DNA from: Pseudomonadota bacterium
GTDB lineage: Bacteria > Pseudomonadota > Gammaproteobacteria > Steroidobacterales > Steroidobacteraceae
Direction: 5' to 3'
Assembly: GCA_018241525.1 (NCBI GenBank)
Contig: JAFEDR010000001.1
Location: 372,001 to 436,000, forward strand
DNA: 64,000 nucleotides
Shown here: positions 1-64,000 of the stretch, piece after piece
Layout of the letters: each line of letters opens with the position of its first letter
Numbering within the stretch: position 1 is the stretch's first letter
Position numbers and translations under genes: made by a program
The notes under the pieces: generated by a model
What the model was told of the DNA's origin: nothing
The model's input: only the letters and a program-made list of their open reading frames with translations
The model's database searches: none

Positions 1-1219
1 TAGCCTGGCGGCGCCGGAAGGCGAAGTGAGTCACGAAGATCATCATCCAGGTGAACATGGCGCCGAAGCTTGCGACCGCGAGCATCGTCAGGAACGCGCC
101 CTCCGGCGCGATGACGCTGACGATGGTGGCCACGGCGACGCCCGCCGATGACACGATCAGCGCCGCGACCGGGATGCCGCGCGCGCTGAGGCTGCCCAGC
201 GCGCGCGGCGCATGGCCGGCGCGCGCGAGGCTGAAGAGCATCCGCGTGGTCACGTAAAGCTGGCTGTTCATCGCCGACAGCGCGGCGACGAGCACCACGA
301 AGTTCATGAGCCCCGCGGCGCCCGGGATGTGCAGCGATCGCATGACGGTCACGAACGGGCTCTCGCGGGAGCCGGCCGCGGTCCACGGCACGACGGCGAG
401 CATCAGCGCGAGGGTCAGCAGGTAGAACAGGATCAGCCGCACGACCGTCGAACGGAAGGCCCGCGTGATCGCCGTGGCCGGATCAGCCGCCTCGCCGGCT
501 GCCACGGCGATCATCTCGATGCTGAGGTAGCTGAAGACCGCGATGATGACCGCCACCCAGGTGGCGGCAGCCCCGTGCGGGAAGAAGCCGCCAGCGAGCC
601 GGTAGTTGCGAAGCCCGAGCGCCGCGCCGTCCGCCGCACCCGGATCCGGGAGCAGGAACACCACGTAAGCCGCGAGGCCGATGAAGGCGATGATCGCCGC
701 GACCTTGATCAGTGAGAACACGTACTCGATGCGACCGAACCAGCCGACCTGCGCGGCGTTGATCGCGATCAGTGCCGCGGAGTAGCCGAGGATCCAGGGC
801 CATCCGGGCAGGTCCGGCAGCCAGAACCTCATGTACAGCGCGACGGCCGTGACTTCGGTGCCGACGGCGAGGATCGTGGCGGTCGCGTACGCGTACCTGA
901 CCAGGAACCCGGCGAGCGGGCCGAGATAGTGCTCCGCGTAGGCACCGAACGACCCCGTCGTTGGGTGCGCGACCGTCATTTCGGCGAGGCAGCCCATCAG
1001 CAGCAGTGAGATCAGCGCGCCGATCGCGTAGCTGAGGAGCACGCTCGGGCCGGCGGTACCGATCGCGAAGCCGCTGCCGAGGAAGAGCCCCGTGCCGATC
1101 GCCCCGCCGATCGCGATCATCGCCAGTTGGCGGCTGCTGAGCTCGCGACGCAGTCCCGTCTCGCGAACTTCGATCGCGGAAAACGACGGCGCGGATCCGC
1201 GGGGCGTGGCGTCGGTCAT
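1..1219 (-). CDS. Amino acid permease, APC superfamily (C-terminus cut by window edge)
   Basis: An integral inner-membrane amino-acid transporter of the APC (AAT-like) family. About 406 codons are visible, with no stop before the window edge, so the C-terminus is missing. The N-terminal soluble part leads into a first membrane helix with the APC signature, read as MIAIGGAIGTGLFLGSG, followed by a regular series of hydrophobic segments that include TVAHPTTGSFGAYAEHYLGP, typical of the second and third helices. The start is the ATG at 1217-1219; no strong Shine-Dalgarno is visible. The gene lies downstream of the M20-like hydrolase on the same strand, which would suit import of a peptide-derived or amidated amino acid, but that link is inference. 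The substrate cannot be read from sequence. Confidence 0.88.
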   Translation of the reverse strand, partial: MTDATPRGSAPSFSAIEVRETGLRRELSSRQLAMIAIGGAIGTGLFLGSGFAIGTAGPSVLLSYAIGALISLLLMGCLAEMTVAHPTTGSFGAYAEHYLGPLAGFLVRYAYATATILAVGTEVTAVALYMRFWLPDLPGWPWILGYSAALIAINAAQVGWFGRIEYVFSLIKVAAIIAFIGLAAYVVFLLPDPGAADGAALGLRNYRLAGGFFPHGAAATWVAVIIAVFSYLSIEMIAVAAGEAADPATAITRAFRSTVVRLILFYLLTLALMLAVVPWTAAGSRESPFVTVMRSLHIPGAAGLMNFVVLVAALSAMNSQLYVTTRMLFSLARAGHAPRALGSLSARGIPVAALIVSSAGVAVATIVSVIAPEGAFLTMLAVASFGAMFTWMMIFVTHFAFRRRQA

Positions 1220-1336
1220 TCCGCGTTGGCGTCGCGGGCCGCCAGCGGACGCTCGCCTGCCGTCCCGGCGCGGCAGCGGCCGTCTGCGACAGAGCAGCGA
1301 CCCGGCGCTCTGCCTACCGGGTCGTCCGCCGCCATC

Positions 1337-2875
1337 TCAAAAGCCCGCGGCGAGCTCGTACAGGTACTCGACGTGGGACATCACGGCGTCGTCGAGCCCG
1401 GCCACCTTGGGATTCGAGCTCTCGATGACGTAGTACTCGTTCGGTGCGTGCGCGCCGGATCCGTGACCAAGGCCGAAGTGGCCGGCAGGCAGCTTGAGCG
1501 GCTCGCCGGTGAAGATGTAGCCGGGCCAGGAGCCGCCGAGCCGCGGGTTGAGGCCGGGCTCGATCCCGTGCCGGTGATAGATCGCCTGGCTGACCTTGAT
1601 GAGGCGTGAATGCTCGTCGGTCGTCGTCGGGTCGTAGCCGCCGGTGACGTTGACCTCGATGTCGCCGAAGCCGCGCTTGGCGAGGTGCGCGCGCAATTTC
1701 TGCTGAGCGCCGGCGGCCGTCTGGTTCGGCACCAGCCGAAAGTCCATCTTCGCGACCGCCCGTCCCGGCAGGATGGTCTTGCCGCCCTGGCCCGTGTAGC
1801 CGCTGACGAGTCCCTCGATATTCGCGGTGGGCTGGCCGGCGAGGCGGTCCATGGCCTCGCTGAAGCTCATGTCACGGACCCAGTGCTTGACCCCGAGCGA
1901 CTTGAGCATCGTCTCCTCGCGGGAGCGGGCGATCTGCGCGGCAATCAGCTCCTTCTCGTGCGCGCTCAGCGGCACCACGTCGTCGAACCAGCCGTCGATG
2001 GCCGGATCGTTGCCGTCGGCGGTCACGAGCGTGTTGAGCGCCTGCACCAGCCGCCACGCCGGACTGTCCACCGCTGCCTTGAGGCTCGAGTGGACGTCCT
2101 TCGACGGGCCGCGACCGGAGTGTTCGCCGCTCGCGACCAGCTCGAGCTCGATCACGCCCTTGGCGCCAAGGTTGATCTCGACCGCGCCGTCCGGGTCCTG
2201 GGAGGCGAAGGGCATGAAGATGCCCTCGCAGCGACGCAGGGCGGCCAGGACGTCGGGCCGGTGCACGACGTCGGCAAAGTGCGGCGAGGCGATTTCCTCC
2301 TCGCCTTCGGCCACCAGCACGAGGTTTACCGGCAGCTTCTGGCCGGCGCCGCGGATGGCGTGCAGCGCGGCGAGGAAGGTCGCTTCCGGACCCTTCTGGT
2401 TGACCGCACCGCGACCGACGACGACCTTGCCGAAGCCTGCCTTGTCGACCAGCGCCGCGTCGAACGGCGGCGAGGACCATTCGCTCGGGTTCACCTGCTT
2501 GACGTCATACATGAAGTAGAGCCCGAGCGTGTGCTTCGCGCCCGCATCGAGCGTCGCGAAGATGCCGGGTTGGCCGTGCGTCTCGACGCGCTCGACGTGC
2601 TGGAAGCCGGCGTCGCGCAGCAGCTGCTCGGTGAACGCGCACGCCGGACCCATGTTGTGATTCTCGGCGGCGATTCCCGGTACGCGAATCCAGTCCTGCA
2701 GCCGCTTCACGTTCGCGTCGTGCTGTGCGACGACCTGTTTGCGGATCGCGGCCAGGTCCGGGCCGGCGGTCGCGCGTGCCCAGGTGGGTGCGAGCAGCAG
2801 TGCGCCGGCGCCGCCGAGCAGCTGCAGGGTCGTGCGGCGATCGAGGCTGGTGCGGGACGGGTGATCGGAGTTCAT
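1337..2875 (-). CDS. M20-family peptidase/hydrolase-like protein with altered metal ligands
   Basis: A 512-residue exported protein with the M20 zinc-hydrolase fold. Residues about 11-38 carry an arginine pair and a hydrophobic stretch ending near ATAGPD, a possible Tat-like or Sec signal. The general-base region EGEEEIAS (190-197) and the late GSGAHAPNEY motif are kept. The usual first metal-binding motif HYD is instead MYD (122-124), and the bridging aspartate in GRGxxD is Asn159, in GRGAVNQKG (154-162). Two of five classical ligands are therefore replaced, so it may bind one metal or a different one, or may not be a peptidase. The ATG at 2873-2875 was chosen because it precedes the signal-like segment; upstream codons are compositionally odd. 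Confidence 0.8.
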   Translation of the reverse strand: MNSDHPSRTSLDRRTTLQLLGGAGALLLAPTWARATAGPDLAAIRKQVVAQHDANVKRLQDWIRVPGIAAENHNMGPACAFTEQLLRDAGFQHVERVETHGQPGIFATLDAGAKHTLGLYFMYDVKQVNPSEWSSPPFDAALVDKAGFGKVVVGRGAVNQKGPEATFLAALHAIRGAGQKLPVNLVLVAEGEEEIASPHFADVVHRPDVLAALRRCEGIFMPFASQDPDGAVEINLGAKGVIELELVASGEHSGRGPSKDVHSSLKAAVDSPAWRLVQALNTLVTADGNDPAIDGWFDDVVPLSAHEKELIAAQIARSREETMLKSLGVKHWVRDMSFSEAMDRLAGQPTANIEGLVSGYTGQGGKTILPGRAVAKMDFRLVPNQTAAGAQQKLRAHLAKRGFGDIEVNVTGGYDPTTTDEHSRLIKVSQAIYHRHGIEPGLNPRLGGSWPGYIFTGEPLKLPAGHFGLGHGSGAHAPNEYYVIESSNPKVAGLDDAVMSHVEYLYELAAGF

Positions 2876-2963
2876 GCGCGGCTCCCGGACACGAAGGAAA
2901 CAGGACAGGCGGAACGCGGCGGCCGCGCGCGAGCGAGCGGCCGTCCGACGGCGCAGGCGCGGT

Positions 2964-3380
2964 CTACTTGCCGGACGGGTTGCCCGGCAGCTTCTGCATG
3001 CTCTCGAGCATGTCCCGCGAGGCCTGCCGGCGGGCGCGCAGCTGCTCGATCGTCGCGCAGACCTTGCGCTCAAAGCGCGAACCGATCTCCGCCTCGTTGC
3101 GGCAGTAATAGGTCTCGCCGTGTCGCTGTTCGGGCCGGTAACCGAGCGAGCGGAACTGGGCGATCTCCGCGGCATCCGGACTCGCAGTGGCGGCGGCCGC
3201 CGGCGTGGTCGCGGTGGGCGCGGTAGGCGCGGCGGGTGCCGACGGCGCGGCGGCCGGCGGCGGCGTCGAAGTGGCATTCGCCGAGGTATTCGTCCCGGCC
3301 GGAGGATCGGTCGCCTGAGCGGCGCCGGTAATCGTCAGGAGGAGCAGGAGCGGCAGAGGGCGATGGATCGGTCGGCGCAT
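2964..3380 (-). CDS. Small secreted Ala/Pro/Thr-rich protein of unknown function
   Basis: A 138-residue protein with a clear Sec signal peptide (RR near the start, then a Leu-rich core ending at AQA around residue 22). Residues about 23-70 are low-complexity Ala/Pro/Thr, a likely flexible linker in the periplasm. The C-terminal half is charged and contains two cysteines about 15 residues apart (YYCRNEAEIGSRFERKVC), which could form a disulfide. I do not recognise a named family. It lies upstream of the M20-like gene on the same strand with an 88-base gap. The start at 3378-3380 is chosen because the signal peptide begins there. Its 5' region holds strong hairpins, described separately. Confidence 0.7.
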   Translation of the reverse strand: MRRPIHRPLPLLLLLTITGAAQATDPPAGTNTSANATSTPPPAAAPSAPAAPTAPTATTPAAAATASPDAAEIAQFRSLGYRPEQRHGETYYCRNEAEIGSRFERKVCATIEQLRARRQASRDMLESMQKLPGNPSGK

Positions 3381-3753
3381 GCGTGAGTCTCCATAGCTAT
3401 TGGGCATGCAAGGCCGCGCTGCGCACGGGCGGCGCGGCGGGCGCTTCGAATCGCGAGCCTGCCCCATCAGGCTCCCGCGCCGGATGGTACCTGAGCCGGT
3501 CCCGGGGCGCTTCCCGGGGCTGGCCCGGCGGCTCTCCGGTCTTAAGTCGGATCGGTCGCGGATCCTGCCACCCGGACGCCGGAAGGCCGGGTGAGAGGGC
3601 GTTCGCAGTACGCCGTGCCGCCCGGTGACGGGTTTGGTGTCGCTCGGTTTCTGAGCACTGGGTCGCTCAAGGATCCCTGATCGGCGCCGACCGCACGTCC
3701 AAGGTTCCTGCGCCCGGTGTCGCGCCGGGTCGCCCCACAAAGGTCAAATCGGC
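3381..3753. other. Intergenic region with strong hairpins, divergent promoters expected
   Basis: This 373-base gap separates two divergent genes. Read on the minus strand, it holds a nested structure: CCGGA at 3480-3484 pairs with TCCGG at 3535-3539, and GAGCC at 3493-3497 pairs with GGCTC at 3530-3534, with an inner CCCGGG self-pairing stem. A separate hairpin (GAGCCTG / CAGGCTC, 3455-3474, loop of six) follows. No T-tract is present. No coding frame with convincing composition was found. On the plus strand AAAGGT just before 3754 serves as a ribosome binding site. Confidence 0.5.
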
Positions 3754-5391
3754 ATGCGCTTCCCTCGTCAGATCCCGGTGCTGTGGTGTTGCGTGGTGGT
3801 TGCGGCCGCCCTCGAGGCTGGCTGCGGAGGCGGCGGCAGCGGCAGCGGCAACACCAGTCCGGCCAAGCCCTGGCCGACCGCGACGTTTTCCGGCACCGTT
3901 CGTTTCGCGCAGGCACCGCTCGCGGGCGTGACCGTGATCGCCTACGACACCAACAATCATCGGGTTTTCGGGACCGCCACCACCGATGCGAACGGTGGCT
4001 ACACGTTCAGCGGCCTCAATACCGCCTGCGCCGACAGCTGTACGCAGAACTACGAATTCTGGGCGACGAAGCCCGGCTTCGCCTTCGCACCGGTCCTCGC
4101 GAGCAATCCGAGCGGCAGCCGCGCCAGCTACCAGTGGGACGCGCCGCCCTCGAACTGGTACGTGCCGGGTGGCGTCGCGGTCACGCGCGCCGGCAACAAC
4201 GACGTGTTCGCGAACGGCAGCGGTGCACCGAACGCCGTGTTCACCGTCTTCAACTTCATGTCGGTGACCGCCGGTAGCGACGGTCCGACCGATTCGACCG
4301 TCGGCGCGGACTTCGCGGCGTTCGACGGCTCGAGCGCGATCGTTCGCCTTGCGGCGACCGGACAGGTGACCAGCTACGCACCCGGTGATGACGGCGCGCA
4401 GCGCGCCGGCGTCGCCTGGCCCTTGCCGCGCTTCGTGGACCACGGCGATGGCAGTGTCACGGACGCCCTGACCGGCCTCGTCTGGCTGAAGGACGCCGGT
4501 TGCCTCGCAAGTGCCGACTGGGCGACTGCTCTGGCGCAGGCGGCGGCGCTGGCGAGCGGTCACTGTGCGCTGACCGACGGCTCGCAGCCCGGCGACTGGC
4601 GGGTGCCGAATCAGTGGGAGCTGGAGAGCCTCGTCGACGCCTCTGCGGCGAACCCGGCGCTGCCGGCCTCGAGCCCATTTGCGGGCCTCTCGACGACGCC
4701 GTACTGGACCTCGACCAGCTACTACGGCGGTGTGGGCGGCTCGCCGTCCGCCTGGGCGATCCGGCTGAGCGACGGTCGCTACATCAACGACGGCGTGCTG
4801 AATGCCAAGTCGGCACCGCTTGCCGTTTGGGCCGTGCGCGGCGCGGGCGGCGGCGCCATTTCGTTGCAGGCCACGGGCTTCTACGTGCATTACGCGCCGG
4901 GCGATGACGGCTCGATCGAAGCCGGCGTGCCACTGCCGTTCCCGCGGCTGGTCGACAACGGCGACGGCACGGTCACGGACGCGGTGACGGGTCTCGTGTG
5001 GCTGCAGCAGGGCGACTGCATCAGCGGCACCTGGTCCGCGACCCTGACCGCGATCGCCTCGCTCGCGAGCGGTCAGTGCGGGCTCAGCGACGGCTCGATC
5101 GCCGGGCAGTGGCGCCTGCCGAACCGCAAGGAACTCGCGAGCCTTGCGGACCGCGCGCAGAACAACCAGGCCGACTTCTTCGACTGGTCGTGGTCGAGTG
5201 CGCTACCCGGCATCGGCTCGATGAGCGCGGCGTTCCGCAACGTCATCGCGTTCCAGTACTACTGGACCTCGACCACCGATGCAGCGGCACCGTCGGCGGC
5301 CTGGACACTGTTCAGCTGCGACTTCGGGATCTACGACACGCCCAAAGCCAGCGTCGGCTACGCGCTGGCGGTCCGCGACCACGGCCCGTGA
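3754..5391 (+). CDS. Lipoprotein with tandem DUF1566 domains
   Basis: A 545-residue surface or periplasmic lipoprotein. The N-terminus has a hydrophobic signal and lipobox ending at Cys24 (ALEAGC), then a Gly/Ser-rich linker. Residues about 40-115 look like a carboxypeptidase-regulatory-like or Cna-B beta sandwich (SGTVRFAQAPLAGVTVIAYD). Two DUF1566 (Lcl-type) repeats follow, each with the signature FVDHGDGSVTDALTGLVWLK or LVDNGDGTVTDAVTGLVWLQ, later WRVPNQWELESL or WRLPNRKELASL, and YWTSTS or YWTSTT. DUF1566 domains occur in bacterial surface proteins, some linked to collagen-like adhesins. No partner gene is adjacent. The AAAGGT about 10 bases before the ATG supports the start. Confidence 0.82.
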   Translation: MRFPRQIPVLWCCVVVAAALEAGCGGGGSGSGNTSPAKPWPTATFSGTVRFAQAPLAGVTVIAYDTNNHRVFGTATTDANGGYTFSGLNTACADSCTQNYEFWATKPGFAFAPVLASNPSGSRASYQWDAPPSNWYVPGGVAVTRAGNNDVFANGSGAPNAVFTVFNFMSVTAGSDGPTDSTVGADFAAFDGSSAIVRLAATGQVTSYAPGDDGAQRAGVAWPLPRFVDHGDGSVTDALTGLVWLKDAGCLASADWATALAQAAALASGHCALTDGSQPGDWRVPNQWELESLVDASAANPALPASSPFAGLSTTPYWTSTSYYGGVGGSPSAWAIRLSDGRYINDGVLNAKSAPLAVWAVRGAGGGAISLQATGFYVHYAPGDDGSIEAGVPLPFPRLVDNGDGTVTDAVTGLVWLQQGDCISGTWSATLTAIASLASGQCGLSDGSIAGQWRLPNRKELASLADRAQNNQADFFDWSWSSALPGIGSMSAAFRNVIAFQYYWTSTTDAAAPSAAWTLFSCDFGIYDTPKASVGYALAVRDHGP

Positions 5392-5407
5392 CGCGCGTCG
5401 CGCGTGG

Positions 5408-5686
5408 TCAGCCGGTCAGGAAATCGGCCGGCAGTGTCTCTGCCGCGTGATCGAATACCTCGACCGAGGCCACCACCGCGCTGACCGGGCCGACCCAGAG
5501 CCAGTCGAGGAAGCGGCTGAGCGCCGTCGCCTCGCCGCAGGCGAGCACCTCGACGCTGCCGTCGGCCAGATTGCGCGCATGGCCGACGATGCCGAGCTCG
5601 CGAGCGAGTGCCTGCGCCGAACCCCGGTAGTAGACGCCCTGGACGCGGCCGCTGACGCGACAGCGTTTGCAATCGAGCGACTTCAT
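5408..5686 (-). CDS. acyP: Acylphosphatase
   Basis: A 92-residue cytosolic enzyme that hydrolyses acyl phosphates such as carbamoyl- or acetyl-phosphate. It matches the family length. The signature GRVQGVYYRG places the catalytic arginine at Arg21 and ARNLADGSVEV places the catalytic asparagine at Asn39. The start at 5684-5686 is preceded by AGGGAGAA, a good ribosome binding site, so longer upstream starts are not needed. It runs toward the DUF1566 gene with 16 bases between stops and is divergent from the amidase gene 59 bases away. It is probably monocistronic. Confidence 0.93.
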   Translation of the reverse strand: MKSLDCKRCRVSGRVQGVYYRGSAQALARELGIVGHARNLADGSVEVLACGEATALSRFLDWLWVGPVSAVVASVEVFDHAAETLPADFLTG

Positions 5687-5745
5687 TCGCGTTCTCCCTG
5701 CCGAGTGGCCGGCGCAATCTCCGGCCACTCAGGCAGAATCGTCAC

Positions 5746-6615
5746 ATGCGCTCGCCGTGCGCCCCGGATTGCCCGGTCCTTCACCGCGCCTGCCGCGCTT
5801 TCGCGGTGGCGCTCGCGACGCTGCTGCTCGGAGCGTGCGCGGCGGGGACTGGGATCGACCTGCGCTACCGGGCCGTGAGCCAGGACAGCCGGGTCCGGTT
5901 CATCATCGTGCACTTCACGCAGGCGGATTTCGAGCGCTCGCTGCGGCGCCTGACGCGTGAGGAGGTCAGCAGCCACTATCTGGTGGACGTGGATCCACCG
6001 CGCGTCTTCCAGCTGGTTCCGGAGGCGCGCCGGGCATGGCATGCCGGTCCAAGCTACTGGCAGGGCGCTACCGCGCTCAATGCGAGTTCGGTCGGCATCG
6101 AGATCGTGAACCTCGGCAATGGCGACGATCCGGCGCGCGGCTATGCGCCGTTCCCGGATCGGCAGATCGAGCGGGTGATCGGGCTGATCCGCGAGATCGC
6201 GCGCCGCCACGGCGTGCGCCCCGACCGAATCCTCGGTCACGCCGAGGTGCAACCGCGAACGCGCACCGACCCGGGCCCGCAGTTTCCGTGGCGTCGGCTC
6301 GCCGAGGCGGGGCTCGTTCCCTGGCCGGACCCGGCCCGCGTCGCCGCGGCGCGCGTGCGTTTTGAGTCGGTGCCGGCCACCGTCATGTGGATCCAGGAGC
6401 GGCTGGCGGCGCACGGTTACGACGTGCCGCGCGACGGCGTGCTGGACTCGGCGACACGCCGGGTGATCTCGATCTTCCAGATGCGCTATCGCCCCGCCCG
6501 CTACGACGGCGACCCGGATGCCGAGACGGCAGCTCTGCTCGAGGTCGTCACGGCCCCCGGCGGCCTGCTCCTCGCGGACGGCCAAGGCCGCTGGATGCCG
6601 TTCCGGCCGGAGTGA
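5746..6615 (+). CDS. amiD: N-acetylmuramoyl-L-alanine amidase, AmiD type, lipoprotein
   Basis: A 289-residue zinc amidase that cleaves the amide between MurNAc and the stem peptide, probably acting on anhydro-muropeptides at the outer membrane. A signal with lipobox ends at Cys31 (LLLGAC). The amidase_2 domain spans about 50-185, with zinc ligands His56 (IIVHFT), His165 (GHAEVQPRTRTD) and Asp175, and Glu119 in VGIEIVN. A PGRP-like WHAGPSYW segment is present. The C-terminal 75 residues form a peptidoglycan-binding domain (WIQERLAAHGYDVPRDGVLD). This order and length match E. coli AmiD. The gene is divergent from acyP and convergent with the SYLF gene, only 7 bases apart. Confidence 0.9.
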   Translation: MRSPCAPDCPVLHRACRAFAVALATLLLGACAAGTGIDLRYRAVSQDSRVRFIIVHFTQADFERSLRRLTREEVSSHYLVDVDPPRVFQLVPEARRAWHAGPSYWQGATALNASSVGIEIVNLGNGDDPARGYAPFPDRQIERVIGLIREIARRHGVRPDRILGHAEVQPRTRTDPGPQFPWRRLAEAGLVPWPDPARVAAARVRFESVPATVMWIQERLAAHGYDVPRDGVLDSATRRVISIFQMRYRPARYDGDPDAETAALLEVVTAPGGLLLADGQGRWMPFRPE

Positions 6616-6622
6616 GCCGCCT

Positions 6623-7459
6623 TCAGCCCCGCGACTTCGGCGGGTCCGTCAGTGGATAGGTGGTCGCGCCACCCGACTCAAGTCCACGCCCATCGGCCGG
6701 CGCCTGCTGCGACGCAGCAGGCGCGCCGCCGCTGGCCGCGGCCGGGGCGCGCGCCGCACCGGACGGAGCGACGCCGTCGCCGCCGTTCGGCAGCCTGCGC
6801 AGCGTGTCCAGCAGGCGTTGGGCGCTCGCGGGCGCGGCCGGCGCGGCCGGCGAGAGAAGCTCCGAGGCGAGCACTCCCGGTCGCTGGTAGTACTCACCGT
6901 TCGCCTTGTGGTCGATCGCGAGCACCGTGCCGTCGATCGCGATGCCGGCGAAGAGGCCCTTCGAGCGTGAGTAGGAATAGACCTCGGCGAGGCCGATATC
7001 GGTTGCACCCGAGACCTGGCGGCCGACGGGGCCCACCGCCACCGCGGCATCGGCGCCCAGCGTCAGCTTGCCGCCGGTCACGCCCTCGATGCTGCGTCGA
7101 GTCGTGAAGACGAGCACCACGTCGCTGACCTGCAGGCCCCACTGGAAACCGATGCTGCCGCCGCCGAGCGTCAGGAACACGGGGTTGCTCCAGCGGCCCT
7201 GCGCATCGCGCACGACCATCACGCCCTTCGCTCCGCGGCCGCCTGCGATCAGCGCGACCTTGACGACGTTCGGGATCACCGCGATGCCCTGCGCACGGCG
7301 CAGCAGCCAGTCCGGGATCGACTGGTCGGGCATCGCCTGCGTGTCCTGCAGCACCTGCGTGGCCTCGAGGATCCGGGCCTCCTCGCGGTTGCCGGCGATA
7401 GCGACGGTGTTGGCGGCGATGAAAAGCGCCGCGGCGTAGATGAGGCGTCGCGCTGTCAT
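6623..7459 (-). CDS. SYLF (Ysc84/DUF500) domain protein, secreted
   Basis: A 278-residue exported protein. A Sec signal peptide (residues 1-23) precedes a SYLF-type lipid-binding domain, about 30-200, with characteristic strings IPNVVKVALIAGGRGAKGV, GGGSIGFQWGLQVSDVVLVF and the late YSRSKGLFAGIAIDG. SYLF domains bind phosphoinositides in eukaryotes; the bacterial role is unknown. The C-terminal 75 residues are low-complexity Ala/Gly/Pro and probably disordered. Two candidate ATGs lie six bases apart (7463-7465 and 7457-7459); the inner one is chosen because AGGGG sits about six bases before it, whereas it abuts the outer one. Confidence 0.85.
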   Translation of the reverse strand: MTARRLIYAAALFIAANTVAIAGNREEARILEATQVLQDTQAMPDQSIPDWLLRRAQGIAVIPNVVKVALIAGGRGAKGVMVVRDAQGRWSNPVFLTLGGGSIGFQWGLQVSDVVLVFTTRRSIEGVTGGKLTLGADAAVAVGPVGRQVSGATDIGLAEVYSYSRSKGLFAGIAIDGTVLAIDHKANGEYYQRPGVLASELLSPAAPAAPASAQRLLDTLRRLPNGGDGVAPSGAARAPAAASGGAPAASQQAPADGRGLESGGATTYPLTDPPKSRG

Positions 7460-7599
7460 GGGCATCCCCTGTAGTCTGCTGTAGCCAAAGACCGCGGAAC
7501 CTGCGCGAGGTTCCGCGGCCAGATGATAACCGAGCACAAGGCCGCTGCGCGTCGTACGCCGAGCGCCGATAATGCCGCGGATTCCCGGAGGACCTTTCG

Positions 7600-8580
7600 A
7601 TGCGCGCACTGCTTTCAGGGTTGCTTCTCGCACTGTCGCCATTTGCCGTCACCCCGGCGCTCGCGGACTGGCTGCATCGCGAAGAGTCGATCATGGGCAC
7701 ACGGATCTACGTCGAGCTGTGGCACGACGACCGCGTCCGCGGCGAGGCGGCGATCGATGCAGTGATGGAGAACATGCACCGGATCGACGAGCTGATGAGC
7801 CACTACCGGCCGGACAGCCAGATCTCGCAGATCAACATGCACGCCGCCGTCGAGCCGGTGGTCGTTGATACCGAGCTCTACGAGCTGATCCGCACGTCGA
7901 TCCACTTCTCCGAGATCACCGAGGGCGCGTTCGACATCACCTACGCCAGCGTCGGCTATCTGTACGACTACCCGCGTCACATCCATCCGACGGATGCGCA
8001 GATCCAGGCGGCCCTACCCGGGGTCAACTACCGCAATCTGGTGCTCGACCCTGACCGCCACTCGGTGCGCTTCGCGCACGAGGGCATGCGCATCGACCTC
8101 GGCGGGATCGGCAAGGGCTACGCCTGCGACCAGGGGGTCGAGATCCTGAAGCGATTCGGCGTCGCCAACGCGATGGTGATGGCCGGCGGCGACACGCGCC
8201 TGCTCGGCGATCGGCGCGGTCGCCCGTGGATGGTCGGGATCCGTCACCCCGACAACAAGAACCGCATCGTGCTCAGCATGCCGCTCGCCGACGTCGGCAT
8301 CTCGACCTCGGGGGACTACGAGCGGTACTTCGACGAGGGCGGCGTTCGTTACCACCACATCATCGACCCGAAGACGGGGCGCAGCCCGACCGGCGTGCGC
8401 AGCGTGACGATCATCGGTCCGACGGCGACCGATACGGAGGGCTGGTCGAAGGGCGTGTTCATCAAAGGGGCGGAGGAGGGCATCCGCCTGATCGAGCGCT
8501 ACCCGCAGATGGACGCCGTGGTCGTCGACAAGGACGGCAAGGTCTGGTACTCGAAGGGACTGACGCCGCCGTCGCCCTAG
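7600..8580 (+). CDS. ApbE-family FAD:protein FMN transferase, variant active site
   Basis: A 326-residue exported ApbE homologue; canonical members move FMN from FAD to a Thr/Ser of a periplasmic protein. Residues 1-22 are a signal peptide. Family motifs run in order: EESIMGTRIYVEL, GAFDITYASVGYLYDYP, IDLGGIGKGYACDQ, GGDTRLLGDRRGRPWMVGI, STSGDYERYF and YHHIIDPKTG. The C-terminal metal motif normally read DA(L/M)(S/A)T is EGWSK here (in TDTEGWSKGVFIKG), so the expected magnesium-binding Asp and Thr are Glu and Lys. Either the metal is held differently or the protein has lost transferase activity. It converges on the DUF3570-DUF4266-TlpA set, with which I believe this subfamily commonly co-occurs. 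Confidence 0.85.
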   Translation: MRALLSGLLLALSPFAVTPALADWLHREESIMGTRIYVELWHDDRVRGEAAIDAVMENMHRIDELMSHYRPDSQISQINMHAAVEPVVVDTELYELIRTSIHFSEITEGAFDITYASVGYLYDYPRHIHPTDAQIQAALPGVNYRNLVLDPDRHSVRFAHEGMRIDLGGIGKGYACDQGVEILKRFGVANAMVMAGGDTRLLGDRRGRPWMVGIRHPDNKNRIVLSMPLADVGISTSGDYERYFDEGGVRYHHIIDPKTGRSPTGVRSVTIIGPTATDTEGWSKGVFIKGAEEGIRLIERYPQMDAVVVDKDGKVWYSKGLTPPSP

Positions 8581-8596
8581 GCGGCGTGCGGCGCGG

Positions 8597-9775
8597 CTAG
8601 AACCAGATCGTCAGCAGGCCCTGAACGACGTTCGCGTTGTAGTGGTAGAGCGGCTCGGTGCCAGCCGGCAACTGGCGCTGGCTCGCATCGCGGAAGTCCT
8701 TGAACTTGTACATGATGTAGTCGTAGTGCAGCGAGCCCGAGAAGCGCTTCAGGAACCAGCGCTTGGACTTCAGGAAGTCGTAGGACAGTGCCGCGCCGAC
8801 CGCGTTGTTGTCCTGGGCCGCCAGCTCCTTGTCGCGCGCCATGTAGTTCTGCTGGTTCGCGAACTGGAACAGATCCGAGTAGAACGAGGCCGAGTTCTGC
8901 CGGTAATAGCGGTAGGTGATGTCGGCGATCAGGCGCTCGTTCAGGAACGGCTGCGTGTAGTCGACCTCCGCGGTGTGTGCGTGAATGTCCCAGGTGTCGA
9001 AGAAATAGCGATACTTGCCCGTCACCGACGCGTGCCAGGGCAGGAAGTACTTCAGGCGTACCGCGACCGCGTTGCTGGTGCGGGTGCCCGGGTAGGTCTC
9101 CGCGCCGGTCAGGTAGATCGTCGAGCCCGGTCCGGCGAGGTAGCGGATCGCGCGATACGGGTTCTGCAGGTAGCCCTGCTCGGTGATCGCCTCATAGTCG
9201 AAGCCCGACAGCAGGTTGCGCGTCAGGATCTGCGAGATGCCGAGCGACCAGGTCTTGCGGTCGACGCGCCGGCGGAAATTCGGATCCTTCTGGTGCGCGG
9301 CGTTGATGACCCGCGTGACGATGTCCCAGCCGCGGCTGACCCCGAACGTCACCGTGGTCAGGTCGCCGAACATGCTCTGCGAGATCCCGAAGCTCGCGGT
9401 GCTCGAGTCGTAGTCGTTCTCGATGCTGCTCTGGACCCCGGCGCTGTAGGTGGTCTTGCCGTACAGGAAATCGACGCCGAGCTGCTTCTGCTTGCGTACC
9501 TCGTGCAGCGGGCTCGCGCCGAGCACGACCATGTCGATCGAAGCCCCGGTCACCTGGTCGACCGCATAGCCGGCGCTCACCGAAACCTTGTCCGAGAAGT
9601 TCTTGCGGACCAGTACCGCCGGGCCCTGCACCTTGAGCCCGCCACCGTCATAGGTGCGCCAGCTGGCATCGGCGCGCTCCTCGGGCAGCACGTCGGCCGT
9701 GGCGCGCATGACGACCAGCAGCGCGAACGCGAGAGCGGCGACTCGGGCGACCGTCAATCGGGAGGTCGGGATCAT
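8597..9775 (-). CDS. DUF3570 outer-membrane beta-barrel protein
   Basis: A 392-residue exported protein. After a signal peptide (about residues 1-28) comes LPEERADASWRTYDGGGLKV, the typical DUF3570 opening, then alternating hydrophobic strands and aromatic ends consistent with an outer-membrane barrel, finishing in a terminal phenylalanine (LLTIWF), the usual barrel-assembly signal. DSSTASFGISQSMFGDLTTV and TFGVSRGWD also fit the family. The function of DUF3570 is not established. The gene is last in a minus-strand run after DUF4266, TlpA and two other barrel proteins. The start at 9773-9775 is the ATG just before the signal peptide; the ribosome binding site is weak. Confidence 0.85.
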   Translation of the reverse strand: MIPTSRLTVARVAALAFALLVVMRATADVLPEERADASWRTYDGGGLKVQGPAVLVRKNFSDKVSVSAGYAVDQVTGASIDMVVLGASPLHEVRKQKQLGVDFLYGKTTYSAGVQSSIENDYDSSTASFGISQSMFGDLTTVTFGVSRGWDIVTRVINAAHQKDPNFRRRVDRKTWSLGISQILTRNLLSGFDYEAITEQGYLQNPYRAIRYLAGPGSTIYLTGAETYPGTRTSNAVAVRLKYFLPWHASVTGKYRYFFDTWDIHAHTAEVDYTQPFLNERLIADITYRYYRQNSASFYSDLFQFANQQNYMARDKELAAQDNNAVGAALSYDFLKSKRWFLKRFSGSLHYDYIMYKFKDFRDASQRQLPAGTEPLYHYNANVVQGLLTIWF

Positions 9776-9806
9776 GCTGATGCGCTTCCGCGGCCGACAG
9801 CGAGGG

Positions 9807-10034
9807 TCAATTGCAGCCGCAGCCGCCGCCGGCTTCGCCGGTGCCGCCGCGGGCGCCTTCGCGATTCTCGCGAACGTGCGTGATGTAGCCGGACATGATC
9901 GGGTCACGGTCCCAGGCCATGACGCGGTCGGCCAGACGTTCGCGCTCGTAGGGCTTGACCCACGGCTGCACGCCGGCGCAGCCGGCTGCGTTGACGGCAA
10001 GCGAGAGCAACAGGGCGATGCGCAGCGCACGCAT
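9807..10034 (-). CDS. Small DUF4266 lipoprotein with Cys-rich C-terminal tail
   Basis: A 75-residue lipoprotein. The signal peptide ends at lipobox AAGC (Cys19). The mature part, about 56 residues, begins AGVQPWVKPYERERLADRVM and ends in GGTGEAGGGCGCN, with two cysteines in a CGC motif three residues from the end. This matches my memory of DUF4266, a family of short lipoproteins of unknown function. The tail could bind metal, form a disulfide or be a modification site; with a TlpA thioredoxin two bases upstream, redox handling of the CGC is a reasonable guess. Its ATG follows the TlpA stop region by two bases, so the two are almost certainly co-translated. Confidence 0.85.
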   Translation of the reverse strand: MRALRIALLLSLAVNAAGCAGVQPWVKPYERERLADRVMAWDRDPIMSGYITHVRENREGARGGTGEAGGGCGCN

Positions 10035-10036
10035 GG

Positions 10037-10543
10037 CTATTTCTCCATCAGCAGGGCGCGAACCTGGTTCAGGTACTCGTTCTCGTCACCGGGGACGTAG
10101 CTGCGGTGCACCCAGCGCAGCACGCCCTTGCGGTCGACCAGCACGGTGGTCGGCATGCCGGACACGCGGTAGGCCTTGCTCACGGTACTGTCCTTGTCGA
10201 ACAGGATCGGGAAGGTGACCGGCGTCTTGGCGATGAAGCCCTCGGCATCCTTGGCATCCGGCTCGACGTTGACGCCGACCAGCGTGAAGCCGGCCGCCTT
10301 GTACTTCTTGTAGATCTGGTCGAGCAGCGGGAATTCCTTGCGGCACGGCTCGCACCAGGAGGCCCAGAAATTGACCATCACGACCTGACCGCGCAGCTTG
10401 TCGAGCCCGAGCGGTGCATTGCCACCACGCAGCGGCAGTGAGAAGGCCGGTGCCGGCTGGCCGATCGGGTCGGCGGCGAGCACCACGGCAGGTGACGCGA
10501 GCCCGGCAGCGAGCGCGACGGCGAGGTACATCGGTCGGAACAT
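10037..10543 (-). CDS. TlpA-like periplasmic thioredoxin-fold protein (CEPC)
   Basis: A 168-residue exported thiol-disulfide protein. A signal peptide (about 1-25) is followed by the TlpA/ResA pattern: PIGQPAPAFSLPLRGG, MVNFWASWCEPCRKEFPLL with active site CEPC, and the cis-proline loop GMPTTVLVDRKG. It probably reduces or isomerises disulfides in neighbouring exported proteins. The start chosen (10541-10543) has GGAG nine bases upstream; an alternative ATG at 10556-10558 would add five residues. The neighbour downstream is DUF4266, whose CGC tail is an obvious candidate client. A second, different TlpA protein lies at 22.4 kb. Confidence 0.9.
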   Translation of the reverse strand: MFRPMYLAVALAAGLASPAVVLAADPIGQPAPAFSLPLRGGNAPLGLDKLRGQVVMVNFWASWCEPCRKEFPLLDQIYKKYKAAGFTLVGVNVEPDAKDAEGFIAKTPVTFPILFDKDSTVSKAYRVSGMPTTVLVDRKGVLRWVHRSYVPGDENEYLNQVRALLMEK

Positions 10544-10569
10544 GATGCTGTACTCCATACTGAGCGGTC

Positions 10570-11259
10570 TCAGAAGAACACGGTCACCCCAAGACCGGTC
10601 TCCAGGTTGTGAGTCGTCTTGTTCGAGCCGAGCAGGTCGATGTCGAAGATGCTGTCGCGCACGTCGAAGTGCGCCGCCAGCCAGTCGTTCAGCAGCATGC
10701 GGTAGCCGGCCCCGATCGCGACGGTGAAGCGATTGTCGCCGGCGAAGTGCGTGGCGCCCACGCCGCCCGTCACATACAGCGCGGAATTGAAGGCCCGGCG
10801 ACGTCCGGCGAACACCTCGCCCGGCAGCAGGTTGTAGCCGAAGTCGAGGCTGTAGTACGTGAGCTTGCGCTGGCTGTCGGTCAGCAGCTGGGCGCCGCCG
10901 GAGAGCCGTTCGTAGCTGGTGCGGCCGACCGTCGTGTGGCCGATCATGGCCTGGGAGAAGAAGTCCTCGCTGATGTGGTACACGAGCCGTGCGCCGAGCA
11001 CCGGGTTCACGCCGAAGTCCTCGGCGCTGTACGTGCCGATGTAGGGTCCGATCTCGAAGTTCGAACTCTTGATCTTCGGCGTCTTGACGGTCCGCCGCGT
11101 GACCTGCGGCTCGACCACGGCCGGCGCCGACCCGTCCGCCGCCGTGGCTTCGACCGGCACCTCCTCGGCGCGCGGCTTCTTGTGGAACGGCCACAGCGAG
11201 CAGCCGCCGAGCGCGAGCGCGGCAGCCATCAGAAGAAGAACGCGAAGCCTACTTTCCAT
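10570..11259 (-). CDS. Outer-membrane beta-barrel lipoprotein-like protein (Glt/OMP_myx type)
   Basis: A 229-residue protein with a signal and lipobox ending in GGCS (Cys20), a short charged linker, then a compact 8-10 strand barrel pattern from about residue 65 (FEIGPYIGTYSAEDFGVNPV, GARLVYHISEDFFSQAMIG) to a C-terminal double phenylalanine (LGVTVFF). This resembles the outer-membrane barrel family associated with myxobacterial motility and spore-coat clusters; I judge that by pattern only. A lipobox in front of a barrel is unusual, so the cysteine may be coincidental. Its start overlaps the end of the next upstream gene by 31 bases, so the two are translationally coupled. Confidence 0.8.
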   Translation of the reverse strand: MESRLRVLLLMAAALALGGCSLWPFHKKPRAEEVPVEATAADGSAPAVVEPQVTRRTVKTPKIKSSNFEIGPYIGTYSAEDFGVNPVLGARLVYHISEDFFSQAMIGHTTVGRTSYERLSGGAQLLTDSQRKLTYYSLDFGYNLLPGEVFAGRRRAFNSALYVTGGVGATHFAGDNRFTVAIGAGYRMLLNDWLAAHFDVRDSIFDIDLLGSNKTTHNLETGLGVTVFF

Positions 11260-12002
11260 TCGTTCCGGTCCTCGTTGGAATCGCGCCGCGTGAAGAGCAC
11301 GTAGCTGCGATAGTCGCCGCGGAATAAGAAGCGATGCGAGACGTACCACTTCACGCCAGCGCCGTAATACGCGATCTGCTCGGTCCGCTGCGGCGGCGTG
11401 ATGATGGTGGCCTTCGGCTGGATGCGCACGGCGCCGGTGCCGAGCTCGAGGAACGGCGCGACCCGCCAGTCCGGGCGCGGTGCGTGCGTCAGCCCGAGCA
11501 GCGCGATCTCGCCATTGGCGGCATGGCCGAGGGTCTGCGCGACCTCGAACTGCGCCGCGAGGTTGGCGTTCAGCGAGTAGGCGACGTACAGGCTGTTGAC
11601 GTTGCCGCCGCCGAAGTTGCCGCTCTGCACGCCGGACTCCCACGGGTAGAGGTCGAAGTCCCGGTGCGACAGATCCTCGAGCGGCAGCTTCTCGCCACTC
11701 GCCAGCAGCGTTTCCTGCATCGAGTCGCGGAACGCCCAGCCCTCGCGGTCGTATTCGTCGCGTACCTTGAACCAGTCGGTGCGCCGGAACAGGATTTCGA
11801 CGTGCTCGCCGCGCGGCACGACGCGGAACACCGGGTAGCCGCGACCGGGACCCGTGTGCAGCTCGAGGTAGGGATCGGCAACCGCGACGTCGACGTAGTG
11901 GCCGGCCTCACGATCGAACCGCCGCGTACTCTCCGCCGCTTGAGCGAGTCCCGCTGCCGTCGCCAGAATAAGTAAGCTTGCGAGGTTCAGGACTTTGCGC
12001 AT
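11229..12002 (-). CDS. SH3-domain plus outer-membrane beta-barrel protein
   Basis: A 257-residue exported protein. Signal peptide 1-22 is followed by a bacterial SH3-like domain, about 35-95 (YLELHTGPGRGYPVFRVV, VEILFRRTDWFKVRDEYDR, GWAFRDSM), a module that usually binds peptidoglycan or peptides. From about residue 120 the sequence becomes an outer-membrane barrel (SLYVAYSLNANLAAQFEVAQ, APFLELGTGAVRI, IAYYGAGVKWYVSHRF), ending in phenylalanines (VGFAFFF). It could tie the outer membrane to the cell wall. It lies four bases after the hydrazine-synthase-like gene and overlaps the following barrel gene by 31 bases, giving a contiguous minus-strand operon down to 8597. Confidence 0.82.
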   Translation of the reverse strand: MRKVLNLASLLILATAAGLAQAAESTRRFDREAGHYVDVAVADPYLELHTGPGRGYPVFRVVPRGEHVEILFRRTDWFKVRDEYDREGWAFRDSMQETLLASGEKLPLEDLSHRDFDLYPWESGVQSGNFGGGNVNSLYVAYSLNANLAAQFEVAQTLGHAANGEIALLGLTHAPRPDWRVAPFLELGTGAVRIQPKATIITPPQRTEQIAYYGAGVKWYVSHRFLFRGDYRSYVLFTRRDSNEDRNEWKVGFAFFF

Positions 12003-12006
12003 TCGA

Positions 12007-14832
12007 TCAATTGGCCGGTGGGATCGCGAACGGATCGTTGTAGTACTGGGCGCCGATGTCGAGCCACTCGGAGATCAGCTTCAGCTCGGACCCGGTCAGC
12101 CAGCCGGCATGCGTACCGCCGGTTGTGAACTCGCTGAAGAAGGCCGCTGAAGCATTCGCTCCCGCGCCGCTCATCGGTGGACTGGTCGGAACCAGTGTCG
12201 GCAATCCGGTCACGGGGTCCGGCGGTCCGGGGACGGGCAACATAGTAACAGGGTCGAGCTTGGTATGCGGGAAGAGCAGGTCGCAGAAAGACGTGTATTC
12301 CTGCTGTACGCAAGGGTTCGTCGCGGCGGGGCTCGTCGTGAGATCGAGCTGGCTGTTGCCGAGCGGCACGCGCTTAACGCCGTTCGCGTCGACCGGGCTG
12401 TGGCAGTCGGTGCACATCGTCGCCATCTGCGTCGTACCCGGATTGACCGCCGTGATCGACGTGCGCGGGGTCGTCCAGATCGGCGCGATGTGGATCGGGT
12501 AATGGATCGTGATCCGGCAGTTGCCCTGCCAGTTCGTCTCGCAATCCGCGCGCACCGGCGCAGGCGTGCTCAACGCCGCGTAGGTCCAGGAGAACGCAGG
12601 GTCCGGGGTGCCGACGCCGGTCGGCGTCCAGACGTCTGCGAAGACGATGTCGACCGCCGGCTGCGCCGAGCAGGCGGCATCGACGCAGGTCACCTGCATC
12701 GCAGCACGGTATTCCGCCATCGTCTCGCCGGCATTGGGCTGGCGCGGCGGCAGGATGGTGTTGCCGGTCCGGTCAGTGACCTGCAGCTGGGTGTTCGGGA
12801 AGGCCTGTCCGGTGGTGGTGGCGCCGGTGTTCACCAGCGCGAACAGCCCGGTCCGGCCGTGGGAATTCGACGGCGGCTGCTGGGCCTGCACGTGGCAGCC
12901 GTTGCAGACCACGGTCTCGCCGGTGCGGATCTGCATCCACGCGCGGTGGCGCGGGTAGGTGCCGTCGAGCCGGCGGCCATTGGCATCGAGCACGCTGATC
13001 TGGAACGGGATGTTGGCGGGCACCTTGACGCGCACCGAGCCATCCGGCTCGACCTGGGCATAGCCGATGATCTCGCGCATGAACCCGCCGGCGGCGCCGA
13101 AGGCGTAGTTCGGGAAGGCGTTGTTCGAGAGCACCTCGCGGTCCGGCAGGCTGACCGCCTTTTCGATGCGGATGAACCGTGGCCGGACCGGGCTGGGCTG
13201 GCGCTTGGTTGGATCGCTGACCGTGGCGATGCCGCCCGGAGCGCGGTCGATCCCGTCGAAATCGTAGACGCTCTTTATATCTAGGATGCCGACGCCCTCG
13301 GCGGCGAGGCTGAACGTGTACGAACCGGTCGCGCTCGGCTGGGCGTCGGGGATCGGGGTCGGAGTCGGCAGTCGCGGCTGCAGCGCGACGACGTTCGTGT
13401 ACATCATGCCTTCGACCGGCGGCACGATCGGCATCTGGGTGCTGGCCTTCGGGTCGTAAATCCAGACACCGTAGATGGTGGGCGCCGGAACGGCAGTCGC
13501 GTTCGCGAGATTGTCGGAGGTGCACGGCACGATCTGCGTCTGGATCACGAGCCGGCACTGGGTCCACGAGACGAGCAGCCGATTGGTGCCGTCCCACAAC
13601 GGGAACACGCTCGAGAACCGGCCGCCGGGCGAGGCGGGCGCGAACGGCGCCGGCGTCCCGGCCGGGGCGTTCGGGTCGGCGGGCGGCGCCTCGGTGGTGA
13701 TCACATCGTTGATCACCAGCCGGCTCTGGCCGGTGGTCCCGGCCGCCGCAGTAGAGCTCAGGACCTTCTGGACGTTCTCGACGAAGTTCGCCGCGTCGAT
13801 CAGGGCGATGTCCCCGCCGAACTCCGTGCCCTGGAACGGCCGTAGCAGCGCGACGACCTTGCCGTCCGGCCGGGTCCGTGCCTGGGTGAACTGCACCAGC
13901 GACCCGCCCTGGGCGGTGGTGGGGTTCCCGGTGTCGTGACTGTTGCGCCCGTAGAGCAACTGCATGTCGCCGCCGTCCGGGTCGATCGCATAGAGATGCA
14001 TGCCGGCGCCGGAATTGATGTCCCAGCGCGTGAACACCACCCGGCCGTCATTCAGCACCGACGGATCCAGATCATGGCCGGTGTTGAACGAGATCTGACG
14101 GATGCCGCTGCCATCCGCGTTCATGACGTGTACGACGAAGGCGGGCAGGTTGCGGTCGCCCTCGATGCCGGCGGCAAACTGCGCTTTGCCCTCGTCGATC
14201 AGCACCGCCTTGGCATCATGCTGGCGCGTGGACGAGAACACGATCCGGCCGTCGGGCAGGTAGTGCGGCCCGACGTCGTGGCCGAGCGCGGCCGCGATCG
14301 GGTCGGAGATGACCTGGCGCAGGGTGGCGCTCGTAAGGTCGTACTCGAAGATCGTCCAGCGTGGCTGCTGCGATTGCTTGGCGTTCTTGATCGGCCGGCA
14401 ACGGAACGAAAAGATCAGCTTCTTGCCGTCGAAGGACGTGTCGAGGTCCCGCACGTCATGGTCGGGACCGGAGGCCTGGTTCGGGTCGGAGGCGAGCGGG
14501 CAGGCCAGCGCGGCCGTGAGATTCTTCTCGTTGGCCGTCGGGCTGGCGCTCTCGCGCAGCACCACGTCGGCCGGACCGTTCCAGACACGCTGCACGCGCA
14601 GGTCGTCCTCCAGCGTGATCGCATTGGGATCGTTGGCTTTCGGCAACGTGCGCTTGATGTACGCGATCGCGAAGTCCGGCGAGACCGGATCATTCGACGA
14701 GCTGCCGCTGCCGAGGCTGATGCCGCTGTTCGGGCCCTCGCTGCTGGAGCACGCGGACGCGAGTACCGCGACCAACGCAACGACTAGCCATCGCTGCATG
14801 CTGCCCAGCAGGTCAGGAACGTGCTTGTCCAT
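12007..14832 (-). CDS. Hydrazine-synthase-alpha-like exported c-type cytochrome lipoprotein
   Basis: A 941-residue exported protein. A signal peptide and lipobox (LASACSSS) are followed by a beta-propeller region with PD40/TolB-like repeats (LDTSFDGKKLIFSFRC, PHYLPDGRIVFSSTRQHD, HLYAIDPDGGDMQLLYGRN), then a large beta-rich region and two heme c motifs, CNGCH at 643-647 and CTDCH at 807-811. The layout matches proteins annotated as HzsA-related (middle domain of anammox hydrazine synthase alpha), but no other anammox subunits are near, so hydrazine synthesis is not implied. The start at 14830-14832 is chosen for the strong GAGGAAGG ribosome binding site; an inner ATG at 14797-14799 is possible. 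It is divergent from the next cytochrome gene. Confidence 0.8.
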   Translation of the reverse strand: MDKHVPDLLGSMQRWLVVALVAVLASACSSSEGPNSGISLGSGSSSNDPVSPDFAIAYIKRTLPKANDPNAITLEDDLRVQRVWNGPADVVLRESASPTANEKNLTAALACPLASDPNQASGPDHDVRDLDTSFDGKKLIFSFRCRPIKNAKQSQQPRWTIFEYDLTSATLRQVISDPIAAALGHDVGPHYLPDGRIVFSSTRQHDAKAVLIDEGKAQFAAGIEGDRNLPAFVVHVMNADGSGIRQISFNTGHDLDPSVLNDGRVVFTRWDINSGAGMHLYAIDPDGGDMQLLYGRNSHDTGNPTTAQGGSLVQFTQARTRPDGKVVALLRPFQGTEFGGDIALIDAANFVENVQKVLSSTAAAGTTGQSRLVINDVITTEAPPADPNAPAGTPAPFAPASPGGRFSSVFPLWDGTNRLLVSWTQCRLVIQTQIVPCTSDNLANATAVPAPTIYGVWIYDPKASTQMPIVPPVEGMMYTNVVALQPRLPTPTPIPDAQPSATGSYTFSLAAEGVGILDIKSVYDFDGIDRAPGGIATVSDPTKRQPSPVRPRFIRIEKAVSLPDREVLSNNAFPNYAFGAAGGFMREIIGYAQVEPDGSVRVKVPANIPFQISVLDANGRRLDGTYPRHRAWMQIRTGETVVCNGCHVQAQQPPSNSHGRTGLFALVNTGATTTGQAFPNTQLQVTDRTGNTILPPRQPNAGETMAEYRAAMQVTCVDAACSAQPAVDIVFADVWTPTGVGTPDPAFSWTYAALSTPAPVRADCETNWQGNCRITIHYPIHIAPIWTTPRTSITAVNPGTTQMATMCTDCHSPVDANGVKRVPLGNSQLDLTTSPAATNPCVQQEYTSFCDLLFPHTKLDPVTMLPVPGPPDPVTGLPTLVPTSPPMSGAGANASAAFFSEFTTGGTHAGWLTGSELKLISEWLDIGAQYYNDPFAIPPAN

Positions 14833-15169
14833 CGCCTTCCTCGCTTCGTTCGCGCCGCGCGGGCCGCAGTGCTGCGGCTCAGAGCGAAGCGGAACGCATG
14901 ATGTCTGTCGCCGGCGCCACGTTCTGTTAACACGCTCACAGCCCCGGCCACTGCAGGTGGCGTCACCGAAATCGCTGCGCAACCGGGCATTTCCACCGTC
15001 GAGAGTAACCCGCACCTGCCGTGCTCCGTAATGTCGCAGCGCGGCGACGACGACGTGACATGCGATGCAGTTCACGTCTACGCAAATGTCGCTGTCCTGA
15101 GACATTACTGCTACTCAGGCCGCTAGCTATATTCGCTGCGAATTCCAGCCTGTCCGCGAGTAACTCGCC
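14833..15169. other. Intergenic region between divergent cytochrome genes
   Basis: These 337 bases should contain promoters for both the hydrazine-synthase-like gene and the cytochrome run. A TATATT box at 15128-15133 is a possible -10 for the rightward transcript, but no good -35 lies 17 bases upstream. The base composition here is less GC-rich than the genes around it. No convincing gene is seen: an in-frame extension of the leftward gene covers much of the gap, but it lies before the signal peptide and is cysteine/arginine-rich, unlike coding sequence here. Confidence 0.45.
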
Positions 15170-16390
15170 ATGAAATCAGCGACGCCGAAGACCAACGAAC
15201 CCGCCGCGACGCCGCACGCCATCTGGGGCGAGGCGATCGTTGCGCTGCTGCTCATCGGACTCGTGCTGATGTCGGCTGCCGCGCATGCCGGTTCGCGGGA
15301 GCAGGCGATGCGGATGCACGACCGGCTCAACGGCGTTCCGCCGACGCAGTCGGTGCTTGACGCGATGCAGGCCAAGATCGACGGCGGCGACGCGAAGGGC
15401 GCCGCGCTGCTCGCGATCGAGGATCCCAACGGCATGTTCTACTCGGTCACGGTCAAGAACTTCGCGACGCCCTGGACGAACCGCGACCAGACGCCGTTCG
15501 CGCCGCTGAACGACTACTCCGCGACGGTCGTCGGCATGGTACGCGACGACGTGCCGTTCAACACGCTGCTGTCGGCCGACATCATCTATGTCGGCAAGAG
15601 CAGCCTCGGTCTGCCGGCGTACTCGAGCTCGAGCAACGACCACTACGTGCAGATGGAAGCGCAGGCGGTAAACCTCAAGGATGGGCTCGTCAGCCAGGCC
15701 CAGTCGGCCACGACCGGGCTGCCGGCGGCTGCGACCGCCGGCGTGATGACGACCCGTGCCGCTGCGCGGGCGTTCTTCATCCTCGGCACCAACCGGGCGA
15801 TGTTCCGCTTCACGATGATCAACCACATGTGCACAGACCTGCCGCAGGTCATGGACATCACCCGGCCGACCGACCGCATTCGCCAGGACGTGAGCCGCAG
15901 CCCGGGCGGCGACAGTCGCGTGTTCCTGAACAACTGCGTCGGCTGCCACTCGGGCATGGACCCGATGGCGCAGGCCTTCGCCTACTACGACTACGTCGAC
16001 AATACGACGACCGACAACGGCTCGCTGCAGTACACGCCGGGGACGGTCGTCGGCAAGTACTTCCACAACAACACGACCTTCGCGCCGGGCTTCGTCACGC
16101 CGGACGACCGCTGGGACAACCGCTGGCGGTCGGGTCAGAACGCGCTGATGGGGTGGGACTCGACCCTGCCCGGCAGCGGCAACGGTGCGAAGTCGCTGGG
16201 TGCGGAAATCGGCGCAAGCGGCCAGTTCGCGCAGTGCCAGGTGCAGAAGGTGTTCCAGGCGGTCTGCCTGCGGGCGCCGTCCGACGCCGCCGACCGCGCG
16301 CAGGTCGCGACGATGGTCGCGAGTTTCAAGCAGGGGTACTCGCTGAAGGGCGTGTTCGCGGATGCGGCCGTCTACTGCATGGGCAATTGA
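15170..16390 (+). CDS. Exported c-type cytochrome of unknown function, one CxxCH
   Basis: A 406-residue protein with an N-terminal membrane segment (IVALLLIGLVLMSAAAHA, about residues 24-41) that is probably a signal peptide with a long charged lead. One heme c motif, CVGCHSGMDP, lies at 256-260. The CxGCHxxMDP pattern is shared with DUF1588-type cytochrome domains of planctomycetes, so a distant relationship is possible. Aromatic-rich repeats follow (YYDYVDNTTTDNG, YFHNNTTFAPGF). It begins a three-gene plus-strand run with the LamG cytochrome 13 bases downstream. The physiological role is unknown; the neighbours suggest a multi-protein periplasmic redox assembly. Confidence 0.72.
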   Translation: MKSATPKTNEPAATPHAIWGEAIVALLLIGLVLMSAAAHAGSREQAMRMHDRLNGVPPTQSVLDAMQAKIDGGDAKGAALLAIEDPNGMFYSVTVKNFATPWTNRDQTPFAPLNDYSATVVGMVRDDVPFNTLLSADIIYVGKSSLGLPAYSSSSNDHYVQMEAQAVNLKDGLVSQAQSATTGLPAAATAGVMTTRAAARAFFILGTNRAMFRFTMINHMCTDLPQVMDITRPTDRIRQDVSRSPGGDSRVFLNNCVGCHSGMDPMAQAFAYYDYVDNTTTDNGSLQYTPGTVVGKYFHNNTTFAPGFVTPDDRWDNRWRSGQNALMGWDSTLPGSGNGAKSLGAEIGASGQFAQCQVQKVFQAVCLRAPSDAADRAQVATMVASFKQGYSLKGVFADAAVYCMGN

Positions 16391-16403
16391 GGGAGCATCG
16401 AAC

Positions 16404-18935
16404 ATGAAGGCCTCCAGCTCGATCGACACCCTCACTGCCGGCTCGCGGCGACGCGCGCTCCGCGGCGCGCTGCGCACGTTCGCGAGCCTCGCGCTCGTCT
16501 CCGTGCTCGCCGCCTGCGGCGCCGGCAGCGTGCAGACCGCGCCCAATCCGGTGACGCCGCCGACATCTACCGGCCAGGCCTACAACGGCCCGGCACCGGC
16601 GAGCGCCGACGTCCAGGCCTTCGTCGTCAATTTCTGGAACAACGTCAAGGGCACCGATCGCTGTGGAGCGTGCCACATCCAGGGCAACCAGAGCCCGATG
16701 TTCGCGCGCAATGACGACGTCAACCTGGCGTACCAGGCGGCACAGACGGTCGTTGACCTCACGAATCCGGGCAACTCGACCATCGTGGCGAAGGTGTCCG
16801 GCGGGCATCACTGCTGGCTCGCGAGCACGCAGGCGTGCGGCGACACGATGACGACCTGGATCCGGAACTGGGCCGGCGTGACGCTGGGCGCCTCGAAGGC
16901 GCAGATCCAGCTCGTGGCGCCGACGCTGGCGGATGCCGGCGGGTCGCGCACGTTCCCGACCAGCTCGCAGCTCTTCTCGCAGACGGTCTACCCGCTGCTC
17001 ACGCAATACTGCTCGCGCTGCCACTCGCCGTCGGCGGTGACCGCCCAGTCGCCGTACTTCGCGCAGGCCGATGTCGATGCTGCCTACGCGGCGGCCCAGC
17101 CGAAGATGAACCTCGACACGCCCACGCTGTCGCGCTTCTACGTCCGGCTGCACAACGAGTTCCACAACTGCTGGGGCGGCGACTGTGCCGCGGCCTCGGC
17201 GCAGATGCTCGCCGCGATCCAGGCGTTCGCTAACGGCGTGCCGGTCACGCAGGTTGACCCGGCCTGGGTGCTGTCGAAGGCGCTCACGATGTACGACGGC
17301 GTCGTCGACAACGGCGGCACTCGCGTCGAGACCGGCCTGATCGCCAAGTTCGAGTTCAAGACCGGTACCGGCACGGTGGCGTACGACACCAGCGGCGTCG
17401 AACCGGCGCTCAACCTCGACATGACCGGTGACGTGACCTGGGTCGGCGGCTGGGGCGTGCAGGTGCAGAACAAGGGCAAGCTGCAGGGCACGACCACCGG
17501 CAGCGCCAAGCTGCACGACATGATCCTGCAGACTGGCGAGTACAGCATCGAGGCCTGGGTCGCGCCCGCGAACGTCACCCAGACGAATGCCTACATCGTC
17601 TCGTATTCCGGTGGCACCACCCAGCGCAACTTCACGCTGGGCCAGACGATGTACAACTACGATGCATTCCTGCGCAGCACGAACACGAACGCGAACGGCC
17701 AGCCGGAATTCTCGACGCCGTCGGCGCAGCAGGTCCTGCAGGCGACGCTGCAGCACGTGGTGATGACCAATGACCCGGTGAACGGCCGGCAGATCTACGT
17801 CAACGGCGCGCTGGTGGCGAGCGGCGATCCGCAGAAGGGCGGTTCGTTGTCGCAGTGGGATAACACGTTTGCGCTGGTGCTCGGCAACGAGGTTTCGTCG
17901 GATCGGCCCTTCAGCGGGCTGATCAAGATGGTCGCAATCTACAACCGGGCGATGCCGGCGGCCGATGTGCAGGCGAACTTCGCCGCAGGCGTCGGCGAGC
18001 GCTACTACCTCCTGTTCAACCTGGACAAGTGGACCGCGCTCAGCCAGACGTACGTGATGTTCGAAGTCTCGCAGTACGACAGCTACTCGTACCTATTCAA
18101 CAAGCCGGTCTTCCTGAGCCTCGACCCGAACACCACGTTCAGCGGCGTCGTCGTCAAGGGCATGCGCATTGGCATCAACGGCGGCGAGGCGCCGGTGGGC
18201 CAGGCCTATGCGCCGCTCAATACGACCGTCAGCGGCCAGGGCTTCGATCCGACCACGAGCCCGATCAGCGCAGTCGCGCTGTCGAGCGTCGGCACGACCA
18301 TCGCACTGCAGAAGGGACCGTCCTACGACCAGTTCTTCCTGACCTTTGAGCAGCTCGGTTCGGCAACCAACGTGCATACCGACCCGACGCCGATCGCGCC
18401 GATTCCGACCGACTCGCCGCGTCCGGCCGATATCGGCGTGCGGACCTTCGAGCGCATCAACAGCGCGCTGTCGACGATGACGACCGTGCCGAAGACCAAC
18501 GCGGCCGTCAGCGCTCTTTACAATAAGCTGCAGCAGTCTCTGCCGGCGACCCCGGACTTCCAGGGCTTTGTCGCCTCGCACCAGACGGCCATTGCGCAGC
18601 TGTCGATCCAGTACTGCGACGCGCTGGTTCGCGACCCGACGTTGAGCGCCGCCTACTTCCCAGGCGTCAACTTCGGCGCGGCGCCTGCGGTCGCCTACAA
18701 CGCGAGCGGCCGCGCCGCGCTGATCAATCCGCTGATCGGCCAGATGCTCTCCGCCAACGTCACGGCCGGCAAGTACGTCGCGACGCAGCCGAGCGCATCG
18801 ACGGTGACCACGGAACTCAATGCGCTGATCGACAAGCTGGTGGCCTCGGTCTCCGCCGACGCAACCGGGACGGCGACGATCGCCAAGGCGTCCTGCGCGG
18901 CGGTCGCCGGCAGCGCCGCGATGCTGGTGCAGTGA
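16404..18935 (+). CDS. Exported diheme cytochrome with LamG (concanavalin A-like) domain
   Basis: An 843-residue protein with an Arg-rich N-terminus and lipobox LAAC (about residue 34). Two heme c motifs are present: CGACH at 87-91 and CSRCH at 203-207; each sits in a similar repeat (FVVNFWNNVKGTDRCGACH and YPLLTQYCSRCHSP, both followed by a HxCW segment), suggesting internal duplication. A LamG-like fold covers about 310-535 (GEYSIEAWVAPANV, VNGALVASGDP, PFSGLIKMVAIYNRAMPAADV). The C-terminal 300 residues have no motif I know. The ATG at 16404 follows GGGAG; an upstream in-frame ATG lies inside the previous gene and is less likely. It probably forms a complex with the flanking exported proteins. 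Confidence 0.78.
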   Translation: MKASSSIDTLTAGSRRRALRGALRTFASLALVSVLAACGAGSVQTAPNPVTPPTSTGQAYNGPAPASADVQAFVVNFWNNVKGTDRCGACHIQGNQSPMFARNDDVNLAYQAAQTVVDLTNPGNSTIVAKVSGGHHCWLASTQACGDTMTTWIRNWAGVTLGASKAQIQLVAPTLADAGGSRTFPTSSQLFSQTVYPLLTQYCSRCHSPSAVTAQSPYFAQADVDAAYAAAQPKMNLDTPTLSRFYVRLHNEFHNCWGGDCAAASAQMLAAIQAFANGVPVTQVDPAWVLSKALTMYDGVVDNGGTRVETGLIAKFEFKTGTGTVAYDTSGVEPALNLDMTGDVTWVGGWGVQVQNKGKLQGTTTGSAKLHDMILQTGEYSIEAWVAPANVTQTNAYIVSYSGGTTQRNFTLGQTMYNYDAFLRSTNTNANGQPEFSTPSAQQVLQATLQHVVMTNDPVNGRQIYVNGALVASGDPQKGGSLSQWDNTFALVLGNEVSSDRPFSGLIKMVAIYNRAMPAADVQANFAAGVGERYYLLFNLDKWTALSQTYVMFEVSQYDSYSYLFNKPVFLSLDPNTTFSGVVVKGMRIGINGGEAPVGQAYAPLNTTVSGQGFDPTTSPISAVALSSVGTTIALQKGPSYDQFFLTFEQLGSATNVHTDPTPIAPIPTDSPRPADIGVRTFERINSALSTMTTVPKTNAAVSALYNKLQQSLPATPDFQGFVASHQTAIAQLSIQYCDALVRDPTLSAAYFPGVNFGAAPAVAYNASGRAALINPLIGQMLSANVTAGKYVATQPSASTVTTELNALIDKLVASVSADATGTATIAKASCAAVAGSAAMLVQ

Positions 18936-18957
18936 CGGGACTATCGAGGCAATCACC

Positions 18958-20571
18958 ATGATCATCCGTAACAAACCCCCGCGGGGCCTCCAGCTCAACG
19001 AGCCGATCCGCCACCGCGACGCGCACAAGCGTCCGGTGTCGCGGCGCGACTTCATCGCGCAAGGCTTCATGACAGGCTCGGCGACGGTCATGGCGCCGGC
19101 GGCCCTCAGCCTGCTGCTGAATCCGCAGCGGGCAATGGCCCTCGATTCGGACATCCTGGCCCAGAAGATCGCCTGCGGGATCACCGGGGGCGCCGGCAAG
19201 ATTCCGTTCATCTGCTTCGACCTGGCCGGTGGCGGCAACATCGCCGGCTCGAACGTGCTGATTGGCGGAGCCGGCGGGCAGCAGGACTTCCTGACCACGG
19301 CGGCCTACGGGAAGATGGGCTTGCCCGGCACCATGGTGCCAAACGCATCTGCTACCGGTACGAACATCGAGAGTCGGCTGGGCCTGCTGTTTCACATCGA
19401 TAGCGCGCACGCCCGCGGCATCATCGAGCGGACGTCGGCGGCGACGCAGGCGAACGTCAATGGCGTCGTGATCCCGGCGCTGTCCAACAACGACACAAAC
19501 ACCAACCCGCACAACCCGATGTACGGCATCGCCCAGGCGGGCGCGAAGGGCGAGCTGCTGACGCTGATCGGGTCGCAGCCTTCGACCTCGGGCGGCAATT
19601 CGATGGCGCCACTGTCGATGGTGAATCCGGCGCTGACGCCGACGGTCGTCACGCAGGCGAGCAACGTGACCGGCCTCGTCGACACGGGCGTCCTCGGGCA
19701 GCTGTTCGCGAATCCCGCCGATGCCGTGTCCGTGCTTGAATCGATGTCGCGGATCAGCGGCCAGAAGTTCGGCAACGTGTCGACGCAGCTCGCCATGGAT
19801 TCGAGTGTGAAGTCCGCAGCCAACTGCAACTACGTGAAGTCGGCTTACCTGGCGGAGAACTTCTCCAATCCGGCGGCTCTGAACCCCGACCTCGACCCAC
19901 AGATCGTCGACCAGACGTCCACGCGCGGCAGCGGCATCTTCAGCCAGGCGGAGTACCAGAGCGACTCCGAGTTCCAGAAGACGGCGGCGATCATGAAGAT
20001 GGTCGTGAATGGCTACGCCGGTGCCGGTACGGTCACGCTGGGCGGTTACGACTACCATGGCCAGGGCCGCTCCACGGGCGAGATCCGTGACCTGCGAGCG
20101 GGTCGCTGCATTGGCGCCTGCCTGGAGTACGCGGCGCGCATGCAGAAGCCGCTGATGGTCTACGTGTTTAGCGACGGCGGCATTTCGGCGAATGGCCAGG
20201 TCGATTCTTCGGTCGACGGGCGCAACAAATTCATGTGGACGAGCGACAACGAGTCGGTGGCGGCGACCTACTTCCTGGTCTACAACCCGGGTGGCCGGCC
20301 GCAGCTGCTGGACGGCGCTGGCGGTCTGCCAGCGGCGAGGCACCAGCAGATCGGGTCCTATACGCCGGACGGTTCGGTGAACTCGGCCTCGAGCCCGGCG
20401 GCGAACAACGTGCTGCTGCTGGTGCAGACGGTGCTGCTGAACTACATGGCCCTGCACGGCCAGCAGGCGCAGTTTCCGCAGGTCTTCCCGGACCAGGCGC
20501 TCGGTACGGGCTCGGCGCTCGATGCGCTGACGGCCTTTGCGCCGATCGTCAACGGCAAGATCGGCGGCTGA
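18958..20571 (+). CDS. Tat-exported DUF1501-like protein
   Basis: A 537-residue protein with a twin-arginine-type leader (PVSRRDFIAQGF at about residues 26-37, then a hydrophobic stretch to about 62). The body resembles DUF1501 / alkaline-phosphatase-fold proteins commonly paired with planctomycete-type cytochromes: FICFDLAGGGNIAGSNVLIG near the start of the mature part, GGYDYHGQGRSTGEIRDLR in the middle (compare DxHxxQ motifs in DUF1501) and YVFSDGGISANGQVD. Similar proteins are sometimes labelled as a general secretion factor, a label I see no support for. It is translated 22 bases after the LamG cytochrome, with a GAGG ribosome binding site. Tat export implies cytoplasmic folding or a bound cofactor. 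Confidence 0.75.
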   Translation: MIIRNKPPRGLQLNEPIRHRDAHKRPVSRRDFIAQGFMTGSATVMAPAALSLLLNPQRAMALDSDILAQKIACGITGGAGKIPFICFDLAGGGNIAGSNVLIGGAGGQQDFLTTAAYGKMGLPGTMVPNASATGTNIESRLGLLFHIDSAHARGIIERTSAATQANVNGVVIPALSNNDTNTNPHNPMYGIAQAGAKGELLTLIGSQPSTSGGNSMAPLSMVNPALTPTVVTQASNVTGLVDTGVLGQLFANPADAVSVLESMSRISGQKFGNVSTQLAMDSSVKSAANCNYVKSAYLAENFSNPAALNPDLDPQIVDQTSTRGSGIFSQAEYQSDSEFQKTAAIMKMVVNGYAGAGTVTLGGYDYHGQGRSTGEIRDLRAGRCIGACLEYAARMQKPLMVYVFSDGGISANGQVDSSVDGRNKFMWTSDNESVAATYFLVYNPGGRPQLLDGAGGLPAARHQQIGSYTPDGSVNSASSPAANNVLLLVQTVLLNYMALHGQQAQFPQVFPDQALGTGSALDALTAFAPIVNGKIGG

Positions 20572-20640
20572 GCCTCGTCGAGGCGCACGGCGGGGCCGGC
20601 GCGGGCTGCGCCCGTCGCGCCGTTGCGGCATGCTGTCGGC

Positions 20641-22005
20641 ATGACGCCGGACGCGGCCACCGCTGATTTCCAGTGCCCACGCTGCCGGCACGAGCGTCTG
20701 GCACGCGGGATATCCGGATGGTCATGCCAGGCATGCGGCGTCGACTTCCCGATCGTCGGCGGCATCCCGTGGCTGTTCCCGGACCCGGCCTTCAGTCTCG
20801 GCGAGTGGCGCAACCGGCTGACGCTCTACCTCGAAGAGTTCCGTGCGGCCGAGCGGGCCGCTGAGGCGAGTCTGGCGGCCGCGGAGCGGCGCTCGACGCG
20901 CGACCGATTGCTGGCCCTGCTCGCCGGATACCGGGGTCAGGGCAGGCTCGTGCGCAGTCTGTGCGAGCCTCTGTCGTTGCCGACCCTGCCGCTGCCGCAC
21001 GCGACCCCGTTGGCGTTCGGCACGCGCCTGCCGCTCAGCCAGGACCTGCATTCCTACTACGTGAATGTCCACCGGGACTGGAGTTGGGGCGCCGCCGAGA
21101 ACGCCGCATCTCATGCCATCGTGGCGGATGCGCTGGGGTCGCCCGTCGGGCGCGTGCTGGTGCTCGGCGCCGGCGCCTGCCGGCTCGCCTACGACCTGCA
21201 TCAGGCCGGGGCACAGGCGCAGACGGTCGCGCTCGACATCAATCCCTTGCTGCTCTTCGTGGCCGCCCGGCTGCTGGCGGGTGAGCCCGTCAGGCTCTAT
21301 GAATTTCCGATCGCGCCGCTGCGGGGTCTCGACGTCGCCGTCGAGCGCGAGCTTCGTGCGCCGGCGCCGGCACGCCCCGGGCTCCACCTCGTCTTTGCGG
21401 ATGCGTGGCGGGCGCCGTTCGCCGCGCAGAGTTTCGATGCGGTCCTCACGCCATGGCTGATCGACATCGTCGAGATCGATCTCCCGGCGATTGCCGCGGC
21501 GGTCAACCGCCTGCTGGTCCCCGGTGGTCGCTGGGTGAATTTCGGCTCGCTGGCCTTCCCGTGGCGCGAGCCGTCGCGCCAGTACGGCCCGGACGAACTC
21601 GCCGACATTGCGCAGGAGTCGGGCTTCGAAGTCGTGCGCCAGGCCGACGCGTCGCTGCCGTACATGCAATCGCCGGCCAGCCGCCACGGTCGGGTCGAGA
21701 CCGTCGCGGTGCTCGCGGCCGACAAGCGTCAGCGCGCGCCTCGCGACGCGGACGAGACCGGCGTGCCGAACTGGTTGCTCGATCCGAGTGTGCCCGTGCC
21801 GCGCACGCAGTCCTTTGCGCTGGCAGCCGATGCCACGCGGATTCAGGCCGTCGTGCTTGCGCTGGTCGACGGTCGCCGATCCATGCGGGAGGTTGCGAGC
21901 ATTCTGGTCGAGCAGCGGCTGCTGCCGGAGCCGCAGGCCTCGAGCGCCGTCCGCGGCTTGCTCGAGCGTATGCATCGCAGCGGCGAGCGTGGCGAACGCG
22001 CGTGA
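20641..22005 (+). CDS. Zinc-ribbon SAM-dependent methyltransferase with PqqD-like C-terminus
   Basis: A cytosolic protein of 454 residues with three parts. Residues 12-32 form a Trm112-like zinc ribbon (CPRC and CQAC, Cys12, 15, 29, 32). The class I methyltransferase core has motif I VLVLGAGACRLAYDL near 174-188, acidic ALDINPLL, and LLVPGGRWVNFGSLAFPW, resembling N2227/carnosine-type methyltransferases. The last 70 residues (VVLALVDGRRSMREVASILV) look like a small winged-helix, PqqD-like module that could bind a peptide. The substrate is unknown. It sits between the cytochrome run and the TPR-motor operon. An upstream in-frame ATG at 20623 is possible; neither has a clear ribosome binding site. 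Confidence 0.75.
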   Translation: MTPDAATADFQCPRCRHERLARGISGWSCQACGVDFPIVGGIPWLFPDPAFSLGEWRNRLTLYLEEFRAAERAAEASLAAAERRSTRDRLLALLAGYRGQGRLVRSLCEPLSLPTLPLPHATPLAFGTRLPLSQDLHSYYVNVHRDWSWGAAENAASHAIVADALGSPVGRVLVLGAGACRLAYDLHQAGAQAQTVALDINPLLLFVAARLLAGEPVRLYEFPIAPLRGLDVAVERELRAPAPARPGLHLVFADAWRAPFAAQSFDAVLTPWLIDIVEIDLPAIAAAVNRLLVPGGRWVNFGSLAFPWREPSRQYGPDELADIAQESGFEVVRQADASLPYMQSPASRHGRVETVAVLAADKRQRAPRDADETGVPNWLLDPSVPVPRTQSFALAADATRIQAVVLALVDGRRSMREVASILVEQRLLPEPQASSAVRGLLERMHRSGERGERA

Positions 22006-22377
22006 CGCGGCTCACGCTCGCGGCGTGCATTCAAGGCTGCTCCTGTCGCCATCCGGCGACGCACTGACATTCAAAACTGCGCCGCCGCCGTTTTTGTGAA
22101 GCGGCCATCATTCTCGATTGGCGCCGCGCGTTGACAGTGCCCGGCGTGCGTGCGAGCTTTACAAAATCTGCCAAGGGCAAACTCGTCGCGAGGCGAGCAC
22201 GCAAAACCACCGGTCCGTCCGCGTACGGACAGCGGGGTTGCCGCGAGCGGTTGCCGGCGTCGCGTCGGCGGCCCGCGCGACGCCCTGTGACCGGTGACGC
22301 GCACCGCGCATGAACGGTGCTGCCCGCGGAGCAGTGACTTGGAGCGAGTGGCGACGGTGGACTGGCGGGTACTCCAG
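22006..22377. other. Intergenic region before the TPR-motor operon
   Basis: A gap of 372 bases. A consensus TTGACA at 22131-22136 and AT-rich TACAAAAT at 22160-22167 are the only promoter-like elements, but their spacing (23 bases) is too long for a standard sigma-70 promoter, so an activator or another sigma factor may be involved. A run TTTTTG at 22091-22096 follows a GC-rich stretch and might be a weak terminator for the methyltransferase gene. Otherwise I see no gene. The next gene could also start at a GTG (22348) preceded by GGAG. Confidence 0.4.
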
Positions 22378-22917
22378 ATGTCTGGTCTTCGGCGGCGAGC
22401 TGCGGCGTGCGTGATCGCGGCGGCGCTCGCCCTCGCCGGAGGAATGGTGTCCGTCGACGCCGCGCGCGCGGCGGGCCGCCACCCGCTGATCGGCAAGCAA
22501 GCACCCGAGCTCGTGCAGCGCCTGTTCTCCGGGCCGGGTCGCAACTTCCGACTGTCGGAGCGTCGTGGCGAAGTCGTGGTGATCGGCTTCTGGACCAGCT
22601 GGTGCGGCTCGTGCCGCGCGTATCTCGAGCGACTGGCGAAGCTCGATGCGACGTACGGCAAGGCAGGGCTGGTGGTCGTGGGCGTCAGCCTCGACGACGA
22701 TCCGGCACGCGCAGAGTCGCTCGCCCGCGCCGTCGGTGCGAGGTTTCGCAACGGCGTCGACCTCAGCAAGCAGGCGGGGCGCAATTTCGCGGTGCCGGAT
22801 GTGCCGCTGACGTTGCTTATCGACCGCGCGGGCGTGGTGCGTTTCGCCCACGGTGAACTCGACGCCGCCGGTGACGCCGACCTGGTCGGCGAGCTCCGGC
22901 GGCTCCTGGACGAGTAG
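22378..22917 (+). CDS. TlpA-like exported thioredoxin-fold protein (CGSC)
   Basis: A 179-residue protein with a signal peptide (about 1-31) and a redoxin/TlpA fold: IGKQAPELVQRLFSG, VVVIGFWTSWCGSCRAYLER with active site CGSC, and the cis-proline segment VPDVPLTLLIDRAG. It probably works as a thiol-disulfide protein in the periplasm. It leads the plus-strand operon that ends at 32231 or later. The start is uncertain: the ATG at 22378 gives a tidy signal peptide, whereas the GTG at 22348 has a stronger ribosome binding site (GGAG) and would add ten residues. It differs from the CEPC TlpA at 10 kb, so the two may have different clients. Confidence 0.85.
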   Translation: MSGLRRRAAACVIAAALALAGGMVSVDAARAAGRHPLIGKQAPELVQRLFSGPGRNFRLSERRGEVVVIGFWTSWCGSCRAYLERLAKLDATYGKAGLVVVGVSLDDDPARAESLARAVGARFRNGVDLSKQAGRNFAVPDVPLTLLIDRAGVVRFAHGELDAAGDADLVGELRRLLDE

Positions 22918-23080
22918 CGAGGCGATTCATGGACAGCCCCCGCATTGCGGTCGCGATGTTGGATTGTGGTCGGAATCCGCGCAGGCGGCCGGTGGCCGCG
23001 CGTATGCCCTCGTGGGCGACGCGCTGGTTCGTGTGGATCACCAGGGTGCTGTTGCGCCCCTGAAGAAAAAGGCCCGGACG

Positions 23081-23674
23081 ATGGCAAGCAAGACTGGTCT
23101 CGGATTGTGGATGCGGGCGGCGGTGGGCTGCCTGCTGCTGCTCGGCGTCGCCGGCGCGCGCGCGGAGGACCCGGCGCCGGCGCCCGCGGCGGAACCCGCA
23201 GCTCCGCCGGCAGCCGCGAGCGGTGACTTCAAGAGCCTCGACAACGAGGTTCAGGGCCTCAAGAAGGAAGTGCTCGACCTCAATCGGGATCTGTTCGTCC
23301 TGGAGGAGGAGCTGCTGTTCCCGGCGAATACGCAGATCGCGGTATTCCTCTCGATGGACGTCGGCACGTTCTTCGAACTCGACTCGGTGCAAATCCGCGT
23401 GGACAACAAGGAAGTCGCGAACTACCTGTATACCGACCGGGAGGTCGAGGCGCTCAATCGCGGCGGCGTGCACCGCGTCTACATCGGCAATCTCAAGACC
23501 GGCAAGCACGAGCTGGTCGCCTTCTTCACTGGCAAGGGACCGCACGAGCGCGACTACAAGCGCGGCGCCAATCTGTCCTTCGAGAAGGGTGTCGGAGCCA
23601 AGTACCTGGAGCTCAAGATTTCCGACCGGCAGAGCGCGCAGCAGCCCGAGTTCAAGGTCAAGGAGTGGGAGTGA
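23081..23674 (+). CDS. Exported coiled-coil protein of unknown function
   Basis: A 197-residue protein with a signal peptide (about 1-28, ending ARAED), an Ala/Pro linker to about residue 48, a short predicted coiled coil (SLDNEVQGLKKEVLDLNRDL) and a C-terminal beta-rich domain (TQIAVFLSMDVGTFFELDSV, HRVYIGNLKTGKHELVAFFT). It has no enzyme motif. Its stop overlaps the start of the following TPR gene (GTGA), so it is part of the same translationally coupled operon and is probably a structural part of the envelope assembly. I do not recognise a functional name. The 163-base gap from the thioredoxin gene could hold an internal promoter. Confidence 0.75.
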   Translation: MASKTGLGLWMRAAVGCLLLLGVAGARAEDPAPAPAAEPAAPPAAASGDFKSLDNEVQGLKKEVLDLNRDLFVLEEELLFPANTQIAVFLSMDVGTFFELDSVQIRVDNKEVANYLYTDREVEALNRGGVHRVYIGNLKTGKHELVAFFTGKGPHERDYKRGANLSFEKGVGAKYLELKISDRQSAQQPEFKVKEWE

Positions 23675-25635
23675 GTCGAGTGGGCATCGCGTCGTGCGCT
23701 GCCCGCTGGCGGCGGGCGCTCGCGCTCGCCGGCCTGCTGGCATTCGCGCCGGCGGCTATCATGGCCGCCCCGGCGGCCAAGCGACCGGCCACCCCCGGTG
23801 CGCTGCCGGCCGTCAAGGTCCGCGATCTGTATTACGGCGACGTACTCTTCTATTTCTACCAGGATGACTACTTCGCGGCGCTGACGCGGCTGACCGCGGC
23901 GCAGCAGCAGGGACGGCTAGCGCACCACGAGGCCGACGCCGAGCTGCTGCTGGGTGGGCTCTACCTCTCGCTTGGCCAGCATCGGGAGGCCGGGCAGATC
24001 TTCTCGGAGGTATTGAACCGACCTGGCGTTCCGCAGCCAGTGCGCGACCGGGCGCGGTTCTTCCTCGGCAAGGTCTGGTACCAGCGAGGTTACTTCGACA
24101 AGGCGGCCGACACGCTCGAGGCAGCCGGCAAAGCCGGCCTCACGCCCTCGATGGACGCCGAGCGACGCATGCTGCTCGCGCAGGCGCTCCTGTACCAGGG
24201 CAAATACCCTGCGGCCATCGCGGTACTCGACAACTGGAAGGGCCCGGTCACGTGGCAGGCCTACGCCAAGTTCAACCTCGGCGTCGCCTTCGTGCGCAAC
24301 GGCCAGCTGGAGGCCGGTGCCCGCCTGCTCGATGAGATCGGCCAGATCGACAAGAGCAATCGCGAGCTGGACGCGCTGCGCGACAAGGCCAACCTGGCGC
24401 TCGGCTACGCGATGCTCCAGGCGAACCGCCCGACCGACGCACGGCCGGTGCTCGAACGCGTCCGACTGGACGGACCGCTGTCGACGAAAGCGCTGCTCGG
24501 CGTCGGCTGGGCAGCGAGCGATACGCAACAGTACCGCGAGGCGCTGGTGCCCTGGCTGGAGCTGCACGGCCGCAACATGCTCGACGCGGCGGTCCAGGAG
24601 AGCTACCTCGCCGTCCCGTATGCCTACGGGAAGCTGAACGCGAATCGCCAGGCGTCGGAGTACTACGAAGCCGCGATTCGCGAGTTCTCGACGGAGACCA
24701 CGCGCATCGACGAATCGATCGCTGCGATCCGGCGTGGCACGATGCTGGACACGATCGTCAAGAACGAGTCGCGCAGCCAGCTCGGGTGGTTCTGGCAGCT
24801 CAGCCGGCTGCCCGACGCGCCGGAGTCGCGCTACCTGTACCACCTGCTGGCGCAAAATGACTTCCAGGAAGGACTGAAGAACTTCCGGGTGCTGCGCTAT
24901 CTCGACCGGAACCTCGACGCCTGGTCGACCAGCGTCGAGGCCTTCGACGACATGCTGGCGACACGTCGCGAACGCTATGAGCGCCGCCTGCCGGAGGTGC
25001 TCGCGAAGCTGCAGACGGTCGATCTCGAAGACCTGCAGCGCCAGCGCACCGAAATCGAGTCGAAGGTCATGAGCGCCGAGAACAATGGCGACGTGGCGGC
25101 GCTCGGCACGCCGCACGAGCGCGAAATGTGGGCGCAGGTCGAGCAGATGGAAAGCGTGCTGGCAACGGCGGGTAGCGACCCTGACCTCGAGGATACCCGC
25201 GACAAGGTCAGGCTGGTGCGCGGGGTTCTTTACTGGGAGATGGCCGACGGCTTCAAGGCGCGCGCCTGGAATGTGCGCAAGGGCGTTCGCGAGGTGTCGC
25301 AGGCGCTGCGTGACACCGAGAAGCGCTGGTCGCTGGTGCAAGAGGCCAAGCAGGCCGTTCCGGATCGCAACGGCGAATTTGGCGAGCGGATTGCGGCGCT
25401 CCGCCCGCGGATTGCGGCCGCGCGCGAGCGGCTCGCGTCGCTGCAGAAGGCGCAGGCTGACTATCTTGCTGACATTGCCGTTCGCGAGCTCGAGTCGCAA
25501 AAGGAGCGCATCTCGACCTACATGCTGCAGGCGCGGTACTCACTCGCGACGATCTACGATCGGGCATCGTCGGAGAGCGAGGCCAAGCGCGCTCCGCCGA
25601 CGCCCACCACGCCGCCACCGGATGGCGCGCGATGA
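23671..25635 (+). CDS. Exported TPR-repeat protein, Glt-like scaffold
   Basis: A protein of 654 residues with a signal peptide (about 8-33) and many TPR-like helical pairs from about residue 50 to 320 (YFAALTRLTAAQQQGRLAHH, LLLGGLYLSLGQHREAGQIF, FFLGKVWYQRGYFDKAADTL). The C-terminal third is highly charged helix with likely coiled coil (RPRIAAARERLASLQKAQAD) and a Pro-rich tail. TPR proteins of this size act as periplasmic scaffolds in Agl-Glt/Nfs-type machines. Possible GTG starts lie at 23665, 23671 and 23680; 23671 is chosen for its GTGA overlap with the previous stop and AAGGAG five bases upstream. It overlaps the next gene by ATGA. Confidence 0.82.
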   Translation: MSRVGIASCAARWRRALALAGLLAFAPAAIMAAPAAKRPATPGALPAVKVRDLYYGDVLFYFYQDDYFAALTRLTAAQQQGRLAHHEADAELLLGGLYLSLGQHREAGQIFSEVLNRPGVPQPVRDRARFFLGKVWYQRGYFDKAADTLEAAGKAGLTPSMDAERRMLLAQALLYQGKYPAAIAVLDNWKGPVTWQAYAKFNLGVAFVRNGQLEAGARLLDEIGQIDKSNRELDALRDKANLALGYAMLQANRPTDARPVLERVRLDGPLSTKALLGVGWAASDTQQYREALVPWLELHGRNMLDAAVQESYLAVPYAYGKLNANRQASEYYEAAIREFSTETTRIDESIAAIRRGTMLDTIVKNESRSQLGWFWQLSRLPDAPESRYLYHLLAQNDFQEGLKNFRVLRYLDRNLDAWSTSVEAFDDMLATRRERYERRLPEVLAKLQTVDLEDLQRQRTEIESKVMSAENNGDVAALGTPHEREMWAQVEQMESVLATAGSDPDLEDTRDKVRLVRGVLYWEMADGFKARAWNVRKGVREVSQALRDTEKRWSLVQEAKQAVPDRNGEFGERIAALRPRIAAARERLASLQKAQADYLADIAVRELESQKERISTYMLQARYSLATIYDRASSESEAKRAPPTPTTPPPDGAR

Positions 25636-28600
25636 GGCGCTCGTCCCGGCTCTGGTCGGCGATGCTGCTGGCGGTGCTCGCCGCCGGCGCGGCATCGGCT
25701 GCCACCAAGAAGCAACCGACGATTGCCGACCTCAAGGGCAAGCAGGTCGACGTCAACCCCGATACGTCGGCGGACGCGAGTTCGGAACGCGCCCGGCTGA
25801 ACTACCAGGAGTTCCTGAACCTCGAACGTGGTGATGCGGCACTGCGCGCCGAGGCGATGCGACGCCTGGGCGATCTGAAGCTGGAAGCTGGTGAGCTGAA
25901 TCGGATCGAGAAGGAACTGGCGCAGGGCTCGCCGCTCGATACATCCGATGCGATCGTTCTCTATACCAAGCTGCTCGCGGCCTATCCGAACTACGAGCGC
26001 AATGATGCGGTGCTGTACCAGCTGGCGCGGGCCTACGAGGCCGACCAGCAAGGCGACAAGGCGCTCGCGACGCTCGACAGGCTGGTGAGCCGCTACCCCG
26101 CAGGACGCTACACCGACGAGGCGCAGTTCCGCCGCGGCGAAATTCTGTTCATGGCCAAGCGATGGGCCGACGCGCAGGCGGCGTACGAGCACGTGATCGG
26201 CTTCGGGCCGAAATCCGAGTTCTACGAGCAGAGCCTCTACAAGGACGGCTGGTCCCTGTTCAAGCGAGGCGAGTCGGATGGCGCGCTCGACTCGTTTGCC
26301 AAGCTGCTCGATCGCAAGCTGATCGACGGCCAGGGCCGGGAACGCGACATCGAGGGGTTCACGCGGCCGCAGCGCGAGCTCGTCGAGGATACACTGCGGG
26401 TCTGCGCGATCACGTTTTCGTTCGAGGATGACGCCAAGGGTGTCGACACCTTTCTGGGTCGGCACGGCCCGCGGCCCTACGCCTATCTTCTGTATTCGAC
26501 GCTAGGCGACCTGTACGTCAGCAAGGAGCGCTGGACCGACGCCGCCAACGCGTATCGCGCCTTTGCGAAGCGCGATCCCGATCATGATCGAGCTCCGCTG
26601 CTGCAGATGCAGGCGATCGACGCCTACAAGCGCGGCGGCTTTGCATCGCTGGTGCTCGATGGCAAGCGCGAGTATGTCGAACGCTACCGGCTCGGCTCGT
26701 CGTTCTGGGCGCATCGCAAGCCGGCGGACGCGCCGTTGGTCGTCAGCGAGCTCAAGACCAACGTCAAGGATCTCGCGGGCTACTATCACTCGCAGGCGCA
26801 GAAATCGAAGCTGCCCGCGGATTACCAGGAAGCGGCGCATTGGTATCGGGAGTACCTGACGTCGTTCCCGGACGACAAGGACGCGGCGTCGACCAACTAC
26901 CTGCTCGCGGACACGCTGTTCGAGAGTCACCAGTTCCACGACGCGGCCGAGGAATACGAGCACGCGGCGTACAACTATCCGCCCAACGACAAGTCTGCAA
27001 CAGCAGGCTACGCAGCACTCGTCGCCTACGACAAGCACGAGGCGGGCCTGCAGGGCGAGGCCCGGGCGAACTGGCACCGCCAGGGGCTCGAGAGCGGCCT
27101 GCGCTTCGCGACGACTTTCCAGGGGCACCCGGAGAGCGCGCCGGTCCTCGTGCGTACGGCCCGCGAGTACTACGACCTCAAGGAGTACGGCAAGGCGATC
27201 GACGTCGCCGACATCGTGCTCGCACGCCAGCCGCCGGTCGACGTCGAGAAGCAGAAGACCGTCTGGACGGTGATCGCCAACGGCCAGTTCGAACTTGGCC
27301 AATTCGACAAGGCTGAGGGCGCCTATCTGCAGGTGCAGTCGCTGCTGCTCGCCAACGACCCGCAGCGCCCCGCGATCGAGGAGCGCATCGCTGCCGCGGT
27401 CTACAAGCAGGGCGAGGCGCGCAAGGCGGCCGGCGACGATGCCGGCGCGGTCGGAGACTTCCTGCGCGTGGCGCAGCTGGCGCCGCACGCGAAGATCCGC
27501 TCCACGGCCGACTACGACGCGGCCGCGCTGCTGATCGGGTTGAAGGACTGGCCGAAGGCCATCGACGTACTCGAAGGCTTCCGCAAGAACTTTCCGACCA
27601 GCGAACTGCAACCCGAAGTTACGCGCAAGCTGGCGGTTGCCTACGTCGAGGCCGGGAAGCCCGGCTCGGCCGCGCTCGAGTTCGAGCGCATTGCCTCCGC
27701 CACCGGCAACAGCCCGGACGTGCAGCGCGAGGCGCTGTCGCAGGCGGCGGTGCTCTACGAGAAGTCCGGTGATACCGCCAAGACCGTCGCCACCCTGGAG
27801 ACGTACGTCAAGCGCTACCCCCAGCCGTTCGATGCGGCTCTCGAGGCACGCCAGAAGCTTGCCGACCTGGCGCAGCAGCGTGGCGACGCCGCCCGGCGCA
27901 GCGCGTTGCTCGAGGACATCGTGCGCAGCGACCAGGGGGCGGGATCGAGTCGAACGGACCGCAGTCGTTATCTGGCGGCGAAGGCCTCGCTCGAGCTCGC
28001 CATGCCGACGCGCGAGGCATTCCGCGCGGTGCAGCTCGTGCTGCCGCTCAAGAAGTCGCTGGAGGCGAAGCGCCAGGCGATGCAGCGCGCGCTCAAGGCG
28101 TTCGAGGGCGCCGACGCGTATTCGATCGCCGAAGTGTCGACCGCCGCCACGTTCGAGATGGCGGACCTGTACCGGCAGTTGAGCGTCGACCTGCTGAAGT
28201 CGGAGCGGCCGAAGAGCCTCAAGGGCGAGGAACTCGAGCAGTATGATCTGCTGCTCGAGGAGCAAGCCTTCCCGTTCGAGGAGAAGGCGATCGATATCCA
28301 TCTCGTCAACGCCAATCGGGCGGCCCAGGGCGTCTACGACGACTCGGTGCGCGCGAGCTATGCGGCGCTCGCCAAACTGAAGCCCGCGCGGTTCGCGAAG
28401 GTCGAGGAGAACGAGGAACTGGTGATCGATGCGGCGGCCGGCGCGCCGCCACCCGAGCCCCCGGCGCCGCCGGCGCCCGCCAAGGGCAAGGCGCCACCGC
28501 CCGCCGCCGCACCGCCGCCGGCGGTACCGCTGCCCGTGGCGGTCCGCTTCCAGGAAGCCGTCGCGGCCGCCGAGCGCGACCGCGACCGTGCCGACTCCGA

Positions 28601-29027
28601 GTTCGCGGCGCTCAGCGGTCAGGCGCCGACGCTGGCGGGCCCTCCGCTCAATCACGGGATTCTGCTGTGCCGCGCGCAGCGCTGGCAGGAAGCGGTCGTC
28701 GCGCTCGGCGAAGCGCTGGCGCGCTATCCGGCGAGCGCGCCGGCCGCGGCCCAGCTTGGCGTTGCGTACCGCCAGCTCGGCAAGTTCGCGGACGCCGAGC
28801 AGTCGTATCGTCGCGCGGTCGAGGCCGATTCCAACGACGCTCGCGCGCATCGGAACTTCGGCATCCTGCTGGACCTCTACCTGCAGAAGCCCGCCGAAGC
28901 ACTTGCGCAGTTCGAGGCCTCTCAGGCGCTCGCCGGCGGCGAGGACAAGCAGATGTCGGCCTGGATCGCGGAACTCAAGCAGCGACTCGGTGCGGGCCAG
29001 AAGAGTGCCCGAGCGGAGGGTCCATGA
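25632..29027 (+). CDS. Large exported TPR-repeat protein, Glt-like scaffold
   Basis: At 1131 residues this is the largest member of the operon. Signal peptide 1-24 is followed by TPR-like repeats across most of the length (YQLARAYEADQQGDKALATL, RRGEILFMAKRWADAQAAYE, LADTLFESHQFHDAAEEYEH), a Pro/Ala-rich hinge near 935-965, and a final set of canonical TPRs (LNHGILLCRAQRWQEAVVAL, LGVAYRQLGKFADAEQSYRR, NFGILLDLYLQKPAEALAQF). This pattern matches large periplasmic TPR proteins of trans-envelope motors such as the Glt/Nfs type; it could span the periplasm and hold the motor to outer-membrane parts. It is coupled by ATGA overlaps to the genes on both sides. Confidence 0.83.
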   Translation: MRRSSRLWSAMLLAVLAAGAASAATKKQPTIADLKGKQVDVNPDTSADASSERARLNYQEFLNLERGDAALRAEAMRRLGDLKLEAGELNRIEKELAQGSPLDTSDAIVLYTKLLAAYPNYERNDAVLYQLARAYEADQQGDKALATLDRLVSRYPAGRYTDEAQFRRGEILFMAKRWADAQAAYEHVIGFGPKSEFYEQSLYKDGWSLFKRGESDGALDSFAKLLDRKLIDGQGRERDIEGFTRPQRELVEDTLRVCAITFSFEDDAKGVDTFLGRHGPRPYAYLLYSTLGDLYVSKERWTDAANAYRAFAKRDPDHDRAPLLQMQAIDAYKRGGFASLVLDGKREYVERYRLGSSFWAHRKPADAPLVVSELKTNVKDLAGYYHSQAQKSKLPADYQEAAHWYREYLTSFPDDKDAASTNYLLADTLFESHQFHDAAEEYEHAAYNYPPNDKSATAGYAALVAYDKHEAGLQGEARANWHRQGLESGLRFATTFQGHPESAPVLVRTAREYYDLKEYGKAIDVADIVLARQPPVDVEKQKTVWTVIANGQFELGQFDKAEGAYLQVQSLLLANDPQRPAIEERIAAAVYKQGEARKAAGDDAGAVGDFLRVAQLAPHAKIRSTADYDAAALLIGLKDWPKAIDVLEGFRKNFPTSELQPEVTRKLAVAYVEAGKPGSAALEFERIASATGNSPDVQREALSQAAVLYEKSGDTAKTVATLETYVKRYPQPFDAALEARQKLADLAQQRGDAARRSALLEDIVRSDQGAGSSRTDRSRYLAAKASLELAMPTREAFRAVQLVLPLKKSLEAKRQAMQRALKAFEGADAYSIAEVSTAATFEMADLYRQLSVDLLKSERPKSLKGEELEQYDLLLEEQAFPFEEKAIDIHLVNANRAAQGVYDDSVRASYAALAKLKPARFAKVEENEELVIDAAAGAPPPEPPAPPAPAKGKAPPPAAAPPPAVPLPVAVRFQEAVAAAERDRDRADSEFAALSGQAPTLAGPPLNHGILLCRAQRWQEAVVALGEALARYPASAPAAAQLGVAYRQLGKFADAEQSYRRAVEADSNDARAHRNFGILLDLYLQKPAEALAQFEASQALAGGEDKQMSAWIAELKQRLGAGQKSARAEGP

Positions 29028-29497
29028 AGTATCTCGTCCTGATGCTGCTCACCATCGCGTTGGTCGGCCCGGTCGCGGGCGCTGCGGAGCCGGCCGCCAG
29101 CGAAACCGCGAAGGCGCGCGCCGCCTCGCCGGATGTGCTGCAGGCGGAGCCTGCCGCGGGTCAAAAGCCGGCCAAGCCCGCCGTCAAGGCGGAGGCGCCC
29201 GCCGAGAGGCCGGTCGACAAGCCCGGCAAGGCCATGGACCGCCTCGAGCTCGAGACGTCGCAGATCACGGGTAATCGCGAATTGCCGAAGGTCATGGTGA
29301 TCGTGCCCTGGAAGCGCTCGGACATTGGCGACCTGGTCGGTCGCCCGGTGAACAGCCTGGTCGACGAGGCCCTGCAGCCCGTGGACCGCGAGGTGTTCCG
29401 GCGCGAGATCGATTACTTCGACGCGCTGACGCCCGACCGGGCGCGAAGCGAGACGCGCGTCACATCTGGCGGGGCTCAGCCACGCGCTGAGAAGTAA
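29024..29497 (+). CDS. Small exported protein of unknown function in TPR-motor operon
   Basis: A 157-residue protein: signal peptide 1-20, a low-complexity Ala/Lys/Pro region to about residue 70, and a short conserved-looking C-terminal part (RLELETSQITGNRELPKVMV, IVPWKRSDIGDLVGRPVNSL) with a hydrophobic core followed by DEALQPVDREVFRREIDYF. No family is recognised. The ATG overlaps the stop of the large TPR gene (ATGA), so production is coupled. Its position just before ExbB suggests a periplasmic adaptor between the scaffold and the motor, as inference only. Confidence 0.72.
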   Translation: MKYLVLMLLTIALVGPVAGAAEPAASETAKARAASPDVLQAEPAAGQKPAKPAVKAEAPAERPVDKPGKAMDRLELETSQITGNRELPKVMVIVPWKRSDIGDLVGRPVNSLVDEALQPVDREVFRREIDYFDALTPDRARSETRVTSGGAQPRAEK

Positions 29498-29578
29498 GCC
29501 ACGGTATTCGTAACATAACTTGAGTCAAATGGTCCGGCCCAGCCGGCACATCGTGCGAAATTCAACGGAGCAGCGCAG

Positions 29579-30274
29579 ATGCATGAGTTCGACGTGATCG
29601 TGGACTTCTTCAGGAAGGGCGGCTTCTTCCTGTACCCGATCGCCCTGATCTGGGCGATCGGCCTCGTCATCGCCATCGAGCGTTTCGCCTACCTGATGAA
29701 AGTCGGCGGCGGCAACAAGCGCCTGTGGGACCAGCTGCAGCCGCTGTTCGAGGCTGGCAACTTCAAGCAGGCGACCAACGCGGTCGCCGATTCCGATACC
29801 GCGCTCGCGCAGGTCATGCGCTACGGCATGAGCCGGATCTCGACCGCGCGGCGTCGTGAGGACATCGAGAAGGCGATGGAGGAGAGCCTGGTTGAGGTGA
29901 TTCCGCATCTCGAGCGGCGCACCCACTACCTCGCCGCCCTGGCGAATATCGGCATGCTGATGGGCCTGTTCGGCACCGTGCTCGGCCTGATTCGTGCCTT
30001 CGCCGCCGTCGCCCAGGCCAACCCGGCAGAGAAGGCCAGCCTGCTGTCGGCGAGCATTTCGGTCGCGATGAACAACACCGCACTCGGCCTGCTCGTCGCG
30101 ATCACGCTGCTGCTCTCGCATCTCTATCTCGAGACCAAGACGACCAACATCGTCGACAGCCTCGAGGTGGCCAGCGTCAAGTTCCTGAACGCGCTGACCG
30201 AGCGCCAGCAGCGGGCTGCTGAAGCCCCTGCTGCCGGTGCGGCTGCGCCGCGCGCCGGCGGGGCGAGGGCATGA
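29579..30274 (+). CDS. exbB: MotA/TolQ/ExbB proton-channel family protein
   Basis: A 231-residue inner-membrane protein with three predicted membrane helices: about 14-38 (GGFFLYPIALIWAIGLVIAI), about 120-142 (LAALANIGMLMGLFGTVLGL) and about 160-182. The GLFGTVLGLIRAF segment is the ExbB/TolQ signature. With the two ExbD proteins it should form a proton-driven motor, like AglR-AglQ-AglS in myxobacteria. The gene has a GGAG ribosome binding site and follows the small exported gene by 81 bases; its stop overlaps the start of the first ExbD gene (ATGA). The symbol denotes the family, not orthology to E. coli ExbB. Confidence 0.9.
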   Translation: MHEFDVIVDFFRKGGFFLYPIALIWAIGLVIAIERFAYLMKVGGGNKRLWDQLQPLFEAGNFKQATNAVADSDTALAQVMRYGMSRISTARRREDIEKAMEESLVEVIPHLERRTHYLAALANIGMLMGLFGTVLGLIRAFAAVAQANPAEKASLLSASISVAMNNTALGLLVAITLLLSHLYLETKTTNIVDSLEVASVKFLNALTERQQRAAEAPAAGAAAPRAGGARA

Positions 30275-30780
30275 GCGGATCGTCGATTGCCCGTCGCCAG
30301 GCGCGCAACCATGCGCGCTACAAGGGTCGGAACGACATCAACATCGTTCCGATGCTCGACATCTTTACGATCCTGCTGTTCTTCCTGATCTTCACGGCCG
30401 TCTTCTCGAAGACGCACATCGTCGAGATGAATCTGCCGGCGCAGAGCTCCGAACCCCTGCCGCTGCCCGAGGGGTTGGTGCTCGAGGTGGTCGTGCGCAA
30501 GGACAGCCTGGTCGTCCAGGACAAGAACTCGGGACCGCTGCAGTCGTTGCCGAACACCGCCGAGGGCTACGATTTCGACGGCCTGAACTCCTACCTGACG
30601 CGGGTGAAGGCGCGCTTTCCCGACCTGAAGGCGGCGACGGTGCTGCTCGAGCAGAACATCCCGTACGAGACCATCATCGCGACGATGGACGCGGTGAAGT
30701 CGTACGAGGGCACCCTCGATGGCCAGCCGGCGCGCGGTGAGTTGTTCCCGCAGATCTCGCTCGGAGACGCGCCCACATGA
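30271..30780 (+). CDS. exbD: ExbD/TolR family protein 1
   Basis: A 169-residue protein with one N-terminal membrane helix (residues about 24-44) preceded by a basic cytoplasmic tail. The helix begins DINIVPMLDIFTILLFFLIF, with the proton-path aspartate at Asp30, as in ExbD/TolR/AglS. The periplasmic domain (VVVRKDSLVVQDKNSG, ATVLLEQNIPYETIIATMDA) has the ExbD fold. It overlaps ExbB at the start and the second ExbD at the end by ATGA. Two ExbD copies in series are also found in Agl-Glt clusters, where the pair gives AglQ and AglS. Confidence 0.9.
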   Translation: MSGSSIARRQARNHARYKGRNDINIVPMLDIFTILLFFLIFTAVFSKTHIVEMNLPAQSSEPLPLPEGLVLEVVVRKDSLVVQDKNSGPLQSLPNTAEGYDFDGLNSYLTRVKARFPDLKAATVLLEQNIPYETIIATMDAVKSYEGTLDGQPARGELFPQISLGDAPT

Positions 30781-31292
30781 TCTCCTCGCGGCTGAAGCGC
30801 AATCGTCGTCCCGGCGGTCAGCACGGCAGCCACGGCATGCCGGCGCTGGTGCCGATGATCGACATGCTCGTGATCCTCGTCGTGTACATGCTGGTGCACA
30901 CGGCGGATTACGAGATCCTGCCGAATACCAAGAACATCTCCATTCCGCAGTCGATCTCCGAGGCCAAGCCCCACGAGTCGACGGTGCTGATGGTGACCCG
31001 TGACACGATCTTCGTGAATGGCTCGCCGACGGCGTCGGTCGCCGACATCGAGGCCGACTCCAATGCGGCCCGCGATGCGCTGCTCGCCAGCCTCAAGAGC
31101 GAGACGCAGAAGCGCACGCTGCTGCAGCCGAACGATCCGGCCGCCCGCGAGATCACGGTGATGGCCGACAAGGGCCTGCCGTACAACCTGCTGAAGAAGA
31201 TCATGATGGCAGCGACCGCCGCGGACATCGGCAAGATGTCGCTGGCGGTGATCGAAAAAGAGCGGGCCTACCACGGCCCGAACCCTGGCTGA
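30777..31292 (+). CDS. exbD: ExbD/TolR family protein 2
   Basis: A 171-residue ExbD homologue. A basic, Gly/His-rich cytoplasmic tail (about 1-20) leads to one membrane helix with MPALVPMIDMLVILVVYMLV and the conserved aspartate at Asp29. The periplasmic part has the ExbD fold (REITVMADKGLPYNLLKKIM). It is longer and less hydrophobic after the helix than copy 1 and differs in sequence, so the two are likely non-identical partners in one stator and not a recent duplicate. It starts in an ATGA overlap with copy 1 and precedes the TonB/AgmX-like gene by 21 bases. Confidence 0.88.
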   Translation: MISSRLKRNRRPGGQHGSHGMPALVPMIDMLVILVVYMLVHTADYEILPNTKNISIPQSISEAKPHESTVLMVTRDTIFVNGSPTASVADIEADSNAARDALLASLKSETQKRTLLQPNDPAAREITVMADKGLPYNLLKKIMMAATAADIGKMSLAVIEKERAYHGPNPG

Positions 31293-31313
31293 GTTTCGCC
31301 GAGCGAGCCCAAG

Positions 31314-32231
31314 ATGACCGCGCTTGCCACCAACTACCGGCTTTACGAGCTTCCCTGGACGCCGAATGACGCCGAGGAGCGCCATTTCAAGCGGCTGCTC
31401 ACCATCGGCCTGCTGATTTGGCTGCTGGTCGTAATCGGCTCGCAGTTGCTACCGGTCGCAGAGCGGCCGGCGCCTCCGCCGCTGCCGGAAGACGTCGTCA
31501 AGCTGGTGCTGCAGCCGACACCGCCGCCGCCGAAGCCGATCGAGGAGAAGAAGCCGGAGCCGAAGCCGATCGAGCAGAAACCGGTCATCCCGCCGCCGGT
31601 CGTGGACAAGACCGAGCTCGCGCGCAAGAAGGCGCAGAAGGCCCTGAACCAGGTCAAGGATGAGCTCGCCGATCTGCGTGCGGCGCTCAAGACCGAGGAT
31701 CTGGCGAGCGCGAAGCCGCTGAAGGACAAGGTCGACGGGCCGGCGCGGGCCGAGCGCTCGCTGATTACGTCGAATCTGACGGGCGGCAGCGGCGGCATCA
31801 ATACCGCGGCGCTGAGTTCCGGATTCGGCAGCGGTCCGGGCTCGCTGCACGGTCACTCGACCATGCAGGGCGTGCAGTCGTTTGCCGACGGCATTCGCAA
31901 GGACCACGCCGAGGCGAAGCGCAGTGGCTCGAGCGGCAAGGCCTCGCGCAGCCGCGAAGAGATCGAGATGGTCTTCGATCGCAACAAGGCCGCGATCTAC
32001 GCGCTGTACAACCGCGCGCTGCGCGACAACCCGCAGCTGCAGGGCAAGGTGGTGGTGCAGCTGACGATTGCCCCGACGGGCGAGGTCACGGACTGCAAGA
32101 TCCTCTCGAGCGAGCTCAAGGACGAGGAGCTCGAGCGCAAGCTGGTCGCGCGCATCAAGATGTTCCGCTTCGACGACAAGGACGTCGAGCTGATCACCAC
32201 CACGAAGCCGATCGACTTCTTCCCCGCCTGA
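31314..32231 (+). CDS. TonB-like energy transducer with AgmX/PglI C-terminal domain
   Basis: A 305-residue protein anchored in the inner membrane by one helix (about 27-46, LLTIGLLIWLLVVIGSQLLP) with a short cytoplasmic tail. A Pro/Lys-rich arm (about 51-97; EEKKPEPKPIEQKPVIPPPV) would cross the periplasm, followed by a Gly/Ser linker and a C-terminal TonB-like alpha/beta domain (about 215-305: MVFDRNKAAIYALYNRALRD, GKVVVQLTIAPTGEVTDCKI). This is the AgmX/PglI C-terminal type seen in myxobacterial gliding proteins. It should couple ExbB/ExbD motion to a periplasmic or outer-membrane partner, likely the TPR or barrel proteins here. Confidence 0.88.
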   Translation: MTALATNYRLYELPWTPNDAEERHFKRLLTIGLLIWLLVVIGSQLLPVAERPAPPPLPEDVVKLVLQPTPPPPKPIEEKKPEPKPIEQKPVIPPPVVDKTELARKKAQKALNQVKDELADLRAALKTEDLASAKPLKDKVDGPARAERSLITSNLTGGSGGINTAALSSGFGSGPGSLHGHSTMQGVQSFADGIRKDHAEAKRSGSSGKASRSREEIEMVFDRNKAAIYALYNRALRDNPQLQGKVVVQLTIAPTGEVTDCKILSSELKDEELERKLVARIKMFRFDDKDVELITTTKPIDFFPA

Positions 32232-32241
32232 CGCCGCCGCG

Positions 32242-32634
32242 GTGCTGGCCGAGTACTACCAGCCGCTGAAGGCGCTGCACGTCGGCGCCGTCTGCGTCTC
32301 CATCGGGCTGTTCGCGCTCCGCGGCGTGCTGCGGTTGGCGGGGTCCGCCTGGTTGCAGCACCGATGGCTCCGGATCGGCCCGCACGTCGTCGACACGCTG
32401 CTGCTGGTCAGCGCCATCGCCCTGACCACGGTCGTTCACCAGTACCCGTTCGTCGACGGCTGGCTCACGGCCAAGGTGCTCGGCCTGGTCGCGTATGTCG
32501 CGCTCGGCTCGATCGCGCTGCGCCGCGGCCGCACGTCAACCGTGCGAGCGGCAGCGCTGGTCGCGGCGCTCGTGGTCGTCGCCTATATCGTCGGCACGGC
32601 ACTGCACCACGATCCCGACCCGCTGCGCTGGTAG
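32242..32634 (+). CDS. SirB2-like membrane protein
   Basis: A 130-residue protein with four hydrophobic helices, matching the SirB2 family size and pattern (YYQPLKALHVGAVCVSIGLF, HVVDTLLLVSAIALTTVVHQ, WLTAKVLGLVAYVALGSIAL). SirB2 function is unclear; it was named in relation to virulence gene expression in Salmonella. It starts with GTG ten bases after the TonB-like gene, so it may be read through from the operon, but SirB2 is widespread and may simply be a neighbour. No ribosome binding site stands out. Confidence 0.8.
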   Translation: MLAEYYQPLKALHVGAVCVSIGLFALRGVLRLAGSAWLQHRWLRIGPHVVDTLLLVSAIALTTVVHQYPFVDGWLTAKVLGLVAYVALGSIALRRGRTSTVRAAALVAALVVVAYIVGTALHHDPDPLRW

Positions 32635-32648
32635 CGCGTCGCGGCGAT

Positions 32649-33587
32649 TCAGTCGGGATCACGCCCGGCCTGCAGAGCGGGCCGGCGACCGAGCTCCAGC
32701 GCGAGAACCCCTGCGACGATCAGTGCGACGCCGAGCCACTGCATCGGTGCCAGGTGTTCGTCGAGCAGGCCGGCGCCGAGCACGATGGTCGTCGGCGGGC
32801 CAACCGTCGTGATCACCGAGGCGCGCGGCGCACCGATGCGGCGCACGCCTTCGGCCATCGCCAGCATCGGGACGACCGTGGCGAAGAGCACGAGCTCCGC
32901 AGCCAGTGGGATCGTGCGCGGCGTCCAGATTGCCGCGCCGGGCGCGGTGGCGAGCAGCCGGTGGGCGGCGAGGCAGGTGGCGGCCGCGGCCATCGCATAG
33001 AAGGTGAATGCGACGCTGCCCACCGCGGCAGTCCAGCGATCGCCCGCGAGGTAGTAAAGCGCGTAGGTGAACGCGCAGCCGAGCACCAGACCGGCGCCGG
33101 CCAGATTGCCGTGCAGCACGGAGCCGTTCAGGCCGGTGACGACCATCAGGATCCCGGCGTAGGTGAGCAGCAGCGCGCCGAGCACCGCGGCATCCGGGCG
33201 CCGGCGGTAGATGGCGGCGTGCAGCAGCACCACCATCGAGGGGTACGAGAACAGCAGCACTCGCTCGACGCTGGCGTCAATCAACGTCAGGGCGCGGAAA
33301 TCGAGCAGCGCGCCGTAGTAATAGCAGATGCAGCCGGCGGCGAGCGCTCCGAGCAGCGCGCTGCGCGGCGGGCGGAGCAGTGCCCGCCAGCCGACGGCCC
33401 AGAGCGCCCACGCGCCGAGGATGGGCACGGCGATGAACGAGCGCATCTCGATCACCGTATCGGCGCCCCAGCCCTCGGCGTACAGCAGCTTTGCGAAGAT
33501 ACCCTTGGACGCGAAACCCATCGCGCTGGTCGCCGCGAGCGCGGCGCCGAGCCAGAACTGGCCGCGCTCCCGGGGCCGACGGCTCAC
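32649..33587 (-). CDS. EamA/DMT-family transporter
   Basis: A 312-residue inner-membrane protein with about ten helices in two EamA repeats (GAALAATSAMGFASKGIFAK; LVLGCAFTYALYYLAGDRWT). This family exports or imports small metabolites such as amino acids or purines; the substrate is unknown. The start is a GTG at 33585-33587, which gives a short basic N-terminus. It converges on the SirB2-like gene (14 bases between stops). It is downstream of hexR on the same strand but 157 bases away, so it probably has its own promoter. A nearby Arg-rich upstream frame was not used as start. Confidence 0.88.
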   Translation of the reverse strand: MSRRPRERGQFWLGAALAATSAMGFASKGIFAKLLYAEGWGADTVIEMRSFIAVPILGAWALWAVGWRALLRPPRSALLGALAAGCICYYYGALLDFRALTLIDASVERVLLFSYPSMVVLLHAAIYRRRPDAAVLGALLLTYAGILMVVTGLNGSVLHGNLAGAGLVLGCAFTYALYYLAGDRWTAAVGSVAFTFYAMAAAATCLAAHRLLATAPGAAIWTPRTIPLAAELVLFATVVPMLAMAEGVRRIGAPRASVITTVGPPTTIVLGAGLLDEHLAPMQWLGVALIVAGVLALELGRRPALQAGRDPD

Positions 33588-33744
33588 GGGTCCCGGTGCG
33601 CGTCGCCGAGTGGCGTGCGTGCACCCTGTCCGGGCGGGCCGAGGTCGGGGACGGTCGATGCGGTCGCGGGCTGCATGGGTTCGGCCAGGGTCGCCGGGCG
33701 CGCCACTTTACGCGATCCCCGGCGGCCCCGCATGCCGCGGCCAG

Positions 33745-34625
33745 TTACTCCGGGTCGGCGAGCCGGCGATCGCGAAGGCTGTCGCGCGCGCGCTCGAGGC
33801 GCGTCGCCAGCCCCGGGCCGAGTCGCAGCGCGACGCCGATCGACAGCACGTCGATGAGCGCGAGCTGCGCGAGGCGCGTGGTCATCGGCGTGTAGATGTC
33901 GGTGTCTTCGTCGACGGCGAATTCGAGTGCGACGCTGGCGCAGCGGGTCAGCGGCGATCCGGGGGGCGCGATCGCGATTACGTCGGCCCCGGCCGCCCGC
34001 GCGAGTTCGGCGCTCGAGATCAGGTCGATCGTGCGCCCGGTGCTCGAAATCGCCACCACCGCATCGCCCGGGGCCAGCATCGTGGCGGCCATGCCGTGCA
34101 CATGGGCGTCCGAGTAAGAGACCGCCTGCAGGCCGAGGCGAAAGAACTTATGGCGGGCGTCGGCGGCAACGATGCCGGAGCTGCCGAGACCGTAGAACTC
34201 GATGCGTCGCGCCTCGGCAAGCGTCCGGATCGCGGCCTCGAGGCGCACGGGGTCGATTTGCCCGGCGACATCACGCAGCGTGCGCGCCGAGCGCTCGAAG
34301 ACCTTGGCCGCCAGGTCGGCGGGGGAGTCGCCGTGGGCGACGTCGCGATGCAGGAACGCCGCGCCGCTGCCGAGGCTGTGCGCGAGACGCAGCCGGAAGG
34401 TCTGATAGCCGTCGAAGCCGAGCGAGCGGCAAAAGCGGATCACGGTGGGGTCGCTGACGCCGGCGCGGCGCGCGACCTCGGCCAGCGGGCTGTCCAGGAC
34501 CCAGGCGGGCGCGGCGATCACGACGTCGGCAACGCGCGCCTCGGCCGGTGGCAGGGACGCGCGCAGCGATGCGACGCGTCGCAGGAGTTCGCCGCCAGGA
34601 CCGCCCGCCGCAGTCGCGCGGCCCG

Positions 34626-34644
<19 letters not shown>
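33745..34644 (-). CDS. hexR: HexR-type transcriptional regulator (RpiR family, SIS domain)
   Basis: A 299-residue DNA-binding repressor with an N-terminal RpiR helix-turn-helix (residues about 25-85; [38 protein letters not shown]) and a C-terminal SIS sugar-phosphate-binding domain (about 130-265; [37 protein letters not shown]). HexR senses KDPG and represses zwf and edd-eda in gammaproteobacteria and related groups. Here it sits downstream of zwf and overlaps it by 19 bases, so it is likely co-transcribed with zwf from the operator-controlled promoter, giving autoregulation. The ATG is at 34642-34644. Confidence 0.9.
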
Positions 34645-36128
<1,484 letters not shown>

Positions 36129-36131
36129 GAG

Positions 36132-36146
36132 AGTAATTTAACTACA
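36132..36146 (-). promoter_or_regulatory. HexR-like operator next to zwf start
   Basis: Read on the minus strand this is TGTAGTTAAATTACT, close to the known HexR site TGTARTTAAATTACA. It lies 4-18 bases before the zwf ATG, so a bound repressor would cover the promoter or the start region. This is a single match by eye, supported by the hexR gene in the same locus. Confidence 0.75.
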
Positions 36147-36229
36147 CAATCCCGTCGAAGGGAAGGGGAGCGTTCAGTGAACTAGATACGCAGAAACTAT
36201 TGAAAAGTAACGAAACATCATGAAACTCA

Positions 36230-36258
36230 TTGCCAACCAATGCCAAGAACTGTATATA
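36230..36258 (+). promoter_or_regulatory. Sigma-70 promoter for edd-eda
   Basis: A -35 box TTGCCA (36230-36235) and a -10 box TATATA (36253-36258) lie 17 bases apart, with the edd ATG 38 bases beyond the -10. The -10 overlaps the second HexR-like site, fitting repression by steric block. Confidence 0.65.
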
Positions 36259-36265
36259 AACTACA
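36251..36265 (+). promoter_or_regulatory. Second HexR-like operator, upstream of edd
   Basis: TGTATATAAACTACA has the TGTA...TACA ends and AT core of a HexR site but several mismatches in the core, so it may be the weaker of the two. It overlaps the -10 of the edd promoter. With the zwf-side site it gives a paired operator across about 120 bases. Confidence 0.6.
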
Positions 36266-36295
36266 CTTCACTTTCCTTCGATCGGGCACGCGACG

Positions 36296-38116
36296 ATGGC
36301 TACACCGACCCCACCGCTACACCCCGTCGTGCGCGATGTGACGGCGCGGATTCTGGCCCGCAGCGTGGGGAGGGCGTCGTATCTCGAGGCGATCGATGCC
36401 GCGCGCTTGCGCCGCGTCGCGCGCGGCCGGCTGTCGTGCGCGAATCTGGCGCACGTCTTCGCCGCCGCAGACGCCGCTGACAAGAGCACGCTGCGCGCTG
36501 GTCGCTGGCCGAATCTGGCGATCGTTTCCGCTTACAACGACCTGTTGTCCGCGCACCAGCCGCTCGAACGCTACCCGGCGCTGCTCAAGGCCGCCGCCCG
36601 CGAGGCCGGCGCCGTAGCCCAGTTCGCGGGCGGCGTGCCGGCGATGTGCGACGGAATCACGCAGGGTCAGCCTGGCATGGAGCTCAGCCTGTTCAGTCGC
36701 GAGGTGATCGCGATGTCGACCGCCGTCGCCCTGACCCACGACGCCTTCGACGGCGTCGCCTGCCTCGGCGTCTGCGACAAGATCGTTCCCGGACTGCTGA
36801 TCGGCGCGCTTGCCTTCGGCCACCTGCCGGCCGTCTTCGTGCCCGCCGGGCCGATGCCGTCGGGACTGCCGAATGCGGAGAAGTCGCGCGTGCGGCGTGA
36901 ATTCGCCGCCGGACGCGTCGACCGCGACGCGCTGCTCGAGGTGGAGGCGCGCAGCTACCACGCCGCCGGCACCTGCACGTTCTACGGCACGGCGAACAGC
37001 AACCAGCTGCTGATGGAGTCGATGGGCCTGCACGTGCCGGGCAGCGCGTTCGTGCCGCCCGGGACCCCGTTGCGCGACGCCCTGACGCGCTGTGCCGCGG
37101 TCCGGCTGGCTGGCAATACCGCGCTCGGCGATGACTACCGGCCGCTCGGCCGTCAGATCGACGAGCGGGCGATCGTCAACGGCATCGTGACCCTGCTCGC
37201 GACCGGTGGCTCGACCAACCACACGATCCACCTTGTGGCGATCGCCGCGGCCGCAGGACTCGAGGTCAACTGGGACGACTTCGACGACCTGTCGGCGGTC
37301 GTGCCGCTGATCGCGCGCATCTACCCGAACGGCACGGCTGACGTGAACCACTTTCACGCCGCCGGCGGCAGCGCATTCGTGCTGCGCGAGCTGATGGACG
37401 CGGGGCTCGTGCATCGTGAGGCGCGCTCGCAGTTCGGCGCGGGCCTCGAGGCGTACGCGCAAGAGCCGGCGCTCGTCGACGGGCGGCTGGTCTGGCGCGA
37501 GCCGCCGGCCGAGAGCCTCGACCGCGAGGTGCTGCGCCCGGTCTCGGACCCGTTCGGAGCGGAGGGCGGACTGCGGGTGCTGCGCGGCAACCTCGGCCGC
37601 GCGGTCATCAAGACCTCGGCGCTGCGCAGCGACGATCTCATCGTCGAGGCTCCGGCCGTCGTCTTCGACGACCAGGAATCGCTGCTGCAGGCTTTCAGGG
37701 CCGGCACGCTCGATCGTGATCTGGTGGCGGTGATCCGGGCGCAGGGGCCGCGCGCGAACGGCATGCCTGAGCTGCACCAGCTGACACCCGTCCTTGGCGC
37801 GCTGATGGCGCGCGGTCGCCGCGTGGCGCTCGTGACCGATGGGCGGATGTCCGGCGCCTCCGGCGCCGTGCCGGCTGCCATCCACGTGACTCCGGAGGCT
37901 GCCGCCGGTGGCCCGCTCGCGCGCGTTCGCGATGGCGACGTGATCCGGCTCGACGCGACCTCCCGGACCCTCTCGGTGCAGGTGGCCGAGGCCGAGCTCG
38001 CCGCGCGGCCGATTGCGTCGCTGCCGCCGGCCGGCGCCGGCCACGGGCGCGAGCTCTTTGCCACGCTGCGCCGCGCGGTCTCGGACGCCGAGCAGGGCGC
38101 GCGGGCATGCGCATGA
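36296..38116 (+). CDS. edd: Phosphogluconate dehydratase (6-phosphogluconate to KDPG)
   Basis: A 606-residue Entner-Doudoroff enzyme of the IlvD/Edd family that dehydrates 6-phosphogluconate with an iron-sulfur cluster. Cluster cysteines are visible at Cys160 (GVCDKIVPG) and Cys227 ([13 protein letters not shown]), with a further Cys118 in [14 protein letters not shown]. Other family strings are [30 protein letters not shown] and [20 protein letters not shown]. Length and order match E. coli Edd. The promoter and a HexR-like box lie just upstream, and the 3' end overlaps eda, so both are controlled together. The nearest ribosome binding site is not obvious. Confidence 0.96.
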
Positions 38117-38754
38117 CGTCGGCGATCCGGAGCATCCTGAGCCGAGCGCCGGTGGTACCGGTGCTGACGATCGACGACGCCGAGCGAGCGGTCGGCGTTG
38201 CGCAGGCGCTGGTCGCCGGTGGCCTGGCGACTCTCGAGGTCACGCTGCGCACACCGGCGGCGCTGCGCGCGATACGCGCCATCCGGGACGCGGTCCCGGC
38301 CGCGATCGTCGGCGCCGGTACCGTGATCGACCACGACCAGTTGCAGGCGGCGGTGACGGCCGGCAGCCAGTTCATCGTCTCGCCCGGGTACTCGGCCGCA
38401 CTCTGCGCCGCAGGGGTGGCACTCGGCGTACCCATGCTGCCCGGCGTCGCGACGGCCAGCGAGCTGATGGCGGCGCTGGCGGCCGGGCTCGATACGCTGA
38501 AATTCTTCCCGGCGGAGCAGGCCGGCGGTGTCGCCATGCTGCGAGCCCTGGCGGCACCGTTCCCGGCGGTGCAATTCTGCCCAACCGGTGGCATCGACCT
38601 CGAGCGGGCACCGCAATACCTCGGCCTGCCGAACGTGCTTGCGGTGGGCATGTCGTCGGTGGCGCCGGTGGACCGGATCGCGGCAGCCGACTTCGAGGCG
38701 ATCACCTTGCTCGCGCGCCGAGCCGCCGCGCTGCCCCGGGGTGTCGCGCGCTGA
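38107..38754 (+). CDS. eda: KDPG/KHG aldolase
   Basis: A 215-residue class I aldolase that splits KDPG into pyruvate and glyceraldehyde-3-phosphate. The Schiff-base lysine is Lys132 in TLKFFPAEQ, with Glu44 and Arg48 in LEVTLRTP and the phosphate loop CPTGGIDL. The gene overlaps edd by ten bases from ATG 38107; a second ATG at 38113 would give a classical ATGA overlap. I chose the first because AGGG lies at a better distance. Together with edd this completes the pathway fed by zwf. A strong hairpin follows at 38766. Confidence 0.96.
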
Positions 38755-38765
38755 GGCAAATCGGC

Positions 38766-38788
38766 CGGCGGCGCGAGGCGCGCCGCCG
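38766..38788 (+). terminator. Perfect 10-bp hairpin downstream of eda
   Basis: CGGCGGCGCG pairs with CGCGCCGCCG across an AGG loop, 12 bases after the eda stop. There is no T-tract, so it may act with Rho or stabilise the mRNA end. Confidence 0.45.
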
Positions 38789-38852
38789 CTGCCACGGGGC
38801 CGCCTGATATCATTCGCGCGATGCGCCGGATGGCCGGTCGTGCGGTCCCGCG

Positions 38853-41573
38853 ATGTATCGACAGAACATCCAGTTTCCCGCCAAGGACGCGCCGCTGCGC
38901 GAGGACGTGCACGCGCTGGGGGCGCTGGTCGGCGAGATCCTGCTCGAGCAGTGTGGCCGCGAGCGCTTCGACCTGGTCGAGGGGGATCGCGTTGCGGCGA
39001 TCCAGCGGCGCGAAGGCGTCGCGGGCGGCGAGGCCGAGCTGCTCGCGCGGACCCGCGACCGCCAGCCGCGCGAGGCCCGCGATCTCGTGCGTGCATTCTC
39101 GACGTGGTTCCAGGTCGTGAACCTCGCGGAGAAGGTGCACCGGATCCGGCGCCGTCGCGAGTACCTGAACAATTCGGCACAGCCCCAGCCGGGCGGTCTG
39201 GATGACGCGCTGACGCGCCTCGCACGCGACGGCTGTTCGCTGCCTGACGTCTCCGCACTGCTCGGCCGGCTGTGCATCTATCCGGTCTTCACGGCACACC
39301 CGACCGAGTCCGCACGACGAACGATTCTGCGCAAGCAGCAGCAGATCGCGGAGCTGATGCTCGACCGGCTCGATCCGACGATGACGCCCGGCGAGCGGCG
39401 CGCGAGTTGGGAGCAGATCCGGACGGAGCTGACGTCGGGCTGGCAGACCGAGGAGCACCCGCGCGAGCGGCTGACCGTCGCCGACGAGCGCGAGCACGTG
39501 CTCTTCTTCCTCGCCGAGATCCTCTACCGCATCGTGCCGGGATTCTACGAGGAGCTCGCCGACTCGCTCGGCAGCGCCTATGGCACGACCGTGACACCGC
39601 GGTCGCTGCCGCGCGTGCTGCGCTTCGGCACCTGGGTCGGCGGTGACATGGACGGCGCACCGGACGTGCACGCCAAGACCATTCGCGAGAGCCTGCAGCG
39701 TCAGCAGCTCGTGATCGTGAACGCCTATTTCATCGAAGTGCAACGCCTCGGCGAGCGGCTGTCGCAGAGCGCGAGCCGCGTCGCCGTGTCGCGCGCCCTG
39801 CAGTCGCGTATCGACGAGTACGCGGCGCTGCTGCCGGCGGCCCAGCAAGGCGCGCCGGCGCGCCACGATCGCATGCCCTACCGTCAGTTCTGCGCGCAGC
39901 TCGCGACCCGGTTGCGCAACACCTACGACGGGCGGCCGCACCACTACGAGAGCGCGGGCCAGTTCCTCGGCGACGTGCGGCTGATGGCCGACAGCCTCGC
40001 GGCGAACAACGGCACGCGCGCCGGGCTGTTCTACGTCGAGCGCCTGCTCAGACGCGTCGATACCTTCGGCTTCCACCTGGCGACGCTTGACGTCCGCCAG
40101 CATGCCGACGTCCACCGCGCGGTCGTGGCACAGGGCCTCGGCGACCCTGAGTTCGCGCTGCGTCCCGCCGAGGCGCGGCTGGCACGGCTGCGCACGGCGC
40201 TCGAGCGCGACGAGGGGCCATCGCATCCGCTCGATGCGGTAGGGCGTCGCACGCTCGCCGTGTTCGAGCAGCTGATGCACGGGCGCCATCGGCACGGCAA
40301 GGACGCCATCGGCGACTACGTCGTCAGCGGCGCGCAGGGCCCCGACGACGTGCTCGCGGTGCTGCTGCTGGCGCGCTGGGCGGAGATGGTCGACAAGCGC
40401 GTCGGCGAGGTGCCGCTCGACGTCGCGCCGCTGTTCGAGTCGGTGGATACTCTGCACGGCTCTGCCGCGACGCTGGCGGCGCTGCTGGCGGAGCCCGTCT
40501 ACCGCCGGCACGTCGCGGCGCGCGGCGACCGGCAGGTGGCGATGATCGGCTACGCCGACACCAACAAGGAAAGCGGCTTCGCGGCCTCACGCTGGGCGCT
40601 GCACCGGGCGCAGGCGGCGCTCGCTGCTGCGGCGGCCGAGGCGGGCGTGTCGCTGACGGTGTTCCACGGTCGCGGCAGCTCTACCGGGCGCGGCACGAAC
40701 CGCATCGAGACGATCCTGCAGAGTGCACCGGTCGGCAGCTTCCATGGCGTGCTGCGCGTGACCGAGCAGGGCGAGGTCATCAACCAGAGCTACGCGCTGC
40801 GCCCGATCGCGATGCGCAGCCTCGAACAGGCACTCGGCGGGGCGCTGCAGGTCCTCGCCGGGCGGCCGGCGCGCCCCGCCCCGGAGCCGATCTTCGCGGA
40901 GGCGTTCGAGGCGGTTGCCGCCGCGAGCCGCGGCGCGTACCGCGCGCTGGTGCACGAGTCCGAGGGCTTCTACGAGTACTTCCGCGACGCCACGCCGATC
41001 GACGTCATCGAGCGGATGCAAATCGGCTCGCGTCCGGCGACTCGCGCAGGCTGCCGCGGCATCGAGTCGCTGCGGGCGGTGCCCTGGGCGTTCGCCTGGA
41101 GCCAAAGCCGCCACCTGCTGCCGGCGTGGTACGGCATCGGCACGGGCCTCGATGGTGTCGCGGCGACCCATGGTGCGGCCGTGCTCGAGCGCATGCTCGC
41201 CCATTGGCCGTTCTTCAGCCGGCTGCTCGATGAAATCGAGTTCGGGCTCGCGGTCGCCGACATGGATATCGCCGGCTGGTACGCGGAGCTCGCACCGGCC
41301 GAGCGGCGCCATCATTTCACGGCGGTGCGGACGGAGTACGAGCGCACCCGCGACTGGGTGCTGCGATTGCGCGGCGGTCGGCGATTGCTGGACGGCGAGC
41401 CTGGGATCCAGCGCGCGATGAAGCTGCGCAACCCCTACGTCGACCCGATGCATCTGATGCAGATCGACCTGCTGCGCCGCTGGCGCGCCGGGGGGCGGCA
41501 GGATTTCGATCTGCAGGAATCCCTGATCGCGAGCATCGCCGGCATCTCGCAGGGCCTGCAGGCGACCGGCTGA
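38853..41573 (+). CDS. ppc: Phosphoenolpyruvate carboxylase (divergent type)
   Basis: A 906-residue enzyme that carboxylates PEP to oxaloacetate, replenishing the TCA cycle. Catalytic His149 lies in [17 protein letters not shown] holds the active-site lysine (Lys572), where the common form is GYSDSNKDGG; the mobile loop is [14 protein letters not shown] against the usual FHGRGGSVGRGG. The C-terminal core [20 protein letters not shown] is intact. The changes suggest a divergent subfamily, possibly with altered allostery, but the key catalytic residues remain. It follows eda by 98 bases and may have its own promoter (TGATAT near 38811). The start ATG has a weak ribosome binding site. Confidence 0.93.
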
Positions 41574-41680
41574 GGCACCCCGTCCGCGGGCCTGCGTCAC
41601 GGTTCGTGGGCAGTTCGCCGGCCTCGCTAAAGGACGCCCGGTGACGGTCGATCTATCGGCGACTGGTCCTGGAGGTTGCC

Positions 41681-41851
41681 GTGAAAGCCGATCGCCGCGC
41701 CGAAGCCGAGCCGATGCTGACCCCCGAAAGCGCCGTCTGGATGCTCTACGCGGGCCTCGTCCAGGGACTCCGGTGGCGCCGCCACCTGGCGAACCGGCCG
41801 GCGGCCGTCGCGGTGCGGCCGCCGCGGCTGCGGGGACCGGCGCCGCGCTGA
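41681..41851 (+). CDS. Possible small basic protein, unknown
   Basis: A 56-codon frame beginning with GTG directly after GGAGG at optimal spacing, between ppc and the convergent sdaA gene. The product starts with acidic/basic residues and contains MLTPESAVWMLYAGLVQGLR, a possible amphipathic helix, then becomes Arg/Pro-rich. The N-terminal half looks protein-like, the C-terminal half does not. Without homologues it could be spurious; the ribosome binding site is the main support. Confidence 0.35.
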   Translation: MKADRRAEAEPMLTPESAVWMLYAGLVQGLRWRRHLANRPAAVAVRPPRLRGPAPR

Positions 41852-41879
41852 GCGCGGCGCTGCGCCCCGAGGCGCACCT

Positions 41880-43247
<1,368 letters not shown>

Positions 43248-43293
43248 GCTCCGAGTCTGCCCAGATCCGCCCGGAGTCGCTAGCGCGCCAACG

Positions 43294-44343
43294 TCAGCGG
43301 GCGGTCATTTCGCGACGCAGGCGCTCGACCAGGGCCGTGCGTCCCAGCGCGCGTGCCGTCGACAGCAGCGCGTCGCGGTCGAGGCCGCCCGCCGGCAGGC
43401 ATTGCCCGCCGCGCTTCCAACAGCCGGCCAGCTCATCGACGGCCTCGCCACGTCGCCCGAGCGCGATCAGCCGCACCACCAGCTCCTCGGTGAACCGATC
43501 GGCGAGCTGCGGCTCGCCCCAGGCCAGGGCCCGGTCGCGCAGCCACCGAAAATCTGCCGGCTCCCGGCCATGCGCCGCGAGCCAGCCGCCGGCTCGCGCC
43601 CACAGCTCGTCCGGGCGGCGCGTGCGCACGAGCGCGTAGAGGCCGGTGGTGAATTCGCTTCGCTCGCGCTCGTCCGCGCGCGCCAGTCGTTCGGCATCGC
43701 GCTCGGCCGACTGCCAGGTCTCGAGGCCGAGTTCGTGGCGGCGGGCGTGCAGGGCGGCGCCGAGGGCGCCGGCGAACCCGTAGGCCAGCACTTGCGTGCA
43801 GGCCACGATCGCGGCAAACGACAGCCGTTCGGCGAGCGACGCGATCGCGGCAGCGCCGAGCAGCACGCCGGCCGCGAGCAGCACGTAGCGCGCCCCGAGG
43901 CCGTGCGCCACCCGCGCCAGTGCGAGCGGCGAGAGGACCCGCAGCGCATGGCCCTCGACCGCGACCAGCGCCACCGCCGCCGGCCACGCGACGAGCACGG
44001 CGCCCGTCGCCCAGGCGCCGGCGAACGTACCCCAGCGGTCGGCGGTCCAGCCGATCAGGCCTGCGGCGGCCAGCGTCAGGGCGGCGAGCAGCAGGGGCCG
44101 CGGCTCGTGGGCCGGGTTCGCGTGCTCTATCGCGAGCAGCGGAACGGGCTTGCCGCGCGCCAGCGCCTCGACCACGAGGTAGACATAGGTGAAGCACCAC
44201 GACGAGGCGATGATCCCGAGTGGCAGGCCGATGAGCCCGCCGGCGCGCGCGAGCGAGTCGAGCGCGGTGACCACCAGCACGAGCAGGAGGCCGGGGCCCT
44301 GCAGGGCCCGCAGCGAACCCCGGAGGAGGCCAAGCTCGGACAT
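43294..44343 (-). CDS. Multi-helix membrane protein with soluble C-terminal domain
   Basis: A 349-residue protein with about six hydrophobic segments in residues 15-200 ([60 protein letters not shown]). The C-terminal 140 residues are soluble and helical, rich in Arg/Glu/Ala, resembling a degenerate TPR-like region ([20 protein letters not shown]). I know no functional name. It lies upstream of sdaA on the same strand (46-base gap) and divergent from the LOG gene. The start at 44341-44343 is chosen because the hydrophobic segments begin soon after; longer starts would add an odd cysteine-containing tail. Confidence 0.7.
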
Positions 44344-44422
44344 CCGCCGATTATGCGCTGGCACGCCGCCGCCGGCCGTTTCGCTAGAATCGACGCCACA
44401 CCGGGACACTCGGGAAGCCTCG

Positions 44423-45016
44423 ATGGACGAACGCTTGGCGCGCGCCGTGTGCGTGTACTGTGCCTCCAGCAGCCGCTGCGACGGCGCCTATCACGCGGCC
44501 GCGCGCCGGCTGGGCGAGCTGCTGGCGGCCGACGGCCGCACCATCGTCTACGGCGGCAGCCGCATCGGTTCGATGGGCGCGCTCGCCGACGGCGCGCTGG
44601 CCCGGGGCGGCACGGTAATCGGCGTGATGCCGAGGTTCCTGCGCGACCTCGAGCTGGCGCACGGCGGCCTGTCGGAGCTGCACGTCGTCGAGGACATGCG
44701 CACGCGCAAGCACCAGATGCTCTCGCGCAGCGAAGCCGTCGTGGCGCTGCCCGGTGGCAGCGGCACCTTCGAGGAACTGCTCGAGGCCGTGACGCTGAAG
44801 CGCCTCGGCGTCTACCTCGGGCCGATCGTGCTGGTGAATACCCGCGGCTACTTCGCGCCGCTGCTGCAGCTGTTCGCGGCTGCGGTGCGGGAGCGGTTCA
44901 TGGACGAGCGTCATCTCGCGATGTGGCAGGTGGTCGACGAGCCGGAGGAGGTCGTCGCCGCGCTCGCCGCCGCGCCACCCTGGACCGCCGCGGCGCGTCA
45001 GTTCGCAACGCTCTGA
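44423..45016 (+). CDS. LOG family protein (TIGR00730; cytokinin-riboside 5'-monophosphate phosphoribohydrolase-like)
   Basis: A 197-residue Rossmann-fold protein. It carries the LOG motif PGGSGTFEELLEAV, the CVYCASSS opening, YGGSRIGSMGALADGAL and the MRTRKHQM stretch that ends in the catalytic arginine/lysine region. LOG enzymes hydrolyse nucleoside 5'-monophosphates to the base and ribose-5-phosphate; whether this one makes cytokinins is unknown, and many bacterial members are nucleotide salvage or PpnN-like. The start at 44423 (in CGATGG) is downstream of a weak ribosome binding site. It stands alone, divergent from the membrane protein gene. Confidence 0.9.
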   Translation: MDERLARAVCVYCASSSRCDGAYHAAARRLGELLAADGRTIVYGGSRIGSMGALADGALARGGTVIGVMPRFLRDLELAHGGLSELHVVEDMRTRKHQMLSRSEAVVALPGGSGTFEELLEAVTLKRLGVYLGPIVLVNTRGYFAPLLQLFAAAVRERFMDERHLAMWQVVDEPEEVVAALAAAPPWTAAARQFATL

Positions 45017-45180
45017 CTGGCGGTGGACTGCGCCGGCTCGTGAACGCCGCGGCGCGGCAAGTGCCTACTTGCATCGCCACTCTGGCAGTGGTCGCGCCAG
45101 CCGCTCCGGCGCACGCTCCGCGCTGCCGGTCCACACAGGGGCGGTGAGATCGCCGCCGGGGGCCGGGCAAGGAGGGAGTC

Positions 45181-45633
45181 ATGCTGGGCCGCGAGCTGTT
45201 TCCGATGAAAGCGTTTGAAGGCTACCTGGACCGCTTCGAGCCGATGTTTGGTGGCGATTTTCTGCCGCGGATTGCCTGGCCGCGGCGCCTCGATGCGGCG
45301 ACCGAGTGGAGGCCCAACGCCGACATCATCGAGCGCCAGGGCGAGTTTCTGGTCAAGGCGGAGCTACCGGAGGTCCGCAAGGAGGACGTCCGCATCGACG
45401 TCGTCGACGGCCTGCTCCGGATCCGTGGCGAGCGCAAGCTGAAGGTCGACGAGAAGCAGGACACCGTGCATCGCGTCGAGACGTTTTACGGCAAGTTCGT
45501 GCGCACGTTCGCGCTGCCGGACAACGTCGACGTCGGAAAGATCCGTGCCGAGTGCGCCGACGGCGTGCTGACGGTGCACGTTCCGAAGACCGCTGCGGTG
45601 ATGCCAAAGCCCGTCGAGATCACCGTCCAGTAG
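45181..45633 (+). CDS. Small heat shock protein Hsp20 (alpha-crystallin domain)
   Basis: A 150-residue chaperone that binds unfolded proteins as oligomers. The alpha-crystallin domain covers about 43-137 (WRPNADIIERQGEFLVKAEL, VDGLLRIRGERKLKVD, FYGKFVRTFALPDNVDV, ADGVLTVHVPK), ending with PKPVEITVQ. The N-terminal arm is Phe/Arg-rich. The ribosome binding site AAGGAGGGA sits seven bases before the ATG. No heat-shock promoter or RNA thermometer was identified in the 164-base gap upstream. A strong hairpin follows the stop. Confidence 0.93.
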   Translation: MLGRELFPMKAFEGYLDRFEPMFGGDFLPRIAWPRRLDAATEWRPNADIIERQGEFLVKAELPEVRKEDVRIDVVDGLLRIRGERKLKVDEKQDTVHRVETFYGKFVRTFALPDNVDVGKIRAECADGVLTVHVPKTAAVMPKPVEITVQ

Positions 45634-45643
45634 CGGTGCGCGC

Positions 45644-45667
45644 GGCGGGCGGCAGTCGCCGCCCGCC
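45644..45667 (+). terminator. 10-bp perfect hairpin downstream of hsp20
   Basis: GGCGGGCGGC pairs with GCCGCCCGCC across an AGTC loop, 11 bases after the stop. No T-tract is present, so termination is uncertain. Confidence 0.4.
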
Positions 45668-45737
45668 GACGCCGGTCGGCGGCCGGGGGCGGGCGATTCA
45701 CGTAGAATGCGACGTGTCAGCCGCCGCAGGAGCCGCC

Positions 45738-45986
45738 ATGGGTGCCGACGATCTCAACTCGCTGCTGCGCCGCGTCCACGCGGAACTCGGGCGCGCGCCG
45801 CAGCTCGACGAGGAATCGCGCGGCCTGCTCGCCGTCGTCGCGGCCGACATCGAGCGTCTCGGCCATGCCGCGCCGGCGACGGCGCCCGGCCTGCGTGCGC
45901 TCGCCGTGCAGTTCGAGGCCGAGCACCCCGCAGCCGCGGCGGCCTTGCGCCAGGTCGGGGACCTGCTGGGCAAGGCCGGGATCTGA
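45738..45986 (+). CDS. DUF4404 family protein
   Basis: An 82-residue cytosolic protein of predicted helices (DDLNSLLRRVHAELGRAPQL, ALAVQFEAEHPAAAAALRQV) matching DUF4404, a short family of unknown role. The ATG at 45738 follows CAGGAG. It is three bases from the next gene and so probably co-transcribed with the GNAT acetyltransferase and polysaccharide deacetylase genes. Confidence 0.75.
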   Translation: MGADDLNSLLRRVHAELGRAPQLDEESRGLLAVVAADIERLGHAAPATAPGLRALAVQFEAEHPAAAAALRQVGDLLGKAGI

Positions 45987-45989
45987 CCG

Positions 45990-46493
45990 ATGCCGCCGCG
46001 GGCGGCCGCGCCGCTCATCCGACTCGCCGAACGCGCCGATCTGTCGTTCGTGCACGCAACCGAACGCCTGCCGGGCTACGAGCGGCTGACCGCCGCCTGG
46101 ACCACTGCCGAGCACGAGGCGGCGCTGGCGCGCGACGACACGCGATACCTGGTCGGCGGCCGCGACGCGGGCGTGCTCGAGGGCTTCGCGATCCTGCAGC
46201 CGCTCGAGGATCCGCACGAGGGCGCAAAGCTGAAGCGCATCTGCGTCGCGCGGGCGGGTGAGGGCTTCGGCGGTCCGTTCCTGGAGGCGGTGATTCGCTG
46301 GGTGTTCACCACGACGTCGAACGATCGGCTGTGGCTCGACGTCTTCACGCACAACGAACGCGCGCGCCACGTCTATCGCCGCGCGGGCCTGCGCGAGGAT
46401 GGCCTGCTGCGCGAGGCCTACCGGATGCCGGACGGCACGCGCGCCGACCGCTGCATCATGTCGGTGTTGCGGCGCGAGTGGGCGGACCGGTGA
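45990..46493 (+). CDS. GNAT-family N-acetyltransferase
   Basis: A 167-residue acetyltransferase (acetyl-CoA dependent). The central part has AKLKRICVARAGEGFGGPFL, where motif A usually holds Q/RxxGxG/A, followed by LWLDVFTHNERARHVYRRAG and the late LREAYRMPDGTRAD, typical of the RimJ/RimL-like subgroup (N-alpha or small-molecule acetylation). The substrate is unknown. It begins three bases after DUF4404 and its stop overlaps the next start (GTGA), so the three genes form one operon. Confidence 0.85.
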   Translation: MPPRAAAPLIRLAERADLSFVHATERLPGYERLTAAWTTAEHEAALARDDTRYLVGGRDAGVLEGFAILQPLEDPHEGAKLKRICVARAGEGFGGPFLEAVIRWVFTTTSNDRLWLDVFTHNERARHVYRRAGLREDGLLREAYRMPDGTRADRCIMSVLRREWADR

Positions 46494-47239
46494 GCGGATT
46501 CGGTGCCGTCATGCTCGCCGCGCTCGTGGCGGGCACCGGTGCGCCGGCCGAGGCGCCACCACCGCCGACCGCGCCGGCCCCGATTCCAGCGGGCGTGATC
46601 ACGCGCCTGCCGACCCGGGAGCGCGAAGTGGCGCTGACTTTCGATGCCTGCGAGGCGATCGAGCGTGCGCACCTCGACCACGGCATCACGGACTTCCTGG
46701 TCGCGCGACGCGTACCGTTCACCGTGTTCATGGGTGGCCGGTTCGCGCGCGACAATGCGGCCGACGTGCGGGCGCTCGCGCGGAACGACTTCGTTTCCAT
46801 CGAGAACCACTCTTGGAGCCATCCGCGCGACATGCGCGCGCTCGACGACGACCGAATCCGCAGTGAGGTGCGCCGCGCGGCGAGCATGATCGAGAGCACG
46901 ACCGGCCGGCGCACGACGCTGTTCCGGTTTCCAGGGGGCAACGCCGACGAGCGCACGGTCGGCCTCGTGCGCGCGCTCGGCTACCAGGTGGTGCACTGGC
47001 GCTGGGCGGAGGGCGATCCCTCGCCGACGGTCGCGGCGGACCAGCTCGTCGCGCAGACCCTGGCGCGCACCCGGCCGGGCGACATCCTGATCTTCCACGT
47101 GAATGGCCGCGGCTGGCACACGGCCGAGGCGCTGCCGCGGATCGTCGACGGCCTGGCCGCGCGCGGCTACCGCTTCGTGACTGTCGCCGAGGTGCTGGCG
47201 CGCGACGGCGTGGCGAGCGAGGCAACGAAGGCGAGGTAA
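46490..47239 (+). CDS. Exported polysaccharide deacetylase (NodB domain)
   Basis: A 249-residue protein starting with a signal-like segment (residues about 1-20) and a Pro-rich linker, then a NodB domain: motif 1 LTFDACEA, motif 2 NHSWSHP, RFPGGNADERT and a late HVNGRGWHT. The base in motif 1 is Asp, but the second residue that usually binds metal is Ala (TFDA rather than TFDD), as in a known TFDACG subgroup. It would deacetylate GlcNAc-type sugars, peptidoglycan or an exopolysaccharide, in the periplasm. The GTG start overlaps the GNAT stop (GTGA). Its final 73 bases overlap the convergent hydrolase gene. Confidence 0.83.
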   Translation: MSGFGAVMLAALVAGTGAPAEAPPPPTAPAPIPAGVITRLPTREREVALTFDACEAIERAHLDHGITDFLVARRVPFTVFMGGRFARDNAADVRALARNDFVSIENHSWSHPRDMRALDDDRIRSEVRRAASMIESTTGRRTTLFRFPGGNADERTVGLVRALGYQVVHWRWAEGDPSPTVAADQLVAQTLARTRPGDILIFHVNGRGWHTAEALPRIVDGLAARGYRFVTVAEVLARDGVASEATKAR

Positions 47240-48135
47240 TCGCGCGCGGTGGTGCGCGGCCGCTCGATCATCGGCAGGTGACCAGTCTCAGGCATGCGCA
47301 CGAGCCGCCCGCGGCGGAGGCCGGCGGCGAGCGGCCCCGCGGCGGCGGGATTCAGCACTTGGTCGCGATCGCCCCAGACCACGAGGGTCGGCGCCGCGAT
47401 GCCGTCGAGCCGATCGTCGAGCAGCGGCGATTCCAGCCCGATCTCCCGGAAGATCCGACCGTGCAGCGGAAAGTCCGCTGCCGCACGACGCGCCAGCGTC
47501 CGACGGAGAGATGGCGGCAGCAACGGCGCGCGATGGGCGACCACGCGCAGCAGTCGGCCGTAGTCAGACTCGCGGCGGACGAGCAGCGGCAGCTCGCCGG
47601 TTTCGAGATAGTGGGCGATCAGCGGCGTCGCGTGCGCGAGCTGCGTACCGGCCGGATCCAGCAGCCACAGGCTCAGCACGTCGCCCGGGAAGCGCAGCGC
47701 GAATTCGCAGGCGATGAATCCACCCATCGAATTTCCGCCCAGGTGCACGGGCCCGAGCCCGAGCGCGGCGATTAACGCGTGCAGTCGCTCCGCCTGCGCC
47801 GCCACGTGATAGGGGCGGCCGGCATCCCGACCCGCGTCGCCGAAGCCAGGCAGGTCCGGAATCACGACGTGGAAGTGCGGCGTCAGGTAGCGGGCGATCC
47901 GCGTGAAATTGTCCTTGTCGCCGCCGAAGCCATGGACGAGAACCAGCGGTTCGCCGCGTCCGCCCTCGAGATACGGGAACTCGAGGTCCCCGGCGCGCAC
48001 GACGCGGGGTGTGAGCCGTGCGCGGCGCCGCTCGAGGCCAAGCCAGAAGTGGGCCATCGCGGCCGGCCGCAGCCATTCGAGCAGGGCCACCAGCACCGCG
48101 CTCCCGGCGAGGATCGAGACCAGCGCGCTCAGCAC
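47167..48135 (-). CDS. Alpha/beta hydrolase
   Basis: A 322-residue hydrolase with an N-terminal membrane anchor (about 4-22, LVSILAGSAVLVALLEWLRP). Core motifs are the oxyanion loop LVLVHGFGGDKDNFTRI, nucleophile GNSMGGF, acid VVWGDRDQVL and catalytic His in ETGHLPMIE. It is probably an esterase or lipase-like enzyme. It starts with GTG, 36 bases downstream of the Baeyer-Villiger-type gene on the same strand, fitting ester hydrolysis after ketone oxidation, by inference. Its 3' end overlaps the convergent deacetylase by 73 bases. A longer start within the preceding gap cannot be excluded. Confidence 0.88.
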   Translation of the reverse strand: MLSALVSILAGSAVLVALLEWLRPAAMAHFWLGLERRRARLTPRVVRAGDLEFPYLEGGRGEPLVLVHGFGGDKDNFTRIARYLTPHFHVVIPDLPGFGDAGRDAGRPYHVAAQAERLHALIAALGLGPVHLGGNSMGGFIACEFALRFPGDVLSLWLLDPAGTQLAHATPLIAHYLETGELPLLVRRESDYGRLLRVVAHRAPLLPPSLRRTLARRAAADFPLHGRIFREIGLESPLLDDRLDGIAAPTLVVWGDRDQVLNPAAAGPLAAGLRRGRLVRMPETGHLPMIERPRTTARDYLAFVASLATPSRASTSATVTKR

Positions 48136-48171
48136 GGGTCCGCCGATGTCGACCGCCGCAGGCGACGTGCG

Positions 48172-49680
48172 TCAGGCCGGGTCGGCATGCGACTCGAACC
48201 GGTAGTCGCCGAAACGCGGTCGCCGCGTCTCGAGCACATAGCGGGTGATGAATCCCGGGTAAGTTGCGAGCACGCGCCCGGAGGCGGTCTTGTACCAGCT
48301 GGTGCAGGCGGGCGAGGACCAGACGACACCGCTCATACGGCGCTGCAGGTCGGCGTTGTTGTCCCGCATGGCCGATTCGCAGACCTCGAGCGCGCGGGCG
48401 CCGCGGCGGCGCGCCTCGTCGAGGCAGGCGAGCACGTGGCGCACCTGGGCCTCGATCGGGATCAGCACGGAGGTATGGCCGGTGCCGGTGTTCGGCCCGA
48501 GCAGCAGGAAGAGATTCGGGAAGCCCGCGACACTCACCCCGCGGTAGGCCTGCGGCCCGTCCGCCCACGCGGCCGACAGCGGCTGACCGCCACGGCCACG
48601 GATCTCGATCGCCGCCAGCGGATCGAGCGTCTCGAATCCGGTCGCACAGACGATCGCATCGACCTCACGGTGCGAGCCATCCGCCGCGACGACCCCGGTG
48701 GCGGTGAAGCCCGCGGCGGCGAGCGGCACGAGCTCGACGTTCGGCCGCTGCAGTGCCGGGTAGTAGTCGCGCGTGATCAGCACGCGCTTGCAGCCGAGCG
48801 GGTAGCCCGGCGTGAGCCGCGCCCGAAGCGCCGGATCGGCGACCTGGTTCTCGAGATGCCGCCGGGCCATCCGTGCCAGCAGCCGGTAGAAGAAACCGTG
48901 CCCCTTGAACGCGAAGGCATTTGCCTCGAAGCGCCAGTAGAGCCAGCCGCGATAAGCGCGCGCCGCGCCGGGCAGCGAGAAGAGCGTTCGTGCGAGCCTG
49001 CCGTAGGCGCGGTCCGGCCGGTCCAGGATCCACGACGGCGTACGCTGGAAGATCGTCAGCCGTGCCGCCGCCGCCGCCAGCGCCGGCACGACCTGCACGG
49101 CGCTCGCGGCGCTGCCGACGACCGCGACGCGTCGGCCCGCGAACGCGTAGCCGTGGTCCCAGCGCGCAGTGTGCATTACCTTGCCGCGGAACGCCTCGAT
49201 GCCAGCCGGCAGGCGGGCGTGATTCAGCGGTCCGAGGCTGACGATGAAGTACCGCGGACGGTAGACCTCGCCGTTGCGCGTACGCACGGTCCAGCGACCG
49301 TCGTTCGCGTCGTACTCGGCGGCATTCACCTCGCGGCCGAAGTGCAGGTGCGCAGCGAGCGAGTAGCGCTCGACGCAATGCTCGACGTAGCGCTGGATCT
49401 CGGCGGCTGGTGCAAAGACGCGGCTCCAGTCGCGCTTAAGCTCGAAGGAAAAACTATAGAGGTGCGATGGCACGTCGCACTGGGCCCCGGGGTACTGGTT
49501 GTCCCACCAGGTCCCGCCGACGCCCGCGGACTGTTCGAGCACGATGAACCCGTGGCGCCCGGCGCGCTTCAGCGCGATCGCCATCGCGATCCCTGACATG
49601 CCGGCGCCCTGGATCACGATCTCGGGCTCCGCCGCCGGCATGCCCGAGTCAGCGGGTTCCTCGCGCTGCGCGGCCGCCAT
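48172..49680 (-). CDS. Flavin-containing (Baeyer-Villiger type) monooxygenase
   Basis: A 502-residue FAD/NADPH enzyme that inserts oxygen, likely turning a ketone into an ester. FAD site IQGAGMSGIAMAIALKRAG is at about 23-41, GGTWWDNQYPGAQCDVPSHL follows, and the BVMO fingerprint FRGKVMHTARWDH (FxGxxxHxxxW) is present, with the NADPH motif VAVVGSAASAVQVVPAL (second glycine pair slightly altered, GSAAS) and ATGFE near the C-terminus. It sits next to an alpha/beta hydrolase that could open the resulting ester. The start at 49678-49680 was taken because it lies just before the FAD fold; a short Glu/Asp tail precedes. Confidence 0.9.
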   Translation of the reverse strand: MAAAQREEPADSGMPAAEPEIVIQGAGMSGIAMAIALKRAGRHGFIVLEQSAGVGGTWWDNQYPGAQCDVPSHLYSFSFELKRDWSRVFAPAAEIQRYVEHCVERYSLAAHLHFGREVNAAEYDANDGRWTVRTRNGEVYRPRYFIVSLGPLNHARLPAGIEAFRGKVMHTARWDHGYAFAGRRVAVVGSAASAVQVVPALAAAAARLTIFQRTPSWILDRPDRAYGRLARTLFSLPGAARAYRGWLYWRFEANAFAFKGHGFFYRLLARMARRHLENQVADPALRARLTPGYPLGCKRVLITRDYYPALQRPNVELVPLAAAGFTATGVVAADGSHREVDAIVCATGFETLDPLAAIEIRGRGGQPLSAAWADGPQAYRGVSVAGFPNLFLLLGPNTGTGHTSVLIPIEAQVRHVLACLDEARRRGARALEVCESAMRDNNADLQRRMSGVVWSSPACTSWYKTASGRVLATYPGFITRYVLETRRPRFGDYRFESHADPA

Positions 49681-49734
49681 CGTCGCGTCCCTGCGCCGTC
49701 GAAGGCCGGCGCGGATGCCGAAGTATGCCGGGTC

Positions 49735-51813
49735 TCAGCGCGCCGTGTCGTGGGCGTGCAGGTGACCCGCGAAGGGTCGACCCGTGGCCGTCGAGCGCGC
49801 CACCGCCTCGGCCAGGTAGTCGTGCGACAGGCCGACCTGCGCGCGACGCTCCGTCACCACGGTTTCCACGTGCAGACCGACCGCGCCGGCGCGCTCGGCG
49901 GCCGCGACCGCGAGATCCCGGGACGCGCGCCGCGCGTGCTCGATCGCCGCCTCGGGGTCCTCGTAATCGCGGCTGCCTGCGGGGTCGTGGACGCGAAACA
50001 CCTTGAAGGTCGGCTGGTTGACGACGACCTCGACCGTCTGCGCGACTACGCCGGCGACCGCTCCGACCGCGTTGCAGACCGCGGCATGCTCCGGCACCGA
50101 GAGTGGGGCGCCGAGGCGGCGCGCGATCTCCGGATAGTAGGCGCCGACCGGCGCGCCGATCGCGACCAGCGGCGTCGCGAGGCGCAGCCCGACATCGACC
50201 AGGGCCGAGGTGCGTCTACCCGCCACCGCGTCCGCGACCAGCCGGTCGCCCAGCAGGCCCCAGCGGCCCTGGCGCGCCTCGAGTCCCGGGTCTTCCGCGA
50301 GCGCGGTGGCGAGCAGGATGCGTGCCGATTCCTGGATCACGATCTCGAGCGTGCGCTCGCAGATCGCCTGCGGCGTCGCGGCCGACTTGGCCGCCTTCAC
50401 ATTGCGCTCGTCGATCGCGATCAGGCGGGCACCGAGCTCGCCCGCTTCGGCATTCCAGCCGCTCTGCCGGCCGAGCACGTGCATCGCATCACTGGGCGTG
50501 AAGGCCGAGATTGTCGCGAGGCCCGCATCCGCGAGTCGCCGCAGGGCTTCCAGGCCGGCGAAGTTGCGTACGACCGCCGAGGCGCGGCGCGGCTCGGGGC
50601 CGAGCGCGTCCCAGATGCGTCGCTCGAGCGCGGAGAGGTGGCTCGGGGCCTCGCGGCCGGGGTTGCGAAACGCGTAGTGAGTGGCGAAATCGGGCAGCCG
50701 GTCGAGGGTCGCCAGCACCCGCAGGTCGGCGACTACCGCCGGCGCCTGGTGCCCGAGCAGGCTCAGCGGCATGGCCTTGCGCGGCCCGACCTTGAGGTGC
50801 GCATCGCGATCGAGCACGACCTCGCTGTCGCCGCCGAGGCCGACGGTCCGCATGTCGACCGCCTCGACCATGGTGCGCCAGCCGCCGACCAGCGCACCTT
50901 CGTCGTTGATCACCGGACGCCCGCCGCGCACGACCGCGACGTCGGTGGTCGTCCCGCCCATGTCGGACACGACGAAGTCCTGCAGCCCGGTCAGGAAGCC
51001 CGCGCCGACCACGCTTGCGGCCGGACCCGACAGCACGGTCTCGACCGGATACTCGAGCGCAACCTCGGCGCGCATCAGCGAACCGTCGCCGCGCACGATC
51101 ATCAGCGGCGCATCGATCTGCTCGGCCTCCAGCACCTCGCCGAGTGCCTCGATCAGGTGTCGGATCTGCGGGGTCAGGCGCGCATTGAGCGCCGCGGTCA
51201 GGGCGCGACGCGGCGCGTCGAGCTTCGAGCTCAGCTCATGCGCGCAGGTGACCGGCTTGCGGGACAGGGCGCGGATCCGCTGGCGCACGCGAAGTTCATG
51301 CGCGGGATTCCGCACGGAAAAGCGCCCGGCGACGGCGAAGCCTTCGACCCGGGCCTCATGGTCGCGGATCGCCGCGTCGACTGCGCCCTCGTCGAGCGGC
51401 TGGTACTCCTCGCCGGTGGCATCGTGCCCACCGCGGATCGCCACCACGAAGCCACCGTCGCTGCGGCCAAGCCCCGAGCGCTCCTGCATCGCCGCATCGA
51501 ATCCGAGCAGGATCGAGCAGACGGGGCTGAAGCGGTTCTCGACCACGGCATTGGTCGCGAGCGTGGTCGAAACCGATACCAGCGTGACGTCGTCGCGACG
51601 GGCACCGGCCGGCAAAGCCGCGAGCACCGCCCGGATCGCGCCGGCGAGGCCGATCGCGAGGTCCCAGTGCGTCGTCAGGGACTTCGCGCTGGCGACGACG
51701 CGTCGGCCACCATCGAGGAGCGCTGCGTCGGTGAAGGTGCCGCCCGTGTCGAGCCCAAGCCAGAGCCCGGGTCCAGTCGTCGGGTTGCGTTCACGCTCGT
51801 CAGTTGCTGTCAT
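49735..51813 (-). CDS. hyuA: Hydantoinase A / N-methylhydantoinase-type ATPase
   Basis: A 692-residue protein with the HyuA actin-like fold: ATP motifs WLGLDTGGTFTDAALLDG at about 17-34 and SDMGGTTTDVAVVRGG in the middle, with VLSGPAASVVGAG between. HyuA normally pairs with HyuB to hydrolyse 5-oxoproline, hydantoins or related rings using ATP, or is the alpha part of acetone/acetophenone carboxylases; no HyuB-type partner lies next to it, so activity here may be partial or the partner distant. The ATG is at 51811-51813. The gene follows 54 bases upstream of the monooxygenase on the same strand. The symbol is family level only. Confidence 0.85.
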   Translation of the reverse strand: MTATDERERNPTTGPGLWLGLDTGGTFTDAALLDGGRRVVASAKSLTTHWDLAIGLAGAIRAVLAALPAGARRDDVTLVSVSTTLATNAVVENRFSPVCSILLGFDAAMQERSGLGRSDGGFVVAIRGGHDATGEEYQPLDEGAVDAAIRDHEARVEGFAVAGRFSVRNPAHELRVRQRIRALSRKPVTCAHELSSKLDAPRRALTAALNARLTPQIRHLIEALGEVLEAEQIDAPLMIVRGDGSLMRAEVALEYPVETVLSGPAASVVGAGFLTGLQDFVVSDMGGTTTDVAVVRGGRPVINDEGALVGGWRTMVEAVDMRTVGLGGDSEVVLDRDAHLKVGPRKAMPLSLLGHQAPAVVADLRVLATLDRLPDFATHYAFRNPGREAPSHLSALERRIWDALGPEPRRASAVVRNFAGLEALRRLADAGLATISAFTPSDAMHVLGRQSGWNAEAGELGARLIAIDERNVKAAKSAATPQAICERTLEIVIQESARILLATALAEDPGLEARQGRWGLLGDRLVADAVAGRRTSALVDVGLRLATPLVAIGAPVGAYYPEIARRLGAPLSVPEHAAVCNAVGAVAGVVAQTVEVVVNQPTFKVFRVHDPAGSRDYEDPEAAIEHARRASRDLAVAAAERAGAVGLHVETVVTERRAQVGLSHDYLAEAVARSTATGRPFAGHLHAHDTAR

Positions 51814-52181
51814 TCATCCGTTCCGATGAGTGGTTGCGGCCCGCCTTGGCACGCCTGCCGGGCCTGACCGCCTGGCTCTGGCGGGCGCACCGGGTGGGCA
51901 GCCGCGGGATCGGCGTACCACGCCGAACGCAGCCGAATCAGGGTTCGGGAGGGGCGGCGACGCCTGCCGGAGGCGGCGGCGCGGGCGGTCGCGGGGCCCG
52001 CCGAGCACGCCCGGGCAGGTTAACACAGGGCCGGCGGGCGGCTTGTCGCAAGGCGACCTCCACCGGACGCGCCGGCGCTGCGGCCGGGCGCGGGTCCGGC
52101 TACAGTCCGGTCCGCCGTGATTCTGCGCGCCGCGCCGCGCCGGGCCGACGCCGACCGGCAGACCAGCGAACGGGGGTAACG
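51814..52181. other. Intergenic region between hyuA and ABC transporter
   Basis: This 368-base divergent gap is very GC-rich and holds no convincing gene. GGCTACAGT at 52097-52105 may belong to a -10 element for the ABC operon, and GGGGGTAACG just before 52182 is the ribosome binding site region. Nothing else stands out. Confidence 0.45.
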
Positions 52182-53087
52182 ATGCTGACGATCGACGGCC
52201 TGACTCATGTCTACCCGAATGGCACACGCGCGCTCGATGCGGTGTCGCTGACCGTCCCGCGCGGGATGTTCGGTCTGCTCGGTCCGAACGGCGCCGGCAA
52301 GTCGACGCTGATGCGGGCGATTGCCACCCTGCAGCTGCCGACGGCCGGCGAGATCCGTTTCGGTGACGGGCCGGCCGCGATCGACGTGCGTCGCGATCCG
52401 GCGCGCCTGCGTGCGGTACTCGGGTACCTGCCCCAGGACTTCGGCGTCTACCCACGCGTATCTGCCTACGAGATGCTCGATCACCTCGCGGTGCTGAAGG
52501 GCCTGGCTGCCCGCGGCGAGCGTCGCGAGACCATTGAGGCTCTGCTGCAGCAGGTGAATCTGTGGGAGGTCCGGCGCAAAAGCATTGCCGGCTTCTCCGG
52601 CGGCATGCGCCAGCGCTTCGGAATCGCCCAGGCGCTGATCGGCCGACCGCAGCTCGTGATCGTCGACGAGCCGACCGCGGGCCTCGACCCGGAAGAGCGC
52701 AACCGCTTTAACAACCTGCTGGCCGAGATCGGCGAGCAGGTGGTCGTGATCCTGTCGACGCATATCGTCGACGACGTCGCGGCGCTCTGCCAGCGCATGG
52801 CGATCATCGCCGACGGCAGGATCGTGGTGCAGGGGGTGCCCGGCGAACTGCTGGGCGCGCTCGCGGGGCGGGTCTGGCGGCGGGTGGTGCCGCGTGCGGC
52901 GCTTGAGCGGCTGCGCGACGAGCATCACGTGATCTCGACCCGGCTGCGCGGCGGTGCCACCCAGGTCCACGTGCTGGCCGACGCGCCGCCCGGCGCGGAT
53001 TTCGAGCCGGCCACCGCCACGCTCGAGGACGTCTACTTCGCGACCCTGACGGCGCACCGGCTCGCCGCGTCCCCGGCGGCGGCCTGA
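52182..53087 (+). CDS. ABC transporter ATP-binding protein
   Basis: A 301-residue ATPase with Walker A GPNGAGKST, Q-loop YLPQDFG, signature FSGGMRQRFG, Walker B LVIVDEPTAGLDP and switch STHIVDD. Residues past about 225 form an accessory tail seen in ABC-2 type exporters. It powers the permease-peptidase fusion four bases downstream. The start ATG at 52182 lies just after a strong GGGGG ribosome binding site. Confidence 0.95.
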   Translation: MLTIDGLTHVYPNGTRALDAVSLTVPRGMFGLLGPNGAGKSTLMRAIATLQLPTAGEIRFGDGPAAIDVRRDPARLRAVLGYLPQDFGVYPRVSAYEMLDHLAVLKGLAARGERRETIEALLQQVNLWEVRRKSIAGFSGGMRQRFGIAQALIGRPQLVIVDEPTAGLDPEERNRFNNLLAEIGEQVVVILSTHIVDDVAALCQRMAIIADGRIVVQGVPGELLGALAGRVWRRVVPRAALERLRDEHHVISTRLRGGATQVHVLADAPPGADFEPATATLEDVYFATLTAHRLAASPAAA

Positions 53088-53091
53088 CGCA

Positions 53092-56000
53092 ATGCTGCGC
53101 CACGTCGCATGGTTCGAGTTTCGCTACCAAGTGCGCAGCCCGGTGTTCTGGGTGGGCTCGCTACTGTTCTTCCTGCTGACATTCGGCTCGGTGGTGGTGG
53201 ACACCATCCGCATCGGCGGTCGCGGCAACGTGCACGTGAATTCGCCGTTCGCGATCCTGCAGACGCTGACGACGATGGACGTCTTCGCGGTGTTCATCGT
53301 GGTCGCGATGGTGGCCAACGTCGTGATCCGCGATGACGAGACTGGCTTCGCGCCGATCCTGCGCGCGACGCGCATCGGCAAGCGCGACTACCTGGTCGGC
53401 CGCTTCGCGGGCGCGACCGCAGCGGCGCTGCTGATCGCGGCGATGATTCCGCTCGCGATCGCGATCGGCAGCCTGATGCCGTGGCTCGACCCCGAGAAGC
53501 TCGGCCCGTTCCGCCTGTGGGACTACGTGTACGCGCTGGTCTGCTTCGGGCTGCCGACCCTGCTGATCACGGCGGCGCTGTTCTTCTCGGCCGCGACACT
53601 GACGCGCTCGCTGATGTGGACGTATGTCACGGCGGTCGGGATGCTGGTGCTGTACTTCGTGATGCTGGGACTGCTGCGGGACCCGCGACACGATGCACTC
53701 GTCGGCCTGGCTGATCCGTTTGCGCTCGCCACCTTGCAGCTCGCGACGAAGTACTGGACGGCGAGCGAGCGCAACACGCTGCTGCCGCCATTGAGCGGCG
53801 TGCTGCTCGCCAACCGGCTGCTGTGGGCCGGCATCGCGCTTGTCGTCTTCGGCCTGACCTACCTGCGCTTCCGGTTCGAAACGCCGGCCGGCAAGGCCGG
53901 CGCCGCGCGTGGCGACGAGGCGCCGGAACCGCGTCCGGCCGCGACGGCCGTGCTCGCCGCACCGCGCGCGGACCGTGCGACCCGCCTCCGCCAGCTCTGG
54001 TCGCTGGTGCGGCTCGACGTCGGCTTCGTCGTGCGCAGCCCGGCATTCTTCGTGCTGCTCGGCATCGGCCTGCTGAATTCCTTTGGCGCGCTCTGGTACA
54101 GCGGCGAGTGGTACGGCAGCCCGTCGCTGCCGGTGACGCGGCTGATGGTCGACGGCCTGACGGGCAGCTTCGTGCTGATCCCGATCATCATTGCGGTGTA
54201 CTACGCGGGCGAGCTCGTCTGGCGGGACCGAGACCGGCGAATGCACGAGATCGTCGACGCGACGGCGGCCCCCGACTGGGTGCACCTCGTGCCGAAGATC
54301 GTCGCAATCGTGCTGGTGCTGACGGCCGTCTCCGTGGTCGGCGTGCTGGGCGGAGTCGGCGTGCAGCTCCTGAAGGGCTACACCCATCTCGAGCTCGGCG
54401 CCTACCTGCTGGACTTCGTGCTGCCGATCACGCTGTACGCCGTGCAGGTGGCCGTGCTGGCGGTGCTCGCGCAGGTGCTCGTCCCGCAGAAGTTTCTGGG
54501 CTGGGCCGTGATGCTCGTCTACATCGTCGCGCAGGTTGCCGCGGCCGGCGCCGGCTTCGAGCACGCGCTCTACAACTACGGCGACACGCCGCCGGTACCG
54601 CTCTCGGACATGAACGGCCTCGGCCGCTTCTGGATCGGTCGCGCCTGGTTCCAGGCCTACTGGAGCGCGGTGGCGCTGGTCTTCGCGACTGTCGCCTACC
54701 TGCTCTGGCGGCGCGGTGCGACGACTTCGCTGGCCGCGCGGATCGCGGCCGCGCGCTGGCGGCTGCGCGGCGGCGCGGCGGCCCTGCTGGGCGCCGGCGT
54801 GCTGGCGTCGGCGGGACTCGGTGCCTACTGCTTCTACAACACCAACGTGCTGAACACCTACCGCACGCAGCCGGACGAAGATCGGCTGCGCGCGGACTAC
54901 GAGCGGGAGCTGCTGCCCTACGAGAAGGTGGCGCAGCCCCGCATCGTCGCGGTCACGCTCGACGTGCAGCTCTACCCCCGCGAGACGCGTGCCGTGACGC
55001 ACGGTCAGTACCTGGTCGAGAACCGCAGCTCCGAACCGATCAGCGACCTGCACCTGCGCTGGCATGCACGGCTGCGGCTCGAGCGGGTCGAGCTCGACGG
55101 CGCGTCGCTGGCGCGCGACTACCCGCAGCACCACTATGCGATCTACCACCTCGACCGACCGCTGCAGCCGGGCGAGCGCCGCGTGCTCGGCTTCGCGACC
55201 CTGCTCGAGGAGCGCGGCTTTCCCAACCGGCGGCCGCTGACCCGGATCGTCGAGAACGGGACGTTCCTCGACAACGACGAGATCGCGCCGCGCCTCGGCA
55301 TGTCGCGCGACGGACTGCTGACGGATCGTGCCAAGCGCCGCAAGTACGGGCTGCCGGCCGACCTGCGTCCGGCGAAGCTGGAGGATGACTCGGCGCGCGG
55401 CGCGAACGGGCTGCGCAACGACAGCGACTGGGTCACGGCCGACATCCGCGTCACCACGGATGCCGACCAGATTCCGGTGGCCCCGGGCTACGTCGCCGAG
55501 GAGCACGTGCAGGACGGGCGGCGCAGCGTGCGTTTCCGCACCGAGGCGCCGATCAACCACTTCTTCTCGATCCAGTCGGCGCGCTACGCGGTCGCGCGCG
55601 ACCACTTTGGCACGGTCGACCTCGCGGTCTACTATCAGCCGGGCCACGACCGTAACGTGCCGCGGATGCTGGCGGCGATGAAGTCGTCGCTCGCGATCTG
55701 CAACCGCGAGTTCTCGCCCTACCAGTTCCGGCAGGCTCGAATCCTCGAGTTCCCCGGGTATGCGGATTTCGCACAGTCATTCGCGAACACGATTCCGTAT
55801 TCGGAGAGCCTCGGCTTCATCTCGAACTGGAAGGACCCGACCCGCATCGACGTCGTCAGTTACGTGACGGCGCACGAGATCGCGCATCAGTGGTGGGGCC
55901 ACCAGCTGGTCTCGGCGGACCAGCAGGGCGCGACGATGCTGATCGAGTCGTTCGCGCAGTACTCGGCCCTGCTCGTCATGGAGGAGATGTACGGGCGCGA

Positions 56001-56661
56001 CCAGGTACGGCGTTTCCTGAAGTACGAGCTCGACCGCTACCTGCGCAGCCGCGGCGGCGAGGTGGTCGAGGAACTGCCGCTCGCCCGGGTCGAGAACCAG
56101 CCGTACATCCACTACCAGAAAGGGACGCTGGCGATGTACTGGCTCAAGGAGGTCGTCGGCCAGCCGGTGGTCGACCGCGCCCTGCGCCGGCTGCTGGAGC
56201 GCTATGCGTTCCGGCCGGCGCCGTATCCGAACCCGCGCGACTTCCTGGCGATCCTGCGCGAGGAAGCGGGGCCCGAGCACGAGGCGCTGATCGCCGACCT
56301 GTTCGAGCACATCACGCTCTTGGACCTCAAGGCTGACAACGTCGCCAGCGTGCGCCGCGCCGACGGTCGCTACGACGTCAGCTTCGAGATCGAGGCGCAC
56401 AAGCGTTATGCCGACGGTCTCGGCCGCGAGACCGAGGCGCCGATGGACGAGCAGGTCGACATCGGCGCCTTCACCGACCGCCCGGGCGAGCAGGCCTTCG
56501 GCAGCGGATCGGTGCTCTACTTCGGGCGCCAGCGAGTGCACGCGGGCCGACAAACCGTCACGCTGGTCCTCGATCGCGAGCCGGGCTGGGTCGGCGTCGA
56601 TCCGTACAACAAACGGATCGACCGTAACTCCGACGACAACCTGACGCGCGTCGGCAGCTAG
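53092..56661 (+). CDS. ABC-2 permease fused to M1-family aminopeptidase
   Basis: A 1189-residue fusion. Residues about 1-560 are two ABC-2 membrane domains (FWVGSLLFFLLTFGSVVVDT; FFVLLGIGLLNSFGALWY), each with around six helices. After a last helix at about 575 the C-terminal half is an M1 metallopeptidase on the periplasmic side, with zinc motif HEIAHQWWGH and the downstream glutamate in ESFAQYSA, but the GAMEN exopeptidase motif is not evident. It probably exports or cleaves a peptide together with the ATPase upstream; known in Bacteroidetes and Proteobacteria as an orphan family. Its 3' end overlaps the convergent matB gene by four bases. Confidence 0.88.
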   Translation: MLRHVAWFEFRYQVRSPVFWVGSLLFFLLTFGSVVVDTIRIGGRGNVHVNSPFAILQTLTTMDVFAVFIVVAMVANVVIRDDETGFAPILRATRIGKRDYLVGRFAGATAAALLIAAMIPLAIAIGSLMPWLDPEKLGPFRLWDYVYALVCFGLPTLLITAALFFSAATLTRSLMWTYVTAVGMLVLYFVMLGLLRDPRHDALVGLADPFALATLQLATKYWTASERNTLLPPLSGVLLANRLLWAGIALVVFGLTYLRFRFETPAGKAGAARGDEAPEPRPAATAVLAAPRADRATRLRQLWSLVRLDVGFVVRSPAFFVLLGIGLLNSFGALWYSGEWYGSPSLPVTRLMVDGLTGSFVLIPIIIAVYYAGELVWRDRDRRMHEIVDATAAPDWVHLVPKIVAIVLVLTAVSVVGVLGGVGVQLLKGYTHLELGAYLLDFVLPITLYAVQVAVLAVLAQVLVPQKFLGWAVMLVYIVAQVAAAGAGFEHALYNYGDTPPVPLSDMNGLGRFWIGRAWFQAYWSAVALVFATVAYLLWRRGATTSLAARIAAARWRLRGGAAALLGAGVLASAGLGAYCFYNTNVLNTYRTQPDEDRLRADYERELLPYEKVAQPRIVAVTLDVQLYPRETRAVTHGQYLVENRSSEPISDLHLRWHARLRLERVELDGASLARDYPQHHYAIYHLDRPLQPGERRVLGFATLLEERGFPNRRPLTRIVENGTFLDNDEIAPRLGMSRDGLLTDRAKRRKYGLPADLRPAKLEDDSARGANGLRNDSDWVTADIRVTTDADQIPVAPGYVAEEHVQDGRRSVRFRTEAPINHFFSIQSARYAVARDHFGTVDLAVYYQPGHDRNVPRMLAAMKSSLAICNREFSPYQFRQARILEFPGYADFAQSFANTIPYSESLGFISNWKDPTRIDVVSYVTAHEIAHQWWGHQLVSADQQGATMLIESFAQYSALLVMEEMYGRDQVRRFLKYELDRYLRSRGGEVVEELPLARVENQPYIHYQKGTLAMYWLKEVVGQPVVDRALRRLLERYAFRPAPYPNPRDFLAILREEAGPEHEALIADLFEHITLLDLKADNVASVRRADGRYDVSFEIEAHKRYADGLGRETEAPMDEQVDIGAFTDRPGEQAFGSGSVLYFGRQRVHAGRQTVTLVLDREPGWVGVDPYNKRIDRNSDDNLTRVGS

Positions 56662-58193
56662 CCGCGGTCAGCGGGTCCGTACAGGCCTGCCGCCGCGGCG
56701 CGCAGCGCGGTCTTCTGCACTTTGCCCATCGCGTTGCGCGGCAACTCCGCGATCACCAGCACGCGGCGCGGCACCTTGTAGCGCGCGAGCACGGCCCGCA
56801 GCGCGGTGAGCGCGCTGGTTTCGTCGAAGGTCGCGCCCGGCTCCAGGACCACGGCGGCAGTGACGGCCTCGCCAAGGTCGGGGTGAGGTACGCCGAAGAC
56901 TGCGCTCTCGAGCACGCCCGGCAGTGCATCGAGCTCGACCTCGACCTCTTTCGGGTAGACGTTGTAGCCGCCACTGATCACAAGGTCCTTGGCGCGGCCG
57001 ACGATGCGTACGTAACCTGCGGCGTCGATCGTGCCCAGGTCGCCGGTGATGAAGTAGCCGTCGGCCGTGAAGGACTCCGCGGTCTTCTCGGGCGCGTCCC
57101 AGTAGCCGCGGAACACGTTCGGACCCCGCACCTCGAGCATGCCGATCTCGCCGCTCGCGACCGGGCGCCCGTCCTGCGTCGCGCGCAGCGCGACGCCCGG
57201 CAGTGCCGGTCCGACGGTGCCGGGCAGCCGGGCCCCGTCATAGGGATGCGAGGCGTTCACCAGCGTTTCGGTCATGCCGTAGCGCTCGAGGATGGCGTGC
57301 CCGGTACGTTGCGCGAACGCCGCATGGGTCTCGGCGAGCAGTGGCGCGGATCCCGAGACGAAGAGCCGGACATGGGCGGTGGTGCTGCGGTCCAGGCCGT
57401 CGAGCTGCAGCAGTCGCGTGTAGTAGGTCGGCACGCCCATCAGCACCGTCGCCTCGCGCAATCGCCGGAGCACGTCGCCGGCCTCGAATTTCGGCAGCAG
57501 CAACAGCTGCGCTCCGGACGCGAGCACGGTGTTCAGCGAGATGAACAGGCCGTGCACGTGGAAAAGCGGCAGCGCGTGCAGCAGTACGTCGTCCGCCGTG
57601 AAGTGCCAGGCCGCGGCGAGGGCCGCGGCGTTCGAGGCGAGATTGCCGCGGGTCAGCATCGCGCCCTTGGCGCGGCCCGTCGTTCCCGACGTGTAGAGGA
57701 GCGCCCCGAGCGCCTCGGCGCCGGGCGGCGCCGGCAGGCTCGCGGGCAGGGCTTCGCGGCGCGCCCGCTCAAGCAGCGTGCCGTCGCCGTCCGGGCCGAG
57801 GGTCTCGACCGCCGCGACGCCATGGCTGCGAGCGAGCGACTCGAGCGTGCCACGGTCGGCAGGGCGCACGACCGCGAGCCGGGGTCGGGCGTCGGCGAGG
57901 AAGTAGTCGAGCTCGCGGGGCGTGTAGGCCGTGTTGAGCGGCAGTACGACCGCGCCGAGCCGCAGGCAGGCGGCATACAGCAACACCGCCTCGACGGATT
58001 TCTCGACCTGCAAGGCGACGCGTTCGCCCGGGCCCGCACCGAGCGCAAGCAGGGCCGCTGCGAGTCGCCGCGATTCCCGCTCGAGGTCGCCGTAGGTGAG
58101 ACGCCGTCCGTCGGCTGCCGTGAGAAACGGGCGCGCGGGATCTGCCGCGAACCAGGCGCTCGGATCGTGTCGCAACGGATCCTCGCCGCTCAT
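56658..58193 (-). CDS. matB: Malonyl-CoA synthetase (MatB type)
   Basis: A 511-residue AMP-forming ligase that makes malonyl-CoA from malonate, ATP and CoA. It carries the AMP-binding signature LLYTSGTTGRAKGAMLTRGN, ERYGMTETLVNASHPYDGAR (the MTET(x)NxSxPYDG pattern is typical of MatB), GYFITGDLG and the catalytic lysine in PRNAMGKVQK. It could feed fatty-acid or polyketide synthesis when malonate is taken up. No malonate decarboxylase or transporter is near. The start is at 58191-58193. It is a single gene with the tRNA-Pro gene 57 bases upstream. Confidence 0.9.
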   Translation of the reverse strand: MSGEDPLRHDPSAWFAADPARPFLTAADGRRLTYGDLERESRRLAAALLALGAGPGERVALQVEKSVEAVLLYAACLRLGAVVLPLNTAYTPRELDYFLADARPRLAVVRPADRGTLESLARSHGVAAVETLGPDGDGTLLERARREALPASLPAPPGAEALGALLYTSGTTGRAKGAMLTRGNLASNAAALAAAWHFTADDVLLHALPLFHVHGLFISLNTVLASGAQLLLLPKFEAGDVLRRLREATVLMGVPTYYTRLLQLDGLDRSTTAHVRLFVSGSAPLLAETHAAFAQRTGHAILERYGMTETLVNASHPYDGARLPGTVGPALPGVALRATQDGRPVASGEIGMLEVRGPNVFRGYWDAPEKTAESFTADGYFITGDLGTIDAAGYVRIVGRAKDLVISGGYNVYPKEVEVELDALPGVLESAVFGVPHPDLGEAVTAAVVLEPGATFDETSALTALRAVLARYKVPRRVLVIAELPRNAMGKVQKTALRAAAAGLYGPADRG

Positions 58194-58249
58194 CGCATCG
58201 CCCGATGCGGCCGCCGGGCGGCACGCAGCCTCGTGCTTCGGATTGAAAG

Positions 58250-58326
<77 letters not shown>

Positions 58327-58357
58327 CCGCGTACCGCGATCCGGGAGTCGAGGTCAG

Positions 58358-59347
58358 TCAGTAGGAGCGACTGACCGCGAATCCAGCGAGCTGCCTGAGC
58401 GCCTCGAGATGAACCGACTCGGGAAGTGGTTCCAGCGCCGCAAGAGCTTGATCGGCCTCGCGTTGAGCGAGTCCGGCAGTGTACTCAAGCCCACCGGCCG
58501 ATTCAATCGCCGCAAGCACGGCCGGCAGCTCCTCGAGGCCCCCGGTCTCGATGGCCCGGCGCAGCAGCAGCCGCTGTTCGGTGTTGCCGGCCCGCAGCGC
58601 GTGGATCAGCGGCAAGGTGGGCTTGCCCTCGGCGAGATCGTCGCCGACGTTCTTGCCGCGCTCGGTGGCGCTGCCGCGGTAGTCGAGCCAGTCGTCGGCG
58701 AGCTGGAACGCGTTGCCGAGCGCCCGGGCGTAGCCGGCCAGGGCCGCCTCGTGCCGGGCCGGGGCCCCGGCGAGGACCGCAGCAATCCCGGCGCCGGCCT
58801 CGAACAGGCGCGCGGTCTTGCGGTAAATCACGTCGAGGTAGCGCGACTCGGAAATCTCGGGGTCGTGCACGTGCATCAGCTGCAGCACTTCGCCCTCGGC
58901 GATCGCATTGGTCGCGTCCGCCATGATCTCCATGACCTTGAGGCTCTTCAGCCGCACCATCATCTGGAACGCGCGCGAGTAGAGAAAATCCCCGACCAGG
59001 ACGCTGGTCGCGTTGCCCCAGACCTCGTTGGCGGTATCCCTGCCGCGGCGCTGGCGCGAGCCATCGACGACGTCATCGTGCAGCAGCGTCGCCGTGTGGA
59101 TGAACTCGATGATCACGGCCGCCTGCACCTGCGGGCCGAGGGGCGGCGCGCCGGCGGCGCGGGCGGCGAGCAGCACGAGCAGGGGTCGCAGGCGCTTGCC
59201 GCCGGCGCCGATGATGTATTCCGAGACCTGGTTCACGAGCACCACGTCGCTCGCGAGCTCGCGACGGATCGCGGCGTCGACGGCCGCGAGGTCCGCCGTC
59301 ACCGTGCTCCGGATGCCCTCCAGCAGTGTCGGCTGTTCGGCGGCCAT
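58358..59347 (-). CDS. ispB: Polyprenyl diphosphate synthase (octaprenyl type)
   Basis: A 329-residue trans-prenyltransferase that makes the ubiquinone side chain. First Asp-rich motif LLHDDVVDGSRQRRG, second LADDWLDYRG, and IIGAGGKRLRPLL at the N-terminus are intact. The divergent rplU-rpmA neighbours are the usual gammaproteobacterial arrangement. The start at 59345-59347 is chosen because the upstream in-frame codons include the rplU promoter region; chain length cannot be read by eye. Confidence 0.94.
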   Translation of the reverse strand: MAAEQPTLLEGIRSTVTADLAAVDAAIRRELASDVVLVNQVSEYIIGAGGKRLRPLLVLLAARAAGAPPLGPQVQAAVIIEFIHTATLLHDDVVDGSRQRRGRDTANEVWGNATSVLVGDFLYSRAFQMMVRLKSLKVMEIMADATNAIAEGEVLQLMHVHDPEISESRYLDVIYRKTARLFEAGAGIAAVLAGAPARHEAALAGYARALGNAFQLADDWLDYRGSATERGKNVGDDLAEGKPTLPLIHALRAGNTEQRLLLRRAIETGGLEELPAVLAAIESAGGLEYTAGLAQREADQALAALEPLPESVHLEALRQLAGFAVSRSY

Positions 59348-59417
59348 AAGGCCCGGAATCGTACCGGCATTCCCCAGCCGGGCCAAACGGCGCCCGAGCG
59401 GGTGGGTGGGGAGGGGT

Positions 59418-59446
59418 TTGACGCAACCCCGCGCCCTCATTAGAAT
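59418..59446 (+). promoter_or_regulatory. Sigma-70 promoter for rplU-rpmA
   Basis: TTGACG (59418-59423) and TAGAAT (59441-59446) are 17 bases apart, close to consensus, 75 bases before the rplU ATG. The resulting leader could bind L21 or another factor, but I cannot show that. Confidence 0.8.
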
Positions 59447-59520
59447 TCGCGGTTCCGTTGACCTGCCCCCGGCGGGTCGTCCGGGATCCACGGGATCCCC
59501 GTTTCGAGGTGCAAGGGAAC

Positions 59521-59832
59521 ATGTTCGCGGTCATCCAAACCGGCGGTAAGCAGTACCGCGTCAGCGAGGGCACGGTCCTTCGCATCGAGAAGCTGCCGGC
59601 CGATGCCGGTGCCACGGTCGAGTTCAGCGACGTGCTGCTGGTCGGGCAGGGCGACAGCGTGAAGCTCGGCAAGCCGTACCTCGCCGGCGCGAAGGTGACG
59701 GCGACGGTGCAGTCGCACGGCCGCAGCCCGAAGGTGCGCATCGTGAAGTTCCGCCGCCGCAAGCACTACCTGCGGCAGGGCACGCACCGCCAGAACTACA
59801 CTGAAGTGAAGGTTACCGGGATCAGCGGCTGA
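59521..59832 (+). CDS. rplU: 50S ribosomal protein L21
   Basis: A 103-residue ribosomal protein with the L21 pattern [20 protein letters not shown] near the start and [20 protein letters not shown] near the end. It leads the rplU-rpmA operon from the promoter at 59418. The ATG at 59521 follows AAGGGAAC. Confidence 0.97.
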
Positions 59833-59863
59833 GCCCGCCTCCCGCGCACTGGAGTCCATCCTC

Positions 59864-60121
59864 ATGGCACACAAGAAGGCAGGCGGCAGTACCAAGAACG
59901 GCCGCGATTCCCACTCGAAGCGCCTCGGCGTCAAGCGCTTCGGCGGTGAGCACGTGCTGGCCGGCAACATCCTGGTCCGCCAGCGCGGCACGCAGTACAA
60001 GGCCGGCCACAACGTCGGCATCGGCACCGACCACACGCTGTTCGCGCTCGTGACCGGCAAGGTCGCGTTCGCGAAGAAGGGCGCGGAACAGCGCACCTTC
60101 GTCAGCGTCGTCGCCGACTGA
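59864..60121 (+). CDS. rpmA: 50S ribosomal protein L27
   Basis: An 85-residue ribosomal protein, N-terminus [20 protein letters not shown] as in bacterial L27 that reaches toward the peptidyl-transferase centre. It is 31 bases after rplU and followed by a clear terminator hairpin at 60144. Confidence 0.97.
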
Positions 60122-60143
60122 GGCGAGCGGCAGCCGCTCCCCG

Positions 60144-60174
60144 AAACCCCGGCCGCGCGCCGGGGTTTTCGTTT
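60144..60174 (+). terminator. Rho-independent terminator after rpmA
   Basis: AAACCCCGG pairs with CCGGGGTTT (inner GC loop CCGCGCG), followed by T-rich TTTCGTTT; this is the clearest intrinsic terminator in the window. Confidence 0.85.
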
Positions 60175-60202
60175 CTGGCGGCGGCCCGCCGGAGGGCCCG
60201 AG

Positions 60203-60664
60203 GTGAAGCTGACGATCCGCGAGGACGATCTGTCGGCGCCGGCGACGCAGGCGCTGGTCGCGCTGCACCTGGCCGGCATGCACGCGAACTCGCCGCCAGG
60301 GCACGTCTTTGCGCTCGGCGAGTCCGGGCTCCGGGCGGCCGGCGTGACGGTCTGGAGTGCCTGGTTCGACGCACGAATCGCGGGCCTGTGCGCGCTCAAG
60401 GCGCTCGATGCCGGCACCGGCGAGCTCAAGTCGATGCGCACCCACCCGGACTTCCTGCGCCGTGGCGTCGCGCAGGCGCTGCTTGAGCACGTCATCGTCG
60501 AGGCGCGGCGGAGGGGCTACCGGCGCCTCAGCCTCGAGACCGGCAGCGGTCCCGGCTTCGAGGCGGCGCTCGCGCTTTACCGGCGGCGGGGCTTTGAGGA
60601 CGGGGGTGCCTTCGGCGACTATGTCAAAAGTGACTTCAACCAGTTCCTGCACCTCGCGCTCTGA
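60203..60664 (+). CDS. GNAT-family N-acetyltransferase
   Basis: A 153-residue acetyltransferase. Motif A is seen as [20 protein letters not shown] (RRGVAQ is the acetyl-CoA loop), then [20 protein letters not shown] and YRRRGFED at the end. It matches YhdJ/PhnO-like amino-acid acetyltransferases of unclear substrate. The start is a GTG at 60203, which follows AGGG. It sits between rpmA and obgE; in many gammaproteobacteria nothing or a transporter lies there, so it is an insertion by comparison (from memory). Confidence 0.87.
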
Positions 60665-60727
60665 GCCGCGACGGGCGCTGCGGCCGCCGACGATCGCGCC
60701 GGGCGCGGCCGGCGCTAGACTCCGCCC

Positions 60728-61759
60728 ATGAAATTCGTCGACGAAGCGATCGCGCGCGTGCAGGCCGGCCACGGCGGGCGCGGCTGCGCCAGCTTCCGGC
60801 GCGAGAAGTTCGTCCCCTTCGGCGGCCCGGACGGTGGCGACGGCGGCCTCGGCGGCAGCGTCTACCTGCGGGCGCAGGCCGGCATCAACACGCTTGCTGA
60901 CTTTCGGATCCAGCGCACGTTCAAGGCCGGCTCCGGTACCGCCGGCAGCGGCAACGACTGCACCGGCGCGGGCGGCGCGGATCTGTACGTCGCCGTCCCG
61001 GTCGGCACGACGGTGCTCGATGACGAGACCCAGGAGCAGCTCGGCGACCTGCTGAAGGCGGGCGACACCGTGCTCGTCGCACGCGGCGGCAAGGGCGGCT
61101 GGGGCAATACTCGCTTCAAGTCGAGCACCAACCGCGCGCCGCGCAAGGCCATGCCGGGACTGCCGGGCGAGAAGCGCCGCCTGCGGCTCGAGATGCGGGT
61201 GATCGCCGACGTGGGCCTGCTGGGCCTGCCCAATGCCGGCAAGTCGACCCTGATCCGAGCCGTCTCGGCCGCGCGTCCCAAGGTCGCCGACTATCCGTTC
61301 ACGACGCTGTATCCGAACCTCGGCGTCGTCAGCATCGGCCTCGGCCGCAGCTTCGTGATGGCCGACATCCCCGGCCTGATCGAGGGCGCCGCCGACGGTG
61401 CCGGTCTCGGCATCCGCTTCCTGAAGCACCTGCAGCGCACGCGCGTGCTGGTCCACCTGGTCGACATCTGCCCGCCGGACCCCGACGCCGATCCGGTCAA
61501 GGACGCGCGCTCGATCGTCGCCGAGCTCAAGAAGTTCAGCGCGGAGCTCGGCAAGCGCGAGCGCTGGCTGGTGCTCAACAAGATCGACCTGCTGCCGCCC
61601 GAGGAAGCCGAGGCGCGCTGCGACGAGATCGTGCGGCGGCTGCGCTTCAAGGGCCCGATCTTCCGGATCTCGGCGGCGACCCGGGACGGAACCCAGGCAC
61701 TGGCCGAGGCGCTGATGCGCCGGCTCGAGGAGCTCGCCCCGCCGCCCGCGGACCCCTGA
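60728..61759 (+). CDS. obgE: Obg-family GTPase (ObgE/CgtA)
   Basis: A 343-residue GTPase that binds the 50S subunit and takes part in ribosome assembly and stress responses. The Gly-rich Obg domain is residues 1-158 ([20 protein letters not shown]); the G domain has G1 [10 protein letters not shown]3 [10 protein letters not shown]4 NKIDL. It follows the GNAT gene by 63 bases, with the ATG at 60728 in a short C-rich context; no strong ribosome binding site is seen. Confidence 0.96.
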
Positions 61760-61765
61760 AACGAC

Positions 61766-61790
61766 GCGGGCCGGTCACCGACCGGCCCGC
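61766..61790 (+). terminator. Perfect hairpin between obgE and rpsT
   Basis: GCGGGCCGGT pairs with ACCGGCCCGC around CACCG. It lies between convergent genes and could end both transcripts; the flanks have no long T-run. Confidence 0.55.
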
Positions 61791-61821
61791 AGGGATCGCG
61801 CTGCCTCGGGGCAGGCGGGAG

Positions 61822-62085
61822 CTACTTCATCCCCTTCACGAGCGCCGACAGCCGGCTCTTGTGCCGCGCCGCCGTGCTGCGGTGGATGATGCCCTTGTTG
61901 ACCATCGAGTCGATCACCGGCACGGCCGCCTTGACCGCCGCCTGGGCGCCGGACTTCTCGCCGGCCGCGATCGCCGCGCGGGCCTTCTTGATCGCCGAGC
62001 GCATCCGGGAGCGCAGCGTCATGTTGTGGGCGCGGCGCACGATCGCCTGGCGGGCGCGCTTCTCAGCGGACTTGATGTTGGCCAA
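61822..62085 (-). CDS. rpsT: 30S ribosomal protein S20
   Basis: An 87-residue ribosomal protein that begins ANIKSAEKRARQAIVRRAHN and ends in the basic KSRLSALVKGMK. The start codon is TTG (62083-62085 on the plus strand reads CAA), preceded by GAGG; E. coli rpsT also begins with UUG, which makes translation self-limiting. The strong promoter at 62126 drives it. Confidence 0.96.
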   Translation of the reverse strand: MANIKSAEKRARQAIVRRAHNMTLRSRMRSAIKKARAAIAAGEKSGAQAAVKAAVPVIDSMVNKGIIHRSTAARHKSRLSALVKGMK

Positions 62086-62125
62086 GGGACCGAACCTCGG
62101 AAAAGGACGTCAGAACGAGCCCACT

Positions 62126-62154
62126 ATTTTGCTGACTGACGGGTTTTCTGTCAA
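62126..62154 (-). promoter_or_regulatory. Sigma-70 promoter for rpsT
   Basis: On the minus strand TTGACA (62149-62154) is 17 bases from CAAAAT (62126-62131), in an AT-rich island, about 40 bases before the rpsT start. Confidence 0.75.
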
Positions 62155-62230
62155 TTTTCCCGCCCCGACGGCGGCCCGCGCCGGGGACGGCCCGGTATAG
62201 TCCCTCGATGCACCCCGACCGCGCGACCCG

Positions 62231-63787
62231 ATGAAGGGCGGTTTCCTTCGCAGCACCTCGATCGTCGGGGCGATGACGCTGCTGTCGCGCATCACCGGGG
62301 TCGTGCGCGAGACCGTCTACGCCGCGATGCTCGGCGCCACGCCGGCGATGGACGCGTTCCTGGTCGCCTTCAAGATCCCGAACTTCCTGCGGCGGATCAC
62401 CGCCGAGGGCGCGTTCTCGCAGGCCTTCGTGCCGGTCGTCTCGGAGTACCGCCTCAAGCGCACGCCAGCAGAAGTCGAGGCGCTCGTGGCCGGCGTCACC
62501 GGCACGCTGGGTGCGCTGCTGCTCGCGGCGACTGCGATCGGCGTGGTCGCGGCGCCGGTCGTGATCTACCTGTTCGCACCCGGCTTCGACCAGGCCGGTA
62601 GCCGGCACGAGCTCGCCGTGGCGATGCTGCACTGGACTTTCCCGTACATATTCTTCATCTCGCTGACCGCGCTCGGCGCGGGCGTGCTCAACAGCTACGG
62701 CAAGTTCGGCACCGCGGCCTTCAATCCGGTGATCCTGAACATCGTCATGGTGGTGTTTGCCGCGTGGATCGCACCGCGCTTTGCGCAACCCGGGCTCGCG
62801 CTCGCGATCGGCGTCTTCGTCGCCGGCGTCATCCAGCTGGTGGCGCAGTTCCGCGGCCTGTCGCGGCTCGGGCTGCTCGGCTGGCCACGCTGGGCTTGGG
62901 CCGACGAGGGCGTGCGGCGCGTCGGCCGGTTGATGCTGCCCGGCATCTTCGGCTCCTCGGTCGCGCAGGTGTCGATCCTGCTCGACACCTGGATCGCCTC
63001 GTTCCTCGTGACCGGCAGCATCTCCTGGAACTACTACGCCGACCGGCTGGTCGAGTTCCCGATGGGCGTGTTCTCGATCGCACTGGCCACCGTGATCCTG
63101 CCGCGCCTGTCCGCGCATCATGCGGAAGCGTCCCCGGAGCACTTCAACTCGACACTGGACTGGGGCTTGCGCCTGACCTGCCTCGTCTCGTTGCCGGCGG
63201 CGGTCGGCCTGCTGATGCTGGCCGGCCCGCTGAACGCCACGCTCTACGGCTACGGGCGCTTCGGCGTCCACGACGTCTGGATGACGAGCTACGCGCTGAT
63301 GGCCTACGCCATCGGCCTGATGGGCTTCAGTCTGGTCAAGGTCCTCGCGCCCGGCTACTTCGCGCGTCAGCAGGTGGGACCGGCAGTGCGAGCCGGCATC
63401 ATCTCGCTGGCGGTGACGATGTCGTTCAACGTCTTCGTCGCCTTTCCGGCGAGCCGCCTCGGCGTGCCTGCGCCGCACGCGCTGCTTGCGCTCGCGACCG
63501 GCCTCGGCGCCTACGTCAACACCTGGATCCTCTATCGGGGCCTGCGCCGCAGTGGCGTGCTGGTGCCATCGCCGCGCTGGCGCCGGCTGCTCGGCCAGGC
63601 ACTGGTCGCGAACCTCGCGATGGCCGGGTTCCTGTGGTGGGCGGCCGGCGACTGGGGTGCGTGGACCGACTGGCGGCCGACGATGAGGATCCTAAGACTC
63701 GGGGTTTGCGTCGGCGGCGGCGGGCTCGTCTATGGCGCCGTGCTGTGGCTCGCCGGCCTCCGGTACCGGGACCTCCGCGCCGTATAA
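62231..63787 (+). CDS. murJ: Lipid II flippase MurJ
   Basis: A 518-residue inner-membrane MOP-family protein with about 14 helices that moves lipid II for cell-wall synthesis. It starts GFLRSTSIVGAMTLLSRITG and keeps the RVAAEGAFSQAF-like segment ITAEGAFSQAFVPVVSEYRL and GRFGVHDVWMTSYALMAYAI. The ATG is at 62231. A -10-like TATAGT (62196-62201) precedes. It is divergent from rpsT and followed by ribF, as in many gammaproteobacteria. Confidence 0.95.
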   Translation: MKGGFLRSTSIVGAMTLLSRITGVVRETVYAAMLGATPAMDAFLVAFKIPNFLRRITAEGAFSQAFVPVVSEYRLKRTPAEVEALVAGVTGTLGALLLAATAIGVVAAPVVIYLFAPGFDQAGSRHELAVAMLHWTFPYIFFISLTALGAGVLNSYGKFGTAAFNPVILNIVMVVFAAWIAPRFAQPGLALAIGVFVAGVIQLVAQFRGLSRLGLLGWPRWAWADEGVRRVGRLMLPGIFGSSVAQVSILLDTWIASFLVTGSISWNYYADRLVEFPMGVFSIALATVILPRLSAHHAEASPEHFNSTLDWGLRLTCLVSLPAAVGLLMLAGPLNATLYGYGRFGVHDVWMTSYALMAYAIGLMGFSLVKVLAPGYFARQQVGPAVRAGIISLAVTMSFNVFVAFPASRLGVPAPHALLALATGLGAYVNTWILYRGLRRSGVLVPSPRWRRLLGQALVANLAMAGFLWWAAGDWGAWTDWRPTMRILRLGVCVGGGGLVYGAVLWLAGLRYRDLRAV

Positions 63788-63788
63788 T
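63783..63788 (+). promoter_or_regulatory. Likely -10 element for ribF
   Basis: A perfect TATAAT overlaps the murJ stop codon, about 31 bases before the ribF ATG. No good -35 is seen 17 bases upstream, so it may be a weak or activator-dependent promoter. Confidence 0.45.
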
Positions 63789-63818
63789 CAAGCACTTCCC
63801 GGTGATCCGGCCCTCCCC

Positions 63819-64000
63819 ATGCACCTAGTCCGCGGACTTGACCGACGTGCGCCTGACGACCGCGGCGTCGCCGTCGCGATCGGCAACTTCGACGGCGTGC
63901 ACCTCGGTCACCAGGCGCTCGTGCGCGCGGTGCGCGAACGCGCCGGCGCCGGCGCGGGCCGCACGGCGGTGCTGACCTTCGAGCCGCACCCGCGCGAGGT
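63819..64000 (+). CDS. ribF: Bifunctional riboflavin kinase / FAD synthetase (N-terminus only)
   Basis: Only 60 codons are in the window. The nucleotidyltransferase signature VAIGNFDGVHLGHQALVRA and LTFEPHPRE match RibF, which makes FMN then FAD. The ATG at 63819 has no clear ribosome binding site; the gene follows murJ by 31 bases, and the product continues past the window edge. Confidence 0.93.
   Translation, partial: MHLVRGLDRRAPDDRGVAVAIGNFDGVHLGHQALVRAVRERAGAGAGRTAVLTFEPHPRE

Follow-up and report, generated by a model that had tools for sequence, protein, structure and literature searches.

The Agl-Glt core complex has been described as a standalone unit in Gammaproteobacteria, where its function is unknown (PMC3169522, PMC3858216; 2011-2013). 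Among its components GltC is a protein of 673 aa with weak TPR signals (PMC3169522), and the main text of that 2011 paper mentions neither thioredoxin, cytochrome nor redox. Clusters combining ApbE, DUF3570, a thioredoxin and DUF4266 for protein flavinylation have also been reported (PMC8238504); the function of DUF3570 flavinylation is called uncertain there. Planctomycetal-type PSCyt/PSD cytochromes usually have Tat partner proteins.

In the window (the whole stretch of 64,000 nucleotides that was analysed), about 20 adjacent genes encode an envelope-spanning proton-driven motor together with exported flavin, heme and thiol proteins. They are co-inherited across many Gammaproteobacteria and very probably look like one machine, a view which rests on comparative genomics without expression, interaction or phenotype data. 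The original prediction had placed three modules side by side between 7.6 and 32.2 kb, and gene calls with Pfam/NCBIfam scans confirmed each of them at its coordinates. It had also held that nearly every product carries an export signal or membrane helix. This was borne out as well: all products except the methyltransferase at 20641-22005 were assigned a lipobox, Tat motif, transmembrane helix or hydrophobic leader, on visual inspection and a simple scan for motifs and hydropathy. The features are as follows.

6623..7465, minus strand: SYLF-domain exported protein (NF049970, E 3e-11, below cut-off)
7600..8580, plus strand: ApbE, FAD:protein FMN transferase (PF02424, E 1.4e-81)
8597..9775, minus strand: DUF3570 putative flavinylated outer-membrane protein (PF12094, E 2.7e-42)
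9807..10034, minus strand: DUF4266 small lipoprotein ending in CGCN (PF14086, E 2.2e-21)
10037..10558, minus strand: TlpA1, periplasmic thioredoxin-like protein with CEPC (Redoxin, E 6e-28)
10570..11229, minus strand: OMP1, outer-membrane beta barrel, OMP_myx_plus (TIGR04565, E 5e-46)
11229..12002, minus strand: OMP2, SH3 domain and barrel (SH3_3, E 2e-9; weak TIGR04565, E 8e-6)
12007..14832, minus strand: HzsA-like lipoprotein with PD40 propeller, HZS_alpha middle domain and 2 CxxCH (PF18582, E 5.6e-14)
14833..15169, no strand: divergent promoter region between the HzsA-like and CytA genes (read from the sequence; divergence conserved in relatives)
14925..14940, no strand: TGTTAACACGCTCACA, conserved Crp/Fnr-like palindrome inside the divergent promoter region
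15170..16390, plus strand: CytA, one CxxCH, distant PSCyt3/PSD2 relative
16404..18935, plus strand: LamG lipoprotein with two CxxCH (Laminin_G_3, E 4e-24)
18958..20571, plus strand: D1501, Tat-exported (RRDFIA leader), alkaline-phosphatase-superfamily fold predicted (AlphaFold model)
20641..22005, plus strand: cytoplasmic zinc-ribbon methyltransferase (CARME/Methyltransf matches)
22411..22917, plus strand: TlpA2 with CGSC (AhpC-TSA, E 1.4e-16)
23111..23674, plus strand: x23, motor-linked hallmark periplasmic protein, coiled coil and beta sandwich
23680..25635, plus strand: TPR1, 651 aa, resembling GltC in size and position (TPR families)
25662..29027, plus strand: TPR2, GltD-like, with a GltE-like TPR fused C-terminally
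29024..29497, plus strand: x29, small exported conserved protein without family match
29579..30274, plus strand: ExbB/TolQ/AglR-like proton channel subunit (PF01618, E 5e-26)
30271..30780, plus strand: ExbD1, AglQ/S-like, PMLD (PF02472, E 7e-15)
30777..31292, plus strand: ExbD2, AglQ/S-like, PMID (PF02472, E 4e-14)
31314..32231, plus strand: GltG/AgmX-type TonB-like protein (NF033768, E 2.3e-19, over cut-off; TIGR01352)

As in the Agl-Glt core, one cluster combines an ExbB, a pair of ExbDs and a TonB-like protein that bears the AgmX/GltG C-terminal domain. Its synteny is kept in relatives, and the PMLD and PMID motifs of the ExbDs each contain the membrane Asp. The cluster also holds TPR proteins that may correspond to GltC, GltD and GltE and, as in the core, an extra gene absent from Myxococcales. 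The TPR proteins fit GltC, GltD and GltE in size and order, but this likeness rests on no Myxococcus sequences or trees, and the GltE model is matched only weakly (E 5e-5, 22.3 bits against a cut-off of 225). In most relatives the GltE-like TPR is a separate gene, whereas in the window it is fused into TPR2. Since the GltG-like protein scores only 43.6 bits against the GltG gliding equivalog (cut-off 650), it is a core-type relative and not gliding GltG itself. The x23 protein has 45 invariant columns across 25 orthologues and a model pLDDT of 82; Foldseek returned only low TM-scores to unrelated sandwiches, so no function is inferred. The TonB clusters of Teredinibacter (PMC10734418) were considered and set aside, being vibrio-type ttpB/ttpC/ttpD or two-TonB clusters and not the window locus.

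On the flavin side, DUF3570 carries a putative flavin site, D-Q-V-T-G-A-S at residues 73-79, which aligns with that of standalone DUF3570s. It has one TGAS, and a second [S/T]GA[S/T] site was not found in it; relatives mostly have Dxx[ST]SAS. The DUF4266 lipobox and CGC end are present in 23/23 relatives. Among the heme proteins, the HzsA-like lipoprotein matches PDB 5c2v_A in a profile search (E 3.6e-17) and reaches 39.5 bits against NF052339 (cut-off 800). CytA orthologues show a weak PSD2/PSCyt3 match in 17/20 and one heme motif in 21/21, and the LamG lipoprotein has two heme motifs in 21/21. One correction concerns the Tat protein. D1501 has no Pfam match, DUF1501 was unmatched in 21 orthologues, and its profile found no match among PDB sequences; its fold is predicted from the model to be that of the alkaline-phosphatase superfamily. 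With a mean pLDDT of 73, the model aligns to ENPP6 with a VIA-align Z of 11.4 over 215 residues at 4.0 A, and every listed VIA-align row belongs to that superfamily, while Foldseek alone gave just E 3e-3. No papers on DUF1501/DUF1592 co-occurrence were found in the literature searched. The methyltransferase recurrently adjoins D1501 in part of the families. The SYLF-domain protein turns up again close to the locus in relatives; it may be a member, but this is uncertain.

A divergent promoter common to the minus- and plus-strand runs had been proposed at 14833-15169, and this held in part. The gap is exact. However, apbE lies outside its control, because this plus-strand gene points towards the minus-strand run, and the motor run may have a promoter of its own, because a 405-bp gap (22006-22410) precedes it. 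An operator of the HzsA type is found upstream of the motor in 19/55 cases against 6.7 expected, which is only a weak enrichment. A sigma-70 promoter scan gave no site against 1.5 expected by chance and is uninformative. The Crp/Fnr-like operator shared at the divergent promoter counts in favour of one system.

That the three modules form one system is supported by genomics: a check for independent occurrence in relatives showed that they mostly travel together. Pairwise phi among five markers was 0.64-0.89 at the order level (147 genomes). At the class level (274 genomes), x23 accompanied the TIGR04565 barrel in 42/42 cases and the HzsA-like protein in 38/39. These counts carry no phylogenetic correction, and many of the genomes are fragmented MAGs. 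Within one family of 24 genomes the barrels have the same distribution as GltG (11 genomes), and HzsA the same as D1501 (8, nested); in one genus whole sets are present or absent together. Eleven families preserve the gene order, which comes in three arrangements. The gap from DUF3570 to x23, the first motor gene, is -1 to +3 bp in some lineages, where the two are likely in one operon, as inferred from spacing, and in one relative (G004) gaps of at most 20 bp run from HzsA to TPR1. Motor and redox proteins also have correlated distances beyond what rpoB accounts for (partial r 0.36, p 0.002; 0.43 for CytA/LamG/D1501). Some loci are split, with apbE beside the motor operon and its putative substrate DUF3570 elsewhere (G001, G031, G065, G022, G008).

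Independent occurrence was partly seen. A divergent, separate ApbE/DUF3570/DUF4266/TlpA system stands alone in G048, G134, G065 and G125, and motor and barrels occur without the heme set in some relatives (G010, G130 and G142; six loci). A minimal variant lacks HzsA, CytA, LamG, D1501 and DUF4266, and its DUF3570 has lost the flavin motif. As there are relatives with motor and barrels but no heme set, the redox set is dispensable for the basic existence of the motor. Whether the cytochrome set was a member or an insertion had been left undecided; it belongs, although a minority variant keeps motor and barrels without it. The insertion reading is rejected, the same set, order and divergent arrangement being found in many families.

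Genomics thus makes it very likely that the locus at 7.6–32.2 kb is one co-inherited envelope system, in the absence of expression, interaction or phenotype data. By the same evidence, ExbB, the two ExbDs and the GltG-like TonB form an Agl-Glt-type motor unit with x23, TPR1, TPR2 and x29 as regular companions, and its partner is the redox set of ApbE, DUF3570, DUF4266, TlpA and the HzsA-like protein, usually with CytA, LamG and D1501. The mechanism itself is inferred. Proton flow would turn or pull the GltG-like rod, and force would pass via the periplasmic TPR/x23 scaffold to OMP1 and OMP2. ApbE would flavinylate DUF3570, electrons would be supplied or withdrawn by TlpA and the C-terminal CXC of DUF4266, and flavin and c-hemes located at the outer membrane or the surface would exchange them. 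LamG and the AP-fold protein would bind or modify an extracellular polymer. By analogy with the movement of surface polysaccharide by Agl-Glt/Nfs in Myxococcus, the motor would move, assemble or display the redox complex at the surface. Taken alone, this mechanism of a PMF machine that moves or displays a surface redox complex is rather less likely than not; for the one-machine statement as a whole, mechanism included, the balance tips slightly in favour. A bolder reading has the motor mechanically coupled to a surface flavin-heme electron-transfer complex, letting cells apply force to place or operate a redox tool on a mineral or an extracellular polymer; this would be the ancestral Agl-Glt role in Gammaproteobacteria. 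This bolder reading is tentative and rather more doubtful than not.

It is possible, though less likely than not, that the motor is instead an energised export or surface-display apparatus, resembling the T9SS motor, which pushes heme/flavin lipoproteins and the Tat protein outward and not along the surface. These would be its cargo candidates, one of them with a lectin-like domain, and a PMF motor, a TPR scaffold and two barrels suit export; the TPR proteins give weak PorW/SprE matches. However, those matches are generic TPR and far under cut-off, scans showed neither a T9SS barrel nor a C-terminal sorting domain, and surface transport is what the core family is known for (PMC3858216). It is unlikely that the redox set merely serves maturation, with thiol and flavin chemistry that folds the outer-membrane parts of the motor, or loads cofactors into them, without electron output. 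TlpA proteins and DUF4266 cysteines do share an operon with the barrels, but the flavin site, the heme lipoproteins and the AP-fold protein come and go as one block, and motor and barrels remain where they are missing. Least credible, and very unlikely, is that unrelated modules are plain neighbours in a region rich in envelope genes. Motor-only and flavin-only loci (G130, G048, G134) and split arrangements speak for it; against it stand the tight class-wide co-occurrence, adjacency preserved through rearrangement, apparently fused operons and an apbE shared across split loci.

With these findings the Agl-Glt core of unknown function gains its first concrete partners across a large share of Gammaproteobacteria, namely outer-membrane barrels together with the flavin, heme and thiol proteins, and DUF3570 flavinylation gains a physical context in the envelope. 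TIGR04565 barrels may also belong to the core outside Deltaproteobacteria. The claim that the union of known pieces is new held within the literature searched, where motor and flavin/heme set were not found together; both halves are of already known kinds.

The HzsA-like protein aligns with HzsA (PDB 5c2v) in the propeller region, the CxxCH-bearing middle domain and the C-terminal heme region, but the match is weak beyond the middle domain and HzsB/C are absent from the locus. The Tyr at +4 from the CxxCH histidine of 5c2v is not conserved, the window protein having Q there. Hydrazine synthesis is ruled out as the function, given the non-conserved active-site Tyr and the lack of HzsB/C in the locus. 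CytA resembles planctomycetal-type PSCyt/PSD cytochromes in its weak matches to PSD2, PSCyt3 and PSCyt2 and in being followed by a Tat AP-fold partner; however, the window protein is under the Pfam cut-off, and its arrangement with LamG and the HzsA-like protein is specific to the locus. The window shares with the clusters of PMC8238504 all four genes (ApbE, DUF3570, Trx and DUF4266), the C-terminal CXC of DUF4266 and a flavinylation-like site in DUF3570. It differs in lacking DsbD, in having a Redoxin-type TlpA, and in the site, which is [ST]GA[ST] in those clusters and usually Dxx[ST]SAS in relatives of the window locus; standalone DUF3570s of the same order are only 23-27% identical. ExbD is absent from the main text of that paper, whereas the window locus has ExbDs. 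Compared with the Agl-Glt core, the GltG-like protein is of 305 aa and GltE is fused to GltD in the window clade, and, unlike the published core, the window motor comes with outer-membrane barrels and with flavin, heme and thiol proteins.

The genes of the locus form one co-inherited set, made up of a known motor core, two outer-membrane barrels and a redox set. A tally of five markers across 147 genomes from the order gave phi values of 0.64 to 0.89 between them, and DUF4266 lay at most 1.6 kb from the barrel in 74 of the 76 genomes with both. Within the window's family (24 genomes), the barrel and the GltG-like TonB protein share the same distribution, inside which is nested that of the HzsA-like lipoprotein and the Tat-exported protein D1501, again the same for both. 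ApbE is present in 10/10 family genomes with DUF4266 and, a short fragment in G085 aside, in one (G010) of the 14 without it. At the class level (274 genomes), the barrel is always accompanied by the motor marker x23 (42/42), as is the HzsA-like protein in 38/39, with x23 and the HzsA-like gene on one contig and no more than 40 kb apart in 29 genomes. The counts were not corrected for phylogeny, and contigs are broken in the draft genomes.

Gene calling and family scans gave the following layout in the window, which is located on contig C6 of a 4.45-Mb genome (G000):

7600-8580, plus strand: apbE
14832 down to 8597, minus strand: HzsA-like, OMP2, OMP1, TlpA1, DUF4266, DUF3570
14925-14940, within the HzsA/CytA gap: 16-bp site TGTTAACACGCTCACA
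up to 32231, plus strand: CytA, LamG, D1501, methyltransferase, then TlpA2, x23, TPR1, TPR2, x29, ExbB, ExbD1, ExbD2, GltG-like

The minus-strand run is tight (intergenic gaps of at most 31 bp) and is separated from the plus-strand run by a divergent gap of 337 bp. The original prediction described this locus accurately apart from two points: the shared divergent promoter fails for apbE, which does not use it, and the near-universal export has an exception in the methyltransferase, which is not exported. This cytoplasmic zinc-ribbon protein (20641-22005) is repeatedly encoded next to D1501 across several families (L062-L072, G001, G031, G064, G088, G107, G115). An exported SYLF-domain protein (6623-7465) is found a few kb from the locus in many relatives too.

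A TGTGA-N6-TCACA-type site (at least 8/10) occurs in 22/22 HzsA/CytA gaps, the window included, versus 3.1 in shuffles, the pattern having been picked on this same set. In a second set, partly close relatives of the window or genomes repeated from the first, 25 of 31 gaps carry it at 8 bits or more versus 4.1 expected. Upstream of the motor it is weakly enriched. Read from its pattern, the site may be Crp/Fnr-like; the regulator has not been demonstrated.

Two synteny samples read by tblastn, 60 stretches from 32 other genomes and 80 named loci around x23, show gene order to be preserved across eleven families in three arrangements. In arrangement A, that of the window, the motor adjoins D1501. 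Among the closest named relatives that share the window's order are a Steroidobacteraceae MAG (L086) and proteobacterial MAGs, from which we infer a host probably within or close to Steroidobacteraceae. In arrangement B, the motor follows the block running from HzsA to DUF3570 (or ApbE) in the same direction, and the two halves are fused: the DUF3570-x23 spacing is -1 to +3 bp in L076, L105, L113 and L088, and G004 has the order HzsA-like, OMP2, OMP1, TlpA, DUF4266, DUF3570, ApbE, x23, TPR1 with gaps of at most 20 bp. In arrangement C, the locus is split, and apbE may remain at the motor and DUF3570 at the HzsA-like gene, as seen directly in G001 and G031. In G065, G022 and G008, some 10-11 kb separate GltG from apbE, which sits at the upstream edge of the motor genes; DUF3570 of G065 is about 590 kb away. 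Such cross-linkage in split genomes is difficult to account for if the modules are mere neighbours.

Six loci (L071, L075, L078, L081, L100, L102), two of which belong to G142 and G010, represent a minimal variant that has the motor, barrels and DUF3570 and lacks the HzsA-like protein, CytA, LamG, D1501 and DUF4266. In its DUF3570, the D-x-x-[ST]-[SG]-A-[ST] site kept by the others is gone. No ApbE at all was found in G142, where the sole trace of DUF4266 is a match below cut-off. Since the heme genes, DUF4266 and the DUF3570 flavin site are all missing from this variant, the flavin and heme parts seem to be gained or lost together, as a single functional unit that attaches to the motor. This reading is in line with evolutionary distances, as far as can be judged without an unrelated gene pair as control: those of motor and redox proteins are correlated over and above rpoB (19 genomes, partial r 0.36, p 0.002), with a correlation of 0.53 in a 15-genome subset, and the two redox sets correlate at 0.69.

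As for function, we infer that proton flow through the motor would serve the movement, assembly or display of a surface redox complex, with flavin on DUF3570, hemes on HzsA-like/CytA/LamG and thiols on TlpA/DUF4266. LamG and D1501, for which a model predicts an alkaline-phosphatase-superfamily fold, may act on an extracellular polymer. One in-frame stop interrupts the D1501 match in G024, G094 and G103, the neighbouring genes still matching; decay or an assembly error are both possible. The main rival holds that the motor serves export/display. The proposed role of the motor in a surface redox complex rests on analogy with the Myxococcus Agl-Glt and Agl-Nfs machineries, which move surface polysaccharide.

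Both halves are already of a known kind. TPR1, TPR2, ExbB, the two ExbDs and the GltG-like protein match the seven-gene Agl-Glt core (gltC, gltD, gltE, gltG, aglR, aglQ, aglS), which has been called standalone in Gammaproteobacteria (PMC3858216). The GltE-like TPR lipoprotein is fused to the C-terminus of the GltD-like TPR protein in the window clade (25662-29027), whereas it has its own gene in most other families, a difference noted from the window, L076, L105, L113, L116 and others. The gammaproteobacterial core has one extra gene missing from Myxococcales (PMC3169522), for which x23 or x29 is a natural, if tentative, candidate by inference; x23 combines a coiled coil with a beta sandwich, and no clear relative of it was found. 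A second, longer GltG-type protein (about 470-520 aa) is encoded on another contig in G121, G109, G046, G056, G133 and others, likely reflecting a paralogous motor in several families.

On the redox side, ApbE/DUF3570/TlpA/DUF4266 match the ApbE/DUF3570/Trx/DUF4266 cluster of PMC8238504, where it was left uncertain what DUF3570 electron transfer is for. The HzsA-like protein can be aligned with the alpha subunit of hydrazine synthase (5c2v), yet the Tyr found there four residues past the CxxCH histidine is missing; hydrazine chemistry is therefore not indicated. The same order also contains a second, divergent ApbE/DUF3570/TlpA/DUF4266 system, solitary and without motor or heme genes, whose DUF3570 is 23-27% identical and has a TGAT/TGAS site:

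G048, contig C1 at 2.948 Mb: solitary system
G134, contig C36 at 106 kb: solitary system
G065, contig C1 at 3.815 Mb: solitary system
G125, contig C34 at 22 kb: solitary system

The main text of PMC3169522 does not mention the flavin/redox half, nor that of PMC8238504 the motor half, and no description of their union was found in the open-licence literature searched, which does not exclude an earlier one elsewhere. What is claimed as new here is a form of the Agl-Glt core that has, at the outer membrane, a redox partner which looks obligate.

Follow-up and report, generated by a model that had tools for sequence, protein, structure and literature searches.

The locus and its conserved surroundings

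Four genes lie at the locus, encoding ApbE, DUF3570, DUF4266 and TlpA proteins, and Pfam profile matches place each of them where a sequence-only reading of the window (the whole 64,000-nucleotide stretch analysed) had put it. The gene for ApbE, an FAD:protein FMN transferase with a Sec-like signal (positions 7600–8580, plus strand; PF02424, E 1.4e-81), stands outside the operon and is convergent with that for DUF3570 (group B; 8597–9775, minus strand; PF12094, E 2.7e-42), a predicted 16-strand outer-membrane barrel. DUF4266 (9807–10034, minus; PF14086, E 2.2e-21) is a 75-residue lipoprotein with the lipobox AAGC and the glycine-rich tail GGGCGCN, and two bases (10035–10036) separate its start from the gene for a TlpA/ResA-like thioredoxin (10037–10543, minus; PF08534, 5.5e-28, and PF00578, 1.7e-27) with the CxxC motif CEPC; the earlier description was accurate on the lipoprotein and on the spacing. 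The limits it had drawn, 7600–10543, are too narrow, as the minus-strand operon extends as far as 14832, and the conserved cluster comprises about 18 genes and reaches approximately 32231.

Past TlpA, the operon holds two further barrel genes, one for an outer-membrane beta-barrel with a lipobox-like signal (10570–11259, minus; TIGR04565, OMP_myx_plus, 156.4 bits, cut-off 60) and one for an SH3-domain outer-membrane barrel protein (11229–12002, minus; PF08239, 2.3e-9), both conserved in order. These are followed by the gene for a hydrazine-synthase-alpha-like (HZS-like) lipoprotein with a TolB-like propeller and two CxxCH motifs (12007–14832, minus; PF18582, 5.6e-14, 52.9 bits, cut-off 26.6). 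The order HZS-SH3/OMP-OMP-TlpA-DUF4266-DUF3570, on one strand, recurs at 68 of the best 80 of 499 loci.

The plus strand continues the cluster with N1, a divergent CxxCH protein whose relatives give weak PSCyt3/PSD2 (DUF1588/DUF1585) matches (15170–16390; 56/80 loci), N2, a LamG-domain protein with a lipobox-like signal and two CxxCH motifs (16404–18935; PF13385, 4.3e-24; 52/80), and N3, which has no Pfam match and a Tat-like signal read by eye (18958–20571; 48/80), all counted in the best 80 of 499. Next come a second TlpA/ResA-like thioredoxin, 31% identical to the first (22294–22917; PF00578, 1.7e-16), and a TPR/ExbBD block headed by N5, a conserved protein (22853–23674). The block comprises the TPR protein N6 (23665–25635; PF14559, 4.2e-8), the large TPR protein N7, with weak GltE similarity (25632–29027; TIGR02795, 130 bits; NF033758, 22.6 bits, cut-off 225), an ExbB/TolQ-type channel protein (29579–30274; PF01618, 5e-26), a gene pair of ExbD/TolR type, and a TonB-like protein with an AgmX/PglI C-terminal domain (31314–32231; NF033768, 69.3 bits, cut-off 40). 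The first of the pair (30271–30780) is taken to be ExbD/TolR-like by its place and general look; the second (30777–31292) matches PF02472 (4.4e-14). NF033768 exceeds its cut-off in all 40 genomes with group-B DUF3570, and in the cluster scan GltG (43.6 of 650 bits) and GltE (22.6 of 225) both stayed below theirs.

The AlphaFold model of the HZS-like protein aligns with hydrazine synthase alpha (5c2v_D) over 594 residues (Z 31.1, r.m.s.d. 3.9), and its CxxCH haem sites are conserved among relatives. For hydrazine synthase alpha, the role of the proximal Tyr591 is described in the available text of PMC12758564 and PMC12607021. Its equivalent (His587 + 4) is missing here, the window having Q651 and S, T, A, G and P being commonest in 47 rows. 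Of the alignments made in the analysis, one comprised 62 rows, the window plus 61 out of 79 references, and another 47 rows, the window plus 46 out of 60. Anammox-like chemistry for this protein was rejected because the haem Tyr ligand is missing.

That the four families recur together, as the sequence-only reading stated, was found far beyond chance in the genome samples and is already published in the available part of PMC8238504. A 150-genome sample of the phylum gave an identical set of 12 genomes for DUF3570 and for DUF4266 over its cut-off, and in these the two are neighbours on a single contig. ApbE was present in 12/12 genomes checked (11 of those 12 and one with a weak DUF4266 hit), and is present too in the remaining genome, which is the window's own. 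Among 60 relatives, DUF4266 is over the cut-off in 37, and 37/37 have DUF3570 and ApbE. The earlier reading had staked its case on DUF4266 not occurring widely without its partners; this held for ApbE, which was always there, and in large part for TlpA, which is nearly, not strictly, constant (missing at L038, L040 and L148). No paper joining these cluster genes was found in the literature searched, and a term search of PMC12204202 gave 0 matches.

Acceptor sites on a predicted barrel

The sequence-only reading saw no FMN-acceptor motif in the neighbours of ApbE and proposed for the enzyme either some other target or a new role. DUF3570 has the motif DQVTGAS (D73-QVTGA-S79) and a second site, D81-MVVLGA-S88. 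Both acceptors are kept in all 106 group-B sequences with intact sites (from a survey of 120 DUF3570 loci, 10 left out as identical), in which D73, A78, D81 and S88 are invariant and position 79 is S or T. In the available text of PMC8238504, DUF3570 of Chlorobium luteolum is flavinylated by its own ApbE at two [S/T]GA[S/T] serines; with the motif in a proven ApbE substrate, the earlier proposal is unsupported. The constructs described there contained DUF3570 and apbE only, and DUF4266 is therefore dispensable for FMN attachment; the flavinylated protein was mostly in the pellet, so that ApbE can act on unfolded substrate.

Set against the published [S/T]GA[S/T] pattern, the window's first site (TGAS) fits and its second (LGAS) has Leu before GAS. 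The pattern is absent from the acceptor loop in 68 of the 106 group-B sequences, which mostly have SSAS or TTAS instead. This relaxed putative acceptor motif, missed by the published pattern, is new here, and it means that motif surveys undercount predicted flavinylated proteins in the group-B branch. Searching with D-x-x-[ST]-[GS]-A-[ST] across the best 80 of 499 loci found the relaxed motif in 80/80 DUF3570 and 4/69 HZS-like proteins, and in none of the other cluster families examined, some of them small (one AgmX, for example), which ruled out an ApbE target elsewhere in the cluster.

AlphaFold models DUF3570 as a closed barrel of 16 long strands (pLDDT 88, pTM 0.83) and, with its signal peptide and C-terminal Phe (F392), the protein has by prediction the features of an outer-membrane barrel. 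By sequence there were 0 matches to solved relatives at E 1. By structure, the model matches PgaA (Z 20.1, r.m.s.d. 3.3 over 253), OmpG (Z 18.4), PelB and MtrB. The acceptor loop (78–89) lies opposite the termini in a region modelled with low confidence (block means of 78 and 56); both acceptor serines are thus predicted to sit in an outward loop, 'outside' being read from general barrel topology. Positions changed in FMN-less members showed no outer-side enrichment (17/60 versus 6/19, p 0.78).

The window's ApbE domain is full length (PF02424, 274.4 bits, profile 1–265 of 266) and aligns with the solved ApbEs 1vrm, 7esa and 4xdt; no lipobox was seen in it. At its metal site, E and K replace D and T (TDTEGWSKG), the Thr presumably being the second expected residue. 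The same replacement occurs in 9 of 39 ApbE rows outside group A, eight of the nine in the window's genus, and group A ApbEs likewise lack the Asp, with G in 9 of 10 rows and one row unresolved (identical ApbEs removed; two rows of the survey left unresolved). In E. coli Ftp, D283 is a metal ligand, according to the source text available. Given the altered site, activity of the window's ApbE is assumed. The view that the enzyme must be dead was dropped because relatives whose acceptor sites are intact show this change too.

Joint loss of the DUF4266 tail and the FMN sites

The CxC tail of DUF4266 is present in 103/103 testable flavin-competent loci, a count that leans to typical members because the 80 loci are the best 80 of 499, and that omits two of the 105 intact-site relatives, that lack a DUF4266 call (L127 lies at a contig end, and L076 is weak). 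In the survey of tail conservation no start was found for L107, and the final Asn of the CGCN tail is almost constant. The tail is missing in 5/5 loci without FMN sites, three of which were scored 'no DUF4266 called' and read as tail-less by eye. The starred branches force three independent lineages of joint loss. Three of the FMN-less genomes have no ApbE (G007, G010 and G014), the sole ApbE of G005 adjoins its group-A cluster, and the one ApbE of G029 is on another contig. The barrel of G029 carries DUF4266 as an N-terminal fusion, an argument that the two make contact on the periplasmic side. As far as the literature searched shows, this co-loss is the first comparative evidence linking the DUF4266 lipoprotein to flavin.

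The first TlpA (motif WASWCEPC) keeps its CxxC in 77/77 relatives and also matches PF13905, PF00085, PF13098, PF00255 and PF13911. Among the five FMN-less loci, four retain the CxxC (L074, L077, L078 and L080; no TlpA was found at L079), and TlpA must therefore also serve something else. DsbD is absent from the window's cluster, the sole DsbD_TM match of the window's genome being on another contig (C2); DsbD matches were present in 8/8 genomes examined, one each in seven and two in G066, and the available text of PMC8238504 already counts 316 clusters without DsbD.

A possible redox relay and known systems

We give an even chance to the reading that a larger redox machine of the outer membrane has these four genes as its flavin/thiol arm and works as a relay from thiol to flavin to haem. 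Ser79 and Ser88 of DUF3570 would each receive a covalent FMN from ApbE, most likely ahead of barrel folding. A DsbD-type transporter encoded elsewhere would deliver electrons to TlpA, which would keep the CxC pair on the flexible, Gly-rich DUF4266 tail reduced; the tail could extend into the barrel through its periplasmic mouth and pass electrons to the FMNs, and these in turn to the HZS-like dihaem lipoprotein, the putative haem partner at the cell surface. The ExbB/ExbD/AgmX/TPR block may act as a proton-driven, envelope-spanning scaffold. The donor, the acceptor and the direction of electron flow are what we infer, whereas the gene set, the acceptor sites, the barrel prediction, the coupling of CxC tail to FMN sites, and the conservation of operon and cluster are supported by the data. 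The complete picture, with a two-flavin barrel conduit, a swinging CxC tail, an HZS-like surface cytochrome and a mechanically coupled, gliding-machine-like proton motor, is a tentative one that we doubt.

Two ResA/TlpA-type thioredoxins and three CxxCH proteins in one cluster, along with a TlpA CxxC that survives flavin loss, could instead suggest a maturation system, in which both TlpAs and the DUF4266 tail keep the cysteines of exported haem and disulfide proteins (HZS-like, N1 and N2) in the reduced state for the attachment of haem, the flavin barrel doing no more than dispose of or supply electrons for this. This is unlikely in our judgement, as L077 and L078 keep TlpA with no HZS-like gene in the stretch seen, and it is with the FMN sites, rather than the haem gene, that the DUF4266 tail disappears: at L074 the HZS-like gene is retained after FMN loss and the tail is gone. 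If the tail were a binding site for a metal ion (Cu, Zn or Fe), serving to load or gate the barrel rather than to carry electrons as a dithiol, that would suit the near-constant Asn, superfluous for a plain dithiol, and the metal links suggested for DUF3570 clusters (VIT1 in 25 clusters, in the available text of PMC8238504). However, a redox role accords better with the adjoining CxxC thioredoxin and with a tail lost along with the flavin sites, and Pfam scans of the cluster recognised no conserved metal transporter; metal binding is decidedly unlikely.

The same 25 VIT1 clusters, and the linkage of ExbB/ExbD/TonB-like genes in the window's cluster, would also agree with a barrel that reduces ferric iron at the surface or serves as a port for iron acquisition, which is what Meheust et al. 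suggest for some DUF3570 clusters in the text available. This has only a small chance of applying here, where the conserved genes scanned included no recognisable TonB receptor or iron transporter and the TonB-like protein is of AgmX type. Barely credible is the earlier idea of another ApbE target or a new role, even if the E/K site, concentrated in the window's genus, might be read as an enzyme inactive there: genus members that keep an E/K ApbE have intact DUF3570 sites and members without it have lost them, and by analogy the Asp-less ApbEs of group A belong to a kind of system that is active in C. luteolum, in the published text available.

The four-gene module is already in print, in the available text of Meheust et al. 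2021 (PMC8238504), which describes clusters of ApbE, DUF3570, a thioredoxin and DUF4266 with a C-terminal CXC, and demonstrates DUF3570 as an ApbE substrate. New here are the cluster context, the tail co-loss, the relaxed motif and the barrel prediction. In contrast to the published clusters, the DUF3570 model is matched only in part in the window's branch, where [S/T]GA[S/T] is mostly missing and TlpA is of Redoxin type with no PF13899 (thioredoxin-like) match (none at E 0.01 in the window's protein); the branch also lies inside an HZS-like/OMP/ExbBD/AgmX cluster that the available text does not mention.

The HZS-like protein shares with hydrazine synthase alpha (5c2v) its fold, the middle domain PF18582 and a CxxCH at the same place, but has a lipobox and lacks a Tyr where the haem alpha-I ligand would stand, and no beta/gamma partner was seen in its operon. 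MtrCAB porin-cytochrome conduits likewise join redox cofactors to an outer-membrane barrel, and 6r2q_B matches the DUF3570 model (Z 15.7); here, however, a covalent flavin is predicted on the barrel itself and no multihaem wire was seen, so the likeness is one of analogy only. With the Glt/Agl core complex (gltD, E, G, C and aglRQS), described in non-gliding Gammaproteobacteria with its function called unknown (Luciano et al. 2011, PMC3169522), the cluster has in common one block of TPR proteins, an ExbB/TolQ-like protein, two ExbD/TolR-like proteins and a TonB-like protein with an AgmX/PglI tail, a likeness at the level of the gene block. Thioredoxin and cytochrome are never named in that paper. 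Linkage to the HZS-like, barrel and ExbBD/AgmX genes would place a redox function on the 2011 block and, if the relay is real, the conduit would supply the Gammaproteobacterial core complex with its long-missing task, so that a bacterial envelope machine without an explanation gains a redox role that can be tested.

Gene set, co-occurrence and branches

All four genes named in the sequence-only reading lie in the window where it placed them, each with a Pfam match far over the cut-off: ApbE (7600–8580, plus strand), and DUF3570 (8597–9775), DUF4266 (9807–10034) and a TlpA-type thioredoxin (10037–10543), all three on the minus strand. The TlpA stop and the DUF4266 start are separated by two bases, as claimed. 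ApbE lies tail to tail with DUF3570 and outside its operon. A gene for a Ysc84/SYLF-domain protein (6623–7459) adjoins ApbE and is also present in 24 of 80 related loci, while a second, more distant ApbE gene is found in the window's genome outside the window (G000:C14:963866-964639).

The families were said to recur together, and this holds. In a phylum-wide sample of 150 genomes, DUF4266 and DUF3570 exceeded the cut-off in the same 12, always adjacent. ApbE was present in 12/12 genomes searched, namely eleven of these twelve plus G077, which has a weak DUF4266 match only; the window's own genome was searched for ApbE separately. Among 60 relatives, ApbE was present in all 37 genomes with DUF4266 versus 9 of the remaining 23. 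Only four of the 60 have DUF3570 without an over-cut-off DUF4266 (a three-member clade, G007, G010 and G014, and G029), and their DUF3570 proteins lack the acceptor serines too.

By fit to the Pfam model, DUF3570 proteins of the 60 relatives fall into two branches. Group A proteins match most of the model (E below 1e-90), whereas group B proteins, including that of the window, match approximately model positions 107–387 (E 1e-10 to 1e-43). By hand count, 40 genomes have group B and 10 have group A, with nine carrying both. Group A loci have the order TlpA-DUF4266-DUF3570-ApbE (TlpA was not found at L075), with no hydrazine-synthase-alpha-like (HZS-like) or additional barrel (OMP) genes in the stretches read.

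Flavin acceptor sites and the lipoprotein tail

The sequence-only reading saw no FMN-acceptor motif in the neighbours of ApbE, which is wrong: DUF3570 residues 73–88 (DQVTGASIDMVVLGAS) contain one ApbE-type motif, D-x-x-T-G-A-S, followed by a degenerate second. We surveyed 106 distinct intact-site sequences of the window's branch, counting the window's own. Asp73, Ala78, Asp81 and Ser88 are invariant. Position 79 has Ser in 105 sequences and Thr in the remaining one, and position 87 has Ala in 102; just before Ala78 stands Ser (86 sequences) or Gly (20). As 68 of the 106 have no [S/T]GA[S/T] anywhere within the acceptor loop, the published motif would overlook them. A relaxed pattern, D-x-x-[ST]-[GS]-A-[ST], is present in 80/80 DUF3570 proteins and nearly absent from the rest of the cluster. 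Meheust et al. 2021 (PMC8238504) named DUF3570 as an ApbE substrate and reported the Chlorobium luteolum protein as flavinylated at two serines; Ser79 and Ser88 of the window's protein are very probably flavinylated.

The metal-site Asp/Thr pair of ApbE is Glu/Lys in the window, its genus mates and L125, and the label 'ApbE variant' is therefore real, yet the acceptor sites beside this ApbE are intact. Elsewhere the pair is Asp/Lys in seven and Asp/Thr in 22, and in group A it is Gly/Thr (8) or Gly/Lys (1). Replacement of Thr by Lys is seen repeatedly among relatives; the window's genus also has Glu for Asp.

The acceptor sites are absent from five loci, L074 (G005), L077, L078 and L079 (G014, G007 and G010) and L080 (G029), and all five also lack the Gly-rich C-terminal CGCN (CxC) tail of DUF4266; the tail is present in 103/103 intact-site loci with a called DUF4266. 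At L074, CGCN has become CSSN, and at L077–L079 the lipoprotein body is kept with its tail replaced. At L080 (8620–9942) a tail-less DUF4266 body is fused to the N-terminus of a DUF3570 barrel whose acceptor sites are gone. The tree requires three changes to the FMN-less state, three being forced by the starred branches, with L080 on a long branch. ApbE is absent throughout G007, G010 and G014; the sole ApbE of G005 adjoins its group A cluster, and that of G029 is on another contig. The TlpA CxxC is kept in L074, L077, L078 and L080, and TlpA was not found in L079. Because the flavinylated C. luteolum protein came from constructs described with DUF3570 and apbE alone (PMC8238504), we favour a role for the tail in redox exchange with the flavin over one in flavin attachment.

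Operon, larger cluster and predicted structures

Searching reference genomes with a profile of alignment A1 gave 499 relatives; the best 80 come, judged by record title, from many gammaproteobacterial lineages. The group B order (HZS-alpha-like, SH3/OMP, OMP, TlpA, DUF4266, DUF3570) is found complete, on one strand, in 68 of these 80 loci. Ten of the other 12 are short or end-lying contigs reaching the operon's tail only, at L127, next to a contig end, only DUF3570 is seen, and TlpA is missing from L148. ApbE lies inside the fetched stretch in 16/80. Divergent from the operon are N1 (CxxCH; 56/80 loci), N2 (LamG, two CxxCH; 52/80) and N3 (48/80). Relatives of N1 (15170–16390) weakly match PSCyt3/PSD2 (DUF1588/DUF1585), domains from planctomycete cytochrome proteins.

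Downstream of N3, the window contains a block of a second TlpA, N5, two TPR proteins, ExbB, two ExbD and an AgmX-tail TonB-like protein. In 9/80 loci this block, to the extent that the stretches cover it, comes after DUF3570 alone or after DUF3570 plus ApbE, and in eight relatives with ApbE near the block (L162–L169) ApbE heads it. In G066 and G074, from another order, the operon continues into the block on a single strand, from HZS-like via DUF3570 to AgmX; N1-N2-N3 are divergent, and ApbE lies past N3. The AgmX-tail family exceeds the cut-off in 40/40 group B genomes versus 5/20 others, and in 23 of the 40 it shares the contig, at a distance of up to 32 kb (hand counts). A methyltransferase-like gene (20623–22005) between N3 and the second TlpA occurs also in L168, L174 and L176, and in none of the best 80 loci. 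Two genus members, G013 (L177) and G004 (L178), keep the TPR/ExbB/ExbD/AgmX block and have no DUF3570, DUF4266 or ApbE; both OMP genes are still present in G013.

From 62 aligned rows, AlphaFold models DUF3570 as a barrel built of 16 long strands (pLDDT 88.1, pTM 0.83); the termini and the short turns share one side and the long loops are opposite, as read from strand order rather than from coordinates. It groups with outer-membrane barrels (Foldseek, VIA-align): PelB (E 5e-10), PgaA (Z 20.1, rmsd 3.3, 253 aligned) and MtrB (Z 15.7). The acceptor serines reside in loop 78–89 on the long-loop side, which by the usual topology would be extracellular. Of the 79 positions scored as highly conserved, 60 lie in the outer half, and the loops score 0.69 for conservation outside versus 0.58 inside; positions altered in FMN-less DUF3570 are not enriched in the outer half.

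The HZS-like protein (12007–14832, minus strand) belongs, with L082–L161, to a large gammaproteobacterial clade of HZS-alpha-like dihaem lipoproteins. Its model (pLDDT 83.3) aligns with hydrazine synthase alpha at Z 31.1 (594 residues), and its propeller with TolB (Z about 25). Conservation extends to the lipobox Cys and to both haem sites (one row deviates at Cys807) but not to the Tyr that ligates haem alpha-I.

A possible relay and known systems

The gene set, acceptor sites, predicted fold and coupling of tail to flavin sites rest on the analyses here; we infer the donor and the direction of electron flow, the haem protein as partner and the part played by the motor block. DsbD, encoded in 8/8 genomes examined, would pass electrons to TlpA, TlpA to the CxC tail of DUF4266, and the tail to two FMNs on the DUF3570 barrel, from which they might reach the HZS-like haems at the cell surface. 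The relay as a whole is as plausible as its failure, and the haem step taken singly is doubtful.

On HZS-like proteins, an anammox survey (PMC12758564, 2025) names homologues in Planctomycetota and Desulfobacterota, and in the text available neither 'gammaproteobacteria' nor 'Pseudomonadota' had a match. DUF4266 or DUF3570 appeared in no paper of the literature searched besides PMC8238504, and DUF3570 is absent from the 2024 follow-up (PMC11334425). None of the papers searched reports the branch, its relaxed motif, the joint loss of the tail and the acceptor sites, or the roughly 18-gene cluster. A similar gammaproteobacterial gene block was described by Luciano et al. 2011 (PMC3169522) as a core complex whose function is unknown. 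The four-gene module itself had been reported before: PMC8238504, which gives the function as uncertain, describes clusters of ApbE, DUF3570, DUF4266 and thioredoxin both with DsbD and without it.
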